Assembly (NCBI GenBank): GCA_001247695.2
Contig: LGRX02033487.1
Coordinates: 43,555 to 107,554, forward strand
Direction: 5' to 3'
Source of the DNA: Cymbomonas tetramitiformis
Lineage: Eukaryota; Chlorophyta; Pyramimonadophyceae; Pyramimonadales; Pyramimonadaceae
Length of the DNA: 64,000 nucleotides
Shown here: positions 1 to 64,000 of the stretch, piece by piece
Numbering within the stretch: the first letter of the stretch is position 1
Layout of the letters: each line of letters starts with the position of its first letter
The notes under the pieces: model-generated
What the model saw: only the letters and a program-made list of their open reading frames with translations
Database searches by the model: none
What the model was told of the DNA's origin: nothing
Made by a program: the position numbers and the translations under genes

Positions 1-976
1 CTCGTCGTCGCGTTGCGTCGCTACGCGCATCGCGACGCTCGCATATTACGGCGAATTCACTTGCGGTCCATCTCGCGCACCGCCGGTCATTCCGGCATCG
101 CGCCCCCAAGCGACGCGTCCTCGAATCTTCGATTGCTAACGACGATCGAAGATTATGCCGATCGCTTGATCTTCGCGACGACGCGACGATTGAAGTCGTG
201 TATGTCCGCCGCGTTGCTGCATCCGAAATCCCCGGAGCGATCCCCGAATTTGACGTCGGCGATGAGATGGAGGTGAGTGAATCTAATACGCCCCGGCGAA
301 CCGAGGAAAATGCGCGACGTTTAAAAGACGATCGAGGCGCGTCGACGTCGCTGAGAGAACGCGCGTTGGTCGCCCGCGTTCAGGCAATGCAAGCTCGACG
401 CGTTAGCGCGATTGACGCGGAGCGGCCGCGGTCGCATTTTGATCTCCGAGGCGCGTTTGCTGTTATGCTCGCTCGAGTGCAGCTCGCCGACGATGGGTGA
501 GAGCATCGCGCATTGGCCGATTCTGGAGGTATGTATGTATGAGATTGCCTCCGCGGTTGCCGTCGTCGGGCGATCGCTGATGATGACACCGTCGCGCAGA
601 TGCTGGTGAACGAAACCCGCTCGAACGCGTTGCCGGGCGATCTGCGAGAGACTATGCAGCAAGATACCGAGCGCTATGTTGCAAAGTGTTTGAAAAAAAA
701 CAAGGTAAGAATTGTTTCGCAGATTTTTCGATCGCCTTTGCGTTCGCATGGGTTTAGATTCGTTCTACGCAGGATGATATTCGCTGTTTGGATTTGGCCT
801 ACTTTTTCGACGAATCGGAGAGACGTCGGAGTTCGTGCCCGTCGAAGACCGTCGTCAGCGCTGATGTCGATATCTTAGCGGCGGTGTTTTATATCGCCAA
901 GTTACCGGATCAAAATTATTTTCTCTACAATGCCACCGACCTTCCGAATCATACCACGAACCGCGACCTGATATGA
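1..976 (+). CDS. Unknown spliced gene, 5' end outside window
   Basis: I do not recognise this product. Four exons can be joined in phase 0: left edge to 272 (third frame), 394-528, 600-704 and 773-976, ending in TGA. Donors are GAG|GTGAGT at 273, GAG|GTATGT at 529 and AAG|GTAAGA at 705; acceptors end in CAAG, GCGCAG and TACGCAG. The last exon encodes an acidic stretch followed by a Tyr/Phe-rich tail, with no membrane segment or catalytic motif that I can name. An alternative acceptor at 383 would pair with the first frame of exon 1; I prefer the third frame because its codon use looks more natural. The stop lies 28 bases inside the convergent gene at 949-1947. Confidence 0.5.
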
Positions 977-1947
977 AGTGCCATTTTGATACATCTGCTG
1001 GCGTGCGTAAATCTATTTTTTTTGAAATGAAAGTGTTGCAAACAGTTGAGATTAGGAAGATAACGATTGAGATACCTGTCACGATCAATCATCTTACCCG
1101 TGCTATTCGTGTCGATACCGTCACGCATGATGTACAGCAACGCCAAAGAAAAGTATTCGTATTGTAACGTTTTGCTCAATTGAAAAACCGGCGATTGCAA
1201 CTGTCGGCGCACCGCCGGCTGTTGCAACAACTGCTGCACGTGTACGCATTGCAAGCATGTATGCCTCAACCGATCGGCGTTAAAATTCGGCGAACCGCAC
1301 ATCCAACCGTCGGTTCTTTGCAATTCGGTCATGTAAATGCTTTGTATTGTCGTGAGCACGATCGGAACTCCGCGTTTGGTGGCGGATTGCACGTATCGAA
1401 ACATACGTCGTTGGGCGATTTTTGTTTGACGATGAATGATTTTGCTCGACAATCGCTTACGCTCCGGTGACCATAGCAACATACTCACGACTCGTTTCGC
1501 CGCGGAATAACGACGTTCGTGTTCCTCCGTGGCCGACGCACTCGAAATCGCTCTGTCGCGAGTAGAGCTGCTCACGAATTTTGTTTCGTATCCCCGATTC
1601 GCGCTATTCCAGGGGTTGCCATCCGGGTACGCATCTCGGGAAAGACACACGTGCACCGCGACGCAAAGCCCGGTGAGTTCGCATACGAGGCCTTCGGTGC
1701 ACGCGACGGAACGCTGGCATTCATCACCGCAACGGTGATATTTTTTCGATTCCTCGCATCGATAGATCGCCGTGCCGACGCGAGTGAAAGTACACCGGTT
1801 TGTGCAACGATGCGCGACACCGCGGAGGGTGGTGTCGCCGATTGAAGTCTGAGCGACCTCCTTGTCCGCGATTTTGGTGCCGAGATTACGTAACGCGCTC
1901 CACGCGTTGTCGATTTCGCTTTCGTTTTGAGTCTTACTCCGTGGCAT
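949..1947 (-). CDS. Cys/His-rich putative zinc-binding protein
   Basis: An intact 332-residue reading frame. The N-terminal third holds an organised cluster of Cys and His (roughly residues 47-95): HRCTNRC, YRCEESKKYHRCGDEC and LVCELTGLC. The spacing looks like two small zinc-binding knuckles ahead of a basic, helical C-terminal half. This is visible in the sequence; a zinc role is inferred. Similar compact YxC...HxC...C...VCxLTG modules occur in uncharacterised proteins of large DNA viruses, but I cannot name a family. No intron is needed. The 3' end overlaps the preceding convergent gene by 28 bases. A TATA-like box at 1958-1972 sits just upstream and may serve both this gene and the one at 2028. 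Confidence 0.7.
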   Translation of the reverse strand: MPRSKTQNESEIDNAWSALRNLGTKIADKEVAQTSIGDTTLRGVAHRCTNRCTFTRVGTAIYRCEESKKYHRCGDECQRSVACTEGLVCELTGLCVAVHVCLSRDAYPDGNPWNSANRGYETKFVSSSTRDRAISSASATEEHERRYSAAKRVVSMLLWSPERKRLSSKIIHRQTKIAQRRMFRYVQSATKRGVPIVLTTIQSIYMTELQRTDGWMCGSPNFNADRLRHTCLQCVHVQQLLQQPAVRRQLQSPVFQLSKTLQYEYFSLALLYIMRDGIDTNSTGKMIDRDRYLNRYLPNLNCLQHFHFKKNRFTHASRCIKMALHIRSRFVV

Positions 1948-1957
1948 ATCGACGATG

Positions 1958-1972
1958 TGATATAATAATAAT
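1958..1972. promoter_or_regulatory. TATA-like element between divergent genes
   Basis: TGATATAATAATAAT lies between the start codons of the minus-strand gene (1947) and the plus-strand gene (2028). It matches the general arrangement of this window, where an AT-rich TATA-type box sits some 35-80 bases from the start codons of divergent genes. Direction of use is inferred. Confidence 0.45.
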
Positions 1973-2027
1973 ACCGATCGGCGTTTCGTGAACAGAGCGT
2001 CTCTAAATAAGCGGTGTCAAAACGAAT

Positions 2028-2630
2028 ATGTCCGGATTCGCTTCCGCGGCGACGACGCGCGGCGCGCTTCGGTGCGCGGTGTGCGCGCTGAGTTGCCTCG
2101 GCTGCCTCCTACAAATGTACAATCTGTTCGCGCGCAAGCGTCGGGAGGCCGAGGCTCGGTCGGAGGAGGCTCGACTGCTCGCCGCGGCGATTTGCATCAA
2201 CGTTGATGGCACGGTGCGGGAATGGACGTCCACCGATTTGGTCGATTGCGGCAAAATCAGGAGCGTAATCACCAATGAAAACGCGTGGTTGGAGCTCTTC
2301 GAAGAAACTCTGAACGATTACGCGCGTTCGCAAGCGGAGTGCGTCGGCGCCGCGGCTCGACAAATCGCCGAGGGTACGCGACCGTATGTCACGTTAATTT
2401 CCCTCGTCGTCGTGATCGCGAGCTTGACGTTCGCTCTGCTGCTTCGTGTCACGGCGGATGTCGCGACGACTCGGGAAAAATCGTTCATGACGACGACGAC
2501 GCCTTCACCGATGCCGGCGACCGATCTCATCGACTCGATCGCGATTTTACCGTATCACCACGATCGGCGCCGTCGACCGCATCGGCGCGTGTCGCGCTCC
2601 TCGCATCCGCTCACCATCACAGACACGTAG
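2028..2630 (+). CDS. Small two-segment membrane protein
   Basis: Intronless frame of 200 residues. A Cys-rich hydrophobic segment covers about residues 12-34, then a charged helical region, and a second strong membrane segment (TLISLVVVIASLTFALLLRV) at about 122-141. The tail is Thr/Pro- and Arg/His-rich. No family is recognised. It may be an envelope or inner-membrane component; that is inference. The 3' end overlaps the last exon of the candidate capsid gene by 14 bases. Confidence 0.7.
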   Translation: MSGFASAATTRGALRCAVCALSCLGCLLQMYNLFARKRREAEARSEEARLLAAAICINVDGTVREWTSTDLVDCGKIRSVITNENAWLELFEETLNDYARSQAECVGAAARQIAEGTRPYVTLISLVVVIASLTFALLLRVTADVATTREKSFMTTTTPSPMPATDLIDSIAILPYHHDRRRRPHRRVSRSSHPLTITDT

Positions 2631-5600
2631 CGCTCGTCGGGCCTACCATCGAGGCGCCCCCTTTGCGAAGCGTGCTGTAGTTGACGGGCTCGAGATATTT
2701 ACTCAGACCCTTGCGCACTTTTCCGCATCCCGGGTACACGCGTTCTCCCCAATGTCCGGTGTTCAGACAGACTCGATCCAAATTTCCGGTGGCGGCGTTG
2801 TAACTCGCTTGATGCCCTGCGCGCACTCGCGAAATCCGAATCAATTCTAAAAGCGATCGGAGCGATGTACTACCGGCGACGGAAAGTGGTGTACCTTGAA
2901 AGCACATGGTATTGGGACCGGAGCGATAGTTATCGAAGTGCGACATGTCACGAGGCGGATCCTGCGAAAAGACATTCCGACTCTCCTCGTCATTTTTTCA
3001 TCAACGAATCGCCGAATCGATAACAAACGAGATCATTGACGAATCTCGCACCTCCGAAGGCGCCCAGGAGTAAAGTTCCGCGTATTGCGAAGCCGTCGAA
3101 TAATGTCGGGCTTTTATCGATGATAAACCGGTGTGGTCGGCGTAACAGCCGGTCACGTCGATCGGATTATCCTGCGCGCGTACGGCGCGGCCCCGCTTTT
3201 TAGCGATTTGGCAAATTCCGCTTTGCCAAAATAAGGTGTACAATCACGATCACGAGCGCTCTCACCTTAACGACCTCGTCGAGGCCGATGATGCACGCGT
3301 ATAACGACGGTACGCTTGCTCCGAATGTATTCGCGTTCGCGCCGGTGCCGGCGTCATTCGCGTGCCGAGCAAAGATGCTTCCGCCTGCGCGAATATCGTG
3401 GGAATTAATGAGCACCCCTCTTCTCTCTTTCCGTACCGACAACTTTTTTATTCGTGTTTGAAACGTCGTCGTAGTCACGTACCTCCGCCGAGGTATGCCT
3501 GGCACCATATATCCGCCACCGGCATGACATTCTTCGGGTTGTACACGACCGCTTTTTGGTAAATGGTAAAATTACCGTAGTGCATCTTACGAACGACGTC
3601 ATCGCTCAGTTGAAAGTCGTAATGTCCGATGAGGGTCTCTCCCGTCTCTTTTCCCGACTTCGTCAAAATCGCGGCGCACATCTGATACGTTTGATACGGA
3701 CGCATCAATAAGTAACCGAAGGGAAACATTTTGTTGCAATCGATGATCAATTCCAGCGTACGCCTGGAGAAATCCATGGTCACGAACATCACGAAAATCG
3801 CAAGCTCGTGCGGTCGCGCCACGAGGCGCTTCTCCGCATTTTGTACGCGGTCGGCGATCGTCTCGCTGCACGGCGCTTCGCTCGCCTCGGACTCGCCCCT
3901 CGCCACGAAGTTCGGAGTCCCCCTGCGCCGGTGGGATTGCATGAAAGACGCCCTACGGCCTCCGACACCGGAATCCTCCTCCTCCTCATCCATCCCGCGA
4001 GTGGCCACCTCGCTACCGCGAGTTCTCTGCAGCAAATGATCTCGAAAATCGTCGATCGATTCCGTCGTCAGCGTCGTCAGTATCGCCGAGTGGCGTGTGT
4101 GCATTTGAAGGATGTAATGATAGAAATAGCCCTTGTTCTCGTCGAACTCGGGCGCCGCGGGATGTAATCGATGAAATATATACCCATCGCTCTTCTTCCT
4201 CATTCCGCTCGGGGCTCGAAATGGCGTTCGTATAACGCTTGAGGATTTCCGACTGCTTGGGATGACATTTTCGCTTTTCTGCAATGGCGACTTTTCCGGC
4301 ATCAAAACGCGGAATCGCGATCCGTCCGAGATAAATACCTCTAGGTCCAACAAACTTTTGTCGGATTGCAGATGGATCGAATTCGTCGAGTGGACTTCCA
4401 AGAGTCCGAAAAAAGCGCGGTCTCTAAGAAGCTCACTTCATCATCCGTTTCCTCCATGCGCGGATGCAGCAACGGTCCCTCCGTATTTGCCGTCGAAGAT
4501 GAAGAATTGGCCATATCGCTCTTCAGTAGCGTCGTCTGGTACAACGCGCTCAATTTTGGAGCGCAAGCTAACAAAAGCCTACTCGCCGCTTCCGCGAACG
4601 GATGCGAGCGCGAGTTCCAGTTTTGCATATCTCCGGTGTTCAACTCGATGGCCGTAATCAAAATCGATTTTAAACAGTTGAGAGCGGAAACACAGTCCGA
4701 CGAATTGGTCAGAATATAGTCGATCGTGACGAGATATACCTGACATAAACCCCACCATATTTTGCTCGAGGATTCGCCACTCGCACTCGCCCATAATTTC
4801 GTCGAGACGCCGGCGGTATATCCATAGCCATCACACCACATTCGTTGCATTCGCATCCAAAGCTCGCCCAACCCCTTCACGTATTCCTCGAACGGTTTGC
4901 CGGTGGAATACACGTTGGAGCCGGCCACGGTATCGATCTGCGCCATCATTTCGTGTATCATCGTAAATGCCGGACAACGCTTGCGTATCTCATCGGCGTA
5001 CTGCGCGGAGTTGTGGTTCGTCCATGACCATGTTGAAGACGTGCGACCGTGAAACTCGACCTGGCACTCATCGGGTCGCAATTCAACGAGCTGATGAAGC
5101 AAATCGTCGGGCGCGATCTTGTACAAAGCGATGGCGTTGTCCATCGTTTTCTCATCGACCGCGCCGATATCGATGTGAATATTGCCGGTAGACTTATGAT
5201 TCAACACGCACGGTCCAAAAAACGAGTCTTTTATCTGGTGCAACGCGCTCGTCGAGAAAAGAGGTTGCGCTATTTGATGAAGAGTATCGTAGTTCCGAAC
5301 GAGATTCGCGCAAGCTTCGGGCTCGTAGATCGACTCTCCGCTTTCGGCCAAGCGGCGTACGCCGCGATAACTGTCGTAGCCGATGGGAGATCTCAAGATG
5401 ATACTCATACCGTCGCATAATGTTGTGCTCGACGCGCTCGGCCCGGACAGCGTGGCGTGCACGTTGAGCGCGGAAAAGGTCGCCACTTCGAGTAAAGCTT
5501 TCAGATTGGCGGAAACGTAACTGCCGGCTCCTTCGACGCACCACGTTGCCACGGCCGCGCTCACGGTGTCGAAGGAGGAGGAGGTACAGGAGATCGCCGC

Positions 5601-7935
5601 GTATGGAATTCGCTGTCGTTTGGAGCTTTCGCCCGTCGGTATTATCGCGCCGCTTTTATCGCAGATATCCTGTTTTTGCACCGTACGTCCCACGTCATCA
5701 TTATCATGACGTCGTCGTCACCTCTCAAAATACACGGGAGTTTCATCGATCAAAATTCGCGAGTTTTGAGGAGGTATTTGCTCGGAAAGGCCTCTCACCT
5801 CTCGTAGAAATTGTATATATTCCGAGATGAGATTCGAATCGTTCGTCGCCGACGGCTACACCCCGCAAAAGAAAGATCAGTCAGTCGATCGTTCGCTAGC
5901 GTTTAACGACGATTAAAAGATTCCGTCCAAATTTTCGGAACACCCGCAACTCACCTCCGCATGTTTCAGAATTTGCTTCAACAACGGACGCGTATGCAGT
6001 AACGCGTACATAATGGCCCGCGTCAAAATCGTGATCGACCTGTCGCACCATCGCGGCGGATCGGGTATGTGCTGCCCCCGATGAAGCGCGCTGTACGAGT
6101 TCATCAGCGCACTCGAATACCCGCAATCATTCTCGCCGGCGATGGACGCCTCGCCGTCGCGATGATGTGTGGCCTCCCACGTAATCGAGTGCGCAAACAT
6201 CCAAAGAGAATACGCGTTATCGGAATGCGCGTAGAAACTTTGAATTTCCGAGATATACTTCGTCGTATCCGGATAGAGAATGTAGCTCTGCATCGCGTTC
6301 AAAATTTTCTGGAATATAGACGTCTCCGTCGAATTCATCGGCGGCGTCGTCATGTTTTTGGCGACGTCCATAGCGCGAAGAACGGAGGGGATTTCACGAC
6401 CGAAGCAGCGAGAGAAACACGTCTGATCATCGGCGGTGAAGAAGGAGGACGCGAAGCGAATCGTTGTCGTAGAACTCAACGGTACGGCATGAGGATGGGA
6501 ATTGTTCACGTTGTTATCGGCGTCGTCGGTCTCGGGCAGATCGCCGAGCAATGCGCCATCGCCGGCGTCGTCGTCGTCAGCGTGGGCTCGAGATGTCCAT
6601 TGGTCGAACGGTGTATCGGGAGACACTCGCATATACGGTAGTTTTTTGCGTGACCACGCGGGTTTTCTCGTCTCTTCGTTGAAAAACGCATCGTTCAAGA
6701 GCGCATCGCGTAACGTGATTTCCACGAACGCGTCCACGTCCTGACGACGACGCCGACAATCCTCTCGGTTAGATCCGAGTGGCATTCACGCTTTTCGAGA
6801 CGGGCGCGAGCGAAACGGGAAGCGTCGCGTCTCTCACCTCATCGAAGATCGCAATGTTACGATGCGAAGAATCGTATTGCGTCGCTTGACCGTAGGTCTG
6901 TTCGGGCTGCATAAGAAAGAATTCTCCGATGGAGCGAACGCGACGGGTGACGTCGACGGGTTCTGTCAGATCGGGAAGTTCAAAGGCTTTGGCCTCGAAA
7001 ATTTTGCAATCGTTGCGGGCGTCGAGGGTGGTGTGCTCGCTCTGGCCGTTTCGAGCGGAATCGAAATTCTTCGGACCATCCGGGCCGGCGAGCGCGTAAA
7101 CGTAATTCTCCCTTCGCACCTGCGTGACGTACGGCTTCATACCCTCCGGCACGATCCACGTATCGGGCTGGACACCTTTGGCGCGGAGATAGCGTTTGCA
7201 ACGACTGTCGAGCAGATCCCAACCGTGCGGCGTTTTCTGAATGGTAGCCCAATCCTCCACTTCCATCATCAACGCTTTGCGCGCCAGGGTGGCGGTGCGG
7301 ATGTTTCCGCCGTACCGCTCGTTCCACATTTCGTCCACCGTTTTGCAATTCAAAAGCGCCTCGAGTACCCCGAGGTAAACGGTCTCCAGCACAGCATTCC
7401 TGATCTGTTGCAAATTCATGGTATAGCAGAGGCGCCCTTTCTCGGTGTTCATGAATCCGTGTTCGAGAATCATCGCCAATCCGTAGCGAACGTAATGATC
7501 TCGCCTCTCGCTCATCTGCTGGCTCACCAAACGACTCACCCCCTCTTCGGGTACCGGTCCCAGCAGGGTGTTGTTGAAATGATATTCGTTCCACTGTATA
7601 CTGGAGGTGTCTTGCGTTTCGCGATACGGCAATACTTGCGCGGGCCACATATGTTCCTGCGTGATGAGAGTTATCATGACGTTCGTCATGTACGGCGAGT
7701 AGCCGAGATAAGCTTCCGGCAGCGCGAAGTTTTCGCGCCCGTATTGATCGTACGGCGACATGAGATACGGTTTAGGATTATCGCCAAAAAAATTCGAGAA
7801 ATCGGCAGCCTGATAATTACCGGCCGAATCGCGAGGAGGATTTCCCGAACTCATCGGTCGCGCGCTCGTTCCATGGGCGGAATGAAGACCGCCCGTGTCC
7901 CCAGCGGTTTGCGGATATCTTGGATCCGTCGACAT
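2617..7935 (-). CDS. Candidate major capsid protein (HK97-fold type), eight exons
   Basis: Joined in phase this gives about 1,537 residues. Exons on the minus strand, 5' to 3': 7935-6838, 6740-5955, 5855-5799, 5669-4437, 4338-3483, 3384-3266, 3171-3052 and 2961-2617. Donors are GAG|GTGAG in most cases, GAA|GTGAGC at 4436 (weakest) and GGAG|GTACGT at 3482. I chose the Met at 7935 because a TATA box at 7983-7996 would lie inside the longer frame. The capsid call rests on length close to herpesvirus capsid proteins, lack of enzyme motifs, the terminase and portal-like gene in the same window, and a C-terminal region (exon 5 into 6) with FPFGYLLMRPYQTYQM and GHYDFQLSDDVVRKMHYG, which I associate with mirusvirus-type capsid proteins. 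I cannot run a structure prediction, so the assignment is an inference. Confidence 0.6.
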
Positions 7936-7982
7936 TTGAACAGCGTGAACTGCGTTAGATGAATAAGGATGCGTTTCGAGCG

Positions 7983-7996
7983 TGTATATATATACA
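7983..7996. promoter_or_regulatory. Perfectly palindromic TATA box, bidirectional
   Basis: TGTATATATATACA is its own reverse complement. It lies 48 bases from the chosen capsid start (7935, minus) and 47 bases from the plus-strand start at 8043, so the same box can serve both directions. Confidence 0.65.
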
Positions 7997-8042
7997 GGTC
8001 GATCTCTCATTTACTCTGCGGTATTCCATTGATAATGAAAAT

Positions 8043-8675
8043 ATGAATTTCGAAACAAATTTCTCCGCTGTCTTGAATAACACCGGGATTTTAATTGTCG
8101 CTCCGATGATGATGCTAGCCGCGACCGTAACGATCTTCGCGATCCTACCGTATCACGCGGCGACGCGTCCTCGTGGAGATCGCCGCCGATCGCCGCGCGC
8201 GAAACGCCACCCTCCCTCTCGATCTCCGTCGCCGTCATCGGAATCCGACGTCGACCTCGAGATGCGTAGAAATATGGAAACGTCGTGCCGCCAACGGCGA
8301 TTTCGCGTACCCGCGACCCCTTTGGGGCATTCAAACGACCGCGGATCCTGGTGTCCGTCCTCACTGTCGCGCGTCAAAGTCGTCGATCGCGTGCGTCATC
8401 GTCGTTTTTTTGACGAAGTGTCGCACCAATCGATCCGCGCTGAGATCGAGATCGCTCATGATGTTCAAATGCGTCGCGCGCGGCAGGACGTGGAAAGCCG
8501 ATATCAGACCGTCATTCCACCGACCCGATCCGTGGCGTGTCTCGAAATGGGCGCAGCTCACCAGCAGCGCGTCACGCCAGTCGAAAAGCTCGTCGCGACC
8601 GCCGTGAATGATGCACATCGCAACATCGCGACGAAGCCGCCGCGCGTATCGTACGTTGTGCATCGGAAACAGTAG
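8043..8675 (+). CDS. Small single-pass membrane protein
   Basis: The frame opens at an ATG about 47 bases after the palindromic TATA box. A short polar N terminus is followed by a membrane segment rich in Ala, Ile, Met and Val (about residues 15-37), then an Arg/Ser/Pro-rich tail. The open frame continues to 8675, where it runs antisense across the 3' part of the hydrolase gene (8361 onward). Codon use in that overlap looks like a shadow frame, so the true C terminus may be earlier or reached by a splice that I could not place. Function unknown. Confidence 0.5.
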   Translation: MNFETNFSAVLNNTGILIVAPMMMLAATVTIFAILPYHAATRPRGDRRRSPRAKRHPPSRSPSPSSESDVDLEMRRNMETSCRQRRFRVPATPLGHSNDRGSWCPSSLSRVKVVDRVRHRRFFDEVSHQSIRAEIEIAHDVQMRRARQDVESRYQTVIPPTRSVACLEMGAAHQQRVTPVEKLVATAVNDAHRNIATKPPRVSYVVHRKQ

Positions 8676-9631
8676 GTAATCGGAAACGGCATCCAAAATC
8701 AGATTGGAAATCGCGCGAGGTAAACGATTCATGGACACCAAACCGCGCGCGGCGGTGGCGAACGGTGAAATCAACACAACTCCGGCGAATTGCGGCGGCG
8801 GCTTCGTGACGATCGAACCGCGCAATAACACCGCCGATCCTAGCGAGTATCCCATCGCGATGACGCGCCGTTTCGGAAACGCCTGCTCACGACGGCGGGT
8901 TTCAGATGCTTCGGATATTATTATCGGCGTATAACTCAACCGCGTCAACACCGAAGCGTTAATAAAATTCGGCGCACCTCGGTCAGAATTCGCAGCATAT
9001 GCGCGAAACGAATCGCTATTCGCTCGAACCGAGGTTCGCGACCGCGCTCGCGCTCATCGCCGGGAGCGCCGTAACCGGACCACGCGAAGGAGACGTAATG
9101 CGCTCGTACGCGTCGGGTGACGAAAGATACGACGGCGTCGCAGCCTACAAAGTAAAGTGAAGTAAAATGAAATTTTAGCGGGGTTCACGGTTGCGCAAAG
9201 TAAAGTGAAGTGTCGGCCCAAAAGATCACGGAGCGCGTACCTCCGACCGATTCCGCGTTTCCGTGACAATACAGAATGATCGGTCGCGTATCCACGGTGT
9301 CGGCGAGATCGATAGGATTACGATTTCGACGAGAAGCGAGTCCGTGTTCAAGATGAACTCCTTCCGCCTCCTCATCGCCGTCGCCGCCGGCGAAACGCAG
9401 GACTCCCAAAAATGAATCTTCGATGGCTCCTTTGTACGGATAATCGAGCCGCTTCCGCGTGAAGAAGGTGGTCAGTCCGCGCGCATGATATTCGCGTAAT
9501 CGAATGGCACGCGTGGCGTTGTTCGGTGGAAGAAGTGGCGGTCGCGGTCGAGGCGGGTGAAATAAAATTCCGGTGAGCGCGCGTTCCCATCCTAATCCGG
9601 CGTAAAAATATCGCTCGATAAATTCAATCAT
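8361..9631 (-). CDS. Alpha/beta hydrolase, ABHD17/BEM46-like, three exons
   Basis: Exons 9631-9241, 9144-8978 and 8882-8361 join to 359 residues. Visible landmarks, in order: an oxyanion-region strand LYCHGN in exon 1, SGYGAPGD in exon 2, the nucleophile elbow GYSLGS in exon 3, a strand and loop with VLISPFA, then the acid loop IIHGGRDE and a late His. This order and spacing match the ABHD17/ABHD13/BEM46 group of serine hydrolases, which includes protein depalmitoylases. The putative triad is Ser in GYSLGS, Asp in GGRDE and His near the C terminus (TH before LNIMSD). Substrate is unknown; a lipid or acyl-protein is a reasonable inference. The gene shares a TATA box at 9672-9679 with the divergent portal-like gene. 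Confidence 0.85.
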
Positions 9632-9671
9632 CGATGCGCTCTTAAATGATAATCGAAATTGTCACCAAAAA

Positions 9672-9679
9672 TATATATA
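9672..9679. promoter_or_regulatory. TATA box between divergent genes
   Basis: TATATATA sits 41 bases before the hydrolase start (9631, minus) and 39 bases before the portal-like gene start (9718, plus). The symmetric core allows either orientation. Confidence 0.6.
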
Positions 9680-9717
9680 CGATTGCATTCTTTTATTCTT
9701 GTCTACGATGAGATGAT

Positions 9718-11261
9718 ATGCCGATGAATCTCGACGAAGATTGCGAAACGGAGAAGAGTGCGATCATCGATGTCCATCGCGTGAGCGCTTTGAAAAAATT
9801 GCGAGAGCGAAATTCTACGATTCATGCGTGCGCGATCGCTACGCGGCAAGCGGTGCTGGGCGGAAACGGCGATATCGCGTTTTGCGGCATATCGGCGGCG
9901 GATACGTCTCGGAATCCCACATTCGCTGAGCATGTGCGCGTCAAGTATGCCAAGTTTTTGAATGACGCGATCGAGCAGCTGTTGCTGCAAGGTGTGTCAA
10001 AGCTTTGAGCGAAGGTGAGAGGTGAAATACCCGTCGGATACGCTCGTATGTTTACATCGTTGCAGATCGCAGGTTTCGTGGTGTACGAGATCGTACCCGC
10101 CGACGCGAAAAAGGGCTTGTTATATCCGCTACCCAAAACGGTCGATTGCGGCAAGGAATATTGCTATCGTATAGATCGGGACGACCCGGAAGAGGTGAGA
10201 ATGCGGCGGTGCGCAATCATCATTGATGTATTATCGATAAGAATTGTCACACCTCGACGAATTTGGTGCGCAGGTCGTGTACGTCGAAGACACGCGGCCT
10301 CAGACGATATGGCCAACGACGACGGACTGCGATCAAGCACAAACGAGGCGCGTCACGTACTGCGCTATCCTCGATTCGCCGAACGGCGTCACCGGTGAAT
10401 TGCGAAGCTGTCTGAACGCGGTGTACGCGACGTGCGCGATCGCGGAGAGCTTGTTACGTTCCGCGATCATCTCCGATCGTATACGGAGCTGCCCGCCGGT
10501 GCTCACTCGCGTCAAAACCGACGCCGCGTTCGACGATCGCGAATTGACCTCTCTGAATTCCGTCAGCGATGTGCGAAGCGTGCTCGCCTTCGAGAATATG
10601 GCGTTGCGCAACGAGATCGACGCCGCGACGCATCGGGCTTTGAACGACAGCAACAAAGCGCAATACCAGCATACCGGCCACGCCGCGATCGACGACCGTC
10701 TCGCGCAGACGAGCGATCCCATGCGAAACTCCAATTTTGTACCGACCGTCATTCCTCTGCCGGTGGATGCCGAGGTGAGCAAGTGAAAACGTGAACGTTT
10801 CGTTTCGGGCTCACGCACACACACACCCACTCTCTCTCTCTCCTTCTTGCTCTCTCTCTATTGAACGATTCGCCTCGCGCGCTTCCGCGCAGGTGGCGAC
10901 GTATCCGTTACCGGCGACGCGATCGGACCTCACGGGGTTCCAGCGACACGCCGAGCGTGAGATCGCGCATGTTTTTGGTATGCAAGATGATCGAATATCG
11001 CCGACGAATATCGGTCCGTTTCGTCGCGACGAGATCCGACGTCTGTTATCCGCGGTCTGCAAGAACGTGTGGCGGCAATCCCCACCCGAATTCGGCGAGC
11101 GATTTCCAACCACGAGCGTCGACGCGGTTCGGTTCGAATTTCCGTTGTCCGTACATGCGGCGGCACCGGGGCCGCCTCCCGTCGACGCGGTCGCGGCGGA
11201 TCGGTACGAGTCGAAAAAAAGAATGCGGCACGAGGATACTATCACTTCAATTAGACTTTAA
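9718..11261 (+). CDS. Portal-like protein, four exons
   Basis: Exons 9718-9991, 10073-10194, 10274-10774 and 10893-11261 join in phase to 421 residues. The early part has RNSTIHACAIATRQAVLGG, then a helix ending in the exon 1/2 junction (AIEQLLLQG followed by FVVYEIVP), then a beta-rich stretch, a long helical region and HAEREIAHVFGMQDD near the start of exon 4. This order resembles the wing, stem and crown layout of phage and herpesvirus-type portal proteins. No catalytic motif is present. The portal call is an inference from pattern and from the nearby terminase and capsid genes. Intron 3 (10775-10892) has a long pyrimidine tract of ACAC and CTCT runs before its acceptor. Confidence 0.4.
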
Positions 11262-11302
11262 TAATAATCAAGACGAAAGTACCGTAATCCTCGTCGTCGT
11301 CG

Positions 11303-12341
11303 TCACGTCATCGCGTAAATATGGAATGCCGCTAGATCGGCGTCTCGACGATCATCGTCATTCTCATTCTCAGCGGATCCCAAATACGACGCTAGCGCGC
11401 GCGCGTACGCGGCGCATCTCTCGCAAGGCAGCGACGGTTTCACGAAACACGCGCCGGGATGATTCGAATCAAAGCGTATAGAATACGTTTCGAACGCTTC
11501 GTGGTGTAGCTCGCAGGAGAGTGCGATGTCGATCGAGATTGCGCGATGCTCGCCTCGCCGGAGCCACGCGCCTTCGGTCGCCTCGTCGCCGATGTCGCCG
11601 CCATCGCCGCCGTCTGCTCGCGACAGCAAAAAAACAAAAAATCATCACGCGCCCGGCATATTTAAAAATCGAAATCGAAATCGAAATCGGAATCGAAATC
11701 GTACCTCCCTCGAAGTCGTGATTTCGCGCGATCGCGTACATCTGTCGCAATTTCTCATCCTCGAGTTTGCGCTCTCCGTCGACATGCGCACCGAGAAGAT
11801 CCAGTTGAAATAGAATGCGATCCATGTGACCGCAACCAGCGCACCGCGCACCGCATCCGCACCGTGAGAATTCGCGATAGTTTTCGCGTAGAGCGTACCG
11901 CAACACCGCGATGCTGTCACTCTTACGACGCGCCTTCGCCGTCATGTGTATCGCAGCGGAGACGGGTAACGCGATCGACTTTTTTTTGGCGGTGGTCGCC
12001 GTGACGCGAATCCCATTCAAAAACACGATGCGCGCGAACGCGCGGCGCGATTCCGCGATTCGCGCCGCAACGGCATACCGTTGCGCCTTTTGGTATCGTT
12101 CGACCGTGTCGGGAAATAGTTCCGCGTCGAGATCACCCGCGGCGTAATCAAGTTGCAGGCGAGGCCTCTTACGCGTCGACGCCTCCGATCGACCGGAAAA
12201 GATGCTTTCTTGATGCCTCCCGGAAATTCCGTACACTCGATTCAGGTTCTCGATCGCGCTCAGTAAACGACAACAAATCTCGAAGGGGACGACGAGTTTG
12301 ACGCGTTCGTTCGCGGGGTTCGCCGCTGTTGTCGGAAGCAT
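11303..12341 (-). CDS. Unknown spliced protein with Cys pairs
   Basis: Exon 1 is 12341-11705 and exon 2 is 11613-11303, joined in phase 1 for 315 residues. The middle contains CGCGARCAGCGH and exon 2 contains CERC, which could bind zinc. The rest is helical and charged, with an acidic C-terminal segment. I recognise no family. The intron (11614-11704) contains a six-base repeat, ATTTCG on the coding strand, spanning 11668-11701. A TATAAATAA box at 12384-12392 lies upstream. Confidence 0.6.
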
Positions 12342-12383
12342 GCTTCAAAAATGCAAGAATGCGGATTTCAAACAATTAAATCG

Positions 12384-12392
12384 TATAAATAA
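12384..12392. promoter_or_regulatory. TATA box between divergent genes
   Basis: TATAAATAA lies 43 bases from the minus-strand start at 12341 and about 85 bases from the plus-strand start at 12478. Confidence 0.5.
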
Positions 12393-12477
12393 GACGCGCA
12401 TCGCCAGCGGTACGCAAAATCGTTGCATCGCGATCGCGGGTTTGTGATCGCGTGAGCATCGCGCAAAATCCGTGACG

Positions 12478-12898
12478 ATGGTCGCGGTCTCACGCTCGCT
12501 TCTCGATTCGGGAACGCGTCACGGTTACCAGGTGCGGTTACCAATTCTACAATGATGTCGCTGACAATTTCCTTTTTCTCGCTTTTACTGACGACGTTCT
12601 CGCCGACCGCGCCGAACAGGATGACGACGATTGTTATCGTTCGTATGACTCGCGGGGCTATTACCACACTTACTGCGACGATTACGATTATTACGACGCT
12701 TACGCGACCGTCTTCTTTGTGGTGTTTCTAGTTGTATTTCTTTCAACGCTCGTTTGCTGTTTGGTATCGACGAACAGCGCCGAAATCGATCGGCGCAAAC
12801 TCGGCGTCACCGAGAGACCGTGTTGCTGTGGCCAACTTTCATCGTCGCCGTCGTCGTCGTCATCGGCGTCGTGCTCTCGGCACTGTCGCCGCGTATGA
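12478..12898 (+). CDS. Small spliced acidic/Tyr-rich membrane protein
   Basis: Exons 12478-12531 and 12620-12898 join in phase 0 (CAG|GTGCGG donor, GAACAG acceptor) to 110 residues. After the junction comes an Asp/Tyr-rich segment with repeated DYDYYDAY-type composition, then one membrane segment (VFFVVFLVVFLSTLVCCLV), then a Cys- and Ser-rich tail. It is too short for the usual ORF filters because it is split. Function unknown. The 3' end overlaps the convergent gene at 12860-13372 by 39 bases. Confidence 0.5.
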
Positions 12899-13372
12899 AG
12901 AGGAAGAGGCGACGTCTTCTAAAAACTCGGCGAGATGTTTCTCCTCCGGCATGTCGCCTCTTCCGACGGCGACGACGTAGAAATCACCTTCAGCTTTACC
13001 CGGCGATGAAGAGAGAGCGCCGCGGCGTTTCCAAACCAAACATAAATCGCCCGACTTGCAATCAGCACCGATATGTCGAAGCGCGGCATTCGCGAGCGCG
13101 TGGCCCCTTGGAGTAGTCCCGTCTTGCATGAAACACATCGCGGTCGACGCGATCCCCGATCGCCTCAGCGCGCAAAGATACGTTCGCTGCCAATCTTTGG
13201 AGGTGTGAATGCAAACAACGACATCCTCGCGACAGATGTCGAGTTCCGTGTTTCGCCAGAACCATATCGGTCGCATGTTTTTCCAACCCGCCGCGCGAAG
13301 TGTGTAATAACGCGTTTCGTCATTGAGTGCGCGCTTGAGTGCGCGCTCGAGGATGATGCTCGACATTTTCAC
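12860..13372 (-). CDS. Hypothetical protein, 170 residues
   Basis: Single-exon frame. The central region alternates beta-like hydrophobic stretches and charged turns (DICREDVVVCIHT, LCLVWKRRG, DFYVVAVGRGDMP), compatible with a small globular domain. No motif I can name. Start is either 13372 or the Met two codons downstream. It ends antisense inside the small membrane protein gene at 12478-12898. Confidence 0.55.
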   Translation of the reverse strand: MKMSSIILERALKRALNDETRYYTLRAAGWKNMRPIWFWRNTELDICREDVVVCIHTSKDWQRTYLCALRRSGIASTAMCFMQDGTTPRGHALANAALRHIGADCKSGDLCLVWKRRGALSSSPGKAEGDFYVVAVGRGDMPEEKHLAEFLEDVASSSSYAATVPRARRR

Positions 13373-13481
13373 CGGCGTCGCCGCTGTTCCGCGTCTTCGA
13401 ACGCAACGATGACGCCGACGACGAACATCGACGAGTATGTATGTATAGTGGCGCGCTCGTGAATGGCATCGCCCTCTTCTC

Positions 13482-14311
13482 TCAGTAATCGAGCATACCC
13501 GACCAAAGGCTGAAGAACAGCGCGTATCCCGACATGATCATGAAAGTCGGAAGGTCGGGGGTTTGGTAAACCTGAAATCGAGGAGTTTTAGGGTTTTACG
13601 GTTTTCACCTCGTACGCAAACTTCGAGCGCGCCGCGAAAGAGCGGGAACGAGGAAGAGGGCGGTCGGTCGCTCACCTCCGACGGGCTGTAGATGGCTCCG
13701 TAAATGTAACCGAGTGTGATCACGTAGAGGTAAAACACGTATCCGCGTTGAAATCTGCCGACGAATGAAACTCATACTCGGATCCCATCAACATTGGAAG
13801 CGACGCAAATTACTCGGGAAACTTCGAAGCCGTCTCACCTCATCTCAAAATTCGAATACGTGATAGCGGTGTGACATTCCCGGCGCGAGAGCGCGCTCCG
13901 AATCCAACTCGTGTTGAACACGGGCATTAAGTGTACCGCGACATGTGCACCCTCCGACATCACGACATCCATCGCGGAGAAAGTATCCGAATCTAGCATT
14001 TGGCTGGGATAAATGAAGAGTAATGTCATAAAAGTGAACAGCACGGTCCACGCGAGCACGTCGATCGGTGGAACTATTCTCAGCATCCATTCGACGAGAG
14101 ATCGGCGCATCCCCGTGGTGTATAGCACGGATATCACGAAGTTATTCAAAATATGCAGGCACAACGCCCAGAATGTCAAAAATCGCATCTGATTGATGTC
14201 GTAGAAGAGCGCAACCCCGAGTGTGACGCTGAAGAAGCACGCCCATGTTATCACTCCGATCGCCGTACCGATCGACAACACGGCGATCATTTTGTCCGAT
14301 TTCTCTAGCAT
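13482..14311 (-). CDS. Polytopic membrane protein, possibly AIG1/FAR-17a-like
   Basis: Exons 14311-13839, 13754-13676 and 13571-13482 join to 213 residues with about six membrane segments. Two features recall the AIG1/ADTRP (FAR-17a) family of intramembrane threonine hydrolases of fatty-acid esters: a Thr in RFLTFWALCLH at the start of an early helix, and a His in EGAHVAVHLMPVF before the last helices. Overall topology also fits. The match is from memory of the family pattern, not an alignment, so the enzyme role is tentative. Its start lies 15 bases after the stop of the upstream membrane gene, suggesting coordinated expression. Confidence 0.5.
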
Positions 14312-14325
14312 GGCGATTTCTCTCT

Positions 14326-15292
14326 TCACAGCCCCGCGGAACGCGAATTATCGAACAACCCAAGGCAACTCGCGATATGGTATCCTCCGAGGAAAAATAT
14401 CATATCCGCGGTCACTTCTAATAACGCCTGCGGTATACAACATATACATCAAATTCCCTCGCGCGCAAAGTCGAATTTGAAAAACGACGGAAGATCGAAA
14501 AAATTAAATTGATCGCAAGTCGTCGTCGTCGATACCCACCTCCGTTCGAAGAGAGTCGTGCGCTCGTAAGCAATCCCGGGAAAGCGCGACGTTCAGCGCG
14601 GAAATGGCTTGCGCTATCCCCACGAAAGTGGTCGCGATTCCCGTCGCGTCGTCGTAGTCGACGCTGTCGATATCCGCACCGATGCCGCCGAGCGCGTTCT
14701 CTCTCGCCTCTCGCACGAACCTGATGGCGGTGTAGGAAGCGAATGACGTGAGCGCGAGCGCCGTGAGCGCGTACTGAGAACAGACCGGGTCGTCGGCGTC
14801 GCTCGTGGCGTAGGTCGCCATCTCCAAACGAGCGGCGAAGCACAGCCCGACACCGATCGCATCCGCCGCGAGATACGGACCGATCGCGAACTGAGTCACG
14901 CGAACTCCGCTCCCGAGAAGCAGCATCGAATGCGCGGGAAAACGCGCCAGAGCGTGCGCGGGTGAAAGGGGACCCGCCCTCTCGGGTGAATAAAGCGCGA
15001 CGGCGTACGACACTGTCATCACAAAATTCGCGGCTATCACGTATAACGCGCAGGATGCGCCCATGTCGTGCGGATTCGTGCCGTTATCGAAGAGTCGCGT
15101 TACGCGCGAGATGTATCCCATCGCACAACGTATCGTGGCGTAGCCGTAGAGCACGCACGTTATAAGATGCAGAAGATGTAAATATTTTTCTTCGGCGATG
15201 TTATCATCGCTCGTTCGTTCGACGGTCGCGATCATCGCGGCGTTTTTCGAGTTTGAGCGGCGCGCGAGCGCGAGGAAATTATGATTTACCAT
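14326..15292 (-). CDS. Polytopic membrane protein, two exons
   Basis: Exon 1 is 15292-14540 and exon 2 is 14427-14326, joined at GAG|GTGGGT in phase 0, for 284 residues. I count about seven hydrophobic segments, with a polar loop containing YSPERAGPLSP and an acidic loop GADIDSVDYDD before the last pair. No conserved Lys is seen in the last segment, so it is not an obvious rhodopsin. The Met at 15292 is preferred over one 17 codons earlier. It diverges from the terminase gene, whose start is 68 bases away; no TATA box is visible between them. Confidence 0.55.
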
Positions 15293-15360
15293 TCCAAAAT
15301 TCGCGAACGGTGTTTTTTTTTTCGACGCCGCGTCGAGCCGCACATCCTCTCAAGGCGAAG

Positions 15361-16062
15361 ATGGCGTCGCGATGCAAGCTGGGCGACATTTTTTCAAAAT
15401 TCGTCGCGCGAAACTTACGTTCCGATTACCAAACTTATGTCGACATCACAAAAAATCCCCCCTCGTTCGAGACGCCGTTTGCGACCGAGCTCGCGGCGCT
15501 GCAGCGCAGCGCGACGCGCGCCGTCGAGACGAGCGGCTCGAAGCGTCTTCTGACCAGCAGGCTCGATCTCTTCCTACAGAAAAAGCGGCGAGGCGCGAAT
15601 TCTCGCGGCGGCGACGACGGTGCGATTCCGGGTGACGCGTACGTCCGGGAGTTGTGCCGTTTGCTGGACATCATGGGACTGGAACGTACGGCGAGTCAAA
15701 AAACGTTTCATAAGGCTTTCCTACGGGCGACCCTCGCGCATATTTACGGTTCGGCGGATTTCGAGCGTCATCGAACTCGCATCTTATCGAGACATGGAAT
15801 AACCGCGCCGCAATACGAGGTGCTAATCGTCACCCCGCGTCGATGGGGGAAGACCACCAGCGTCGGGATGTTCGTGGCGGCGCTGCTGTTGTCGACTCCC
15901 GAGATGTGGGTGTCCATCTTCTCCACCGGTCAACGCGCGAGCAGCGGGCTTCTCGATATGGTTTACAAGATGGTCTGCGCCGTGCCCGGAGGCTCGGCGC
16001 GTGTCGCTCGCAAAAATCAGGAGCAATTATTCATCAAGGGTTACGAAAAGCGGAATACTTAA
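15361..16062 (+). CDS. Terminase large subunit, ATPase N-terminal part only
   Basis: A 233-residue frame with the packaging-motor ATPase signature of herpesvirus/phage terminases: Walker A TPRRWGKTT (about residues 158-166), followed by the helix VGMFVAALLL and the SIFSTGQRAS strand and motif. The conserved NQEQLFIKG segment follows, and the frame then ends six codons later. Walker B with its catalytic Glu, motif C and the whole RNase H-like nuclease domain are absent. A plausible break is a donor G|GTTACG at about 16039. No continuing exon was found on the plus strand downstream, so the gene is either interrupted, spliced over a long distance, or truncated. An AT-rich antisense gene starts its 3' end inside this frame (16034). 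Confidence 0.85.
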   Translation: MASRCKLGDIFSKFVARNLRSDYQTYVDITKNPPSFETPFATELAALQRSATRAVETSGSKRLLTSRLDLFLQKKRRGANSRGGDDGAIPGDAYVRELCRLLDIMGLERTASQKTFHKAFLRATLAHIYGSADFERHRTRILSRHGITAPQYEVLIVTPRRWGKTTSVGMFVAALLLSTPEMWVSIFSTGQRASSGLLDMVYKMVCAVPGGSARVARKNQEQLFIKGYEKRNT

Positions 16063-17056
16063 GCTCGGTGGGATCGCGTCTGGTATCTTTAGTCTGCAGG
16101 CGTATCTTATCGTTTACTGTCCAAAGCGTGTCCCGCGTTTCTCTTTCCGAATCGGCGTTCTCCATTTCTTGTTCTTCGGACACGGTCGCGACATGCCGCG
16201 CTGTAACTTGTACTGCTTCGCCCGAATGCGGCGGTGATTTACCCAGTATTTCTACGTCTCCAAACGGCATTTCAAACCTGGAATGATCGGCTTCATCATA
16301 AACGAAGGCATCACTTTCACCGTCGTTTGAACCATTTAGCGATTCGAAACTGAATATACCCTCGAGATCGAGCGGTGTCTGTCCATCACGGACTAAACCG
16401 AGTGCGTTCTCGGCGGAAGCGTTCGATAATGACCCGTTTTGAATCGCTGACTTCAGACCCCGAATGAAAGCCGTTGTATTTACTGGGAGGAAGGTTGTGT
16501 GACGACGAAGCTTACGAAGCTCTTCTGTCAACTCGTGATTGGTCAGGACGGCCTCGCTTGTTCGGAACTCATCGGGCATGAGCCGCCTCAATAAAGACTC
16601 CGCGTGCATTCCGTCACTCGTCAAATAATCGCGCAACTTCTCGAAGTTCAACAGTTTGTTCGCGCTTACGTAAAGATCACTTATCATGACCTTAAATTGC
16701 TGATCGAGAGCTACACGAACGTCCTCCGACATTGTCCTCGTCAGATCATCTTTATTAGCATCGTACGCGGTAAGCTCCGGAATTAAATTCCGGAATAAAC
16801 AGCACTCCTTCAAAAGCTCACTCTCATCGCCCTCCGCGCTGCAAATATCACATATCCGTATGTCGTAAGTACGAAAAAGATCTTGCACATCTCTATGCCT
16901 ACAATGAGACTGATCGGAGATCGAAGTGCTCGCATTCGAAGTGGTCCACAATTTACACAACGTTGCAAAACGCGCGGTTTTGAGGATATGCTCGATATCG
17001 GAAGAGAATGGTAACTCCAAAGCGTTTGTTTCGGTGTGCATGCTCATCGAATCCAT
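16034..17056 (-). CDS. AT-richer helical protein antisense to terminase 3' end
   Basis: Intronless frame of 340 residues with clearly lower G+C and freer codon use than its neighbours. The N-terminal half is helical with Cys pairs (CDIC, ECC); the C-terminal third is acidic and Ser-rich. No family is recognised. It shares codon style and the lack of introns with the genes at 47144, 52575 and 53494, which I suspect are virion or tegument-type proteins. Its last 29 bases overlap the terminase frame on the opposite strand. It could be nested in a terminase intron or inserted. Confidence 0.65.
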   Translation of the reverse strand: MDSMSMHTETNALELPFSSDIEHILKTARFATLCKLWTTSNASTSISDQSHCRHRDVQDLFRTYDIRICDICSAEGDESELLKECCLFRNLIPELTAYDANKDDLTRTMSEDVRVALDQQFKVMISDLYVSANKLLNFEKLRDYLTSDGMHAESLLRRLMPDEFRTSEAVLTNHELTEELRKLRRHTTFLPVNTTAFIRGLKSAIQNGSLSNASAENALGLVRDGQTPLDLEGIFSFESLNGSNDGESDAFVYDEADHSRFEMPFGDVEILGKSPPHSGEAVQVTARHVATVSEEQEMENADSERETRDTLWTVNDKIRLQTKDTRRDPTELKYSAFRNP

Positions 17057-17137
17057 CGATTCTGTAATCGGACGACGGTGGTTTTTTTTGTGGTGACGGT
17101 GTCGTGTACGTTTGTGAAAAAAATTGCGATCGCGACG

Positions 17138-18184
17138 ATGACCGCGCTCGCGGCGAATATCGCTACCGACGGTGGGGAGCGTCGCCGCGAGTGTTTTTTC
17201 TCACGTTTTGTTTCATGTCGTTTGAATGTCCCACTATTTATACTTTGGTTGTGTGGATACACAGAGAAAAACTCGATATCACCATTGACATCGACGCGAT
17301 GTGAGCTACTCGTCGATACGAGGGAGAGCAATACGCTATTGAACGCGTTACGCGATAATTCGGTACCCTTCACCAGGCGCCTTTTACATACTGGCGATTT
17401 TCACATCAAACGCGAGGGTCGTTTGTTGTTGACCATCGAACGCAAAACATGGACGGACCTCGAGAGTTCGTGCGTCGATGGTCGCTTTCGCGATCAATTG
17501 CTGCGCGCCTGCGCGGCCGCCGCCGACGCGAAAGCCGCGCACGTGCTGCTCGTGGAGCACGCGACCGTCCCCTCGGATGCGCGCTTGCGCGCACGCATCG
17601 GAAGTTCCCGCGAGCGCGGTGGTAACAAAGGTATCATGGCGTGGTCGGCGACGCATCGATGCAGCGTGATGATGGGCGTACCCGTGCTGCGCACGGCGGA
17701 TATCGCCGACACGGTGTCCCTTTTGGCATGGCTATTACGCAAGGCGGACGAGGAACACTTCGCGTGCGATCTGGCGACGAGCGACGCGGTGTCCGAATCG
17801 AATTCTCACGCGCGCGCTCTGAAAGCGATGGATAACGGTCGTCGCGGATACTACGGCGGCACGATACACGCCAAAAAATCTCAGAACACGGATAATCCGC
17901 GCGCGTGCTGGACGAATATGCTCACCGTCATCCGCGGCGTCTCCGAACAGATGTCGAGGGCGATCACCGAAACATACGGCAGCCCATTCGAGTTATTAGT
18001 ATCCGGTCTCACCGACATTCCCGACGCGTCGAAAGAATCGATTCGAAGCAAAATAGCGACGAACTTGCGCGATGTCGATATCGACAGCAAACAATCGAAT
18101 CATCGGTTTCACGACAAGACAAGAAAACGGCGTCGAGTCGGACCGACGGTGGCCGAACGCCTCGCGAAATGTTTGGTACCATAG
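17138..18184 (+). CDS. ERCC4 (XPF/MUS81)-type nuclease with helix-hairpin-helix
   Basis: About 348 residues from the Met at 17138. The nuclease core is clear: ELLVDTRES, then HTGDFHI, then the metal-site motif IERKTWTDLESSCVDGRFRD, matching the V/IERKxxxDL...DGR.xxQ pattern of XPF/MUS81 nucleases. Near the C terminus, a segment around NMLTVIRGVSEQ and ITETYGSPFELL looks like a helix-hairpin-helix DNA-binding unit, followed by a basic tail. Such enzymes cut branched or flap DNA; here processing of replication or recombination intermediates is likely. The start is uncertain because a TATA-like CTATTTATAC lies at about 17231-17240 inside the frame with no later in-frame Met before the nuclease core. 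Confidence 0.8.
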   Translation: MTALAANIATDGGERRRECFFSRFVSCRLNVPLFILWLCGYTEKNSISPLTSTRCELLVDTRESNTLLNALRDNSVPFTRRLLHTGDFHIKREGRLLLTIERKTWTDLESSCVDGRFRDQLLRACAAAADAKAAHVLLVEHATVPSDARLRARIGSSRERGGNKGIMAWSATHRCSVMMGVPVLRTADIADTVSLLAWLLRKADEEHFACDLATSDAVSESNSHARALKAMDNGRRGYYGGTIHAKKSQNTDNPRACWTNMLTVIRGVSEQMSRAITETYGSPFELLVSGLTDIPDASKESIRSKIATNLRDVDIDSKQSNHRFHDKTRKRRRVGPTVAERLAKCLVP

Positions 18185-18218
18185 TTATTACAATATGGGT
18201 AAATATTACGAATGTAGA

Positions 18219-18743
18219 TCACCCGCGATTTGCGATCGATAGCTTGCGCGCGCGTGTCCGGTAAAAGTTGCGAATACTCGTGCCTTCGCCGATCGTCGGG
18301 TTTTTCAACCGGCGAACCATCGTCGCGTCACCTTGCATCGTCGCGATGTCCACGGCGGTCATCGGTGTTCGCGCTCGCGAATGATGTTCGATCAACATGT
18401 CCACCAGTCGCCCGTATCCGTGGTCCGCCGCGATACGAATCGCGTCGCGTCCGTCGTCGGCTTGCTCATCGACGGTGTAGCCAACGGAAAGAGCTCGGAG
18501 CGCTAGACGCGCGAAGTTCACGCGCGCGGCCACGACCAAAGGAGAGATCGCGCATTCGTCCGCGGCGAGGCGGGGATCCGCCTCCAACGCCATCTTCCGA
18601 GCGTTCAACTCTTCTTCGTTCGCGCGTTTCCAAAATTCGGCGGGCAAATGTTTCACCTCGCCGACGCCATCTCCCGCCGATGATTCGTAATCATCGTCCT
18701 CGAAGTCCGTCTGTCCATCGTATCCAGATACATACGGCGGCAT
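18219..18743 (-). CDS. Ankyrin-repeat protein
   Basis: About 174 residues from the Met at 18743; the frame stays open to a Met at 18827. After an acidic N terminus, helix pairs follow the ankyrin pattern: PLVVAARVNFARLALRAL, then DGRDAIRIAADHGYGRLVDM with a turn, then TAVDIATMQGDATMVRRL. About three repeats. Such proteins usually mediate protein binding, often to host targets. A TTATAA at 18751-18756 lies only a few bases before the chosen start. Confidence 0.65.
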   Translation of the reverse strand: MPPYVSGYDGQTDFEDDDYESSAGDGVGEVKHLPAEFWKRANEEELNARKMALEADPRLAADECAISPLVVAARVNFARLALRALSVGYTVDEQADDGRDAIRIAADHGYGRLVDMLIEHHSRARTPMTAVDIATMQGDATMVRRLKNPTIGEGTSIRNFYRTRARKLSIANRG

Positions 18744-18849
18744 CGCTGGTTTATAAGACCAATCGAAGCGAATTCGAAAACGGTTACAAGAATTAAACAA
18801 AGCGAGACGTACGCAGCAGCGGTTCATCTGTCACGACGTGCGAATTCGC

Positions 18850-21303
18850 CTAAGCATTCTCGACGCAGAACGAGACCGCTTCGCCGTTCGCGTTGTCCAT
18901 CGAGAACTGAAACTCGAATGGGAAAGCGCGCACCACAGGTTTATTCGGAAAGATTCGCGAAGGGTCGGACGCTGCGGGGCCGCTACACATAGAGTCCATG
19001 ACGCTACTCATATCGAGTTGTACGCGTCTGCTTTCGGTGCGACTGGTAGACCACGTTATGATGTCGCCGTTGGTGGAGGCCAATTTGCGCACGTAGCAGT
19101 TGCGCACTTGCAAGTCGTTGGTCGCGGCCACGACAAAGCCAAAGGTGATCGGAGCGATGTCGTCGTGCGCGGTGATCGCGCGCGAATTTACCGTATGCTT
19201 GTGACTACCGCAATATTTGTGGGAGGACACGGGAGCCGTGTTGATGATTTCATCGAAGACGACGCTTTCCACGCGTATGCGATCAGTCGCTTCCAGGCGC
19301 ATGCCCATCAAACCTTTGATGACGTGACGCATGTCGTCCCACCCGCAGGCGAACTTGTATTTTCCGTCGCTCTCCGTTACGATTTCCATATTTGTTTTCG
19401 ACCCCTGTCTTACCCAAGCCTCCACGAGATCGTCCGGTATAGTCAAAAGAGAGTCGGTGTCCGCGATTCGATCGCTGATCTGCTTGATAGCGAGTGTGTG
19501 CATGTTCAAAAACGCGTGAGCGTCGGATAGAGCGTTTCCTCGGTAATAACCCGCGTCGTCGGTCACCCCGAAGTCGTCACCGAAAACAAAAATGGCACCC
19601 GCGTAATCGGCCTGCGTCACGCGTTTGGCATCCCGCTCCGGCGAGGAGCGAGTGCTCAGTCCAACGACTTCGTTCACTCTAGCGTGTAAATTGTAGACCG
19701 TGACGTTTCTTATAAAGACGTCGCTGGATCGACGATTTTGTGTTTCGGCGGGCTTTTTGAATCCGTGCACCTGCACACCGGACATACCTATCAACAGACC
19801 GTATGGCGTGCCGTCCACTTTACCTTCCGCGTTGACCAAGAAAGCCGAGTTGGGATGGTTGGTGAGAATATCTTGTTTCCATCCCGCAGGAAATCCCAAT
19901 TTGGCCTGATCGAGCACCGGTTGCATCGCGGAATTCAGATTGTCGAGGATGTTTCGTCCATCAAGGCGCTCGCCACTTCGGTGGGGATGAGTTTTGGAAA
20001 ACTGCAAGACCGTGGGCTTGTTCGAGGCCTCTTGTATCGCCCGAACCTCATCCCGCATAGTGAGTTGCACGAACTGCCGAATAAATCTGATCTGAGAATA
20101 GGGTGCCATCACGGGGATATCCTCCTTCATATGAGCGGTCACGCCATCGATAAGTACTCTTTGAAATCCATTCAGCGCTATCGCGGAGACTTCCCAATCA
20201 CGTATGACAAGATCGCGCACTTGAAGGTCGGTACCCATGTTTCCGTGTATTCCATGGTGAGAGCTTCGACCGAGCGTTCCGCCGTAAATAGCGCAGCGCC
20301 GCGCGGGTACAAACGCGCTGCCGAAATTCGCCGGACCTTGGTTTGGAATGAAAGGCGAATCGCCCAACTCGATGACGGCAAAAAAACGTTGTTGTAGAGC
20401 GTGCACCTCGGTTTGTGAAATCGTAAATCCGTTGAGGTTGATCGTGACGTCGTCGGAAGCGACAGCGATCGCGGCGAAAAAACCCAATGTGTACGGACCC
20501 ATCTTATCCGAGAATCCGGCTTCCGCAGCCGAACCCGGGTATTTCACGACTTGGTCCGATCGCGGGAACCAGTCGTCACGGGGGTTCGGTTCGAAAAGAA
20601 TATTTTCGCGGAGTATGTATTTGCCAGGTTCGGTGATGATAAAGGTGCCGTGCGTGAAATCCGTTTGCGTTAAAGTATAAGGCGTACTCGCGGTGCTGGG
20701 CGCGGCGGGTTCGCGCGGCGCGGCGAGTTCGATCGCGGCCGCCGAATCGCAGTCGGTGGGGGGTGGAAATTTGTTACTCAGTTGTACGCCCGCCAGAAAT
20801 ACGGCCGCGCCGTCGTTACGCGCGGATTCGCTCGTGACCGCGGCGAGCGTGTTTTCAAGCGCGGCGTTCTTTAACTTGTTTTCTTGCAACTCGTGCTCGA
20901 CGTGGTGGTTCTGTTGTCGGAGGTCGTTCAACTGGTGATGTAGCTGCGGCTGCTCGAGGGTGCGCGCTTGCGCCTTGTCGCTCGCGCCCGGAGCCCCCGG
21001 AGCCCCCGGAGCCCCCGGAGCCCCCGGAGCCCCCGGAGCCCCCGGTGCGCCATCTGACGGGTTGTGCATGTAATTGTAGAGACTGAAAGTCAAAGCGGTG
21101 GTGGCGACGATCGTCAACATGATCGCGAACGAGATTTTTAATACTGCGGCGTATCGCCCGTCGCCATTCTTATTCTCCTCCCCGTATTCACCGGTATCGC
21201 GATCGTCGGCGTCGTGCGGTTTGTCGTATTCGGATTCTACTTTATTGAGTCGGTCGCGATGCCCGTGAGCATAACGATAGAGTTTCATCGATGAGGTGCT
21301 CAT
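18850..21303 (-). CDS. Membrane-anchored collagen-like / beta-helix fibre protein
   Basis: 817 residues from the Met at 21303, chosen because a TATA box lies 38 bases upstream; the frame extends 24 codons further. Order of parts: a charged cytoplasmic N terminus, one membrane segment (SFAIMLTIVATTALTFSLY, about residues 58-76), a run of seven Gly-Ala-Pro triplets (collagen-like), a short heptad-rich coiled coil, then a large domain with the sequence style of a right-handed parallel beta-helix (pectin-lyase fold). In the latter, repeated short strands and Asn/Gly turns are visible, such as DDVTINLNGFTIS and CAIYGGTLGRSSHHGIHGN. The layout implies a type II membrane fibre projecting from the virion or infected cell, perhaps for glycan binding or cleavage. 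No catalytic Asp set could be confirmed. Confidence 0.8.
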   Translation of the reverse strand: MSTSSMKLYRYAHGHRDRLNKVESEYDKPHDADDRDTGEYGEENKNGDGRYAAVLKISFAIMLTIVATTALTFSLYNYMHNPSDGAPGAPGAPGAPGAPGAPGAPGASDKAQARTLEQPQLHHQLNDLRQQNHHVEHELQENKLKNAALENTLAAVTSESARNDGAAVFLAGVQLSNKFPPPTDCDSAAAIELAAPREPAAPSTASTPYTLTQTDFTHGTFIITEPGKYILRENILFEPNPRDDWFPRSDQVVKYPGSAAEAGFSDKMGPYTLGFFAAIAVASDDVTINLNGFTISQTEVHALQQRFFAVIELGDSPFIPNQGPANFGSAFVPARRCAIYGGTLGRSSHHGIHGNMGTDLQVRDLVIRDWEVSAIALNGFQRVLIDGVTAHMKEDIPVMAPYSQIRFIRQFVQLTMRDEVRAIQEASNKPTVLQFSKTHPHRSGERLDGRNILDNLNSAMQPVLDQAKLGFPAGWKQDILTNHPNSAFLVNAEGKVDGTPYGLLIGMSGVQVHGFKKPAETQNRRSSDVFIRNVTVYNLHARVNEVVGLSTRSSPERDAKRVTQADYAGAIFVFGDDFGVTDDAGYYRGNALSDAHAFLNMHTLAIKQISDRIADTDSLLTIPDDLVEAWVRQGSKTNMEIVTESDGKYKFACGWDDMRHVIKGLMGMRLEATDRIRVESVVFDEIINTAPVSSHKYCGSHKHTVNSRAITAHDDIAPITFGFVVAATNDLQVRNCYVRKLASTNGDIITWSTSRTESRRVQLDMSSVMDSMCSGPAASDPSRIFPNKPVVRAFPFEFQFSMDNANGEAVSFCVENA
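20984..21050 (-). repeat. Nine-base Gly-Ala-Pro tandem repeat
   Basis: A perfect nine-base unit (GGAGCCCCC on the plus strand), repeated about seven times, encodes the collagen-like stalk of the fibre protein. Length changes would stay in frame. Confidence 0.85.
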
Positions 21304-21340
21304 CTCTGCGCGGTTGTATATTTCGTCGCTGGCATACAAG

Positions 21341-21348
21341 TATATATA
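21341..21348. promoter_or_regulatory. TATA box upstream of fibre gene
   Basis: TATATATA lies 38 bases before the fibre start (21303, minus) and 98 bases before the Ulp1-like gene start (21446, plus). Confidence 0.55.
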
Positions 21349-21445
21349 GGAAATTTGGTATGCCGACGTGCACAATTCGTATCGAAATGAAAGTTTTTTT
21401 CGAAGCGTGTCGTAGTAATATCGACAACCATCCCGCGACGAAACG

Positions 21446-22199
21446 ATGCATTCGACGGATGATATTAGATTAAGCGATAGTCGTTACGCCAATTTACGTT
21501 CGGGAAAAATGTTAGACGACGACATCGTGATGCGATGTCTTCGTTACTTTGCGCGAGGTTCGTTCGATTTTCGCCGTCGCGCGCTGTCGTCGTCGTTCTC
21601 GGTGATGAGAGAGGGTGGCGATGGCGGGGGAGAGGGGTGACGACGCAGATTGCGATGATCGCGTGCGCGTCTTGGACGTACTCGCGGTGCAACGCGCGCT
21701 GCAAACGTCGGAAAAAAACAAATTACGAATGGTGGGGTTGAAAAACGGATATTCGGAGAGTACGCGTCAGATTTTGGTACCGATCTTGGAGCGAGCTCAC
21801 TATTACCTCGTCGTATTCGACTGTCGCAAAAGACGATTGCGGTGTTACGATTCCATTGACCCGGACGAGGCGTATCGACGCCACGCCATCACGTTACGCG
21901 CGGTGCGTCTTTTATTCGAATCGATCGCCGACGATACGCGAAGGCCGCCGCGACGTATCGAACTGAATCAACGGACGCCCGCAGAGACGTCACCGACGCA
22001 GCCCAACAAAATCGATTGTGGAGTGTACATGCTTTTTAACGCGTATTGCGTCTTACATCACAAAAGACCGCTCGATCTATACCATCGTTTTTTTAACGCG
22101 TCCGAAGCGACGAAATTGCACAGTGAAGAGTTTCGATACGCCATCGCCAACGCGCTGCGCGATTCGGAAGCCGAAACCGCTTCCACTAAGTGTCGATGA
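21446..22199 (+). CDS. Ulp1/SENP-like cysteine protease (C48), two exons
   Basis: Exons 21446-21557 and 21649-22199 join in phase 1 (GAG|GTTCGT donor, GACGCAG acceptor) to 220 residues. The exon 1 motif GKMLDDDIVMRCLRYF matches the N-terminal helix of Ulp1-type proteases. The catalytic set is complete: His88 in ERAHYYLVVFD, Asp105 in CYDSID, Gln155 in PTQPNK and Cys161 in KIDCGVYM. Known roles of the fold are SUMO/NEDD8 removal, and virion protein maturation in adenoviruses and some giant viruses. Here either is possible. The last 14 bases overlap the convergent gene at 22186. Confidence 0.8.
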
Positions 22200-22836
22200 A
22201 ACCGTAAACCGAAAGGCATGCGTGCACCACGTGAATTTCGCCAAACTCCACCGACGAGCCGGCCAACGCGATGTTCGCCTCTTCGCGACAAAGTCTCGTC
22301 CGCAACGACGCGCACTTCAATTTGACGACAGGTTCGCGAAAAGCATGCCGAGATAGCATCGCCGCGCATACGAACAAAACGCATGCGCGATCGTAGATTT
22401 CGTCGCTGTCGCGCAACAGCGAAGCGCCGATACCGTCTTCCTCCCACTCCTTCTCTACATTCGCATCGTCGACTAGCTCCGATATTCGAGTGTAATACAG
22501 CAGCGCGTCGCGGACCATCACGCGTCGCTCGGTGATAGAGGCGCGTTCACGCTCGCGAAGCACCGCGTCGTCATAAAAATCATACCGACGATACTTCATC
22601 GCGAAAAGCGTGTTCGCCACGCGCGTCAGATCCGTTCGAAGACGACCCTGTTGGTGATATACCAAACGCGTAGCGGTTCGACGGCGCGTGGCGCGAATGA
22701 CAGTGTGCGCTTCCCGCGAGAGCCAGGCATGCTCGACGCTCGCTCCCTTACCGATCATCTCCATCTTCGAATTGCCGTATTCGCCGTCCGTTATCGCGCT
22801 TCGTCGAAAAAAAAAAGCTACTTGCAAATACACCAT
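22186..22836 (-). CDS. Hypothetical helical protein
   Basis: About 216 residues from the Met at 22836, 20 bases after the heliorhodopsin stop. Mostly charged alpha-helix (for example VANTLFAMKYRRYDFYDD), with a hydrophobic Cys-containing helix CVLFVCAAMLSRHAF late in the protein. No motif is recognised. The close spacing behind heliorhodopsin and absence of a separate TATA box suggest a shared transcript or a promoter within the preceding gene. A later Met (24 codons in) is an alternative start. Confidence 0.6.
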   Translation of the reverse strand: MVYLQVAFFFRRSAITDGEYGNSKMEMIGKGASVEHAWLSREAHTVIRATRRRTATRLVYHQQGRLRTDLTRVANTLFAMKYRRYDFYDDAVLRERERASITERRVMVRDALLYYTRISELVDDANVEKEWEEDGIGASLLRDSDEIYDRACVLFVCAAMLSRHAFREPVVKLKCASLRTRLCREEANIALAGSSVEFGEIHVVHACLSVYGFIDT

Positions 22837-22856
22837 TCTCGTCGTCACCGACGGCG

Positions 22857-23825
22857 CTAAGCGGCCTTCATGCGACCGGCGCCGTACCACATATACCACC
22901 CGAGTAGACTCTTGTTCGCGACGCCGGCGATGGCGTACGCGAACTCGGTGGTGTCGACGTCGATCACTTTGTTGATACCCAAAATGTGTATAATGGGAAA
23001 TGTGCCGGTGAATCCGAGAAACATACCGATCACGATCGCGAAGATCCAGTCGGGGACGGACTTCTCGGAGTTATCGATCGCCAACGCGAAGCGCGCGATC
23101 ACCGCGCACCACAAAGTTGCGTACGGAACGAATGCTAAGCCGTAAACGACGTTGGCGAAAAATCTTGATTTTTTGCGATCGAACACGGTGATATCACCGA
23201 GCCATCGCGCGATGGACATATACGCGATCGCGACGCCGGTCGCCGCCCACAGTAGAGCGATGCGCGCACGCGACGTGATCTCCGCGACGTCTCCGGCGAT
23301 GCCCAAACACAAGGCTAACAAAACCTGCGCGACATCGCACACCGCGAACGGAATTCGTCGTTCGGAGTGAGAATGACATTCTGCGAATCCGCGAGCGTAC
23401 GCCTCCGATAACATTCCGCAGGCGATGGTGACGCTCATCAAAATGAAATGAGCGCCGAGTTCGAAGACATCCAAAATGCCCACGGTGATACCGACCACGA
23501 CGATCATCACGGGCGCCGTGAGCAAATAATCGCTCCATCGAAGATGATTCACACCGTTCGATCGCGCCGCGCGACACGCTTGGTAGCAGTGTTGTAGCGC
23601 GCTAACGATAAAATACAAATCGAATAAGATCGCCGTATCGAGGTCCGTCACGCGAGCTCGATCGATTCGCGCGTATCGACCGTCGCCGTCGTATCGCGCG
23701 TACGCGATATGCAAACGTACGGAACCCTCTTCATGTAGAAAAAACAGAATCGCGTGTTGCGCGATCAACGCGCATGCGCATACGGCGTGCGTGATCACGA
23801 GATGCGCGCGATCGGACTTTCCCAT
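22857..23825 (-). CDS. Heliorhodopsin
   Basis: 322 residues with seven membrane segments. The retinal-binding Lys is in the last helix within ANKSLLGWYMWYG (Lys at about residue 305), a heliorhodopsin hallmark. The third-helix counterion region reads LRWSDYLLTAPVM, with Asp (about residue 99) where heliorhodopsins usually have Glu. Heliorhodopsins bind retinal with an inverted membrane orientation and slow photocycle; some algal-virus versions conduct ions, but whether this one does cannot be seen. They are a recurrent gene of mirusviruses and some coccolithoviruses. A TATATA at 23893-23898 lies about 70 bases upstream. Confidence 0.9.
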   Translation of the reverse strand: MGKSDRAHLVITHAVCACALIAQHAILFFLHEEGSVRLHIAYARYDGDGRYARIDRARVTDLDTAILFDLYFIVSALQHCYQACRAARSNGVNHLRWSDYLLTAPVMIVVVGITVGILDVFELGAHFILMSVTIACGMLSEAYARGFAECHSHSERRIPFAVCDVAQVLLALCLGIAGDVAEITSRARIALLWAATGVAIAYMSIARWLGDITVFDRKKSRFFANVVYGLAFVPYATLWCAVIARFALAIDNSEKSVPDWIFAIVIGMFLGFTGTFPIIHILGINKVIDVDTTEFAYAIAGVANKSLLGWYMWYGAGRMKAA

Positions 23826-24230
23826 TTGATCGACGGAATCGGACGAAGAATGCAGGCGCGTCGGTCTCGCGGACGAGTATCGCGCGCGTCGTCATATATA
23901 CGCGAAAGAGGAGTTCGTGACGATTGTATGTAGAACAGACAGAAGCGCGCGTCGCGCGATCGATGTGCACGCTGATACGGCGCGCGTGATAACAAGATGC
24001 GCGCGATCGAACATTCACATTTGATCGAGTTGCACGAGGAAGTCGCGGAGTATTAAGTCGCGAACTGTGAAGTTGCAAAATATAAAGTATGAAATCGCGG
24101 AATACGGCGTCGCGGAATATGGCGTCGCGAAAACGAAGTTGCGGAATTGAACAGTTAGCGACAATAAATACGCAGAAAACGGTGAGTGACGCATAACTAT
24201 TCTCACGTCGATAGCGCGTCGATCTTCGTT
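23826..24230. other. 405-base intergenic region with decayed duplication
   Basis: No gene is supported here. It holds a TATATA box (23893-23898), a degenerate second copy of the heliorhodopsin 5' end (about 23935-24020) and short imperfect direct repeats of a GCGGAATA(T/C)GGCGTC type at about 24080-24130. The plus-strand spliced gene starts at 24231. Confidence 0.6.
23935..24020 (-). pseudogene. Decayed copy of heliorhodopsin N-terminal coding end
   Basis: This stretch aligns by eye with 23741-23825, the first codons of heliorhodopsin. Both contain GATGCGCGCGATCG followed by A(A/C)(A/T)TT and CATTTGATCGA, preceded by a similar CGCGCGAT(C) run. The copy has lost the start codon and contains substitutions and indels, so it is a broken duplicate rather than a gene. 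Confidence 0.55.
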
Positions 24231-25749
24231 ATGTCGTGCATCATCGCCACGAAATCTCCCGGGATCGCTTCCAACAAACAATTTACAGTTTGCAGCGTAG
24301 CGACCGATGACGATGAGGAGGTGAGCGGCTGTCTTTTTGTCGGTCGGAGAGCGAATGGCGTCCTCGATCGCTGAACACACGACTGCCGTCGTTTGCAGGG
24401 TATGCAGAGCGTCGTATTTTTCGGAAGCTACAAAGTGAAAAACACCGTGAAAGATGCGTATTTGAAGGTGCACTATTTACAGAACTCCGTGGGCTGCAGA
24501 ATTTTTGACGGGTACGCGATCATCACCGGCCCGTCGTCGTCACCATCACCGTTCATCACCGCAACCCGGCGCTTCGCGAATCGCACTCACATCTGGATGT
24601 CGCGTTTTTTGTAGCAGAACTAGATGGCCCGGGTTGACTATCAAGTTATCGCAAAACTCCGTCGACAAGCGGCGGCTTGAGAAATTTTCGAAAGGGTCGG
24701 TGAGTTCTACGAAATCAATGCCATCAATGTCAATGTCATACATGTTCTCAATGTCAGGGGCTTTGGGAACTGATGGGGGGCTGATATGGCACTTCAGGTG
24801 AATTGCCGTGAAGAATATCATTTGAATCCGGCGAATGCGTGGGTTTTTTGCGATCGTATGGATCAGTGGTTCGACCGCATTATCGGCGCGGGGAGTCGAA
24901 TGCCGACCACGCTTTGGCACGGACGGTCGACGGCGGTGAGTTGCGAGGCCCGACGGCAAGTGCAGCGTCGAATATAAGTGACGAGTGCATTTTATCCCGG
25001 TGCGCTCGAATACGCCGACTGATCGCGGCCCGTACGGCTCACCGACAGGTCGAAAACGGAAAACCCGACTTCTACGCCCACATCGACGAAGTCGCGGTTC
25101 CGCTTTTCAATTACGGGAAGACGTCCCCGCTGGTCACCGTGGGAAATGAGGTGGGTGCACCGTACACCACACACCACATACCACATACCATCACCCGCGG
25201 CAGAGGTTTGTAGACTCAGCTGGGTCGTTTACTTTTTGTGGACAGGAGTTACGCGAAGCTTGGAAACAACTCGCGACTGAATTGACCAACGCGTTTCCGG
25301 AGTTGGCGGGCGAACAAAACGAGGGAGACGGTTGCACGACGACGTTCAATGACAACAACCCGTTCAATCTTGTTCGACTCGTCTGCGATAACAGTTTAGG
25401 TTTTGTGGATTTCGACATCTACCAATTGCGAGGGGTGCGGTCGGACAGTATCGATCTCGCGTATGAATCTTGGAAAACGGAATTGTTACGCACCGCCGTC
25501 AGAGCGAATTTAAACTTCAACGTACAGTCCCCGGCGGCGGACGAGGTTGCCGTTGATAGCAGCACCCCGAGATCCCCGAGATCCCCGAGATCCCCGAGAT
25601 CCCCGAGATCCCCGAGATCCCCCAGATCCCCGGAGACTGCGCCATCCGCGCTAGTCGTGCCGATGACTCCGCGGGGTAAACGCGCACGGAAATCCGGTGA
25701 CGAGCTTGACGAGCTTGACACTGCAGGGATGAGACTGCAATTCGAGTGA
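24231..25749 (+). CDS. Unknown six-exon gene with Pro-Arg-Ser repeat
   Basis: Exons 24231-24320, 24399-24511, 24615-24699, 24798-24935, 25049-25150 and 25246-25749 join in consistent phase to 343 residues. The first part is beta-rich and Tyr/Phe-rich (VVFFGSYKVKN, LKVHYLQNS). The middle has a Trp-rich segment (WVFCDRMDQWFDR), and the end carries a (Pro-Arg-Ser) tandem run then a basic KRARKS motif that could be a nuclear signal. Splice joins such as DG|RTRWPGL restore a smooth protein across four different frames, which supports the model. No family is recognised. Confidence 0.55.
25565..25632 (+). repeat. Nine-base Pro-Arg-Ser tandem repeat
   Basis: A unit of CCGAGATCC is repeated about seven times inside the last exon of the preceding gene and encodes Ser-Pro-Arg triplets. 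It remains in frame. Confidence 0.85.
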
Positions 25750-25805
25750 TGAGACACGGTGTTTACATGTAACATGTATTTCAAAGTAAACACACGATCG
25801 TTCAA

Positions 25806-26162
25806 TTAATGGTAACGCGGATACGTCCGAATATCCGATTGCGGCAAAGCTTGCCATTCGACGCCGCCGGTCGAAGGCGCGCGTTTGCTGGGTGTTTTGC
25901 ATTCACGCGGCTTTTCCAAAGACATTTGCAATCGTACCACACCCCACGCGTATAACACGTAGAGAGTGTAAATGGCGAGTGTCGTCAAAGAAAACCAGAA
26001 GATGGCGACGGGGTCGTTCCAGGGATACGTTTCCAATAATTCTCTCGCGTGAGGGACAACGATTTGCGCGATCGTCCAGCCGAGCACCATCTCCGCGATT
26101 ATTTGCGTGCGTTGAAGCGCGCTCAGTATGAACGTATGCTTCAAGGAATCGCTATGCGACAT
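25806..26162 (-). CDS. Small two-segment membrane protein
   Basis: 118 residues from the Met at 26162 (the frame is open 14 codons further). Two hydrophobic stretches, around IIAEMVLGWTIAQIVV and FWFSLTTLAIYTLYVLYAW, are separated by a short polar loop. The tail is basic then polar. A TATATATA box lies at 26223-26230. Topology suggests both ends on the same side of a membrane. Function unknown. Confidence 0.65.
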   Translation of the reverse strand: MSHSDSLKHTFILSALQRTQIIAEMVLGWTIAQIVVPHARELLETYPWNDPVAIFWFSLTTLAIYTLYVLYAWGVVRLQMSLEKPRECKTPSKRAPSTGGVEWQALPQSDIRTYPRYH

Positions 26163-26222
26163 TGTCGTCGTCGTCACCCTCCGTAGCTCACCGCGACGAA
26201 TCAAAAGAGCGTGAGAGAGTGA

Positions 26223-26230
26223 TATATATA
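26223..26230 (-). promoter_or_regulatory. TATA box
   Basis: TATATATA lies 61 bases before the start of the two-segment membrane protein at 26162 on the minus strand. Confidence 0.5.
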
Positions 26231-26236
26231 GTTAAA

Positions 26237-27695
26237 TCAAAGTTCGAGAGAGATCGGGTCATCGCGTCGCGATCCCGCTATTGCCATCGGTATTTCATAC
26301 CATCGCGCGTGATCGCTCATCAGCGCGCTTCGTAATTTTTCGCCGCGCTCGGTGCTGTCGCCGTAGCACTCGTTTGCGTACCGGCGGGCGGTTTCCGTCG
26401 TCGAAGGTGAAACGGTGATGTGAAAAGGAAGGCAAAAAGCGTCGCCCAACGTGAGCGGGCGCACGTCGTGCAACAGCAGTTTGCGCAGGCGCTGAGGAGG
26501 ATCGCACTTCTCGCACATCGACGTTAAGTTCTGCAATCGACGACGATCGTAATATCAGGCGCGAAAACATCGGTTAAAAAAAAAAGAATCGTTCGCCATC
26601 ACCTCTCACCTCGAACGTCACACCGTCGCAGTGTAACAGTTGAAGTTCGCGTAAATAAGGCAAAGTTCGTATCTCGGGCAGCGTGATCGCGGTGCGAGCG
26701 TCTTCGAAATTGATTCGCGAGAGTCGCAAAACGGTCATCACCGCTTCGGTATTTTCGTCGTCGCATACCGTGCTGGATGCCGGCGCGAGAATAGGTTCGG
26801 ATCTCCATCGCGCGCAGTCGGTGTCCGCCATCGAACTGCCCAAATCCACGCGGCGCGCGATGCCCACCGCGCACGCGCGTACGATCGCGACCGTGGGCGG
26901 CAACGATTCCGACGCGATCAGCGTATGCAGCGATGGTGATCGCCGCAACGCGTCGAACAGCGCACTCGCGTGAACGGAGTCGGATGTCGCGCAATCGGCG
27001 CGCAATCCCGCGCAATTCATGATACTCAGCGACGTCAACCGCGGGGGATTGAAATAGCAAAAGTCGGATGCTCTCAGAGCATCACAACGATTCAGACACA
27101 GGTATTGCATCGATGGCAGCGCGGTCAACGGCGCGATCGATCGAAGCGTCACGAGCCCGGAAATATTGAGCCATCGCAAACGCGTCGCGTGTCGCAACCA
27201 TTCGATACAAATCACCTGCGGTAAATCGCGGTTCGAGTTTCAAGCACAACACGCCAGCAAATTGCTTCCATCGTTTGTTGAAAAACTCCACGAATGCGCC
27301 GATGGCCTCACCTCGGAACAATTTGTAAGATCTAGCTCCTCCAATTGAGATAGCGTCTGCCTGGGTATATCATCCTGCAAATTTGCGAAGCGCGACGAGA
27401 CCACGCCGCGGGAATCGCGTGATAGCTCCAAGCGTCGCAAATTGGGAAAGGCGTAAAGAAATGTGAACAGCGGCGGTATCGGAAAACACGAGGACGGTTC
27501 GTGGGTCGCGGGTTCGACTTGAAAACAAAAGGTGTCCACTTTCGATTTCAGCATCGCTTCGAAATTCGGGTTTCTCGCGAGGCGATGCCACCGTCTCATA
27601 AGCGCGCAATATTCGTTCGTTTTTCGATCGAGGACGAAGCGTAAGATCACGGTGATGTCGTCGAAGACTGTCGCGGTTGCGAGCATCTGGCTCAA
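26237..27695 (-). CDS. Leucine-rich-repeat protein, three exons
   Basis: Exons 27695-27312, 27215-26610 and 26530-26237 join in phase 0 to 427 residues. The repeats follow the cysteine-containing LRR pattern: LRRLELSRDSRG, LEELDLTNCSE (split by intron 1), LRWLNISGLVTL, MQYLCLNRCDAL, LTSLSIMNCAGL and LRELQLLHCDGV. The N-terminal 60 residues resemble the helical region that precedes repeats in F-box/LRR proteins, but I cannot confirm an F-box. Proteins of this kind usually recruit substrates to ubiquitin ligases. All introns fall between repeats. Confidence 0.7.
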
Positions 27696-27973
27696 GATGT
27701 CACCGTAAGTCCTGTGTTTTCTTCAACCGACTTCCGTTCAGATGCATCCAAAATCTATCGCGCTTGCTCGCGATCATTCTGTACACTCACAGAACGCTCC
27801 GTTCAATCGTTCGGCACGCAACATGAAATCGAACACGAATGAACGCTGTACGTACTTTTTCGATTGACGTATTTTTCGCGTCATCGCCGGCGCGCTCTCC
27901 ATCGGTAAGAAACGACGGCGTACGACGTCGTCACCGCGCTCGATTCGCGAACAGCGGTTCGTCTTCGGGTTTA

Positions 27974-28453
27974 TTATTGAGCTAACAAATCGGGGATAGC
28001 GAACGACGCCGGCGACGATCTCGTACATTCGCGATTGCGCGCGCTGTCGACGACGGCGTTGTCGATATATCGGTCCGAATAATACGCGATACGGTTCGCG
28101 TAATCGATCGCGACGCATTCTCTGATCGTGTTATCGCGCGTCAATCCGTCTCGAGCCGGCGCGAACGCGGCATCCGCGCATGCCGTATGCGAATATTTGA
28201 ACGCCAGAAAGATACGCGGCCGCTCGACGAATCCACGCATCTCGCCAGCGCAACCGCAGATCGGTGAGAGGAGCTCACCTGCGACATACACGAAGTACGC
28301 ATTTTTCTGATCGAAATATCGGAGTCCATTCGCTACGACTTCGGCTTCGGTGACTTGTAGAAACGCATCTTGTTTAAGAATTGTCACGCACGAGTTGTAA
28401 AGTTTCCAATATTTTTGCTGCCAAACGAGACATTGAAACTGTTGCGCGGACAT
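27974..28453 (-). CDS. Hypothetical protein, 159 residues
   Basis: Single-exon frame starting at 28453, 38 bases from a TATA box that reads TATAAATA on this strand. Aromatic-rich N-terminal half (FQCLVWQQKYWKLY, YFVYVAG), a Cys pair (ICGC), then a mixed region. A GTGAGC donor-like site follows AG within the frame, but the frame reads on naturally, so I treat it as coding. No family is recognised. Confidence 0.6.
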   Translation of the reverse strand: MSAQQFQCLVWQQKYWKLYNSCVTILKQDAFLQVTEAEVVANGLRYFDQKNAYFVYVAGELLSPICGCAGEMRGFVERPRIFLAFKYSHTACADAAFAPARDGLTRDNTIRECVAIDYANRIAYYSDRYIDNAVVDSARNRECTRSSPASFAIPDLLAQ

Positions 28454-28490
28454 AACCGATTTTTTTCACCGCATTATACATTTCGCGCTT

Positions 28491-28502
28491 GTATATTTAT
28501 AC
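28491..28502. promoter_or_regulatory. TATA box between divergent genes
   Basis: GTATATTTATAC, which contains TATAAATA on the minus strand, lies 38 bases from the minus-strand start at 28453 and 28 bases from the plus-strand start at 28530. Confidence 0.6.
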
Positions 28503-28529
28503 TCGTCGCTCTCGTAACACTATTACGCC

Positions 28530-31016
28530 ATGAAACCGAATATTAACGATATAATCAAAGAGTGGACATGTTTTTGCGTTTCCGGTTTCCTGATGATATT
28601 GATATTACAAATCACGGACACGCCGGCGAAGTGCACATCGCATACGACGGATGTTTGTTGGATATGGGATTTGGAAAGTGATAACGTGGAGGTGCGTTTT
28701 CTGCGCGTAGCGCAACCCCCCATTTTCAATATTAAGTTATTCGACGATTTAACGAAGACGGAAATCTGAGAGCCGCGTGCACGCAGGTGTTTATTCGCAC
28801 GTGGCACGCCGATGCGTACCGTTTCACGCAATACAGCTCGTGCGCTTCTCTTGCGACCTCGGATTGCCAACTCGCGATTCGAGATAAATCCGGTACAGAT
28901 TATTATCATACCGGTAACGCGATCGACACAGACGCGATGCTTCTCAAGCGTGGCGATTCAAGATTCACATGCCGCGGTACGTGTCACGAACATACAGAAG
29001 AATCTTGGTATACATTCTCGATCGATTTGACGTGCGGGAATGAAGATTTGGCTCTCTATGCCCCGACGGACAACTTATTTGCGGCATCCACGTGTACGCT
29101 GAACGCCGTGACATACACCGCACCGGTATACATTTGGACGGCGAGTGATTGTATCGCGACCACCGCGACGCCGACCACCCTCGCGCCCGCGACAAGCACC
29201 CCGACCACCGCGATGCCAACTACCATGACGCCGACCACAATCGCGCCCGCGACAACTACTCATGAGCCACCAAGCACCGTGACGCCGACCACACCGCGCC
29301 CGCGACAACTATCCCGACTACCGAGCCACCAAGCACCGTGACGCCGACCACGACTGCGCCCGAGACAAGCACCCTGACCACCGTAATGCCGACCACTCCT
29401 TGGTGCCCGCGACTAGCACTGGACCACCGTGACGCCGGACCACAATCGCGCCCGCGACAACTACCCGACTCACCGAGCAACCAAGCACCGTGACGCCGAC
29501 CACGACCGCGCCCGAGACAAGCACTCCGATCACCGTAACGCCGACCACTCTCGCGCCCGCGACGAGCACTCCGACCACCGTGACGCCGACCACGATCGCG
29601 CCCGCGACGAGCACTCCGACCACCGTGACTCCCTTCACCGTATTTTCCACGCTCACCTCGACGCTATCATCGGGCACGGATCCATCGAACTCGTCAAATT
29701 CCGAATCGGCGTCGCCGGTGGCTGTCTCGTTTACGCGATTTCACAAACAAGACTCGACGATCGACCCGAAAAAAAGTTGGGTTTTGATTATTTTTGCGAC
29801 GATTGTGTGGCTCGCGGACATCGCGTGTTGCGTATTTCAATGGTGTCGATGGTACGGACGGCGCGCGACGACGCGCGATGCGATTTTGCACACGCGTTCC
29901 CCTTGTGAAAGTGAGGATACGGAAAATGTCGACGACCATGGACCGACGTGGCGCCTTCGTCGTCGCAAGCTAGTAAATATCAGCATCCGCGAACGCGATC
30001 GGTCATTCGATACGATGATTTCGAGGGTCGCATCGCCCAAAGTCTATCCGATATTCACGGATTGCGTTATTTACGCCGGATTGCGCGTCACCAACAAGAA
30101 GCGCCGTCTCGGAGTGTTTCGAGCGGCGAGCGCGTTGCTGGTCAATTTTTTTGAATATCGCCGTCGGCGACGACAGATACGATTATTAACATTGACGATT
30201 CCGAACCTCGATCACCAAATCGTCGCATCTTTGTTTCGAGTACTCCCCGGAGACACGCGCGCGTTCGGAAACGAATTAAAATTCGAGGAGCAACTAGTGG
30301 GTACCGCGTGGGTTTTCGCTTTCGCGGATCGCTTAGATTTATACACGAATTGCGCGAGGTTTAGTCTGGAGATCCGTGAACATTGGAACGCGCTCCTTCA
30401 ACGCGAAGAACATATTCGATTCGAGCGATATCACACGTGGATGACACAGTTGCTAAATTCGCAACGACGGGACGAGTTGTACGATACTCTTTACACGCCG
30501 GGTCGTTACCGGGATGTCATGGTGAGCGCATGGCGCGCGACTTCACTGGCGATTTCCATCTATCTCACCTACGCGGAATACGCTCACGCGTGCGCAAAAC
30601 TCAAACACGATACGGATTGCGTGCATCGCATGCCCGACATATGGAAGGAACTTCCCTTTCAAGCGTGCGGCGCACATAGATCGTGTAAGTCGCTTCGAAA
30701 AGCGCGAGGCTGCACGTGGCAATACTCATGCGCGAATGGTTATCACGCGTCGGGTTACGGCTCGCGAGCGTCTCGACTTGCGCTGCTCTCGGTTTGCACG
30801 ATCGCCGTGACGGGAATTGCACATTTTGCGTCCACCGCGATCATAAAAGCGATCGATGCTGCGAGACACTGTCGCGGTACGCGGATGTGTTTCTACGTTT
30901 GCACGTGTCTTCATCTCGCGAGCGGTGTGCTGTTGGGTTTGGTACTGATGACGCGAGGTGAGCGCCCTTGTCGTCGATTCGCTATGCACGGATATCATGG
31001 CATGTTCGTACGATAA
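28530..31016 (+). CDS. Mucin-like membrane glycoprotein with apparent frame breaks
   Basis: Exon 1 (28530-28691) encodes an N-terminal signal or anchor segment (GFLMILILQI) and joins in phase 0 to 28787. An ectodomain with paired Cys follows, then a Thr/Pro-rich repeat region (29160-29640), a membrane segment WVLIIFATIVWLADIACCVF, a large basic cytoplasmic-type region and further hydrophobic helices near the C terminus (LALLSVCTIAVTGIAHFAS and CTCLHLASGVLLGLVLM). The frame changes inside the repeats between about 29300 and 29490. Upstream and downstream parts are both clearly coding, so either the assembly has indels in the repeats or the gene is broken. Heavy O-glycosylation is the usual fate of such repeats; a surface role is inferred. 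Confidence 0.6.
29160..29640 (+). repeat. Degenerate 45-base Thr/Pro repeat array
   Basis: The unit encodes roughly TPTTIAPATSTPTTV and recurs many times. Units from about 29300 to 29490 carry single and double base insertions and deletions that shift the frame, whereas the flanking units are intact. Confidence 0.75.
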
Positions 31017-31260
31017 GACGAGAGAATTGGGTACGCAGGATGCTGGATTCGCGATATATCAGATATGGACGGTGAGATGTTAGCGCTTCAAGATTGGGGA
31101 TGCATGGTGGTGCTGGAGCGTGTGATTTTCTTGGCGACGCGTGTCGCGAAACGCCGATCGCGAAACGTTGAGTCGATATCCTTCGCTTAAAAGCGTTTCG
31201 CGGTATAGAAACGACGGCATTGTAATCGGCATCCCAAACGACACGCGAAGTTGCGCGATT

Positions 31261-31996
31261 ATGCGGGAGCGTCATTGTCGAATGAGCGCGCGATCCGACG
31301 TCGTCGCGCCGAATTATCCAGTCCGCGACTCTTTTAATAGCGACATGGTACTATTCGAAACCATCGCGTACGCGTTTTCGGTTTCGCCAAGTTGTCCGCT
31401 TTGGCGTGATAACAATTCTCATTTTCATGTGGTGGATCTGAAGTATCAATTGCGATCAAAGGTGAGGGGGGGAGGGGTTTCGTCGTCATTCATTGATTTG
31501 AAAAATCCGTCTGAACGCGCATCCCGTGTCAAAGCAGAAAGCGTATTGGTTCAACGCGCAGCTCACCTCGCTGATGGCGAACTCGTTCACCGTCGAGAAT
31601 TTTCGCACCGACCGGTTCGAAATTAATTGGCATGAACATCCCGAATGGTGTATGAGATTCGCTCGATGCAAAATGCGAGCGAGCATTTCCGTTAGCTGCA
31701 ACCTCTACGTCTGCAATCAGGTACCGTTCGTTTTTTGCGCGCCGGTCGGAGATGTATTGAAGTTGCTGAACGTTTTTGGTGCTCACTCCGACGACGCTCG
31801 TTCTCGGTCGCAGGCTCGATTCGTGATCGGAGGTCGAGTGTTGTCGATTCCGCCCGCGACAAAATGCGACGCTTCCTTATGCGCCGTGGTCGTGGAGTGC
31901 GTGATCACGCGCGTTACGGTGATGGTGGTCATGATTCCCGGAACCGCGTGGTGCTTAGGGGTTTTGTATATCAACGAGAGACAGATGGAGTTGTAG
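31261..31996 (+). CDS. Unknown two-exon protein
   Basis: Exons 31261-31461 and 31538-31996 join at AAG|GTGAGG in phase 0 to 219 residues. The N-terminal part has FETIAYAFSVSPSCPLW; the rest is beta-rich with many Cys (WCMRFARCKMRASISVSCNLYVC) and a hydrophobic stretch near the end (VVVECVITRVTVMVVMI). No family is recognised; a beta-sandwich structural protein is possible. The upstream 240 bases (31017-31260) contain no supported gene, although a TATATCAGATATGG stretch and an upstream ATG leave room for a further 5' exon. Confidence 0.5.
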
Positions 31997-32079
31997 ATGA
32001 AAACGAAAATATTTTCAATGCGTAAACCATTTTTTTATCACGCTGGTCGACGCTCGAACGCGATCGAGTGGTACTGGGG

Positions 32080-33008
32080 ATGATGAAAAATCGCGAATCG
32101 AAAAGCCGCGATCACGCGACATCGCCCGAAATTTGCAATATCGTAGCCACCATCACATTCAATGTCCGTATCGATTTGAAACGATTTGCGCGAATCGCGC
32201 ACGGCGCGTACCGTCCAAAACGCTTCGCCGCCGTGTCCGTTCGCATCCGAAATCCCAAAAGTACCGCGATGGTTTTTAACAGCGGAAAGTGTGTATGCAT
32301 CGGCACCACCTCGAAGTGGCAAGCGCAGTCCGCCTTAAATCGTTGCTTTCGTATCGTGGCTCTGCTCTATCCGGAGGCGCGCATCTCGAACTTCGCCGTG
32401 CAAAATATCGTCTCGTTTAGTAATCTGGGCGCGCGTGTGGATTTGCATCGCCTATCGAGCGATCAGCCGCTGCATACGGTGTACAATCCGGAATTGTTTC
32501 CCGGATTGCGGTGGACTCTATACGATCCTCACACCCGCGCCTCCGTCTTTTATCAAGGTGACTGGGCGGTGATTTTTTGCATCTTCGTTTTCGAAAAATT
32601 TATCGATCGCTCACGACGGACGCGGCGTACTCGATCAGGGAATGTCATCATCACGGGATGTAGCGGTGTCGAAGAAATGCGAGCGTGCTGGGATCATTTG
32701 TATAAACGCATCGCCCCGTATCTACGACACCGGACAGCGCTTCGCGAGCATGAGGAGGAGGAAACGAAACAATCCGAGGACGCCGCGCCGGATAATCGCG
32801 CGCGTGATCGGCGGAAAGAAAGACGAGCCATCGATTTAACGCATCGAGAGGTGAGCGTTTGCGTGTATTCCATCTGGTTAACCGTCGTAAATTCCCGTAT
32901 CGGTATCAAACGGAATATTCTCTCACGCGGTGTCGCGTTCGTGCGCAGGCTACCGGCATGCGGCAGGTGGATCGATTGCTGTATCTCGACGCGGGTACGC
33001 CATCGTGA
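32080..33008 (+). CDS. TATA-binding protein (TBP), three exons
   Basis: Exons 32080-32557, 32639-32850 and 32949-33008 join to 249 residues. Two saddle repeats are clear. Repeat 1 has ICNIVATITF, the landmark PKRFAAVSVRIRNPKST and FNSGKCVCIGT. Repeat 2 has FAVQNIVSF, YNPELFPGLRW and, across the first splice, FYQ|GNVIITGCSG. Removing the 81-base intron restores the FxSGKxxxTG motif of repeat 2, which is strong support for splicing. That intron has no stop and keeps frame, so a naive translation would insert 27 residues. The C-terminal tail is acidic then basic and is unique. A virus-encoded TBP would help direct transcription from the many TATA boxes seen here. Confidence 0.92.
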
Positions 33009-33037
33009 TCACTTGCCGTATCGAACGAGAGATCGTT

Positions 33038-33931
33038 TCACGCGTGTCGCGTATGTCGAGGTCGGAGAGAACGGCGACGACGTGAGCTCGAGTCGTGAAA
33101 TCGGCGCGAGCAGTACACGCAACAATTTATCCGGGATGCGATAGGCGACGTGAAAATTCGAGATTCGCCGGTTTGTACCTGCGATGCGTCGTCGAGTTCG
33201 ATCGATTTGGCGTCGCCATCGAAAAAGCGATGCGGAATGAAAACGGGTCGCGCACCCGTTTTGTCGCTACCCGTCTGACATAAGAGCGGATGCTTTCCGG
33301 TGATCGAATCGCCGCTTCTCCTCGAGCGCAAACGGTCGGGGCATGGATCGTGGTGCGTGCACATCTTAAGTTTGGCCGGCAATTCGGCGTTCGTCCAAAA
33401 GGTCGTGGGTTTCATGAAAGGCGCGCCGTATTTACAATAGCACGCCGTATGCGGTGAGCGCACGCGATTCATCACTTTGCGATACATCAAGCCGTGGGGA
33501 GGTAACCCCATTGGATTCTCTATGTACCACAACGGAGGATTGTAATAATTCAGTATACGTAGCGTGGTATGCACGCGCGCATCCGCGAGAGTCAATTTTC
33601 GCACGCCGACTTGCTTGCAACGACTGTATTCGGTGCATGGAGGACTGGCCCAGACGACATCGAAATATCCCGGCGGGTAAGCCTTCGAGTAATCCCAAGT
33701 CATGATATCGACGCAATGCGTCGGTTTCCATTTCGCCATGTTATCGATACTCACGATCTCCGCGTTTCGATGTTTTCGCCGAATGCTTCTTTCCACGGAG
33801 CCCGTGCCGGAAAAAAGTACCAACACGCGCAACGGTCTTCGGGTGTGTGGCGACATTACGAACGGCGGCGCGGCGATGTCGCTCGGACTACGGGGAGACG
33901 CGAAACTAAAAAAATTAATCAAAAATATCAA
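33038..33931 (-). CDS. DNA (cytosine-5) methyltransferase
   Basis: 297 residues from 33931, or 272 from the Met at 33856. Motif I VLVLFSGTGSVE binds S-adenosylmethionine. Motif IV ASPPCTEYS carries the catalytic Pro-Cys pair, and the ENP in WYIENPMG stands in for the usual ENV of motif VI. A target-recognition region with several Cys and His follows, and the C terminus is Arg/Ser-rich. The protein is compact compared with bacterial enzymes and close to small viral and phage versions. It probably methylates viral or host DNA; sequence specificity cannot be read from the sequence. A TATA box at 33967-33975 lies upstream. Confidence 0.88.
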   Translation of the reverse strand: MIFLINFFSFASPRSPSDIAAPPFVMSPHTRRPLRVLVLFSGTGSVERSIRRKHRNAEIVSIDNMAKWKPTHCVDIMTWDYSKAYPPGYFDVVWASPPCTEYSRCKQVGVRKLTLADARVHTTLRILNYYNPPLWYIENPMGLPPHGLMYRKVMNRVRSPHTACYCKYGAPFMKPTTFWTNAELPAKLKMCTHHDPCPDRLRSRRSGDSITGKHPLLCQTGSDKTGARPVFIPHRFFDGDAKSIELDDASQVQTGESRIFTSPIASRINCCVYCSRRFHDSSSRRRRSLRPRHTRHA

Positions 33932-33966
33932 TTTTTCGAATGTCGGGTTGCATAATAATATGCTAT

Positions 33967-33975
33967 GTATATATG
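33967..33975 (-). promoter_or_regulatory. TATA box
   Basis: GTATATATG lies 36 bases before the methyltransferase start at 33931. Confidence 0.5.
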
Positions 33976-33994
33976 TTTTCGACGGTATACGGGT

Positions 33995-34468
33995 CTAATT
34001 GCCACGCCTTTTCCATCCGAGGCCGCCCATGCGAAGCAGCGCCAAATACACGGGATGCGAACGGTCGATCGCTTCCATAAACATGATCGCCAGATCGCTA
34101 TCTTTGCGGTGCGCCTCACCCAACACCGCCAACAACGCGTCGTTCTTCACGGCGTCGACGCCGTCTTCGGCGTCGCGGAACGCGCGCAAGATCGCCATCA
34201 AGACCGGCCGTTCGACCTTCAGCTCGTGGCGATAGGCGCGTAGAATACTCGCGACGTCGGCGCTCTCCCCCAGCAGGCGATATTCGTCCGCGGTCGGCGG
34301 CGTCCGCGAGTCGTCGAAGTCGCCGCCCGAATTCGCTTCATCATCATCAACGTCATCGTCGTCATCGCGATTCACCAGAATTTGTCGCCATTCTCCTAGG
34401 GTCATCGATCGATGCCCGCCGAACCGAAGCACCCGATCGTCGTCATGAGAGAAACCCGCGCGCATCAT
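33995..34468 (-). CDS. Hypothetical acidic/helical protein
   Basis: 157 residues, intronless. A run of Asp residues (RDDDDDVDDDE) separates an N-terminal basic region from a C-terminal set of helices (ILRAYRHELK, LMAILRAFRDAEDG, IMFMEAIDRS). No motif is recognised. It lies 46 bases downstream of the FHA-RING gene on the same strand without an obvious TATA box, so it may depend on read-through or an internal promoter. Confidence 0.55.
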   Translation of the reverse strand: MMRAGFSHDDDRVLRFGGHRSMTLGEWRQILVNRDDDDDVDDDEANSGGDFDDSRTPPTADEYRLLGESADVASILRAYRHELKVERPVLMAILRAFRDAEDGVDAVKNDALLAVLGEAHRKDSDLAIMFMEAIDRSHPVYLALLRMGGLGWKRRGN

Positions 34469-34514
34469 GTGCTATGATGATGGTAACGGTACGCACGCGG
34501 AGCAGCGATCGTTA

Positions 34515-35891
34515 TTATGAATCGGCGACAGCGACCAGGCGTCTCTTATACTCGTGCAAGTCGTCGCGTAAGCGCTCGGGCAATTCCGCGATTCGCAAAT
34601 CGCAGAGTTTACGTTTTCGTCGCTCGTGCGCGAGACGAAAATCCTCCGCGGAACAAAAAACATCCGTCGCGGGAACACTCTCCGCCGCGGGAACATTCTC
34701 CGACGCCGGGTTCTGAGAGCAACGAGGGACATGCGCGTGGCATCGCTTGCCGTCGTCATCCGTCGAACCGAAGTCGCGTAGGCAGAAGCCACAAAAATGA
34801 TGCCCGCAACCGATGTACACGGACGGATCGTCTTCGTATCGTTCTTCGTCGTAAGAGCGGCAGCACAAAGCGGCGCATCCGACATGCTCCGCAAATTCGC
34901 GCGAGCAATCGGGATTGGGGCATCGCAGGGTGCAGATCTCGCGTAACTCCGATTTACGAATGTCGAGTTCGGTGGCGCGAAGAGAATGAGCGTGACTCTC
35001 GCGGGCGCGCGCGTCGCCGCGTCTCTCCGCGAGACTCGCCGTCAAGCAATTCTTTCGCTTCAAAAACTCACCCGCGGATCGACCACCGTCCCCCGCTCGC
35101 GCGAAAGCGTCGCGAAGAAGACGATCTCGTTGCGCGCCGACGGCCTCCGTCATGAACGCCGGATGTCGTTCGCTCCGGCATAATTCGCATCGCGGCGCGT
35201 AATACGAGGCGAGCGTCAATTCCTCCAAATTCGAGCACGATCTCATTTGCGACGAGGCGGATGCGATGAAGCACTCTCGGCAAAGAGCGTGATCGCGCGC
35301 CCCGCATAGGTTGATCGCCTCCTCACCCTCGATGCGATCGTGGCAGGCGTAGCAACGCGATTGAATTAAGCGAAATACGTATAAGAACGGATGCGCCAAA
35401 GCGCGCGCCGCCTCGCCGTCGCCGTCGCCGCGTAACGCCGGGCACGCGTTCCCCAACGAAATGATATCACCGTCTCGTAGAGCGTACCACCGCTTCGGGA
35501 GCAGACAGCGCATATCCGCGGCATCCGCCGATTCGTGGCGCAACCATGTACCGTTGACCGCGCTCTCGTCGCGGATGTAATATTGCGACGACGATTTTCG
35601 CGCGATGGTGAAATGATGGCGACTCACGATGAAGGGTGTTTTATTATTGTCGCGATCCATTCGTTCGATGAGCGTCACGTCGCACTTTTCGCGCGATCCT
35701 CTACCGAACGTGAGTAAAGGCGCCCCCCGCGATGTACTTGTGGCGGTTCGGCCAAATAATTTGCTCAGATCGATCATGCTTCGGGGAAAATAACGTTCGC
35801 CGCGCACGGCGTCCTCCCTCATTTTCTCCTCGCCGGCGTCGATGACACCGGTGACGCGCGGAAGTAGTCTCATCAAAGCCGCGGTTGTCAT
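34515..35891 (-). CDS. FHA domain plus RING/IBR-type zinc protein (putative E3 ligase)
   Basis: 458 residues. An FHA domain spans about residues 55-145: LLTFGRGSREKCDVTL, VSRHHFTI and the NGTWLRH motif, which together form the phosphothreonine-binding loop set. A first zinc module (CYACHDRI...INLCGARDHALCREC) follows, then a helical linker, and a second Cys/His cluster (CTLRCPNPDCSREFAEHVGC ... YIGCGHHFCGFCLRDF) of in-between-RING style. The combination recalls phospho-dependent ubiquitin ligases such as RNF8/CHFR, with an RBR-like second module. It would recognise phosphorylated partners and direct their ubiquitination; ligase activity is inferred. Confidence 0.82.
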   Translation of the reverse strand: MTTAALMRLLPRVTGVIDAGEEKMREDAVRGERYFPRSMIDLSKLFGRTATSTSRGAPLLTFGRGSREKCDVTLIERMDRDNNKTPFIVSRHHFTIARKSSSQYYIRDESAVNGTWLRHESADAADMRCLLPKRWYALRDGDIISLGNACPALRGDGDGEAARALAHPFLYVFRLIQSRCYACHDRIEGEEAINLCGARDHALCRECFIASASSQMRSCSNLEELTLASYYAPRCELCRSERHPAFMTEAVGAQRDRLLRDAFARAGDGGRSAGEFLKRKNCLTASLAERRGDARARESHAHSLRATELDIRKSELREICTLRCPNPDCSREFAEHVGCAALCCRSYDEERYEDDPSVYIGCGHHFCGFCLRDFGSTDDDGKRCHAHVPRCSQNPASENVPAAESVPATDVFCSAEDFRLAHERRKRKLCDLRIAELPERLRDDLHEYKRRLVAVADS

Positions 35892-35971
35892 CGTTTCTTG
35901 CGCGGTGACTTTTCACACTCCCGTCATCGCGCGGCGACGAGAACAGCGGTTCGGTATATCTTCGCGGTACA

Positions 35972-35979
35972 TATATATA
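35972..35979. promoter_or_regulatory. TATA box between divergent genes
   Basis: TATATATA lies 37 bases before the ATP-grasp start (36016, plus) and 81 bases from the FHA-RING start (35891, minus). Confidence 0.55.
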
Positions 35980-36015
35980 GATCACCTCCGACCGGTGATC
36001 TCCGCGACAGCGACG

Positions 36016-37336
36016 ATGTCGGCGAACGTGATCGCGAGCGACGCTCGGATTTCGCGGAATCCGCGAGTGCTACTCCTCGAGCTCGACGCGACACTCTCAC
36101 CGACGGATCGTGATATGTATGGAAATCGGTACGACACCTTCGCGATCAAGAAGGCGGTGCAAAACGCGGGTGTCGAGTGCGACGTGTTTCAGATCGACGA
36201 TTCGCCGCGCGACGAGAGCGAGCTGGCGGCTTATTACTCCGAGCGATACGCGGGGGTGATCGTGCGAATAAATCCGGGTTGTTTACAAACCGCGCCTCCT
36301 CGCGTATTGCTCGTTTTGAAGACAATGATCAAACACATGCGTCTCGCGAAGCGCGTGATATGGCCCGATCGAACGTTGACGCGACACCTCGGTTGCAAAA
36401 TCTCCGCGTATCTATTCTCGCGATCCGAAACCTGGGGCATCTCGGATACGCGTGTACATCACGACGCGAAAGCGTTCATCGACGGTCTTCGCTCTTCGCT
36501 CGGGCGAACGCGCGCTCGTGTCGTGAAGCCGATTCGTGGATCGTGCGGCGAGGGGGTCTGGGTTTGCGCTCGCTGCGCGATCAACACTTCGTTACCGGCG
36601 GACGACGAGCCTCTTTTTTTGATGGAAATGAGCGCGAATGATCACATCGAGCGTCGCACTTTTCGTGAATTCGTGGAGTACTTTCTCTACGGTACACAAC
36701 GTACGCCATGGCGCGCTTCGGAACGAGGAGGGGGGCATTACAATCCGCCCGTTCGCTCGGCATCGGCACCGGCGCCGTTCGCGCTCGAACAGCGATATTT
36801 ACCGAACATCATAAAGGGGGAGTTGCGCCTCGTATTTGTTCGAGACCGATTGGTCGAATCGGTGCTGCGAACGCCAGCGCCGCGCGGATCGTCGACCATC
36901 GGCGGTGTCGGCTTCACGCGCTTCGTCGCCGACCGCGTCATCGATGACGCGGCGCGGATGAAGGTGAGTGGGCGTCTGAACTTTTTGGGTTTTTGGCATT
37001 ACGCGAGTCTCTGAAGTTTCCGAAGGTGTGCGCGCGCAGGTCGCGCGACAGTTCGAAAATTCCGGTATTTGTGAAATGTACGGTTTGCTTTTTGATGGAT
37101 GCGCCTCGGTGGCGTTACCCGCTCTGTGGTGCGTCGATTTGATCGAAGACGACGACGGAGCGTACAAAGTGTGCGAATTCAATTGCGGTTGCGTCGGTCT
37201 TCTTCGGTTTTTGGCGGCTTGCGGTCCGACGCGATCCGCCGAGAATGTCTCCGCGATCGACTTGCGACATGGCAACGACGTCGCGGAAAAGATGGGTCTC
37301 GCCATCGTCGCGGAGGTCGCGAACGCGTGTTCCTAG
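36016..37336 (+). CDS. ATP-grasp enzyme, two exons
   Basis: Exons 36016-36963 and 37040-37336 join at AAG|GTGAGT in phase 0 to 414 residues. An N-terminal Rossmann-like region is followed by the ATP-grasp core: VVKPIRGSCGEGVW (nucleotide-binding strand and glycine loop), LFLMEM, RLVFVRDRLVESVLR, and in exon 2 DLIEDDDGAYKVCEFNCG with the metal-binding Glu and Asn. Family members ligate a carboxylate to an amine or thiol through an acyl-phosphate. The substrate is unknown; glutathione-synthetase-like and peptide-ligase-like relatives are both possible. The intron falls between two catalytic motifs, and the metal site is only present after splicing. Confidence 0.78.
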
Positions 37337-37415
37337 ATAAATAGCGCGGAACACCAAACGATACAACACAAAATAATATTAATAAGATTAAACGAGCGCG
37401 AAAGGGTGATTCGAA

Positions 37416-38152
37416 ATGGCGAGCGTCATGTCGTCATCAAGCTTAGCGGTGGTTGTCGAAGCGAAGCGTATTACGCAATTATCGAGTCGCATCACGACCG
37501 GCACTCTGACGCGGGCGCGCGAATCGTTGTGTCGCGTGAGGTGGCGCGTTCCGATGGCGTTTCTCGAGGACGACGGCGCGTCGAAGATCTGTTGCGCGCA
37601 ACGCGCGCGTTTCGATTCGGATCTCGAACGATGGCTCGAAAATGTCAGGTGAGACTATCGTGTAATTCTCGCGCGATATTCGGTCCGTCGCTCACGAACC
37701 AAAGCGAGATCGATCTCACCGGATGCTCGCGCGCAGATTTGAGCGTTGCACGTTATTCACCGCAGCCGTGGAAGCGGTCAGATCCGTCGGGGACCTCGGC
37801 GTTTACGAGGTGAGAGGCGTTCTGAGATATGTCGACGATCAAACGATCAAAGCGGAAACGTTGCAAATTAAAGCAGGGCGTATGTCGCGCGCAGGGTATT
37901 GTCCGACATCTCGTTCGACGTCGCGAGTGCGTGTTGGGTCGATGGGGAGAGACCGGCGAGAATGCCGTCGCGCTCGTGCCCTCGAAACTGATGCGCGCTC
38001 GATATCCACAATGCTTCGCCGACGACGCTTCTCGTTCGACCGACGATTATTTGATCGGCGTGTTTGTCACGCATCGGAAGATGGACGACCATCATCGTCG
38101 TCGCGATTCTCGGCAGCATCGTCGTTCACCGTCACGATACGCGCCGCGGTGA
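37416..38152 (+). CDS. Unknown three-exon protein
   Basis: Exons 37416-37648, 37737-37809 and 37895-38152 join in phases 2 and 0 to 187 residues. Exon 1 is basic with a Cys pair (KICCAQ), exon 2 contributes a helix (TLFTAAVEAVRSVGDLGVYE), and exon 3 has a beta-like segment and a strongly basic Arg/His tail. A nucleic-acid-binding role would fit the charge, but nothing specific is recognised. Confidence 0.5.
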
Positions 38153-38371
38153 TCCGAAATCTTTCGCCGTTGGCGTTCGCGGCGATTTCGACGCGAAGGT
38201 CTTCGATATCTACTAGCAGATCGCCATCTCGTCGATGTCGCACTCGATATAAATTCAGCGGCGAACCTTCCGCGGGAGTCAACGTCGCTCGCATTTTCGA
38301 TAGCGGCGACCAAAGTAACTGCGAGGACGAGCCGCGCTTAGCGTGTATTCACTCGAACGATACCATCATCA

Positions 38372-40819
38372 TCAATCTATAATAAAGGAGTACCGTCGTA
38401 GTGATGAAGGGGTGGTAAAGCGCACCGGCCCGAACTCTCGGTACAAGCGCCGTCTGCATTCCATCTCTCGCGACGAAGTTCGCTCGTCGCTCGTCGTGCA
38501 CGCCGCGCACGCCGTACGAAATTCGTCCAGATCGGCGTCGTTATTCAAACCGATCGCCCCGTAAAACAACTCGCCCAACCGCGTTCGAGAATCGACTCCG
38601 TCGCCGGTATCATCCGCCGATCGTGACGATGGCTCGAAAAGCAGCGCGCGTATCATATCGCTCCAATCCCCGAAAAAACGCGGCGCGCCAGTCGAAGTGT
38701 CGTCGTCGAACCGTGTCGTCGTCATCGCGTGAGCGCGCAGGCGACGACATAGATATGCGCCCGCGCATCGAAGCACCTGCTTTCGAGCCGAAGATGCGGA
38801 CTCGGCATCGCAGCAGGCGATCGCGGCCGCGGGTACCGCGGTCACGCGACACACGCGCGTCGCCGACGGCGCGACCCATTTGCTACCTGAAAACGAGCGA
38901 AAAACAACCGAAAAAATCCGACGCGCGCTCACGAAAGATGCGGAGAATAGATACGAAGATGGGGAGTGAGGAAACACCTCGACGATTCGCCTCCGCGGTC
39001 GCTGTCGATCCATCCTGTCGAGCGCGTCTCGAATAAGTTCGGTCACGGTCGGTCAACGCTCGCGAAAAATATCAACCGATCGGCGGTCTCGCGACGCGAG
39101 CGTCGCTCTTACCTCGTGGTATGTCATCGGTGGCGCGACGCTCACGATCGATCGACGGGATGGGTCCCGGTCGTGGCGAGAGCGGGTCGCGATACTCGCC
39201 AGACGTTCGCGTAATTTCAAAGTGGGTGAACCGACGTGCCAAAGCACGGTCGCCGCGCCGGAATCCGCGTTCCAACTCGTATCGCCATTCCGATCCAACT
39301 CCGTGCTCGGCGGCGGCACGTCGGTGTCGAAGAGTAAGCACAGCACGCGTCGGAGAACATCCTGCGCGATATTAACGACGATGACGATGACGATGAAGCG
39401 AGATCGAGAGAGAGAGAGAGAAAGAGCGTGTATCGAAAAAAAACTCATCAATTAAACGGACGCGTATGAATACCTCACGGTCGAATACGAAAAGCGGAAC
39501 CCCGTCCATCACAAAATCGGCGGCCATCGCGGTGAATAGCCACGATAATATACCTGCGCGTCGGCGATACGCGATGAATATCATAACTCAGTCCGGCCGT
39601 ACGCTCCGACTCGCACGGCTGACTCACCTCGCGTTTGATCGCAAAGATCACCGCTGCCCAATAGCATGAAATGACGTCGTATTTGCGACGCCAGGGTTCT
39701 CAGTAAGGCACGCTCCGTCGGCGGCTCGACCTGGTGGCACGAGTCAGCTCGCGCCTCGTCGTCAGGTCCGCAAAAGCAAAAAATTGAAAATTTTGAACAG
39801 ATTGAAACCGCGCGACCGCGTACGTACCGTCTCGTCGGCCGCGTCGGAACCGTCGGCGTTATCGCAATTCAGAGAAGCGTGGCAAAACACACCCACCCGC
39901 GAGACGACGTCGAGGCACACAAATTCCCCATCTCGAGACGCCAATTCGTACTCGGGAGTCACAAAAGGGTGCGCTCGAACGCCGAAAGCGCGGTATAATC
40001 CCACGCTCTCCGCGTTCGGTGCCGAATTGCCGAAATGCCGCCATCGTTCATTGTAGAAAAACTCCAAAGCGCGTGAATCGAACCGCGCGAGCGTTGGGGT
40101 GTCGAGACAGTGATCGCAAAACTGGCTCGAGTCCTCCAATCTTTGCAACGCCGCCTCATACCGCTCGTTCGCCCCCGAAGCGGACTGCGCGCGCAATCCC
40201 ACCGAGCCGTATCATCCTAGTCAGTATCGTCGTCCGAAGAAAAAACGAACTCGAAGAAACGACCGCTCACCTCCGCCATCGTCGTCAAGATGGCGAAATC
40301 GTCCGTGGCGCGATACAAGAAAAAGGTCGGCGGGTCTGAATGAACCGCAAGGGCGATGGAGCGCAGCGTCGCCGCGCTGGGTCGATTCGCCGATACGGAT
40401 CGGTCGACATTGCTCGAACTCGACGCGAGTATCGCGGAAACCACGTGCAAAAACTGCCGCACGCGCGTTCTATCCGAACGCAGTACCTGCGTGGCCTGCC
40501 CCGGAATCTCCAACACGATGCTCCCATTGTATAAAGCGGTGAGCTGGACTTCCTTCGATTGCGATTTGAACCTTAATTGAAGACGTCGCACCGCCCCTTC
40601 GCGATCGCGTTGCACCGACAGCGCGTGATTTCTCATCGACGACGACAACGACGACAACGACGACTCGATCGAGGATGGTATCAAACTTGTCGCATCGCCG
40701 GTCACGACAAGGGCGGCGCGTAGCGACTGCAACACCCAATCCAGATTGGAAACGCACGCGAACGCTCCGCGACGTGAGACACGCTTCGTGACGCGAACCC
40801 GATCAACCTGTTCTCGCAT
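38372..40819 (-). CDS. Unknown seven-exon protein, about 629 residues
   Basis: Exons 40819-40271, 40184-39828, 39730-39628, 39553-39474, 39361-39113, 39014-38978 and 38886-38372. All six joins keep phase (0, 0, 1, 0, 0, 1). Exon 2 has a Cys pair FCDHCLD; exons 3-4 give RHFMLLGSGDLCDQTR and then ILSWLFTAMAADFVMDGVPL; the last exon is Ala/Cys-rich then acidic. I recognise no family. The 37-base sixth exon is the least certain. A TATA box at 40858-40865 lies 39 bases upstream and is shared with the divergent gene at 40910. The size and exon count are like those of the capsid and 2,000-residue genes, so a virion protein is possible. Confidence 0.55.
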
Positions 40820-40857
40820 GATTTTCAGAAATTGTGGTTTCGTAGCCTCGGTACGCT

Positions 40858-40865
40858 TATAAATA
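40858..40865. promoter_or_regulatory. TATA box between divergent genes
   Basis: TATAAATA lies 39 bases from the minus-strand start at 40819 and 45 bases from the plus-strand start at 40910. Confidence 0.55.
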
Positions 40866-40909
40866 CCACAAATTCCAGCGGTCCGTGAGGGAAACCCGAA
40901 TCGGAAATA

Positions 40910-43239
40910 ATGACGACGGCGGACCCTGCGAGCACATCAACGATACCGTCGGCGTCGACGCTGCCCGCATGGGTAAGTGGCGCGTGATTTCTCCGGTGAA
41001 CGAATCTCGAAAAGCGAGTTCGGAGACGAAGTCGGAGGACCGAGAGGGAGGGGAGGGGTGAAACGCGCGCGAGGCGGCAGGTCAAAACGTTGTACTTGGT
41101 GGAGGGCGATGACGAATTCGTACGGTTGTACTCCGACGCAAGCGAACGATGGAATGAATGGAAGCACGAAAACGAGGTGAGACTAAAATCTTATTTGCGA
41201 TGACTGCGGATGGGAAATCTAGCTCACTTTTGAGAGGGGATGGTGATCGATCGCAGAGTGAAGATGGATATAACAATTATATCGAGGATATAGACGAGAG
41301 GATCGAAAGAATAGAGGAATCCCGAAAGCAAAAACGCGAGAAAAATAAATTTGAGAGAGTCGGTATCGCACGTGTGATACAATCGGCGAAGAACCGACGG
41401 AAATTTCTCAAACAGATTTCGAATTTATCGGGTGAGTGGCGTCGTCACCCACAACTCACCCGATTTATCGCATGCCAAAAAATATTCTCGCGAGCGTTCG
41501 CTTCGATGACGACGACGATGACGGCGATCGCGGGGCGCGGGGCCGCAGGTAAGACCGGGAAGCTCGAAAAGGCCGAGACGGCCGAGAAACCCGAGATGGC
41601 CGAGATGGCCGAGAAACCCGAGGAGGCCGCCCTAACAGACGCGTCAGAGAGTTTGGCGAATACGTTGATGAAGAGGATGAATGTCGCTGAGGTCTCGGAG
41701 ACCTCGAAGGACAATTTTTCGATCGCCTTACTAACTGAAGTGAAAGCTTTCGTGGGTGGGAATATCGGGAGTGGGTCTATTGTACCTACCGTACTTAATG
41801 CGATCAAGTCTTCTGTCGAAGAGCTATTCAAGAATACCGAGCAGGTCAAGAAGGCCGACGCTGAGACGAAAACGGCGTCGAAGGCGGATTCGGCGGATTC
41901 GGATCTTTATACGGAAACATACTATTCCGATGTAAGAACAGTCTTACTATCACATTTCCCCGAGGATATAGAAGAGCGCAACACTATGTTAGAAAAAATT
42001 GAAAATATATCGCCGATACCTCATGGAAACTCTGCGTCGAGCTGGGACACGAGAATGCGTCTAATGCGTGGCGCAATCATCGCAGTGAAAGCGTACAAGG
42101 ATGCTACGACTCGGAAAGAAAGAGATACCCGAAAAAATAAGCCCGAGATAGCCGACCTAATACAGGAATTGCGAGAGTTACTCACTACAGACCTTGTCGA
42201 TGAGACGGTACTCCAACAATTGCAGGACGCCCTGAGCTCGGAGAAAAACGGCGACGACACTCTTCAACAAAAATATAAAGGCGCGATTTGCGCGATAAAA
42301 ACTATGATGAAGCAGATCGACAAGGGGCAGCTTGTGGCGTATTTGAAGGCTAGCGGGATGAACACGAATCCACTGCAAATACAACTAGACGATCTGACGG
42401 CCCGGTTGCGAACGATGTTCGAGAACGCAGGGTATACGGCGGAAACTTTCACTGATTTCGTCACCAAACTCGCTCAAATTTTCATGTCAGATTTTAGTTT
42501 TAATGATATGCCTACTGCCATCGTCCTGCAAATACGCACATTTGGAATTTTGGTTGCGTTTACTGTGGCGAAAGAATTGCAACAGAAACCCCAAGTCTTA
42601 CAAAATGAACGGTCGACTGAGATAATGGAGCTGATTCTAGAATTACACACACAGATGAAGAAATTTCGGGATGCCAAAAACAAGGATGAGTACGACAAAG
42701 TGACCAAACTCTTTGAAGATATCGTACGTGCAATTATCGTATATGATGTTTTTGCCGGAGATGGAGTCTACGGTGCACGGTACAACACATGGGTAGATTA
42801 TCGTCAGCGTTGGGTAGATGTAACAAAAGACGACGATAGTATCACGGACGATTCTAAACTGACCGCTCTGATCGAAGATATCAACAAAGCAACAAGTACA
42901 TCTCTGCCGCAACGCTTATTTGCCCCCGAAACACCTGGTCAACCGTCTGATCGACTGGAAAAGATGATCGCGGCTATCAACGCAGAACTTGCACAACCGG
43001 CCACCGCGAAAGAATTCTCGACCACCGCGGGTCCATCCGTAATTGTGGCCCCGGCAACACCCACCCCCGACGCAGCTCTCGGCCACGACGACACGCGATC
43101 GCAGAGCGGGAGTGAGGGTAGCGGTGGGCGCACCCCCGACGCAGAACTCGGCCCCGACGCCACACGATCGGGGGATGAGAGTGGGAGTGAGGTGCTGAGC
43201 GAAAGCGACGATGATAATTCGATTGGTGACAACAGTTAA
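40910..43239 (+). CDS. Long helical AT-richer protein, four exons
   Basis: Exons 40910-40972, 41081-41176, 41257-41431 and 41549-43239 join to 674 residues. The short first exons supply a Ser/Thr/Pro leader and EGDDEFVRLYSDAS. The main part is almost entirely alpha-helical with Lys/Glu repeats (EKAETAEKPEMAEMAEKPEE) and ends in an acidic Ser/Gly tail containing two copies of a TPDAxLGxDxTRS unit. The third intron (117 bases) has no in-frame stop and keeps frame. Lower G+C than the neighbours. I would expect a structural or tegument-like protein, but this is inference. Confidence 0.6.
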
Positions 43240-43698
43240 TCAAATCTGATTCATACGAGAGAAAGACAACGAGAATGTCAGGCCGCCGGTGCCATCTTCA
43301 TCGCCAGAGCGCGCCGAGGGTGGCAATCGGTTTCGTTTCTGTCACCGGTTTTGAAAGCGCTTGGATCGGCTTCATTTCGTATGTAATCGAATTGATCGTC
43401 TATCTGTTAGCCCGTCGACACCGGTGTTGATATTTTGGTTTGTGGGTGATATCCGTTCATCCGCGTAATCACTTTGCAAAAATCGCAACTCGGTCACCGC
43501 TCTCGGTTTGCGTTCGCGTCGACACGAGCGTACCTACATGTATCTACATCGCGAGTCGAGATCGACGAAATTTAGTTGTGTGTATATGAATATATGTATA
43601 TATATACAAATGCATGTATGCTAACATGTATACGCCGTATCTTGAAATAGGAAGCTCGCGCGAAAGCGATCATCCAGAAACGATCGACAGCGAAGTGA
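43240..43698. other. 459-base intergenic region
   Basis: No gene is supported. It contains short AT-rich runs and a palindromic TATA box at 43595-43606; several small upstream ATGs (for example 43614) precede the next gene start but open only short frames in other registers. Confidence 0.5.
43595..43606 (+). promoter_or_regulatory. Palindromic TATA box
   Basis: TGTATATATACA, the same symmetric form as the element at 7983, stands 93 bases before the start codon at 43699. Confidence 0.5.
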
Positions 43699-44229
43699 AT
43701 GCAGACCGCCAAACCCGATACTATAAAAAACGTGTATCCCGTCTGGGATGCGAACCTATTGGGGACACTGACGCCAACACCGGGCAAAGAAACCGGGTCG
43801 TTGCTTTCGATACGCGACGCGCTAACTGCAATCAAAGATGATCTCAAATCAAGCAGTGTTTACGTGGTGCGCATATGGTACTGCGGCGATCACGGACACG
43901 AACGGCCACGTATTTGCATCGTGTCCAAAATAGAAATTAATCCGCACTACTCGTCTGCGCACAAGCTGACAGTTTTTCCCGGCGGCGACGTTATCTGCAT
44001 TTCAGATTTGACGGACGACATTCGCCAATCCACCGTTGGCATAATTACCACGGATGATCGCGGCGAGGCGAAGAAAGTGCTGTGCCTAGATGTCATACAA
44101 ATATCGGACATAGCGGATTGTAAGATATATCGTATTCGAAATTTCAACTGCCTTCCGTTCTTAGCTCGCTCGATCGTCAATCGAAGGATTGCCGCATCAT
44201 CGGACATCATCGAGACAGCGACGTGGTAA
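43699..44229 (+). CDS. Hypothetical 176-residue protein, AT-richer
   Basis: Intronless and beta-rich: VYVVRIWYCGDHGHERPRIC, ICIVSKIEINPHY, GGDVICISDL and KIYRIRNFNCL suggest a compact beta-barrel or OB-like fold. No known motif. Codon use is freer than in the spliced genes around it. It ends 10 bases from the convergent TFIIB-like gene. Confidence 0.6.
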   Translation: MQTAKPDTIKNVYPVWDANLLGTLTPTPGKETGSLLSIRDALTAIKDDLKSSSVYVVRIWYCGDHGHERPRICIVSKIEINPHYSSAHKLTVFPGGDVICISDLTDDIRQSTVGIITTDDRGEAKKVLCLDVIQISDIADCKIYRIRNFNCLPFLARSIVNRRIAASSDIIETATW

Positions 44230-44239
44230 AAAACAAATC

Positions 44240-45812
44240 TCAACAATCCTCCACTTCGATATCCTCGACGGCATCGGTCGAGTTCGATAGAGCAAATTCA
44301 ACGTTGGAAGCTGCCAACGCTACCCGCACATGCCGAGGAAACCCATAAGCCGCGTTGTTGATCACCCGTAAAATGGCGTCGTTCAATCGAGTCGTCCGAC
44401 CGTACAAAAAGCGAATATGCGAGACGTGATTCCTGCGTTGCGACACTCGGCCGATCTCGGTTTGAGCGCGGAAGGCGTGAGAGTGAGAAAATCTCGGAAC
44501 GAATACTCGACGAGTTCACGTACGCACCTGTGCTCGTCGCCGACCAGCGTCTCCCACATTTGAATGCACAAATCCAACGCGTCACGCAACCACGTTGCGC
44601 GATCGACGCGAGCGTGGCGATCTCTCACGGCGGCGTGTCCGAAACGATCGCGAACCGCGCGATGCACTTTACTTACCATCACCGCCGAATGCGCTGGGTG
44701 GTTTGGCATCAACACGCGAGGATGCGCCGCCAATTCTGACAGGTCCACCCGCGGATAATTGTAATTCGCCATCACCAGACATACTTTCCAACGCATCAAG
44801 CAGTTAATCATTTTGGCGACGCCTCGTCGATCGAAAGCGTCGCCGTCCATTTGAAAGTAGGAGGACAAACGATCGCAGATGCTCTCCGTATCCTGCTCAC
44901 GTAACCCCGATCAATTCTAATCTCGAAACCCGTCGTCGCCACGAGGCGCGTACGTGAGCGACGGTCGAGCGAAAATGAAAAACGCACCTCGTCGGGGAGG
45001 CGGGAGCACATGTTCTCGAATAGCGCGAGTTTGTAAAAATGAACACCATCCTCGTCGAACAGAACCCCGCGCATACCGAACGCGCTCGAATATGTATCGA
45101 CGACCGCGTCGAAATTCGGTATGTCGAGATATTCGCAATCTCGATGTCGTTTTACGCCTTGCAACTTGGCGCTACCGTGACGCCCCCGCGTGCATCTCTG
45201 CAAACGGGCGTACCTCGCGCTGTCCGCATTTCCAGCTCGACTCGACAAACGATGCACGGTCCGATCGCTCCGCCCGCGGCCGACGACACTCTGCGTGTAA
45301 ATCAGCGTCGACTCCACGCCGCTTACGGTACCGGACGTGGAGGTGGACGCGTACGCGTCGAAGTGGAGCGCGTCGCCCGGGCGGCAGAGAGTGAAAGGTC
45401 GCGAACCGTCGTCTCCGTACAATTTGATATTCTGGCATAAGCCGCAATCGCGACAAACCATATCCGCGTTATCGCCATCTTCCACGATATTCGCGGAACC
45501 GCAATCGGGATGACTACATCGAGATTGCGAAGAGGGACCGTTCGGTACCCGGGAAGCGACCGAAATTCTCGAGCACGCTGTCGCGATGGCGGCGTCGTCG
45601 GTGTCGCCGCTGTCGCAAGCCGGGTTCCTGCGGTGCGCGCGTATAGCGCAAACCCGTCCATCAGCTTCGACAGATCACTTTCGGTTGAAACAGGCCGCGG
45701 TCGTATAAATTCAAAATGGCACTCACATTCTCTCCCACAGTCGTGTCGTCAACTCTACAATCGCACTCCGTCGCCCGATCCGCGTATCAGATCGCGCGAG
45801 CGAAACCCCCAT
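44240..45812 (-). CDS. TFIIB-like transcription factor, four exons
   Basis: Exons 45812-45727, 45627-44988, 44892-44528 and 44432-44240 join in phases 2, 0 and 2 to 427 residues. The zinc ribbon reads CSHPDCGSANIVEDG followed by MVCRDCGL, the classical TFIIB layout of CxxxxC...VxDxxxGxxVCxxCGL. A linker with Ser/Thr and Arg follows, then two helical regions in the positions of the cyclin folds (LFENMCSRLPDE into exon 3, and AVMVSKVHRAVRDRF). The acidic C terminus ends VEVEDC-like. With the TBP at 32080 it would form a virus-encoded promoter recognition pair. The 5' Met at 45812 is the first ATG after a TGTATATTA box near 45960. Confidence 0.82.
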
Positions 45813-46039
45813 GTTCCGCGACGACGACGCTGATGATGACGATGACCTCGATGATAAAGAAACCGCTCGCCGACCGACAGCGCGCGTAAACCGTTTTTCG
45901 TATTGACTTTTTTTGACACCGCAAGAACAGACTGCTTCGTTATGAAATGAACGACGTGTAATATACATCACCGAATCGCTCTTTTTTTAACAGATAGCCG
46001 CGTTCGACGGTCCGCGACCTGCATTATCATTCCGCGACG

Positions 46040-47014
46040 ATGATACGCGGGTCGATCGTTTTCGATTTGGAGACGGTCGGATTACGTCGCGATTCCGATA
46101 TCATCGCCATCGGAGCCATACACGTCGCATCCGGTGCATGTTTCTACGAAGAGATCCGCCCCGCTCATCTACCGATTCCGCGACACATCGCCAAACTGAC
46201 CGGGCTGCGCAGCGAGAATCTGCGTCGACGCGACAAATGGGACGTCGCGGGTTTGCGATTTTGGCGTTGGGTTCGTCGAGTGTTGTGGGAAGAATTGTCG
46301 GCGTCGTCCGAGACAGCCTCCTCCATGTTTTCCTCCTCCTCACCGCCGCTGCGGATGACGGCCGTTCTCATCGGTCATAATATTCGATGCTTCGACGTAC
46401 CCGTTCTTCTTAACGCGACGGCGGCGCTTCGCCAACCTCGCGTCACCGCGAGCGCGGAGAATCCTCCCATGATCTCCTTCGGCGCGATTCGAGTACTGGA
46501 CACACTCGTCGCGAGTCGCGCGGCTTTTCCGCGCTTGAAGTCTCGGAAACAAGCTTCCATCTTCTCGCATCTCTTTGGCAAGGTGCGCGAATCTCGATAT
46601 CGCGACGTTTAATAAAACTAGACATTGGAGGCGTTTGCGTCGTCGTGAGAGTGTGACACGCTCGCTCGCGCGCAGGAACCGGACGCGCAGCACAACGCTT
46701 TGGGGGACGTCCGAGCTCTGCTTCAAATCATGAACGCGCCCGCGTTTGATCTCCGCCGTCGATTAAACGACTCGGCCTACGAAATTTGCGAATATCACGC
46801 GACGGAGCTTCGTAAGTGCGCCGCGCTCATCCGGTACAATTTCGAGCGGCGCGGGGGAATCGCGGCCATGTTTTCGAGGAAGCGAGACCCCGACGCGACA
46901 CCAAAGCCGCGCCGCAACGACTCGTCTAAGAATCGAGGTGGCGTCGTCGCCGTACGCTGCTCGCGATGCGACGCGGTCTACAGCAGCGCTTTTGAGCATA
47001 TATGTCGCGCTTAA
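46040..47014 (+). CDS. DnaQ-like (DEDDh) 3'-5' exonuclease, two exons
   Basis: Exons 46040-46582 and 46676-47014 join in phase 0 to 293 residues. Exo I is VFDLETVG (Asp9, Glu11), Exo II is GHNIRCFDVPVL, and Exo III HNALGDVRAL is only completed in exon 2, so splicing supplies the catalytic His and Asp. A C-terminal Cys/His element (CSRCDAVYSSAFEHIC) may bind zinc. Probable roles are proofreading, or DNA or RNA end trimming. It diverges from the TFIIB-like gene. Confidence 0.88.
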
Positions 47015-47143
47015 ATAGCATCTTCGCGCGGATAACGATAAATACGCGTCAGCTGTCGACGAGCCGTGCCGAGGAGGAGCGGTGCGACGAATCGTATAAT
47101 TTTTGGCACAAATCGCGTCGGACCACGCCGGCAAATTGCGATC

Positions 47144-48187
47144 ATGTCCGTTCAAACGATCGGATCCGTCAACATCGATGTTTCTTTGACAGGAGATCGG
47201 TTTGGGCAAGTATATCAGGCACTCCAAACTAAATATAAACCGACCGAAGAAGCCTATAGTGCCGCACAAAACCAAAGAGATGAGAGTGTAGCACGGAATA
47301 CGCCGTATTATTCGAAAAGCGGGCACACGCAATATCCTCGCGCTTATAATCGCGATGGGTTGCGCCTTGAATTTTTAAGTTTGCTCTATCAAGAAAAAAA
47401 ATCGCCATCGATATCTGCGCAGTCTCGACATACGTGGACGGAGGAGGAAGAACGCTGCGGACTTGCGTCGGCCGTGTACATCGGTGTGCGAGATGAAGCG
47501 GCGTTGTTCGGGGGGGAGCTGCGATGCCATATGTTCGCCGTCGATGCCATCGAAGGTCCGGTTGACATCAAACACAACGGTGATGATGGGCGCGGGGGAA
47601 ACGATCCTGCTTTCGTATTAACGACTCCCGAAAACGCCTCCAACGCCCGTTGTATATATCCTCGTCGCCGCGTCGTGTTTTATTTGACGAACTCCAGTGA
47701 AATCAAGCAAGCCTCGCCGCTTAGGCTGGCGTTTGAGTACCGTCATAATCTGTTTGCACCCGATAAAAAAGCTCGTAACTCTCATAACGATCCGCTAGAT
47801 ATGCTAAGATGCACCGATATTTACTGGCTGCGCGATTCAAGTACGAGGGACGGCGGACGGTCGAATATCTCTATCCGCCAAGTGGATGTGCTATTGGCGA
47901 TATCTACTGATGATATCGAAAATGGCGTGAAAAAAGTCGAGGAGAAGCTTGCGGCGAAAATCAAGGATTATGCGTTATTCAGCGACACGAATTCGGGCGC
48001 GAAATTTATCGAGAACATGATTTACACCGGCAACAGCGAAGCAAGTTTTACCAAAAGCGTCCCACCCGTCGCAATCCCACCCGTGCGAAATTCTACTTTG
48101 ATCGATAGACACATGTCTTTCGTGCAAATCTACGACCCTCCCGAGATGGACAGTCTGTTCTGTCCCTCAACTACCTTCGATCAGTAA
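47144..48187 (+). CDS. Hypothetical 347-residue protein, candidate capsid accessory
   Basis: Intronless from the Met at 47144, with lower G+C. The sequence has mixed beta and helix: VNIDVSLTGDRFGQVYQAL, LRLEFLSLLYQEKK, SAVYIGVRDEAAL, RRVVFYLTN and ISIRQVDVLLAIS. No enzymatic motif is visible. Length and fold style would be compatible with a triplex-type or other capsid accessory protein, but nothing in the sequence proves it. The last 21 bases overlap the convergent gene at 48167. Confidence 0.6.
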   Translation: MSVQTIGSVNIDVSLTGDRFGQVYQALQTKYKPTEEAYSAAQNQRDESVARNTPYYSKSGHTQYPRAYNRDGLRLEFLSLLYQEKKSPSISAQSRHTWTEEEERCGLASAVYIGVRDEAALFGGELRCHMFAVDAIEGPVDIKHNGDDGRGGNDPAFVLTTPENASNARCIYPRRRVVFYLTNSSEIKQASPLRLAFEYRHNLFAPDKKARNSHNDPLDMLRCTDIYWLRDSSTRDGGRSNISIRQVDVLLAISTDDIENGVKKVEEKLAAKIKDYALFSDTNSGAKFIENMIYTGNSEASFTKSVPPVAIPPVRNSTLIDRHMSFVQIYDPPEMDSLFCPSTTFDQ

Positions 48188-48769
48188 AAAATATAGCGAT
48201 CGATTTGTTTCATCGAGATCGAAAACGGACTCGGCGACGACGGAGATGACTCGCGATCGCAGCAACTCCATTCGCGACAGTTCCGCGATACCGGGTTCGC
48301 GAAACGGCGCTATGCTAATACCGAGCGTGTCACCGACGATCCGCAGCGACACCATCGCGGCGTGATCGCAATACTTATGCCGTTCTCCGTGTATTAAAAA
48401 GCGTCGAATGAGTTGTCTCGAGATGTCGCCGTCGTCGTCATCGACACCCGAAAAAAGATAATCCAATTCCCACAGGCACATCAGCTGACCGTCGCACGCG
48501 AGCAGACCTCGTCGCGGGCGTTCGCGCGCACTCGCGAACGTTTGCGCCCTCAGCCAATCGCACAGCGTCGCGAGGCAGTTTTCCGCGAGGCAGTTTTCCG
48601 CGGCGGCGTTCGTCGTCGGTGTCGTCGTCGTCACGCCCATCATCAACACCGGCGCTCGCAGAGCGCATCGATGACGGGGGTCCCACGCGGATGGAATCAC
48701 ATTTCGAAAGACCCGCACGCGCATCGACGGGTCTATCGGATAATACGTCCGTTCGCGATGCCTGTGCAT
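48167..48769 (-). CDS. Hypothetical 200-residue protein
   Basis: Start taken at 48769, 46 bases from a TATA box at 48815-48822 that reads TATTTATA on this strand. A short direct duplication encodes AENCLAENCLA. The C-terminal half is helical with IVGDTLGISIAPFREPG and ends in LYFLLIEGS. No family is recognised. An internal Met 15 codons later is an alternative start. Confidence 0.55.
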   Translation of the reverse strand: MHRHRERTYYPIDPSMRVRVFRNVIPSAWDPRHRCALRAPVLMMGVTTTTPTTNAAAENCLAENCLATLCDWLRAQTFASARERPRRGLLACDGQLMCLWELDYLFSGVDDDDGDISRQLIRRFLIHGERHKYCDHAAMVSLRIVGDTLGISIAPFREPGIAELSRMELLRSRVISVVAESVFDLDETNRSLYFLLIEGS

Positions 48770-48814
48770 TTTCGATCCGGAAACCTCGGGATGATACGTC
48801 TGTTCGCAAACCCG

Positions 48815-48822
48815 TATAAATA
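48815..48822. promoter_or_regulatory. TATA box between divergent genes
   Basis: TATAAATA lies 46 bases from the minus-strand start at 48769 and 73 bases from the kinase start at 48895. Confidence 0.55.
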
Positions 48823-48894
48823 GAAGCTCGTGTGAGTGTGAATTCGGTTGCGCGCATCCTCGTCGCGATCGTTCGGGTTCGAGCGGTGATAACG

Positions 48895-50300
48895 ATGGGC
48901 GCGACGATGAGCCGCGCGTTCGAGACGAAGCGCGAGCGCGGCGCTATAAATCGCCGCGCCGTCGTCAAGGATGCCGAAGCATCGCCGATCATCCGCGATG
49001 AAACGCCATCGGCGTCGCGGGAGGATGGTTATCATCGAGATATCGCGACTCTTTTGTCGACGGTGGCGCCGAGCAAGATATCGTTGGACAGGCGCGAATT
49101 CGGTGACCCTCCTCGGGATTACGTATTGACCGACGAATGCGGAAATTTGACGACGGCCTCTTTTGTGATGGAGGGAGCGCAATACGTCGCGGACGTGAAC
49201 GGTTTCACCGATCGCGGTCTTTCTGACGCCGGCGTGAATGGTATTCTGCGAACGTGCATGATCGGATACGGCACGTACGGCTCGGTGCATCGCTTCGTAC
49301 TGCATCGCGACGACGCCGCGTGCCGGCTGCCGGTCGTTCTCGCGCTAAAAGTGTGTCGCTCATCGAACCGTCAGGTATACCGGTCGCTTCTTTCTATCAC
49401 CCACTTCGGAGAATCTCTAAATTTCGGAATTTTAGAAGGGCGAATGCGAACGGCGCGCAGGACATCGAGCGAGAAAGCCTGTTCACATGCGGTGAGAGTT
49501 TCGCCGAATTCCGCCAAAATCTCGACCGTTTCATACTTCCCTCGAAACCTCTCGCGATCGTGAACGTAAACGTGACGACGCCTCACCGCGCCGATGCCGC
49601 GCCCGCGAGGATCGCGCGATGCAACTTGACGGCCGATTACATCGCGTATTGCGTTTCGCCGTGCATGACGACGGATCTGCATTCGTACTTGCAAAACGCG
49701 GAGTCGCGGGTGTCGATGGCAGTTCGCGGGGAATTGGAGTTATTACAGCTGCTGCTGCAGACGGGTATTGCGATGCTTCAGTTATGGGAAGCGGGTTATC
49801 AATACGTGGATGTCAAGCTGTCGAACGTGCTACTTCTGCAAGCCGATCATCGAAATCGTCGGTGTACGCGTTATTGTCTGGGCGACATCGGAAGTATTGG
49901 GAATACGTGGGAGATGCGATCGAAGGGGGCGCGTTTACCGCCGTGCACATTCCCCCCGCCGGCGATGTCGGCGGAGAGCATCACGGATTTACGATGGGGT
50001 CTGGCGATATTATTATGCGAGTATATGGCATTGTTACTCGATCGCCGGAGACAATTGAATAAATTCTATCGCTGCATTTCGTATGACCGCGTCGATGCCA
50101 CCTCTTCGCCTCGCCGATGCTCGGATACGCGAGATGTGGTCATCTGCTTCGGTCGGTATCTGTTACAAGCCGTGTCGTGGCCAATCGCGAGTGAAATTTT
50201 CGAAATGTGCGCGAATCCGCACGTTTCCGAGCGGTGCGAAAATCTGTCATCGGTGTTACTACAATTGCATACTTCGATCGACAACTTACAAAAAAATTGA
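48895..50300 (+). CDS. Divergent protein kinase, two exons
   Basis: Exons 48895-49374 and 49461-50300 join at CAG|GTATAC in phase 0 to 439 residues. The glycine-rich loop is GYGTYGSVHRF and the ATP-anchoring Lys is in VLALKVCRSS. After the splice an acidic helix follows, then the catalytic loop YVDVKLSNVLL (Asp, Lys and Asn retained, with the HR of the usual HRD replaced) and GDIGSIG in place of DFG. The activation and substrate regions are short. The protein is probably an active but divergent Ser/Thr-type kinase; a pseudokinase is possible because of the altered DFG. Splicing is required to join the two lobes. Confidence 0.75.
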
Positions 50301-50321
50301 ACGCGAGGCCCGCCGGTTATA

Positions 50322-50891
50322 TCAAGCGTCGTCGGTAAAGTTGCCGTCGTCGTTGTCGTCGTCGTCGCCGTCGCAGCCCATCAGAAGGCGCTCGCGATAT
50401 GCTCGGCGTATATTCGCGGACCGAATGCATCGTTTTGCTTGAATGGATTGCGCCGAGGCGATATGCTCGACCACCAATGTCGCCGTAATTTTGGTGACCA
50501 GCAACCAAAAGTTGGTAAACATCAAGAACACCATGACAGCTCCGATCAAATTATCACCCACGCTGAAAGTGAACACGATCGTATGCGCCACCGCATCGGA
50601 CTCGAGTATCGGGTCGGTGTGCGAAGACAATGAATTGGTTTGCCAGATATAAAACGTGCGTCTAGCGTAAAACCAAAATAAAGTAACAAAAAAAGTCACC
50701 GAATTCGCAATCACCGCTTTGGCGAATGTGTTTATTCGATAGTTTTCCATCAACCGAACGTTATCCGAATAAAAATCAAAATAATTCGCCGGCATCAAGG
50801 ACAAAAATGCGAACAAAAAAAACATACCGACGGCGAGTAAGCACATGATGATACAGCTCCACAGCGGGGAACCGTACGGACGATTTGCCAT
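50322..50891 (-). CDS. Three-segment membrane protein
   Basis: 189 residues. Hydrophobic segments are near the N terminus (CIIMCLLAVGMFFLFAFLSL), in the middle (AVIANSVTFFVTLFWFYA) and later (IGAVMVFLMFTNFWLLV). The tail is basic, then acidic (DGDDDDNDDG). A TATATG at about 50956 on the other side of a GC-rich stretch may be its promoter. Function unknown. Confidence 0.65.
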   Translation of the reverse strand: MANRPYGSPLWSCIIMCLLAVGMFFLFAFLSLMPANYFDFYSDNVRLMENYRINTFAKAVIANSVTFFVTLFWFYARRTFYIWQTNSLSSHTDPILESDAVAHTIVFTFSVGDNLIGAVMVFLMFTNFWLLVTKITATLVVEHIASAQSIQAKRCIRSANIRRAYRERLLMGCDGDDDDNDDGNFTDDA

Positions 50892-51263
50892 CCTCGCCGC
50901 GATATCGCGCTCGAGTTTTGAATGTTATTTTCGGGCAAGCCGAGAATGGCGAGCGCGTACATATACGATCGAATAATGTTGTATCTATCGAAAGTTTACG
51001 GGACTTCCGCGATCTTCGCAACTTCCGCGATCTTCGCGACTTCCGCGACTTCTCGCTCGTCACCGGCGTCTATACAAGGATTTTCCTTTTAAACTCGTGC
51101 ATAAAGAGCTTTCCTCATCTTCGACCATTTCACACCTTCTTTTCGATCACCAGATCACCGGCGGTCCGAACCGAGCAACATGATTCGTATCCGTCCGCAT
51201 CTTCGTTACAAGCTTGCGTGCCTGCAAGAGTTTCGCGTACACCAGGTGTCCGAGGAGATTTTG
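50892..51263. other. 372-base divergent intergenic region
   Basis: No gene is supported. It contains a short tandem repeat at 51003-51055 and AT-rich elements near 50956 and 51100 that could serve the two flanking divergent genes. Confidence 0.5.
51003..51055. repeat. Short imperfect tandem repeat
   Basis: ACTTCCGCGATCTTCGC-type units occur about three times in a row with shortening of the last unit. Confidence 0.65.
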
Positions 51264-51911
51264 ATGTCGGATCACCAACTCGCGCTGCGCCGAAGCGTAG
51301 CGGCGGACGACGAGAAGGCGGTGAAAAAGCACATGCAATCTCACGGGATACTTCGTCTTTCGCCGAACGATTTGCAGCACGCGGTGCGGCGCGGTAGCGT
51401 TCGGACTTTGGAGATGTACGCGACCGACTTTGACACGAATTTCGCCTTTGACGACCCGTCGGACGCGTGCCATTTCATCGACGTCGCCATCGAGAACGAC
51501 CAACTCGTCGCGCTCGAGTGGGGGATGTATCGTTTCGTGCGAAGATACCCGGAGGGAACGGACGGGACCCGCTACGCGGCGGTGCTGGCCGCGCGCGCGG
51601 GATCCACCGAAACGCTTCGTTGGATGCTGACGGGAAAATACGCCGAACTTTTCCATCACGCTTTTCCCGAGTTCTGTTTACTCGACGAAGCGGCGCGGTG
51701 CATGCAATTCGAGACGCTCCGATATCTGCTCGAAACGGGTGCCCCGGAGGTGCGCTGCCGTGAGAGTCGCGAAAACGTTCTGCGGACCCTCAAAGAAACG
51801 TACGACCAGAAGGACCTAGATTCGGTGTTGTGCTCGGTAAAAGGGTACTTCGCTCGGTACGAAATCGAGTACGAGACTTTCGATGACATTCCGAAATCGG
51901 AGTATCGGTGA
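51264..51911 (+). CDS. Ankyrin-like repeat protein
   Basis: 215 residues from the Met at 51264 (the frame is open 28 codons earlier). Helix pairs such as DLQHAVRRGSVRTLEMY, YAAVLAARAGSTETLRWML and LDEAARCMQFETLRYLLETG follow the degenerate ankyrin pattern common in giant-virus proteins. The C-terminal part is acidic and Tyr-rich. It probably mediates protein binding. Confidence 0.6.
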   Translation: MSDHQLALRRSVAADDEKAVKKHMQSHGILRLSPNDLQHAVRRGSVRTLEMYATDFDTNFAFDDPSDACHFIDVAIENDQLVALEWGMYRFVRRYPEGTDGTRYAAVLAARAGSTETLRWMLTGKYAELFHHAFPEFCLLDEAARCMQFETLRYLLETGAPEVRCRESRENVLRTLKETYDQKDLDSVLCSVKGYFARYEIEYETFDDIPKSEYR

Positions 51912-51974
51912 AATGATAGACGGTATCGATCGCATAGAGATGCAATCAAAAAATAGAGTAATCTAATAATACAA

Positions 51975-52253
51975 TCACAACGTTTGTCTCGTCGGGTAAC
52001 TCGAATTTACTTTGTACGTCGAACCGTTATCCATAAACACCAGCGTGAAAGTGTCGCCGTAAAACAAAAAGTGCTTTAACCCGCGAGCGGCTTCGCCGCA
52101 ATATAGAAAGGAGTGTAAGATGAGGACGAAAAACACCGCAAAAAAAAAGCGGATGAAGGGCATAGCCGCGATCGGATTTTGAAGATCGGGTAGTTGAGGA
52201 GGGCCGATACCGACGAAAAAATGACGACCCCAACATGCAAAGCACGTCGTCAT
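51975..52253 (-). CDS. Small single-pass membrane protein
   Basis: 92 residues with one strong membrane segment (FIRFFFAVFFVLILHSFLY) preceded by a Cys-containing N terminus and followed by a beta-like tail (FTLVFMDNGSTYKV). Function unknown. Confidence 0.6.
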   Translation of the reverse strand: MTTCFACWGRHFFVGIGPPQLPDLQNPIAAMPFIRFFFAVFFVLILHSFLYCGEAARGLKHFLFYGDTFTLVFMDNGSTYKVNSSYPTRQTL

Positions 52254-52267
52254 TATTCAAGTGGTCG

Positions 52268-52717
52268 ATGAATAAAAAGGCGAACCCGTTTGCGAAAATG
52301 AAAGCGGGAAAAAAAGCAGAGCGCCACACTCGAGCGCCAACACGGGGCTTTCGACGGCGCGTGCCCTCCGATCCGATTCACGACACCGAAACTCGGCCAA
52401 CCGCGGTTGTTGATGATGGTATTATCACATCGAGATACACTAGGCGACATGTATTCACCGCGTGTAAGGTGCTATCGAATTCGAATGTTCAAAATGAACT
52501 TCCGGTTGTCGTCGACGGCGTCGCGGCGGTCGAGATCGCTCAACGAGACCGAAGACGCGCTCGGGTTTTGATTTTTATTTTCGAAAATCGGGGAAGGTTA
52601 TCAGCTTCGATGTATTCGACTTTTTCACGGCGAGTATCGCAGCGCTGTAGGCCGTCGTCATCGGCGTCGCGGCGGTCAGGTTCGCCACCGAGGTTGCGTG
52701 ATGATCGATCACATTGA
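52268..52717 (+). CDS. Possible basic protein (weak)
   Basis: An open frame of 149 residues in an otherwise empty stretch. It starts MNKKANPFAKMKAGKKAE, is strongly basic, and its 3' 143 bases are antisense to the gene at 52575. There is no TATA box or splice evidence. The first 100 codons could be real; the end looks like a shadow. Confidence 0.25.
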   Translation: MNKKANPFAKMKAGKKAERHTRAPTRGFRRRVPSDPIHDTETRPTAVVDDGIITSRYTRRHVFTACKVLSNSNVQNELPVVVDGVAAVEIAQRDRRRARVLIFIFENRGRLSASMYSTFSRRVSQRCRPSSSASRRSGSPPRLRDDRSH

Positions 52718-53282
52718 GCATTTTCTCGAGTGTTTTCTCGAGTATTTCCTGCGCGCAATCGCCCCGTGCACGCCGACGGTGTAAGATTCCACGCGCACGC
52801 CCTGACAAAAGAATGCAATTGGCTACCTTGTATGAATTGACGTCGCCGTATAGATCTTTCGTACCCAATTCCATAAGCGAATGCTCTAGTTCTCGAAACA
52901 TATTGATCTCTTCCTTCAAAAAATGTAGAATATTCTCCAGTTGGGAGTCCGTCTGTTGCGTGAGCAAACGCTCGCCGAAGTCCATACGCGACAGCATCTG
53001 CAGCGCCGCGTATCCGTTTTGAATCAACTCGGTGGGAGATGGCACTTTTAAGGGGAGCGCCTCGCTCATGAACATGCGCATGGGATCCAGTACCCCGCGC
53101 ATCTGCGCGTCTGACGGATATTTTGTATCCACCTTCACCAACCAGTCCTGTATGTTTTTATACGCTGAATCTCCAGTTGGCTTATTATTGGGGAGATCCG
53201 ACTTCTGATCTTGGAAAGTATTGGACCGGTTTGACCGCCGACCGTTCGACGGTTTTGCGGTCGTGAACAGTTGAACGGACAT
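52575..53282 (-). CDS. Helical AT-richer protein
   Basis: 235 residues from the Met at 53282, 67 bases from a TATATATA box. Mostly alpha-helix: NIQDWLVKVDTKYP, LIQNGYAALQMLSRM, LENILHFLKEEINMF and CAQEILEKTLEKML. No intron and lower G+C, like the neighbouring coiled-coil gene. No family is recognised; a virion-associated role is inferred from codon style only. Confidence 0.6.
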   Translation of the reverse strand: MSVQLFTTAKPSNGRRSNRSNTFQDQKSDLPNNKPTGDSAYKNIQDWLVKVDTKYPSDAQMRGVLDPMRMFMSEALPLKVPSPTELIQNGYAALQMLSRMDFGERLLTQQTDSQLENILHFLKEEINMFRELEHSLMELGTKDLYGDVNSYKVANCILLSGRARGILHRRRARGDCAQEILEKTLEKMLNVIDHHATSVANLTAATPMTTAYSAAILAVKKSNTSKLITFPDFRK

Positions 53283-53348
53283 TCGTGTGATCGTCAAATG
53301 AATGCACGCCGCGACGAATGTCGCGCCCGTTGTTTATTTGTATGCGTC

Positions 53349-53356
53349 TATATATA
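53349..53356 (-). promoter_or_regulatory. TATA box
   Basis: TATATATA lies 67 bases before the minus-strand start at 53282. Confidence 0.5.
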
Positions 53357-53424
53357 CGCGCGCGAGTGCCGAATGAAAACCCGCGTGGTACATTGCATAA
53401 TACGATGATAAACTGATCGGTCCG

Positions 53425-53430
53425 TATATA
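53425..53430 (+). promoter_or_regulatory. TATA-like box
   Basis: TATATA, followed by a second GATATAG, lies 64 bases before the start codon at 53494. Together with the box at 53349 this divergent pair has separate promoters. Confidence 0.45.
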
Positions 53431-53493
53431 GATATAGCTAACATTCTCGATTCCGCGACGAATACGGAATCGTCCGCCGAGACTGGCCAGCAA

Positions 53494-55665
53494 ATGGCTA
53501 TACCCAACGCTATCGTTTCCGCGGGTCAACTGGAAACGTCCATCGCAACCCTTGGTACACCGGACAGGATGGTAGGGAACTCGTCGTCATTTAAGAGAAC
53601 AAAAAGAAAAGGAGACGATAGCGACAATCTTTATAGTGAAGCACACCTAACACTTGCAAACATTCAAAACACTTCATACAGTCAAAATCAAGTAATAAAT
53701 ACTACGTTAATAAACCATTTTGGCGCGACTTCTGATCAAATGCTAAGATTACAATACCTTTTTCAAGAACAGGAATATCGTTTTAAAGCAGGGATCACCC
53801 AACTGCTACAACGCCGGGACGAGCAATTCGATGGACGTCTTGCAGAAGTGAACGGCCAACTGCTACAACTCCGGGACGAGCAATTAGATGGACGTCTTGC
53901 AGAAGTGAACGGCCAACTGCTACAACTCCGGGACAAGCAATGGGAAGGACGTCTTGCAGAAGTGACCGAGAGCGTGCCTGAACTAAAGCAAGTTGCAGAA
54001 AAATTCGATCGGCTTGCTGGCGCGGTAGAGAATGCAATGGCGAAACGCGACGAGATCGCGTCCACGATCGCAGATGGGTTCTCTCGGCAATCCGATAAAC
54101 TCGAAACGCATTTGAAAGATACGACTGCAAAATTCGAACAAATTGCAACCGAGAACACGTCCTGGGCAACGTCGAATGCGGCATTTTTGTCGATGATCGA
54201 TCTGCACAAGATTGCAACCCAGGACACATTTGAAAAAATAGAAACAAAGCTTGATCGGATCGTATCAAGTCAAACTGCTGCGAAAGCGGACTTTCAGAAT
54301 ACAGAGAACGCCATTTCAGGAAAAATCCGAGATCTTACCACGCGGATCGAAAACGTAGGACAATTAGATCAGCCACAGAATGCCGACGCGAAGTGTTGCG
54401 AAGAGTTGTCGAGGCAGTTAGACGAGAAATTTACACAGTTCGATGATAAGCTCAAGGATCATTCGGCAGTACTATTTCAGTGCATGCAGGATAATATCCA
54501 AGTAGTATCAGAGAAGTTAGAGACCTTATTGATGACGTACGAGGAAAATTCGAGTCAGCATTCCGCATATTCGGCTGACGGCGGTGATGGAGACGTCGAG
54601 CAAAAGAAGGGACACGTCGGACAGCAAGTGTCAAGAATCAATAATCTAACAAACAAAGCGTCGTCCGATGTCAACATGACACCGTCGCCGCCACCGCCAC
54701 CGCCATCGTCGTCACCGCCACCGGGATCGGCACCGCCATCGTCGTCACCGTCGGGATCGGCACCGACACCGCCATCGCCGGCTTTCGATTCGAGCGAGCA
54801 CGCGGAGCAGGACCGTTTTCGAAAAATACTCCGTACATGGTGGGATGAAACGACAGCGGGGTCGGCGGTCCAAGAATCTTTCTTAAGTATCGAGAAGATG
54901 CAGACCGAACTCGCTGCAATAAAAAAGGCGGTGGTGGCGGGAGAGACGCAAAGCGCGGTTGATTTGAAGGAGCTGGCTGCGTCGGTGGAGGATTTGACCG
55001 AAGAGAACAAGAAAACTACAACCGCTATTCAAACAGAGCTTTTGCCCGCGTTGGATGCTAAAGTTCGGCAAGCGTCGACCTCGACCATCGACCGAATGCG
55101 GGACGAGTTCGCTGGAATGAAAACGGCGATGGAAACGGGAAATACGCGAAGCGCGAATATTTTTAACGAACTGATCGCGTCGGTGCACGACTCGTCCGAT
55201 TCGAACAAGAAAACCGCGAACGATCTTCGAGCGGAAATCTCTTCGGCGCTGGATACCAAGCAAGCGTGGACGGAGGCACACTTCGCGACCGCGCTGCAAG
55301 AGGCGGTCGAACAGATCGATAAAAAAACAAACGCGCGGATCGATGAACTCGCGAACGTCATCGCGCGTTCGCAAAACGGCATCGACGACTCGCTGAGGGA
55401 GTATTCATCGAACACCGCGACGCGCGTCGAGGCGGCGGTGAAAAGTGAAGTCGCTGTTTTATTGAGAGAGTTACGCGACGAGATAAAGCAGACAATGCAA
55501 GAGGACCGGACGTCGATACGCAAAATGGCGGAACGGATTTCCGAGATCGATGAAAATCTAAGAACAAATGTGGACGTGATACGAATACTAAACAGCGCGA
55601 TACCGGATGCGTCGTCGTTGTCACAGCCACGTCTCAGGGCCGGCGGTAAAAGGAGTTATTTTTGA
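53494..55665 (+). CDS. Long coiled-coil protein with Pro-rich hinge
   Basis: 723 residues, intronless. The N-terminal half is a long coiled coil that includes three near-identical tandem copies of a 20-residue unit (DEQLDGRLAEVNGQLLQLR-type, about residues 107-165). A Pro/Ser-rich hinge around residues 395-425 follows, then a second coiled coil of similar design (two related blocks: KMQTELAAIKKAVVAGETQS and RMRDEFAGMKTAMETGNTRS). The C terminus is short and basic. It is a scaffold or fibre-type protein. Lower G+C and no introns set it apart from the giant spliced gene next to it. Confidence 0.7.
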   Translation: MAIPNAIVSAGQLETSIATLGTPDRMVGNSSSFKRTKRKGDDSDNLYSEAHLTLANIQNTSYSQNQVINTTLINHFGATSDQMLRLQYLFQEQEYRFKAGITQLLQRRDEQFDGRLAEVNGQLLQLRDEQLDGRLAEVNGQLLQLRDKQWEGRLAEVTESVPELKQVAEKFDRLAGAVENAMAKRDEIASTIADGFSRQSDKLETHLKDTTAKFEQIATENTSWATSNAAFLSMIDLHKIATQDTFEKIETKLDRIVSSQTAAKADFQNTENAISGKIRDLTTRIENVGQLDQPQNADAKCCEELSRQLDEKFTQFDDKLKDHSAVLFQCMQDNIQVVSEKLETLLMTYEENSSQHSAYSADGGDGDVEQKKGHVGQQVSRINNLTNKASSDVNMTPSPPPPPPSSSPPPGSAPPSSSPSGSAPTPPSPAFDSSEHAEQDRFRKILRTWWDETTAGSAVQESFLSIEKMQTELAAIKKAVVAGETQSAVDLKELAASVEDLTEENKKTTTAIQTELLPALDAKVRQASTSTIDRMRDEFAGMKTAMETGNTRSANIFNELIASVHDSSDSNKKTANDLRAEISSALDTKQAWTEAHFATALQEAVEQIDKKTNARIDELANVIARSQNGIDDSLREYSSNTATRVEAAVKSEVAVLLRELRDEIKQTMQEDRTSIRKMAERISEIDENLRTNVDVIRILNSAIPDASSLSQPRLRAGGKRSYF

Positions 55666-55802
55666 TACATGTTGATACATACGACGCGTACTTTATTTGA
55701 TGTCGCGCTTAAAGTCGCGATAATATTGAACCGCTGAGCGCGAAAAAGCGGCGCGGTGAAATACGGGCGAAGAAAAAAACGGTGTCGTCACCGCGATTTG
55801 CG

Positions 55803-58800
55803 ATGGATCCGGCGATGCGGGTCGCGGCGTGCGTATTCCCGTTGGATCGGCGCGCGTATCGCGAAGAGTTTACGCAATTGCTGAAAGAGGTTCGCGAATC
55901 GACGACGAACGGGACGAATCTCGGTGAGGTTATCGGTCGAGACCTGCGATTAGCGGGCTACGCGTGCGGAGAGCGCTCCCGCCGCGTGTGGAGTACGAGC
56001 GCGATCGGTCGCACGAGTGGATTGAAAGAGGTCAAGCGATGCGAGCGAAATTTTCGATCTTCGTGGATCGCCAACAACATCGATTGCGTCAAACGACAAC
56101 TTCATAGCGTCGATCCCCGGAATTCGAATGAGATGCACTACGCCGAGTTCGTGTACTTGCTGCGCGAATACACGACGAAGCGGTTGACGTGTTCACCCCG
56201 CGACGCGCTGCCCGTCAACGCGGCCAAAAATTCGACGGACGCGTTTCATCAGGCGGTCGCGCTCACCGCCTTCGAAGTGTGCGTGCTACGGCAGGTGCCG
56301 TTGGCGAGATGCACGGAGCTGAATGAGATTTTGATGCGCTGCGTGGAAGCGCTGACCGGCGTGCATCGGTCGGAGATGAGCAAATTGATTTCCTCCAGCG
56401 CGGTGGGAGCGTCGTCGCCGTCTCCCGCCGTTTCCATGTTCACGACGTGGTCAGAAGTTACGGAGCGGCCGTTTTTCGGTGATGGCGGCGAGCATTGGCT
56501 CACGGCGACGCATCGATTTCTGTGGAAGGATTATCATGAGGTCATCGACGGCGTGGCCGATGTGCAGGGTCTTCGTATGGCCACTCTGATCTCGGAGGGG
56601 CGCGCCGCTTGGTGGAAACCGAAGCGGAGTGATATGGTGGCGTGCGCGGAGACGATGCAAACGGGAGGCGCGGGATCGGATCTCGCGACGCGGCTCGCGG
56701 CGGACAACGAGGCGGGCGCGTGCGGATGTTATTACCTTCCGTTCCGCGTGGCCCGCGTCGGATGCTATCGCGATCACGGCGAATATCAAGACGAGGTACG
56801 CGCGCTTCGCGAGCGAGTTCGGGAGCATATACGCGTGGGTGAGGAACTTTCGCGACGGTTGGCGCGGGGAGCGGAGGCGACGCTGCGCATGGTCGCCCAG
56901 CGTCTGCCGATGAATGGCGACTCCAAGATGGCTTCGCATACGCGGGAGATCGAGTTGTACGCGTGCTGCTTGCACAGCGTCATGGGCTGCGCGTGCATCC
57001 GAGAGCCGGCGATCTCGGGCGTCGCCGCGCGCAAGATTCGCGACGTGACCGGCAGCGCCGAGTTCGCCGCTTTGGTTCAGACGCTGCAGATGATGTCCAC
57101 TCGTTGGATTCGGACGGGCGAGGCGGATCATCCCGTCACGCGCGCCCTGCGGAGCGTCCGCGAGCATTTCGCGCTTCGGGGAGTGTCGCTGTCGCTGTCG
57201 ACGGACGGCGCGAAAGATTCACCGACGCCGTCGTCGGAACGACGCGGATGTCGCTCGACCGCGTTGCGAATGCTGGAAAATCATTTGACAGCCACGGAGG
57301 CGCAAACGATCTCCGCTTTCGTGACCGACGCCGCGGATGGCGCCGCGACCGTTTCGATGCCATCGCCGCGCGCGCCGGCGGAGAACGAGCGTCGCTGGAC
57401 ATTCGAAGAGCAGCTGATGAGGTGAGTTGAGATGCGCGGAGATCGTTTCTTGCGAACGACGGGTGCCGACGGGACGGGGTTTGCGCGCGCAGAGAGATGG
57501 CGCGTCATCGAATCCGCGACACCGCCGCCGGGAACGTGATGATGCACGGCTTGTACGACGAGAAAACTTTCAGTCCGTTGATGGCGTTACCGGCGCGCGC
57601 TTACACGATGGACGCGAGAAATCGGGACGCGAGCGAACCGGAGTCCGAGGGTCGGACGGGTTCCGCGACGACCGACTCGGTGACGCAGCTGCGTCGCGAG
57701 CTCGCCGGAGGTACCGAGTGGCTGATTCCGTGCGGGATGGATCGCTTGTGTCGTCGGCGCTATCGCCCCATTCCCATTCCGTGCGACGGTAGCGCCTTCG
57801 CGGAGGCGTTTTTCGGGCGCGGCGCTCCGAAATCGGCGGAGGAAGCGGCGCGTCGCGCGAGTTTGGTCTTTCGACTTCGAGCTCCCGTTGCTTCGGAGAC
57901 GCTGTCGACACGGGTGGGTTTGCTGGTACCCGAGTTGCGCTTACCGGCGCCGCTGCGGTTGATGCGCAGCTTGCGACGCTATTTGGATTTGCGAGGTCGG
58001 TGGCTCGACGTGCCTCGCCATCTCTCGTCGGAGCGAGCTCGGACGCGCGGCTCTCGCGGCGAGCGCGAGGCGTCCGAGGAGCTACGCGAATGTGATGATG
58101 ACATTCATCCATTCCTGATCTTTCCCGACGAGTTTCGCGTGTCGTTCAACGTGCGCGAACTGTCGCGCAGCAACTGCATCGATATACGTCGCGGCTTGCA
58201 CGAGAACAGCTCCGATGTCACCTACGCGCGATTTCGCCTCGACGCGGTGTCGACCGTCGGTGATGTGACGACGGAGAATGCTCTCGAAGAGTGCGCGGCG
58301 CCATATCGGCACGCGCGTTCGGCTTGCGGCCGATTTCTGCATGTGTATACGCGATCGGAACAATCGCCCTTTTTTTTGCGTTCGCTCGAAGCGTGCGCCG
58401 CCTTGAAGGGTCGCTTGATCGAGACGTCGCGTGTCGCGGGAACCACGGACGCGCGCTTGAACGAATTCTGCCCCGGCGCGGTTCTCGATATTTCGGAGTT
58501 GGGCGCGTTCGCTTACCACTGCTTCGGTGAATTGATTTTCGCTCTGAGCCGCGACCCCGACCCGCGCGCGCCTTGGCATGCTTTGACGAACCCTCGGAAT
58601 CTGCCATCGATATCGACGGCGCGACGAGCGGCGCTCTGCGCCGCCGATCCCGATGTTCGTCGATTTTACATGTGGGTGACCGTGGAGCTGCAGCGCCTGC
58701 TGCTGTTGCTCAACTCGCAAGAATTGCGCGCCCGCGTCATCGGCGCCGGCTTGACGTTCGCGGTCCCGAAGGCGACGCGTCATACCAACGTCGATTCCGA

Positions 58801-61766
58801 TGAGGAGGGCGAGGGGTTCTCGTCGTCGTCGTTGTCATCGTCACCCTACGAATATCTCACCACGCTTTCGACATCGAGCGACGCCGCGGCGAGTGACGAT
58901 GGAAAGCGTCAAATCGGCGGCCGAGACGAGCAACGCGCCGCCTTCGAGGTGAGTTCGCACCGACTTCGAGGTGTCACTCAAACTCAAACTCAAACTTAAA
59001 CCGGGTCGGGATGGGGGGGGATTCGAGGGCGGCGCAGGATACGCGGCGTAAATCGAAGGCACCCGCGAAGAGCGGACGCTCCAAACCTATTTTGAATCAA
59101 GCGGCGAAAGTGATGGCCATCATGAACAATCTGGGCATCACGCATTTTCCTTATTGCGAAGATGTGAGAGCTTCCTCCCGACCTCCCGAGCCTCCTCATG
59201 ACCGACTGTTTTTCAATGTGTCATTCGCTGATCTGATTTTCCGAGCGTACGCGCGCTTCCGCGGCAGGTGTATCGCGCGAACGGATGCAGATCTCACGCG
59301 GGCTATATGAAAGCTCCCGGTTATCACGCGATCCGGCATCCGTATGTCGCGAGGGCTTTCGTCGACGGTCGCGGCGAATGTCTCGGAAGCGCTCCTTTGT
59401 GGTTCGCCTCGATTTTGATGCGCAAAGACGAGAAGAACGTGCTCACCGAAGAAATGCTCGGGAAAATCGGCTACGACCGCATCGACTTCGCCGCCGATGC
59501 GGACTCGCGATCGTTTCGCTTGATGAACACCTGCGATTATTTACGCGCGGGCGTTTCTTTTTGCACGAGCGGAGGTGCGTATGCCGCAACCCTCCGACGT
59601 CTGTTTTAATTTCACGTTTCGCGCGATGCATCGCTGATCCGTTGTCGTCGTCATTCGGTGCCAGGTCGAAGATGCTTCGCGTCGCTCCCTTCGTCGAGCG
59701 GCGCGGAAATAAAATCGGAGAGACCTCCGTCGATTGGCGGTATTGGTGGCGGTGGCGGCGGCGTCGGTGAATCGGCGACGCCCGCGGAAAAAATGGCGGC
59801 TCTCGTCGCGAAAGTGTCGTTGCGCGACGAATGTTTTATGTCGCGTGTCGCGGAGGATCGATACAGCGTGCAAGCGTGCGGCGTTCCGGACGCGCAGATG
59901 TCGCAATCTCGAGCGGCGCAACGAGGAACGCGGTTCGTTTTTACGGATGTGGTCGAAAACGGACGGTGCCATCCTCGCGTATGCTTGGGGGATGCGCACC
60001 GTCGCGAGTGTTTGGGGTTCGGACGAATGCGCGAACATGACGAATTCATGCTCGACGCGTCGGTCGCGACGGCGGACTCGAGGCGAGGCGCGCGACCGCG
60101 AATCGTTCTGTTTCCGAACGTTTCCGCGACGATTCCTTCGACCGGAGACGTCGCGCGCGACGAGCTTCCGACCCGATTGATATTATCATCTTCGTCGTCG
60201 GACCCGATCTGCGACGCCACCGTCGACGCCGACGTCGCCGAGGAGGAGGGCTTCAAGCGAAAGGTCTCCGAAAGTCCGAAAGAACCAAAGGTCCGCGATC
60301 CCCAAAAATCAAAATGACTCATTGACTGAATGACGACGACGTTGCCGCTGACGACGGACGGGTTGCCGCCGGTCGGCGCAGGTCACGTACGCGCGCGCGG
60401 TTGACGCGCTCGGAGTGGAAGGTCATTCGCTCAAAATTCGAAACCGAGTGGACATTGACGCGAACGAGGAGAAGACCGCCGTCGTACCCGAGGCGGTGTC
60501 GTTGGCGGCCGCTCGCTGGAGAAGCGCCGCTTTCTCGGAGGATGGAAATGTATCCGAGCGCGCGCTCTGCGCGGAGTTGCTGCTGCGCTATCAGACGGAC
60601 TGCGCGCGCACGATCGCGGAAAATCTTCGATTGCTCGGTTTGGACCTGATGGCCATTCGCGACATTCGCAACGCGGTACGCCGCGATTTTTTTGCGATTC
60701 TTGCGAGGTCGAAAGAAAGCCGCGAATATTACAGCGGGAGTATTAAAGAGGAATACCAGCGAGAGGTATTAAAAATCCCCGGTGTTTTTTGGCAGGAGAT
60801 ACTCCGCGAATTGTCCGCGCTGGAAGAGCAAACGCGAGCGCTGGTCGATGAGATACGGTCGCTCTCCTCTCGCGATGACCGGGTACGCGATGATCGGGGT
60901 TTTAGGATTCATCGACAAGTTCGATGCGATGAGAGACGCTGACAAAGACGTGCGGCGATGCGCAGGATCACGATGATTCCCACGCTCTGCGCGTCTTCGC
61001 CGAATGGCTGCATCGCGAGACGACCGCGTTTCGCGACACTCGCTCTCGTCGCGAGTGGTGCTTCGGAAATCATTCGGCGATCCGCGCGTGGATCGGAGTC
61101 GCGCTCAACGCGACGGTGGCGTGGTTGCTGCTACGCACTTCGCCGGACGACACTCTCCGCACTCGAACGATTTGCGCGATCGCGCGCAAACTGGATGAGT
61201 ACCCGGATCACATCGAAGAGCTCGCTGCGAAAACGATCACCGACGAGGTGCGAAGCGTGATGTCGTTGACACAACAGTGTCCATCGCGTACTGTTCATTC
61301 GCGTTGACGACGGGGTTCGCTTGACGCTTTGTAGGAAATGGAGGTTCTACGGACGTGGTGCCGTTGCGAGAGGGTGTGTAATATTCGCTTCGATGCGTAC
61401 AACACGGATCCGGAATGCTTTTACAACACGTCGATCACGAAAACGCCTTTGGCGGATCACACCACCACCGCGAATCGCGTTTACGGAGATGCGACGAAGA
61501 GATGCACGCGCCAGGATATACGAACCATCGCCGCGCGTTGCGCCGGAACTTCGGCCTCGTATTTCACGCGAAGGCGATCGGAAAAGTCGTCGTCGCTTCG
61601 AATCGTCTGGTTGAATGTGTGCATCCGTCGAGTACCTCGATCCGCAACGACCGAGAGCGATGATATTCAAGGTGCCGCGGCGAGTCTGCCCGACGCGGAC
61701 GACGATACGATGATGATGGATCACTTCTCGCGAGATTGGTATCGTAATGAGGTGAGACTCCGCGAG

Positions 61767-61798
<32 letters not shown>

Positions 61799-62523
61799 CG
61801 ACGCTTTTCGCCTCTTTTCAACTTCTCACGGTCTCGTCTTTATGTTCGTGATGATGGGAGTAGGTATACTACCGTATCGTGTACGAAAGCCTCATCGACG
61901 AAATCTCTCGTCCGGGTGATAAACGACCGCGATGCGCCGCGCAAGAGCAATTCGGAGGCCGATTCGCGTTGGGAATGGTGGCGTCGGTCGCGTTCTCCGT
62001 GGAAAACGCCGGTATCGCGACGACGTGGAGTGACGCGAACGCGGTTCGTTTGCTCGCGGGCGGCATGTGGCGATGCTCGTTCGACGCGACGGTGACGAAA
62101 GAGAATCACGACGTGCTCGCCGCGCAATTGCTGTCGCCGACACCGACACCGACGTCGACGCCGACGGCGAACGAGATCGATAGCGACCGGACACCTCAGA
62201 GCGCGCCGCGCGTTTTCGCGCTGCTGACGTTACGCTACGCGGATGGACACCCGCTCAGCACCAAGAAAAAACCGTTTCGGTTCTGGCTAGACCCGGCCGT
62301 GATTTCTCACGCGACCGCCGAAGCTCGCCGCGCCAATTCGGATGATCTTCGATTACCGATCATCTTTCGCGGGCAATTGCTGACGAATGAGAAGCGCCGC
62401 GTCAGTATTAAAGACGGAGGGGCGTGCGCGATCAGATGCTCGCGGGCCGGTCGGGTCGAAGGTGTGCGTGTCTCTTTGGCTGTCGACGAACTCGAACGGG
62501 ATGTTCACGTCGACGACCTATGA
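55803..62523 (+). CDS. Nine-exon gene for a protein of about 2,000 residues, unknown
   Basis: Exons 55803-57421, 57493-58948, 59038-59163, 59268-59574, 59665-60290, 60382-60882, 60966-61247, 61335-61751 and 61864-62523 give about 1,997 residues. Eight joins keep phase (2, 0, 0, 1, 0, 0, 0, 0). The donor of exon 5 is weak: GTCCGC at 60291, or GTCTCC at 60264, both in phase. The protein has no enzyme motif I can name. It has Cys-rich patches (CGCYYLPF, CCLHSVMGCACI), an acidic Ser tail in exon 2 and a beta-rich last exon (VFALLTLRYADGHPL). Size and position near capsid-like genes suggest a large virion or tegument-type protein; it is also an alternative candidate for a capsid component. Confidence 0.6.
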
Positions 62524-62596
62524 TTCCATCATCATACAGTACTCATTACGAACGAACGAACCTACGTTGTATGCGCTCACCGGTATTAATATTGGA

Positions 62597-63949
62597 ATGT
62601 CACGAATTCGCGAGCACACGATGTTTGGCGAGAATTCGCGAATCGTTTGGAGAAAAAGCGCGATAGTCGCGGCCGCGACGACGCTAAATTACGCGAGCGT
62701 ATTCGCCGGTCGTCGTGTCGAGTGCGACGATAACGAGCAGTCCAACGATCGCAGTTGGCGTGTCGAATTTCGCACGGCATGCGATTCGAAACGTTCGATC
62801 AATTTTTTGATCGACACATCCTTATTTGTGGTGAATGGCGCGTGTCAACTATTTTGGCCCTGTTGCATCGACTCGACGCAAATCAGATTACGCGTCAGGG
62901 TGTGCATCTGCGTGATCGTGTCCGTGGGATGGTTATCGATATGGCGCGAAACGAGTTTCACGTGGTACACGTTCGCCATCACGCGCGCCGCGATCACGGG
63001 CGCGTGCGCCTCGCTGTATCCATCGATCATCGCGAGCGTCACATTCATGACATCCGATGCGCAAAAGCGGAGACGGGACCATGCTCGCTTCTGGACGCGC
63101 GTGAGCTCGTTGTACCTGTTATACAGCCCCCTGTCTCTGCTCGCGATGAGCGTCATTTCGCCGTGGGTGCGGCAACCCGCGTGGCGAGTCTTGTACACCG
63201 CGATCGTGATATGCGCTCTCGCGGCGTTGAGCTGCTACCAATTCTTCACACCCGGCGTCGTCACTTCCACCGCGAACCGAGATCGCGACCGGCGGGCCGA
63301 GTCGGAATTGGCGCCGGGTGGTGCGGCCTCCGATGAAACAAACGCGAGGTCGCGGCGCGCGCGTATACGATTGTGGTACATGTTCGTGGGGCATTGCGTA
63401 ACTTTACCTAAAGCGTACCTTTCATTACAAACGTCGAGCGTGTTGAAAGATCGGCCGTATCTTTCGTTTTTGATCATTCAGAGTGGCGTGGTCATCTCCA
63501 AAAGATTTTTACTCGAGCGAATACCCGATACCGTACGCGCGGCGGCCGGGGTTCAGTTTGCATCCGCCGGTATATTCGGAATCTTGATTATTCTGGCACT
63601 CGTGCAGCGCGTCGAAAGTTCACCCGCGATTCGATGGTTGAACTTGATATTGGTCGCGATCATTTATTGCGCGTTGGGACTCGTCTACAACATCCACCTG
63701 TATCGTTGCTGCCGCGCTTACACCCGCGATCCCGACATGACGATCGTCGCGGTGTCTAGCACCACCACATCCGCATCATGGGCATCCGCGATAAGTCCGG
63801 CGTTACAGGCCCTGGGCGAGCGGCAACCGGAAAGCGCTTTGGCGATTTGCGGTGCGCATTGTCTAGCGGCGGGCATCGCGTTTTGCCTGGAATATTCGCA
63901 AGTATCCTCCGTCGAGCGCCGGACGCGGCAAGTCTTGCCAAAATTGTGA
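62597..63949 (+). CDS. Polytopic membrane protein, about 450 residues
   Basis: From the Met at 62597 the frame codes for roughly eight or nine hydrophobic segments, among them LFVVNGACQLFWPCC, VCICVIVSVGWLSIW, YLLYSPLSLLAMSVIS, LYTAIVICALAALSCY, GIFGILIILALV and LNLILVAIIYCALGLVY, with a long polar loop of Arg/Glu/Ala around the middle. No transporter signature is recognised. The topology resembles receptor- or transporter-like proteins. The gene begins 73 bases after the stop of the giant gene. Confidence 0.6.
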   Translation: MSRIREHTMFGENSRIVWRKSAIVAAATTLNYASVFAGRRVECDDNEQSNDRSWRVEFRTACDSKRSINFLIDTSLFVVNGACQLFWPCCIDSTQIRLRVRVCICVIVSVGWLSIWRETSFTWYTFAITRAAITGACASLYPSIIASVTFMTSDAQKRRRDHARFWTRVSSLYLLYSPLSLLAMSVISPWVRQPAWRVLYTAIVICALAALSCYQFFTPGVVTSTANRDRDRRAESELAPGGAASDETNARSRRARIRLWYMFVGHCVTLPKAYLSLQTSSVLKDRPYLSFLIIQSGVVISKRFLLERIPDTVRAAAGVQFASAGIFGILIILALVQRVESSPAIRWLNLILVAIIYCALGLVYNIHLYRCCRAYTRDPDMTIVAVSSTTTSASWASAISPALQALGERQPESALAICGAHCLAAGIAFCLEYSQVSSVERRTRQVLPKL

Positions 63950-64000
63950 TTTCAAACCTACGAGTAGTATAGATACCGCAAGGATCGCGAAGATGAAAGC

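Follow-up and report, generated by a model that had tools for sequence, protein, structure and literature searches.

The 64-kb stretch of DNA analysed here (the window), from the genome data of Cymbomonas tetramitiformis, is with a probability of roughly 0.8 part of a mirusvirus-type element (CHeCME) carrying about fifty short GT-AG introns, with introns borne by the viral lineage and a candidate trans-spliced terminase among its features. A preliminary description had read the sequence as a segment of a eukaryotic dsDNA virus with introns that need a spliceosome, which stands, and as a virus replicating in the nucleus, which calls for correction. The sequence comes from algal genome data in which endogenous relatives of mirusviruses have already been described (PMC10675990), so the window probably represents an integrated or resident element rather than a demonstrated replicating virus.

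Gyaltshen et al. described the Cymbomonas elements in 2023 under the name CHeCMEs, endogenous relatives of mirusviruses whose genes include heliorhodopsin, portal, hydrolase, exonuclease, TBP and an HK97 capsid protein (PMC10675990), and intron-rich mirusviruses followed in 2025 (PMC12768974), so this kind of element is already known. New are the eight predicted introns of the probable capsid gene, five of them missing from intronless relatives and one lying no more than 1 nt from the site where a distant relative from the environment also has an intron. New too are public models of sister copies that appear to retain introns, and a candidate for trans-splicing, a terminase gene broken off ahead of Walker B, the rest of which was not found in the window.

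The window belongs to a Cymbomonas locus and has a mirusvirus-like gene set, encoding TBP and heliorhodopsin, both mirusvirus core functions; a RING finger, also a core function, is matched below the profile cut-off (PMC12768974).

22857..23825, - strand, heliorhodopsin, intronless ORF (PF18761, E 7.7e-21)

Number and consensus of the introns

Dozens of short GT-AG introns of spliceosomal type had been claimed, about 57 in all. Consensus and homologues bear this out, and on sequence evidence the introns are confirmed as real: 51 are supported (49 scoring at least 4 and two lower-scoring ones with homology confirmation), which makes the earlier number a fair estimate, and 20 of these are confirmed by homology. 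The model setting gave totals of 54 or, when lenient, 69, of which 49 scored at least 4. The 51 introns are spread over 17 gene models, some of them running adjacent genes together, at about 0.8 per kb of the 64 kb, a density beyond that of most dsDNA viruses, as had been stated. Their lengths are 68–158 nt (median 93), and 49 lie in the 60–120 nt range described earlier. The gene model limits intron length to 160–170 nt; with the limit raised to 400, 41 of the 45 introns that scored 4 or more were still shorter than 120 nt, and with 800, 37 of 44 were. No long gene-carrying intron was found in the window, where the model barely permits one.

A gene model started from flat splice-site weights converged on the canonical consensus GAG|GTGAG...GCGCAG|G. 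GAG or AAG stands before 43 of the 51 introns (background 2%), G at donor +5 in 46 (25%), CAG at the end of 47 (20%) and G directly after 40 (18%). Two-fold held-out scoring placed GT-AG first of 256 dinucleotide pairs (gain 210.9, next 178.3, median 109.1), with 39 introns found on the held-out halves; in-sample, GT-AG came only fourth of 256 because the fit over-adapts. Decoy pairs also bridged frames (held-out median 29, maximum 45 introns), and five of them tried in the window gave 30–47 introns with lower gain and weaker motifs. Joining of ORFs is therefore weak evidence by itself, and the argument rests on the motif and the homologues. By the same procedure the reversed window gave 1 intron versus 48 in the window, and related viral contigs, pooled into two sets of 64 kb, gave 14 and 8 introns that lacked the canonical consensus.

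The recurrence of particular donors and acceptors, also noted earlier, is not striking in raw counts, which for GTGAG, GTACG, GTGCG and CGCAG were similar on both strands. With strands assigned by a model of ORFs without introns, the full donor motif occurred 19 times in sense versus 2 in antisense (p 0.0002); under that model five control motifs showed no significant strand bias, a sixth being absent, and neither did the acceptor motifs (7 vs 3, 24 vs 16).

The following predicted introns are supported by the gene model alone; scores are given.

273..383, +, 9.2
529..599, +, 5.4
705..772, +, 7.6
11614..11704, -, 8.8
14428..14539, -, 7.1, hydrophobic protein
13755..13838, -, 8.4
13572..13675, -, 7.9
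17301..17376, +, 4.2, doubtful
24321..24398, +, 11.1
25151..25245, +, 7.1
27216..27311, -, 8.5, LRR gene
26531..26609, -, 9.9, LRR gene
28692..28786, +, 9.9
30958..31038, +, 9.0
31462..31537, +, 5.8
41177..41256, +, 10.3
45628..45726, -, 5.3, TFIIB-ribbon gene
44893..44987, -, 10.4, TFIIB-ribbon gene
44433..44527, -, 7.8, TFIIB-ribbon gene
52749..52841, -, 5.4, in frame, stop-free
57422..57492, +, 11.7, long multi-exon gene
58949..59037, +, 8.8
59164..59267, +, 6.0
59575..59664, +, 7.3
60291..60381, +, 7.0
61248..61334, +, 5.9
61752..61863, +, 6.8

Splicing completes conserved domains

Several genes had been said to gain a known motif on splicing, and for three of these, encoding TBP, an exonuclease and an ATP-grasp-like protein, the domain searches agree.

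32080..33008, + strand, TATA-binding protein (PF00352, E 2.9e-38; 35 PDB sequences), 3' end of the model uncertain
32558..32638, +, TBP intron, confirmed; 81 nt, in frame, stop-free
32851..32948, +, TBP intron, model only, score 13.1
46040..47014, + strand, DEDD 3'-5' exonuclease (TREX1-like; RNase_T)
46583..46675, +, intron confirmed by domain; splits off the Exo III region
36016..37336, + strand, ATP-grasp-like protein (DUF6815; spliced, E 2.5e-08, positions 2-105 of 105)
36964..37039, +, intron confirmed by domain; join at residue 316, inside DUF6815 (268-369)
8361..9631, - strand, alpha/beta hydrolase, 3 exons (Hydrolase_4)
9145..9240, -, intron confirmed by Hydrolase_4
8883..8977, -, intron confirmed by Hydrolase_4

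In unspliced TBP the best stretch ends at residue 165 in 30 of the 35 PDB matches; removal of the 81 nt carries the alignments on to about residue 184 with rising bit scores (1tgh, for example, from 95.6 to 109.8), completing repeat 2. The exonuclease gains its Exo III motif in the same way, RNase_T rising from 27.0 bits (1-133) in the unspliced ORF to 40.2 bits (1-163 of 164), and the spliced protein matched 11 PDB sequences at E up to 0.001, the unspliced ORF none. DUF6815 was found in the spliced ATP-grasp protein only, the unspliced ORF giving no match at E up to 0.1. Across the hydrolase joins at residues 130 and 186, Hydrolase_4 scored 42.2 bits (residues 115-252, profile 3-134), compared with 24.0 bits (71-132) for the last-exon ORF alone and no match for the first exon alone. 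For the kinase, whose two lobes splicing was said to unite, Pfam and PDB gave no match; its intron (49351-49460) lies just under the score cut. No Ulp1 match came up in these general searches either.

Homologues lack the intervening stretches

In the homologues compared, the inserts were absent, except in P0029 and P0032, where they are read as retained introns. One gene shares its locus with CYMTET_49153, to which its product is 100% identical over the best stretch.

38067..40819, - strand, gene with seven introns
40185..40270, -, intron, confirmed (P0030, P0031, P0032, P0033)
39731..39827, -, intron, confirmed (P0030, P0031, P0032, P0033)
39554..39627, -, intron, confirmed (P0030, P0032, P0033)
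39362..39473, -, intron, confirmed (P0030, P0032, P0033)
39015..39112, -, intron, confirmed (P0030, P0032)
38887..38977, -, intron, confirmed (P0030; P0032 at most one residue off)
38319..38425, -, intron, confirmed (P0030, P0031, P0033)

P0030 (98% identity over 100%) agrees with all seven joins; the same-locus model P0031, from a 107,554-base contig, is 100% identical over 48% (best stretch), and P0032 and P0033 are 72–73% identical. These public gene models are predictions from pipelines that used Cymbomonas transcriptomes. At the 38319..38425 join P0032 keeps 33 residues, which we read as a putative retained in-frame intron.

We presume that a second gene is portal-like; Pfam and PHROGs searches gave no match for its protein. 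Portal genes are also given for CHeCMEs (PMC10675990).

9718..11261, + strand, portal-like gene, 4 exons
9992..10072, +, intron, confirmed; colinear with P0028 and P0029
10195..10273, +, intron, confirmed; P0028 without insert
10775..10892, +, intron, confirmed; colinear with P0028 and P0029

The spliced protein is 81% and 78% identical over 98% to Cymbomonas proteins P0028 and P0029, respectively. Exactly at the 10195..10273 join P0029 has a 25-aa insert, which looks like an in-frame intron kept in the model, and this position is probably common to the sister copy.

Eight predicted introns lie in a gene which we take to encode a probable HK97-type major capsid protein. A profile search gave no match supporting the name, which draws on PMC10675990 and PMC12768974 and on the nearness of the capsid ORF to a terminase ORF in viral contig L004.

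2617..8010, - strand, probable HK97-type major capsid protein gene, 9 exons, 8 predicted introns
6741..6837, -, intron, confirmed; 5 of 6 aligned homologues cross the join gap-free, the sixth ending earlier
5856..5954, -, intron, model only, score 6.0, tower-like insert
5670..5798, -, intron, model only, score 5.8, tower-like insert
4279..4436, -, intron, model only, score 4.9; unites two homologous halves
3385..3482, -, intron, confirmed; L001-L010 (10 of 11 loci) cross the join, L011 has no match there
3172..3265, -, intron, confirmed; 10 of 11 loci cross
2962..3051, -, intron, confirmed; 10 of 11 loci cross
2817..2894, -, intron, confirmed; 78 nt, in frame, stop-free; L001-L009 (9 of 11 loci) uninterrupted over the join

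Candidate ATGs lie at 8010 and 7761. The first large exon is 71%, 79% and 80% identical to Cymbomonas proteins P0001, P0003 and P0007 and 62% to EukProt P0002. Matches at 9 of the 11 loci cross the 6741..6837 join, those of L004 and L006 stopping before it. The nine viral contigs L001-L009 are uninterrupted at the last four intron sites, and their matches follow the spliced protein without a break until it ends. L010, an environmental contig that is only distantly related, carries a 125-nt GT-AG intron of its own (13525-13649) in the capsid gene, at the same Q/G residue boundary as 2817..2894 (phase 0 versus phase 1); no shared position in L010 was seen for the other seven capsid introns.

15361..16062, + strand, terminase large subunit, N-terminal ATPase part only (phrog_7579, E 8.2e-05)

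The terminase part matches terminase ORFs of L004 and L001 and has Walker A (TPRRWGKT), and the gene is cut before Walker B. The C-terminal half was searched for within the 64-kb window and not found; the gene would probably be completed by trans-splicing with a distant piece.

Origin of the introns

If the element is transcribed, host RNA polymerase II would make its mRNA in the nucleus and the host major spliceosome would splice it at GAG|GTGAG and GCGCAG|G sites. We infer such expression and nuclear splicing; the nuclear replication and full dependence on a spliceosome proposed earlier may likewise apply. Most viral elements in this alga were judged transcriptionally silent by Gyaltshen et al. 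(PMC10675990).

The viral lineage is the most likely source of the introns, since they are short like mirusvirus introns, which peak near 80 nt (PMC12768974), and unlike the host average (mean 296.9 nt, conserved genes only, versus an element median of 93 nt), recur at matching positions in sister copies that have diverged, and include the capsid intron matched in L010. Their gain after integration, through host decay or domestication, would make them uninformative on viral reproduction. This is unlikely, although the sequence sits in algal genome data, relatives without these introns exist, and introns in endogenous nucleocytoviruses have been deemed a sign of decay and endogenisation (PMC12768974): joins are common to sister copies differing by 19–28% in protein and are thus older than that split, the lengths do not resemble the host mean, and the L010 intron at most 1 nt away lies in a distant environmental contig. 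Further, 5 of the 20 confirmed introns fall in the probable capsid gene, a gene type in which mirusvirus introns concentrate (PMC12768974). That the spliced genes are open is weak evidence against decay, because the model forces openness.

A replicating virus or episome caught in the culture would fit the lack of any recognised host gene among the scanned window ORFs, and an episomal intron-dense mirusvirus is known from one isolate (PMC12768974). It is nonetheless improbable given the several diverged copies within the same genome data, the host-like coverage of the bulk of viral-gene scaffolds and the presence of heliorhodopsin on 51 scaffolds (Gyaltshen et al., PMC10675990). Far less credible is that the interruptions come from frameshift errors in sequencing, from damage in pseudogenes or from protein inserts specific to this lineage: decoy pairs do bridge frames by chance, and 3 of the 51, being in frame and free of stops, could be translated as inserts, but one canonical consensus is common to the boundaries, lengths cluster, the donor motif is strand-biased, 34 of the 51 are not multiples of three, and homologues lack the inserts.

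Relation to known elements

In capsid and gene set, Pandoraviruses and chloroviruses differ from the element in the window. Those Pandoraviruses and few chloroviruses with spliceosomal introns, exceptions among nucleocytoviruses, resemble it as protist dsDNA viruses on host splicing (PMC12768974). The Aurantiochytrium mirusvirus episome is likewise protist-resident with very high intron density, but it belongs to another host lineage and is reported to produce particles in the nucleus (Collier 2023, Chung 2025, via PMC12768974).

Closer are the intron-rich Okeanovirales, Styxvirales and Soporavirales, for which nuclear reproduction is predicted (Medvedeva et al. 2025, PMC12768974). With these the window shares an HK97-type virion gene set, TBP, heliorhodopsin, short GT-AG introns, introns in virion genes and a split terminase, there a hallmark of trans-splicing; it differs in having introns across many genes, beyond those of the virion, and in its density of about 0.8 per kb versus 0.65 in one episome, the top value found in the available text of that source. 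With the CHeCMEs it shares the organism, heliorhodopsin, HK97-type capsid, portal, hydrolase, exonuclease and TBP genes, and one window gene matches a same-locus protein (PMC10675990). According to Gyaltshen et al. (PMC10675990), heliorhodopsin genes and their neighbours in this alga appear intron-free and no packaging ATPase was identifiable, whereas the window has, beside its intronless heliorhodopsin, about fifty introns in many genes farther off, and a terminase ATPase part.

Intron calls and consensus

Both strands of the window were covered by a gene model that combined codon usage and stop avoidance with freely fitted weights for donors and acceptors. From flat initial weights it settled at donors GAG/GTGAG and acceptors GCGCAG/G and called 54 introns in the window; a lenient version called 69, with 49 scoring ≥ 4 and 59 scoring ≥ 2.5. 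Fifty-one of the 69 either score ≥ 4 or are confirmed by homology, and these are spread over 17 gene models, a number that is approximate as neighbouring genes are fused in some models. Homology confirms 20 introns, with scores starting at 2.7; the other 31 are supported by the gene model alone. An upstream GAG or AAG is present in 43 of the 51, G at +5 in 46, a CAG end in 47 and G directly after the intron in 40; lengths lie between 60 and 120 nt in 49 (median 93), and in 34 the length is not divisible by three. Canonical GT-AG spliceosomal introns are numerous in the window, and the preliminary description, which had proposed about 57 short introns of 60–120 bases, is roughly borne out in number and is borne out in length. 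Raw counts of the donor and acceptor motifs that it named are alike on both strands. With the length cap raised to 400 or 800 nt, 45 and 44 introns scored ≥ 4 (41 and 37 of them, respectively, under 120 nt); among those that are longer, two or more engulf an exon beside confirmed introns.

An in-sample likelihood test of 256 donor/acceptor dinucleotide pairs ranked GT-AG merely fourth, indicating that frames are easily bridged by chance; being overfitted, it was replaced by held-out scoring, in which one half was used for training and the other was scored. GT-AG then came first of the 256 pairs (210.9; next 178.3; median 109.1), with up to 45 introns called also with non-GT-AG pairs. The decoy pairs CT-AC, GA-TG, TG-GA, CG-GC and GC-AG gave 30–47 introns in the window, at a lower gain and with less marked motifs; TG-GA in part caught the GT donors shifted by one base. 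The reversed window gave one intron, against 48 in the window itself, and two pools of related viral contigs (each cut at 64 kb; loci L006, L010 and L011 excluded) yielded 14 and 8 introns that lacked the canonical consensus. Modelled singly, L001–L009, which are viral-contig loci with capsid relatives, gave 0.05–0.25 introns per kb. When ORFs alone defined the gene strands, the complete donor motif occurred 19 times in sense and twice in antisense orientation; neither the five control motifs that occur in the window nor two acceptor motifs (7 versus 3 and 24 versus 16) had significant strand bias there.

Joins confirmed by homologues and domains

The genes discussed most are the following:

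38067-40819 (-), gene with seven introns
9718-11261 (+), portal-like gene with three introns
2617-8010 (-), probable capsid gene, nine exons
15361-16062, terminase gene

The gene at 38067-40819 is near-identical to CYMTET_49153 of Cymbomonas tetramitiformis, a pyramimonadophyte green alga, and this match assigns the window to that species. The NCBI model of CYMTET_49153 has the joins of introns 1, 2 and 7 in full agreement and covers introns 3–6 by one long jump. The EukProt protein P0030 agrees at all seven joins. It equals the window protein apart from a cluster of differences at about residues 40–77, in the first exon; this pattern suggests either a second allele or copy with the rest in common, or a recombinant assembly. 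Two proteins from a diverged copy (P0032 and P0033; 72–73% identity) also have joins in common with the window gene; P0032 is displaced by a single residue at intron 6 and does not remove intron 7, and P0033 skips introns 5 and 6. The portal-like gene has homologues in Cymbomonas and no Pfam or PHROGs match; two of these proteins, P0028 (81%) and P0029 (78%), are colinear with it at all three joins. In P0029 the second join is the exact site of a 25-residue insert, which looks like an in-frame intron that was retained.

Splicing had been proposed to complete several known motifs, and domain searches agree for three of these. In the TATA-binding protein (TBP), the best stretch of the unspliced ORF ends at residue 165, inside repeat 2, in 30 of 35 PDB matches, whereas after removal of 81 nt the matches reach about residue 184 with higher scores. 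The exonuclease, in which the Exo III motif was said to be restored, rises against RNase_T from 27.0 bits (positions 1–133) unspliced to 40.2 bits (1–163 of 164) spliced, and has 11 PDB matches at E up to 0.001 spliced versus none for the unspliced ORF. For the ATP-grasp protein, the DUF6815/ATP-grasp domain is detected in the spliced protein, whereas without splicing the ORF shows none at E up to 0.1. Two further joins fall within a single alpha/beta hydrolase domain (42.2 bits spliced versus 24.0 for the last-exon ORF alone). A kinase identity was sought in PDB and not adopted, the two matches (E 0.1 and 0.48) being to proteins other than kinases. As applied to the window, capsid, portal, kinase, Walker A and Walker B are in part putative names.

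The probable capsid gene and its relative in L010

Single sequences (TBP, ERCC4 and a capsid exon) found no relatives in the viral contigs; a capsid alignment (A1) did. Cymbomonas and viral contigs alike have strong homologues of the probable capsid protein, with L004 carrying a capsid relative and a terminase on the same contig. No profile match names the gene, and 2617-8010 (-) is a probable HK97-type major capsid gene that may belong to the mirusvirus family. Introns are predicted in both putative virion morphogenesis genes, eight here and three in the portal-like gene.

Homologues confirm five of the eight capsid joins, in a comparison extended to all 11 loci after a first pass on eight. 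The first join is crossed by five of six aligned homologues, the sixth stopping earlier, and by matches in nine of the 11 loci, those of L004 and L006 stopping short. Across the last four joins L001–L009 are uninterrupted and L010 runs across three; L011 has no match in this region. The other three joins fall within, or next to, a stretch of about 850 inserted residues that has no homologues. This insert, at 6740-3732 (-), is absent from most relatives, L010 having about 560 residues there, and is reminiscent of a tower domain.

At the remaining join, the capsid relative in L010, a 109-kb environmental contig, is 35–62% identical near window intron 2817-2894 and itself has an intron. This 125-nt GT-AG intron (L010 13525-13649) was called independently by the gene model, is supported by homology and splits VFQ/GHQ where the window intron splits CFQ/GHQ, at one and the same residue boundary but in phase 0 rather than phase 1; L001–L009 have no intron at this boundary. 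It is one position of eight, and the near-coincidence could be due to chance or to a common proto-splice site. Used as a positive intron control, L010 gave 10 calls (0.47 per kb) with no clear consensus, 13525-13649 alone being homology-supported. The contig (GC 0.60) is labelled as an Opitutaceae MAG and is probably misbinned, with a mirusvirus-like capsid gene at 10001-13820; the capsid reading is broken at 10118-10239 by about 120 nt that are rich in CGACCTCGACG repeats and lack a clean AG acceptor.

The terminase gene

The window encodes the N-terminal part of a Duplodnaviria-type terminase large subunit, which matches phrog_7579 (E 8.2e-05) and is homologous to the full-length terminase ORF of L004. 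The gene contains Walker A and ends where homologous terminase ORFs go on, before Walker B; its end is overlapped by an opposite-strand ORF (16034-17056). Used as queries against the window, the C-terminal halves of the terminases in L004 and L001, which match each other at 47–48% identity, found nothing convincing (best E 0.24 among the matches listed). A scan of the window for Walker B and nuclease (DPNGG-type) motifs gave a single glycine-rich chance match. In most mirusviruses outside two orders, ATPase and nuclease parts are trans-spliced, according to the portion of PMC12768974 available. The cut gene fits trans-splicing, and would also fit a truncated gene or one whose second half lies beyond the window.

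Relation to mirusviruses and CHeCMEs

Among the window domains are Herpes UL92-like, heliorhodopsin (PF18761), TBP (PF00352), FHA and ERCC4, with RING (zf-C3HC4, weak) and TFIIB ribbons below their cut-offs. The mirusvirus core accessory genes TBP, heliorhodopsin and, weakly, RING finger are thus all represented, and because of these domains, the terminase ATPase part and the capsid homologues we place the window with the mirusviruses. Mirusviricota also have portal, triplex and jelly-roll proteins, and the portal-like gene is a candidate for the first of these. The window is 64 kb of a larger element, which is probably integrated; a further trait of intron-rich mirusviruses, the lack of DNA and RNA polymerase genes, concerns the element as a whole. 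The heliorhodopsin gene, in genome data of C. tetramitiformis, is as in the elements that Gyaltshen et al. (2023) named CHeCMEs, for which the accessible text reports heliorhodopsin on 51 scaffolds (PMC10675990). According to the same text, CHeCME heliorhodopsin genes and their neighbours appear intronless and a packaging ATPase was not identified; the window heliorhodopsin is also intronless, but many other window genes have introns, and the window has a packaging ATPase part. The window's portal-like protein is 78–81% identical to two other Cymbomonas copies, which are 81% identical to each other; a family of diverged copies is thus present in the genome data.

Origin of the introns

The window genes would be transcribed in the nucleus by host RNA polymerase II, and their introns removed there by the host major spliceosome. 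The introns are probably of viral origin, because their median of 93 nt sits near the peak of about 80 nt given for mirusvirus introns (PMC12768974, in the part available), as opposed to a host mean of 296.9 nt for conserved genes (Burns 2015, PMC5741210, likewise in part). Joins common to the sister copies make these introns older than that divergence. Against nuclear splicing of viral introns stand the probable integration of the element and the silence of most viral elements in Cymbomonas, as judged in the accessible text of PMC10675990. Gain of the introns after integration was already a doubtful alternative and has become an unlikely one, since the near-shared capsid intron in L010 speaks against it. 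For the same reason we raised from 0.35 to 0.4 the probability of a bolder reading, namely that the Cymbomonas elements may represent an intron-saturated green-algal mirusvirus lineage whose introns are carried by the virus, at least one of them since before a distant environmental relative branched off, and whose terminase mRNA is trans-spliced. Were this so, capsid formation would need the host nucleus many times over, and a culturable alga would offer a resident copy for study.

Published work (PMC12768974, as far as available) already describes intron-rich mirusviruses, their GT-AG introns and their trans-spliced terminases, and predicts that they reproduce in the nucleus. That source gives 0.025–0.65 introns per kb, against about 0.8 for the window (51 in 64 kb), although single genomes may be denser. 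Our literature search on Cymbomonas viruses and endogenous mirusvirus introns found, among the titles listed, none on introns in CHeCMEs. The present analysis identifies little-studied published algal elements as intron-rich mirusviruses, and adds to the remark in the accessible part of PMC10675990 on an apparently intronless heliorhodopsin neighbourhood and on finding no packaging ATPase. Whether the introns of mirusviruses are a viral property or a post-integration gain becomes a question that can be put to a culturable green alga; the common and apparently retained introns of sister copies and the near-shared L010 intron offer a direct test. ORF-based and default gene models can split or mis-join such genes, concealing capsid and terminase.

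Other features of the window

When low-complexity filtering was switched off, matches appeared between the introns of five pairs, two of them at E below 1e-5 over 20–49 nt, and one of these two involves a visibly CT-rich intron; introners were not called. CT repeats dominate a search for a branch-point consensus in the window introns, with no clear motif. Scans of the window for tRNAs and Rfam families, and a phage tblastn search with an 841-aa ORF, gave no matches. A 3065-aa model at 53740-63949 (+) has seven well-scored introns and, as modelled, is probably two genes fused at about 55.6–55.8 kb. At 13482-15292 (-) lies a hydrophobic protein of 472 aa, apparently multi-pass membrane, with three to four introns and no Pfam match. 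Three further ORFs were observed: an intronless one at 18850-21288 (-) that matches tail fibres weakly and contains a short GAP repeat of collagen-like type; a DNA cytosine methyltransferase-like one at 33038-33931 (-) (phrog_757, E 2.9e-12; Pfam DNA_methylase, 0.031); and an intact intronless one at 949-1947 (-) with an N-terminal match to the Herpes UL92 family (PF03048, E 2.1e-06).
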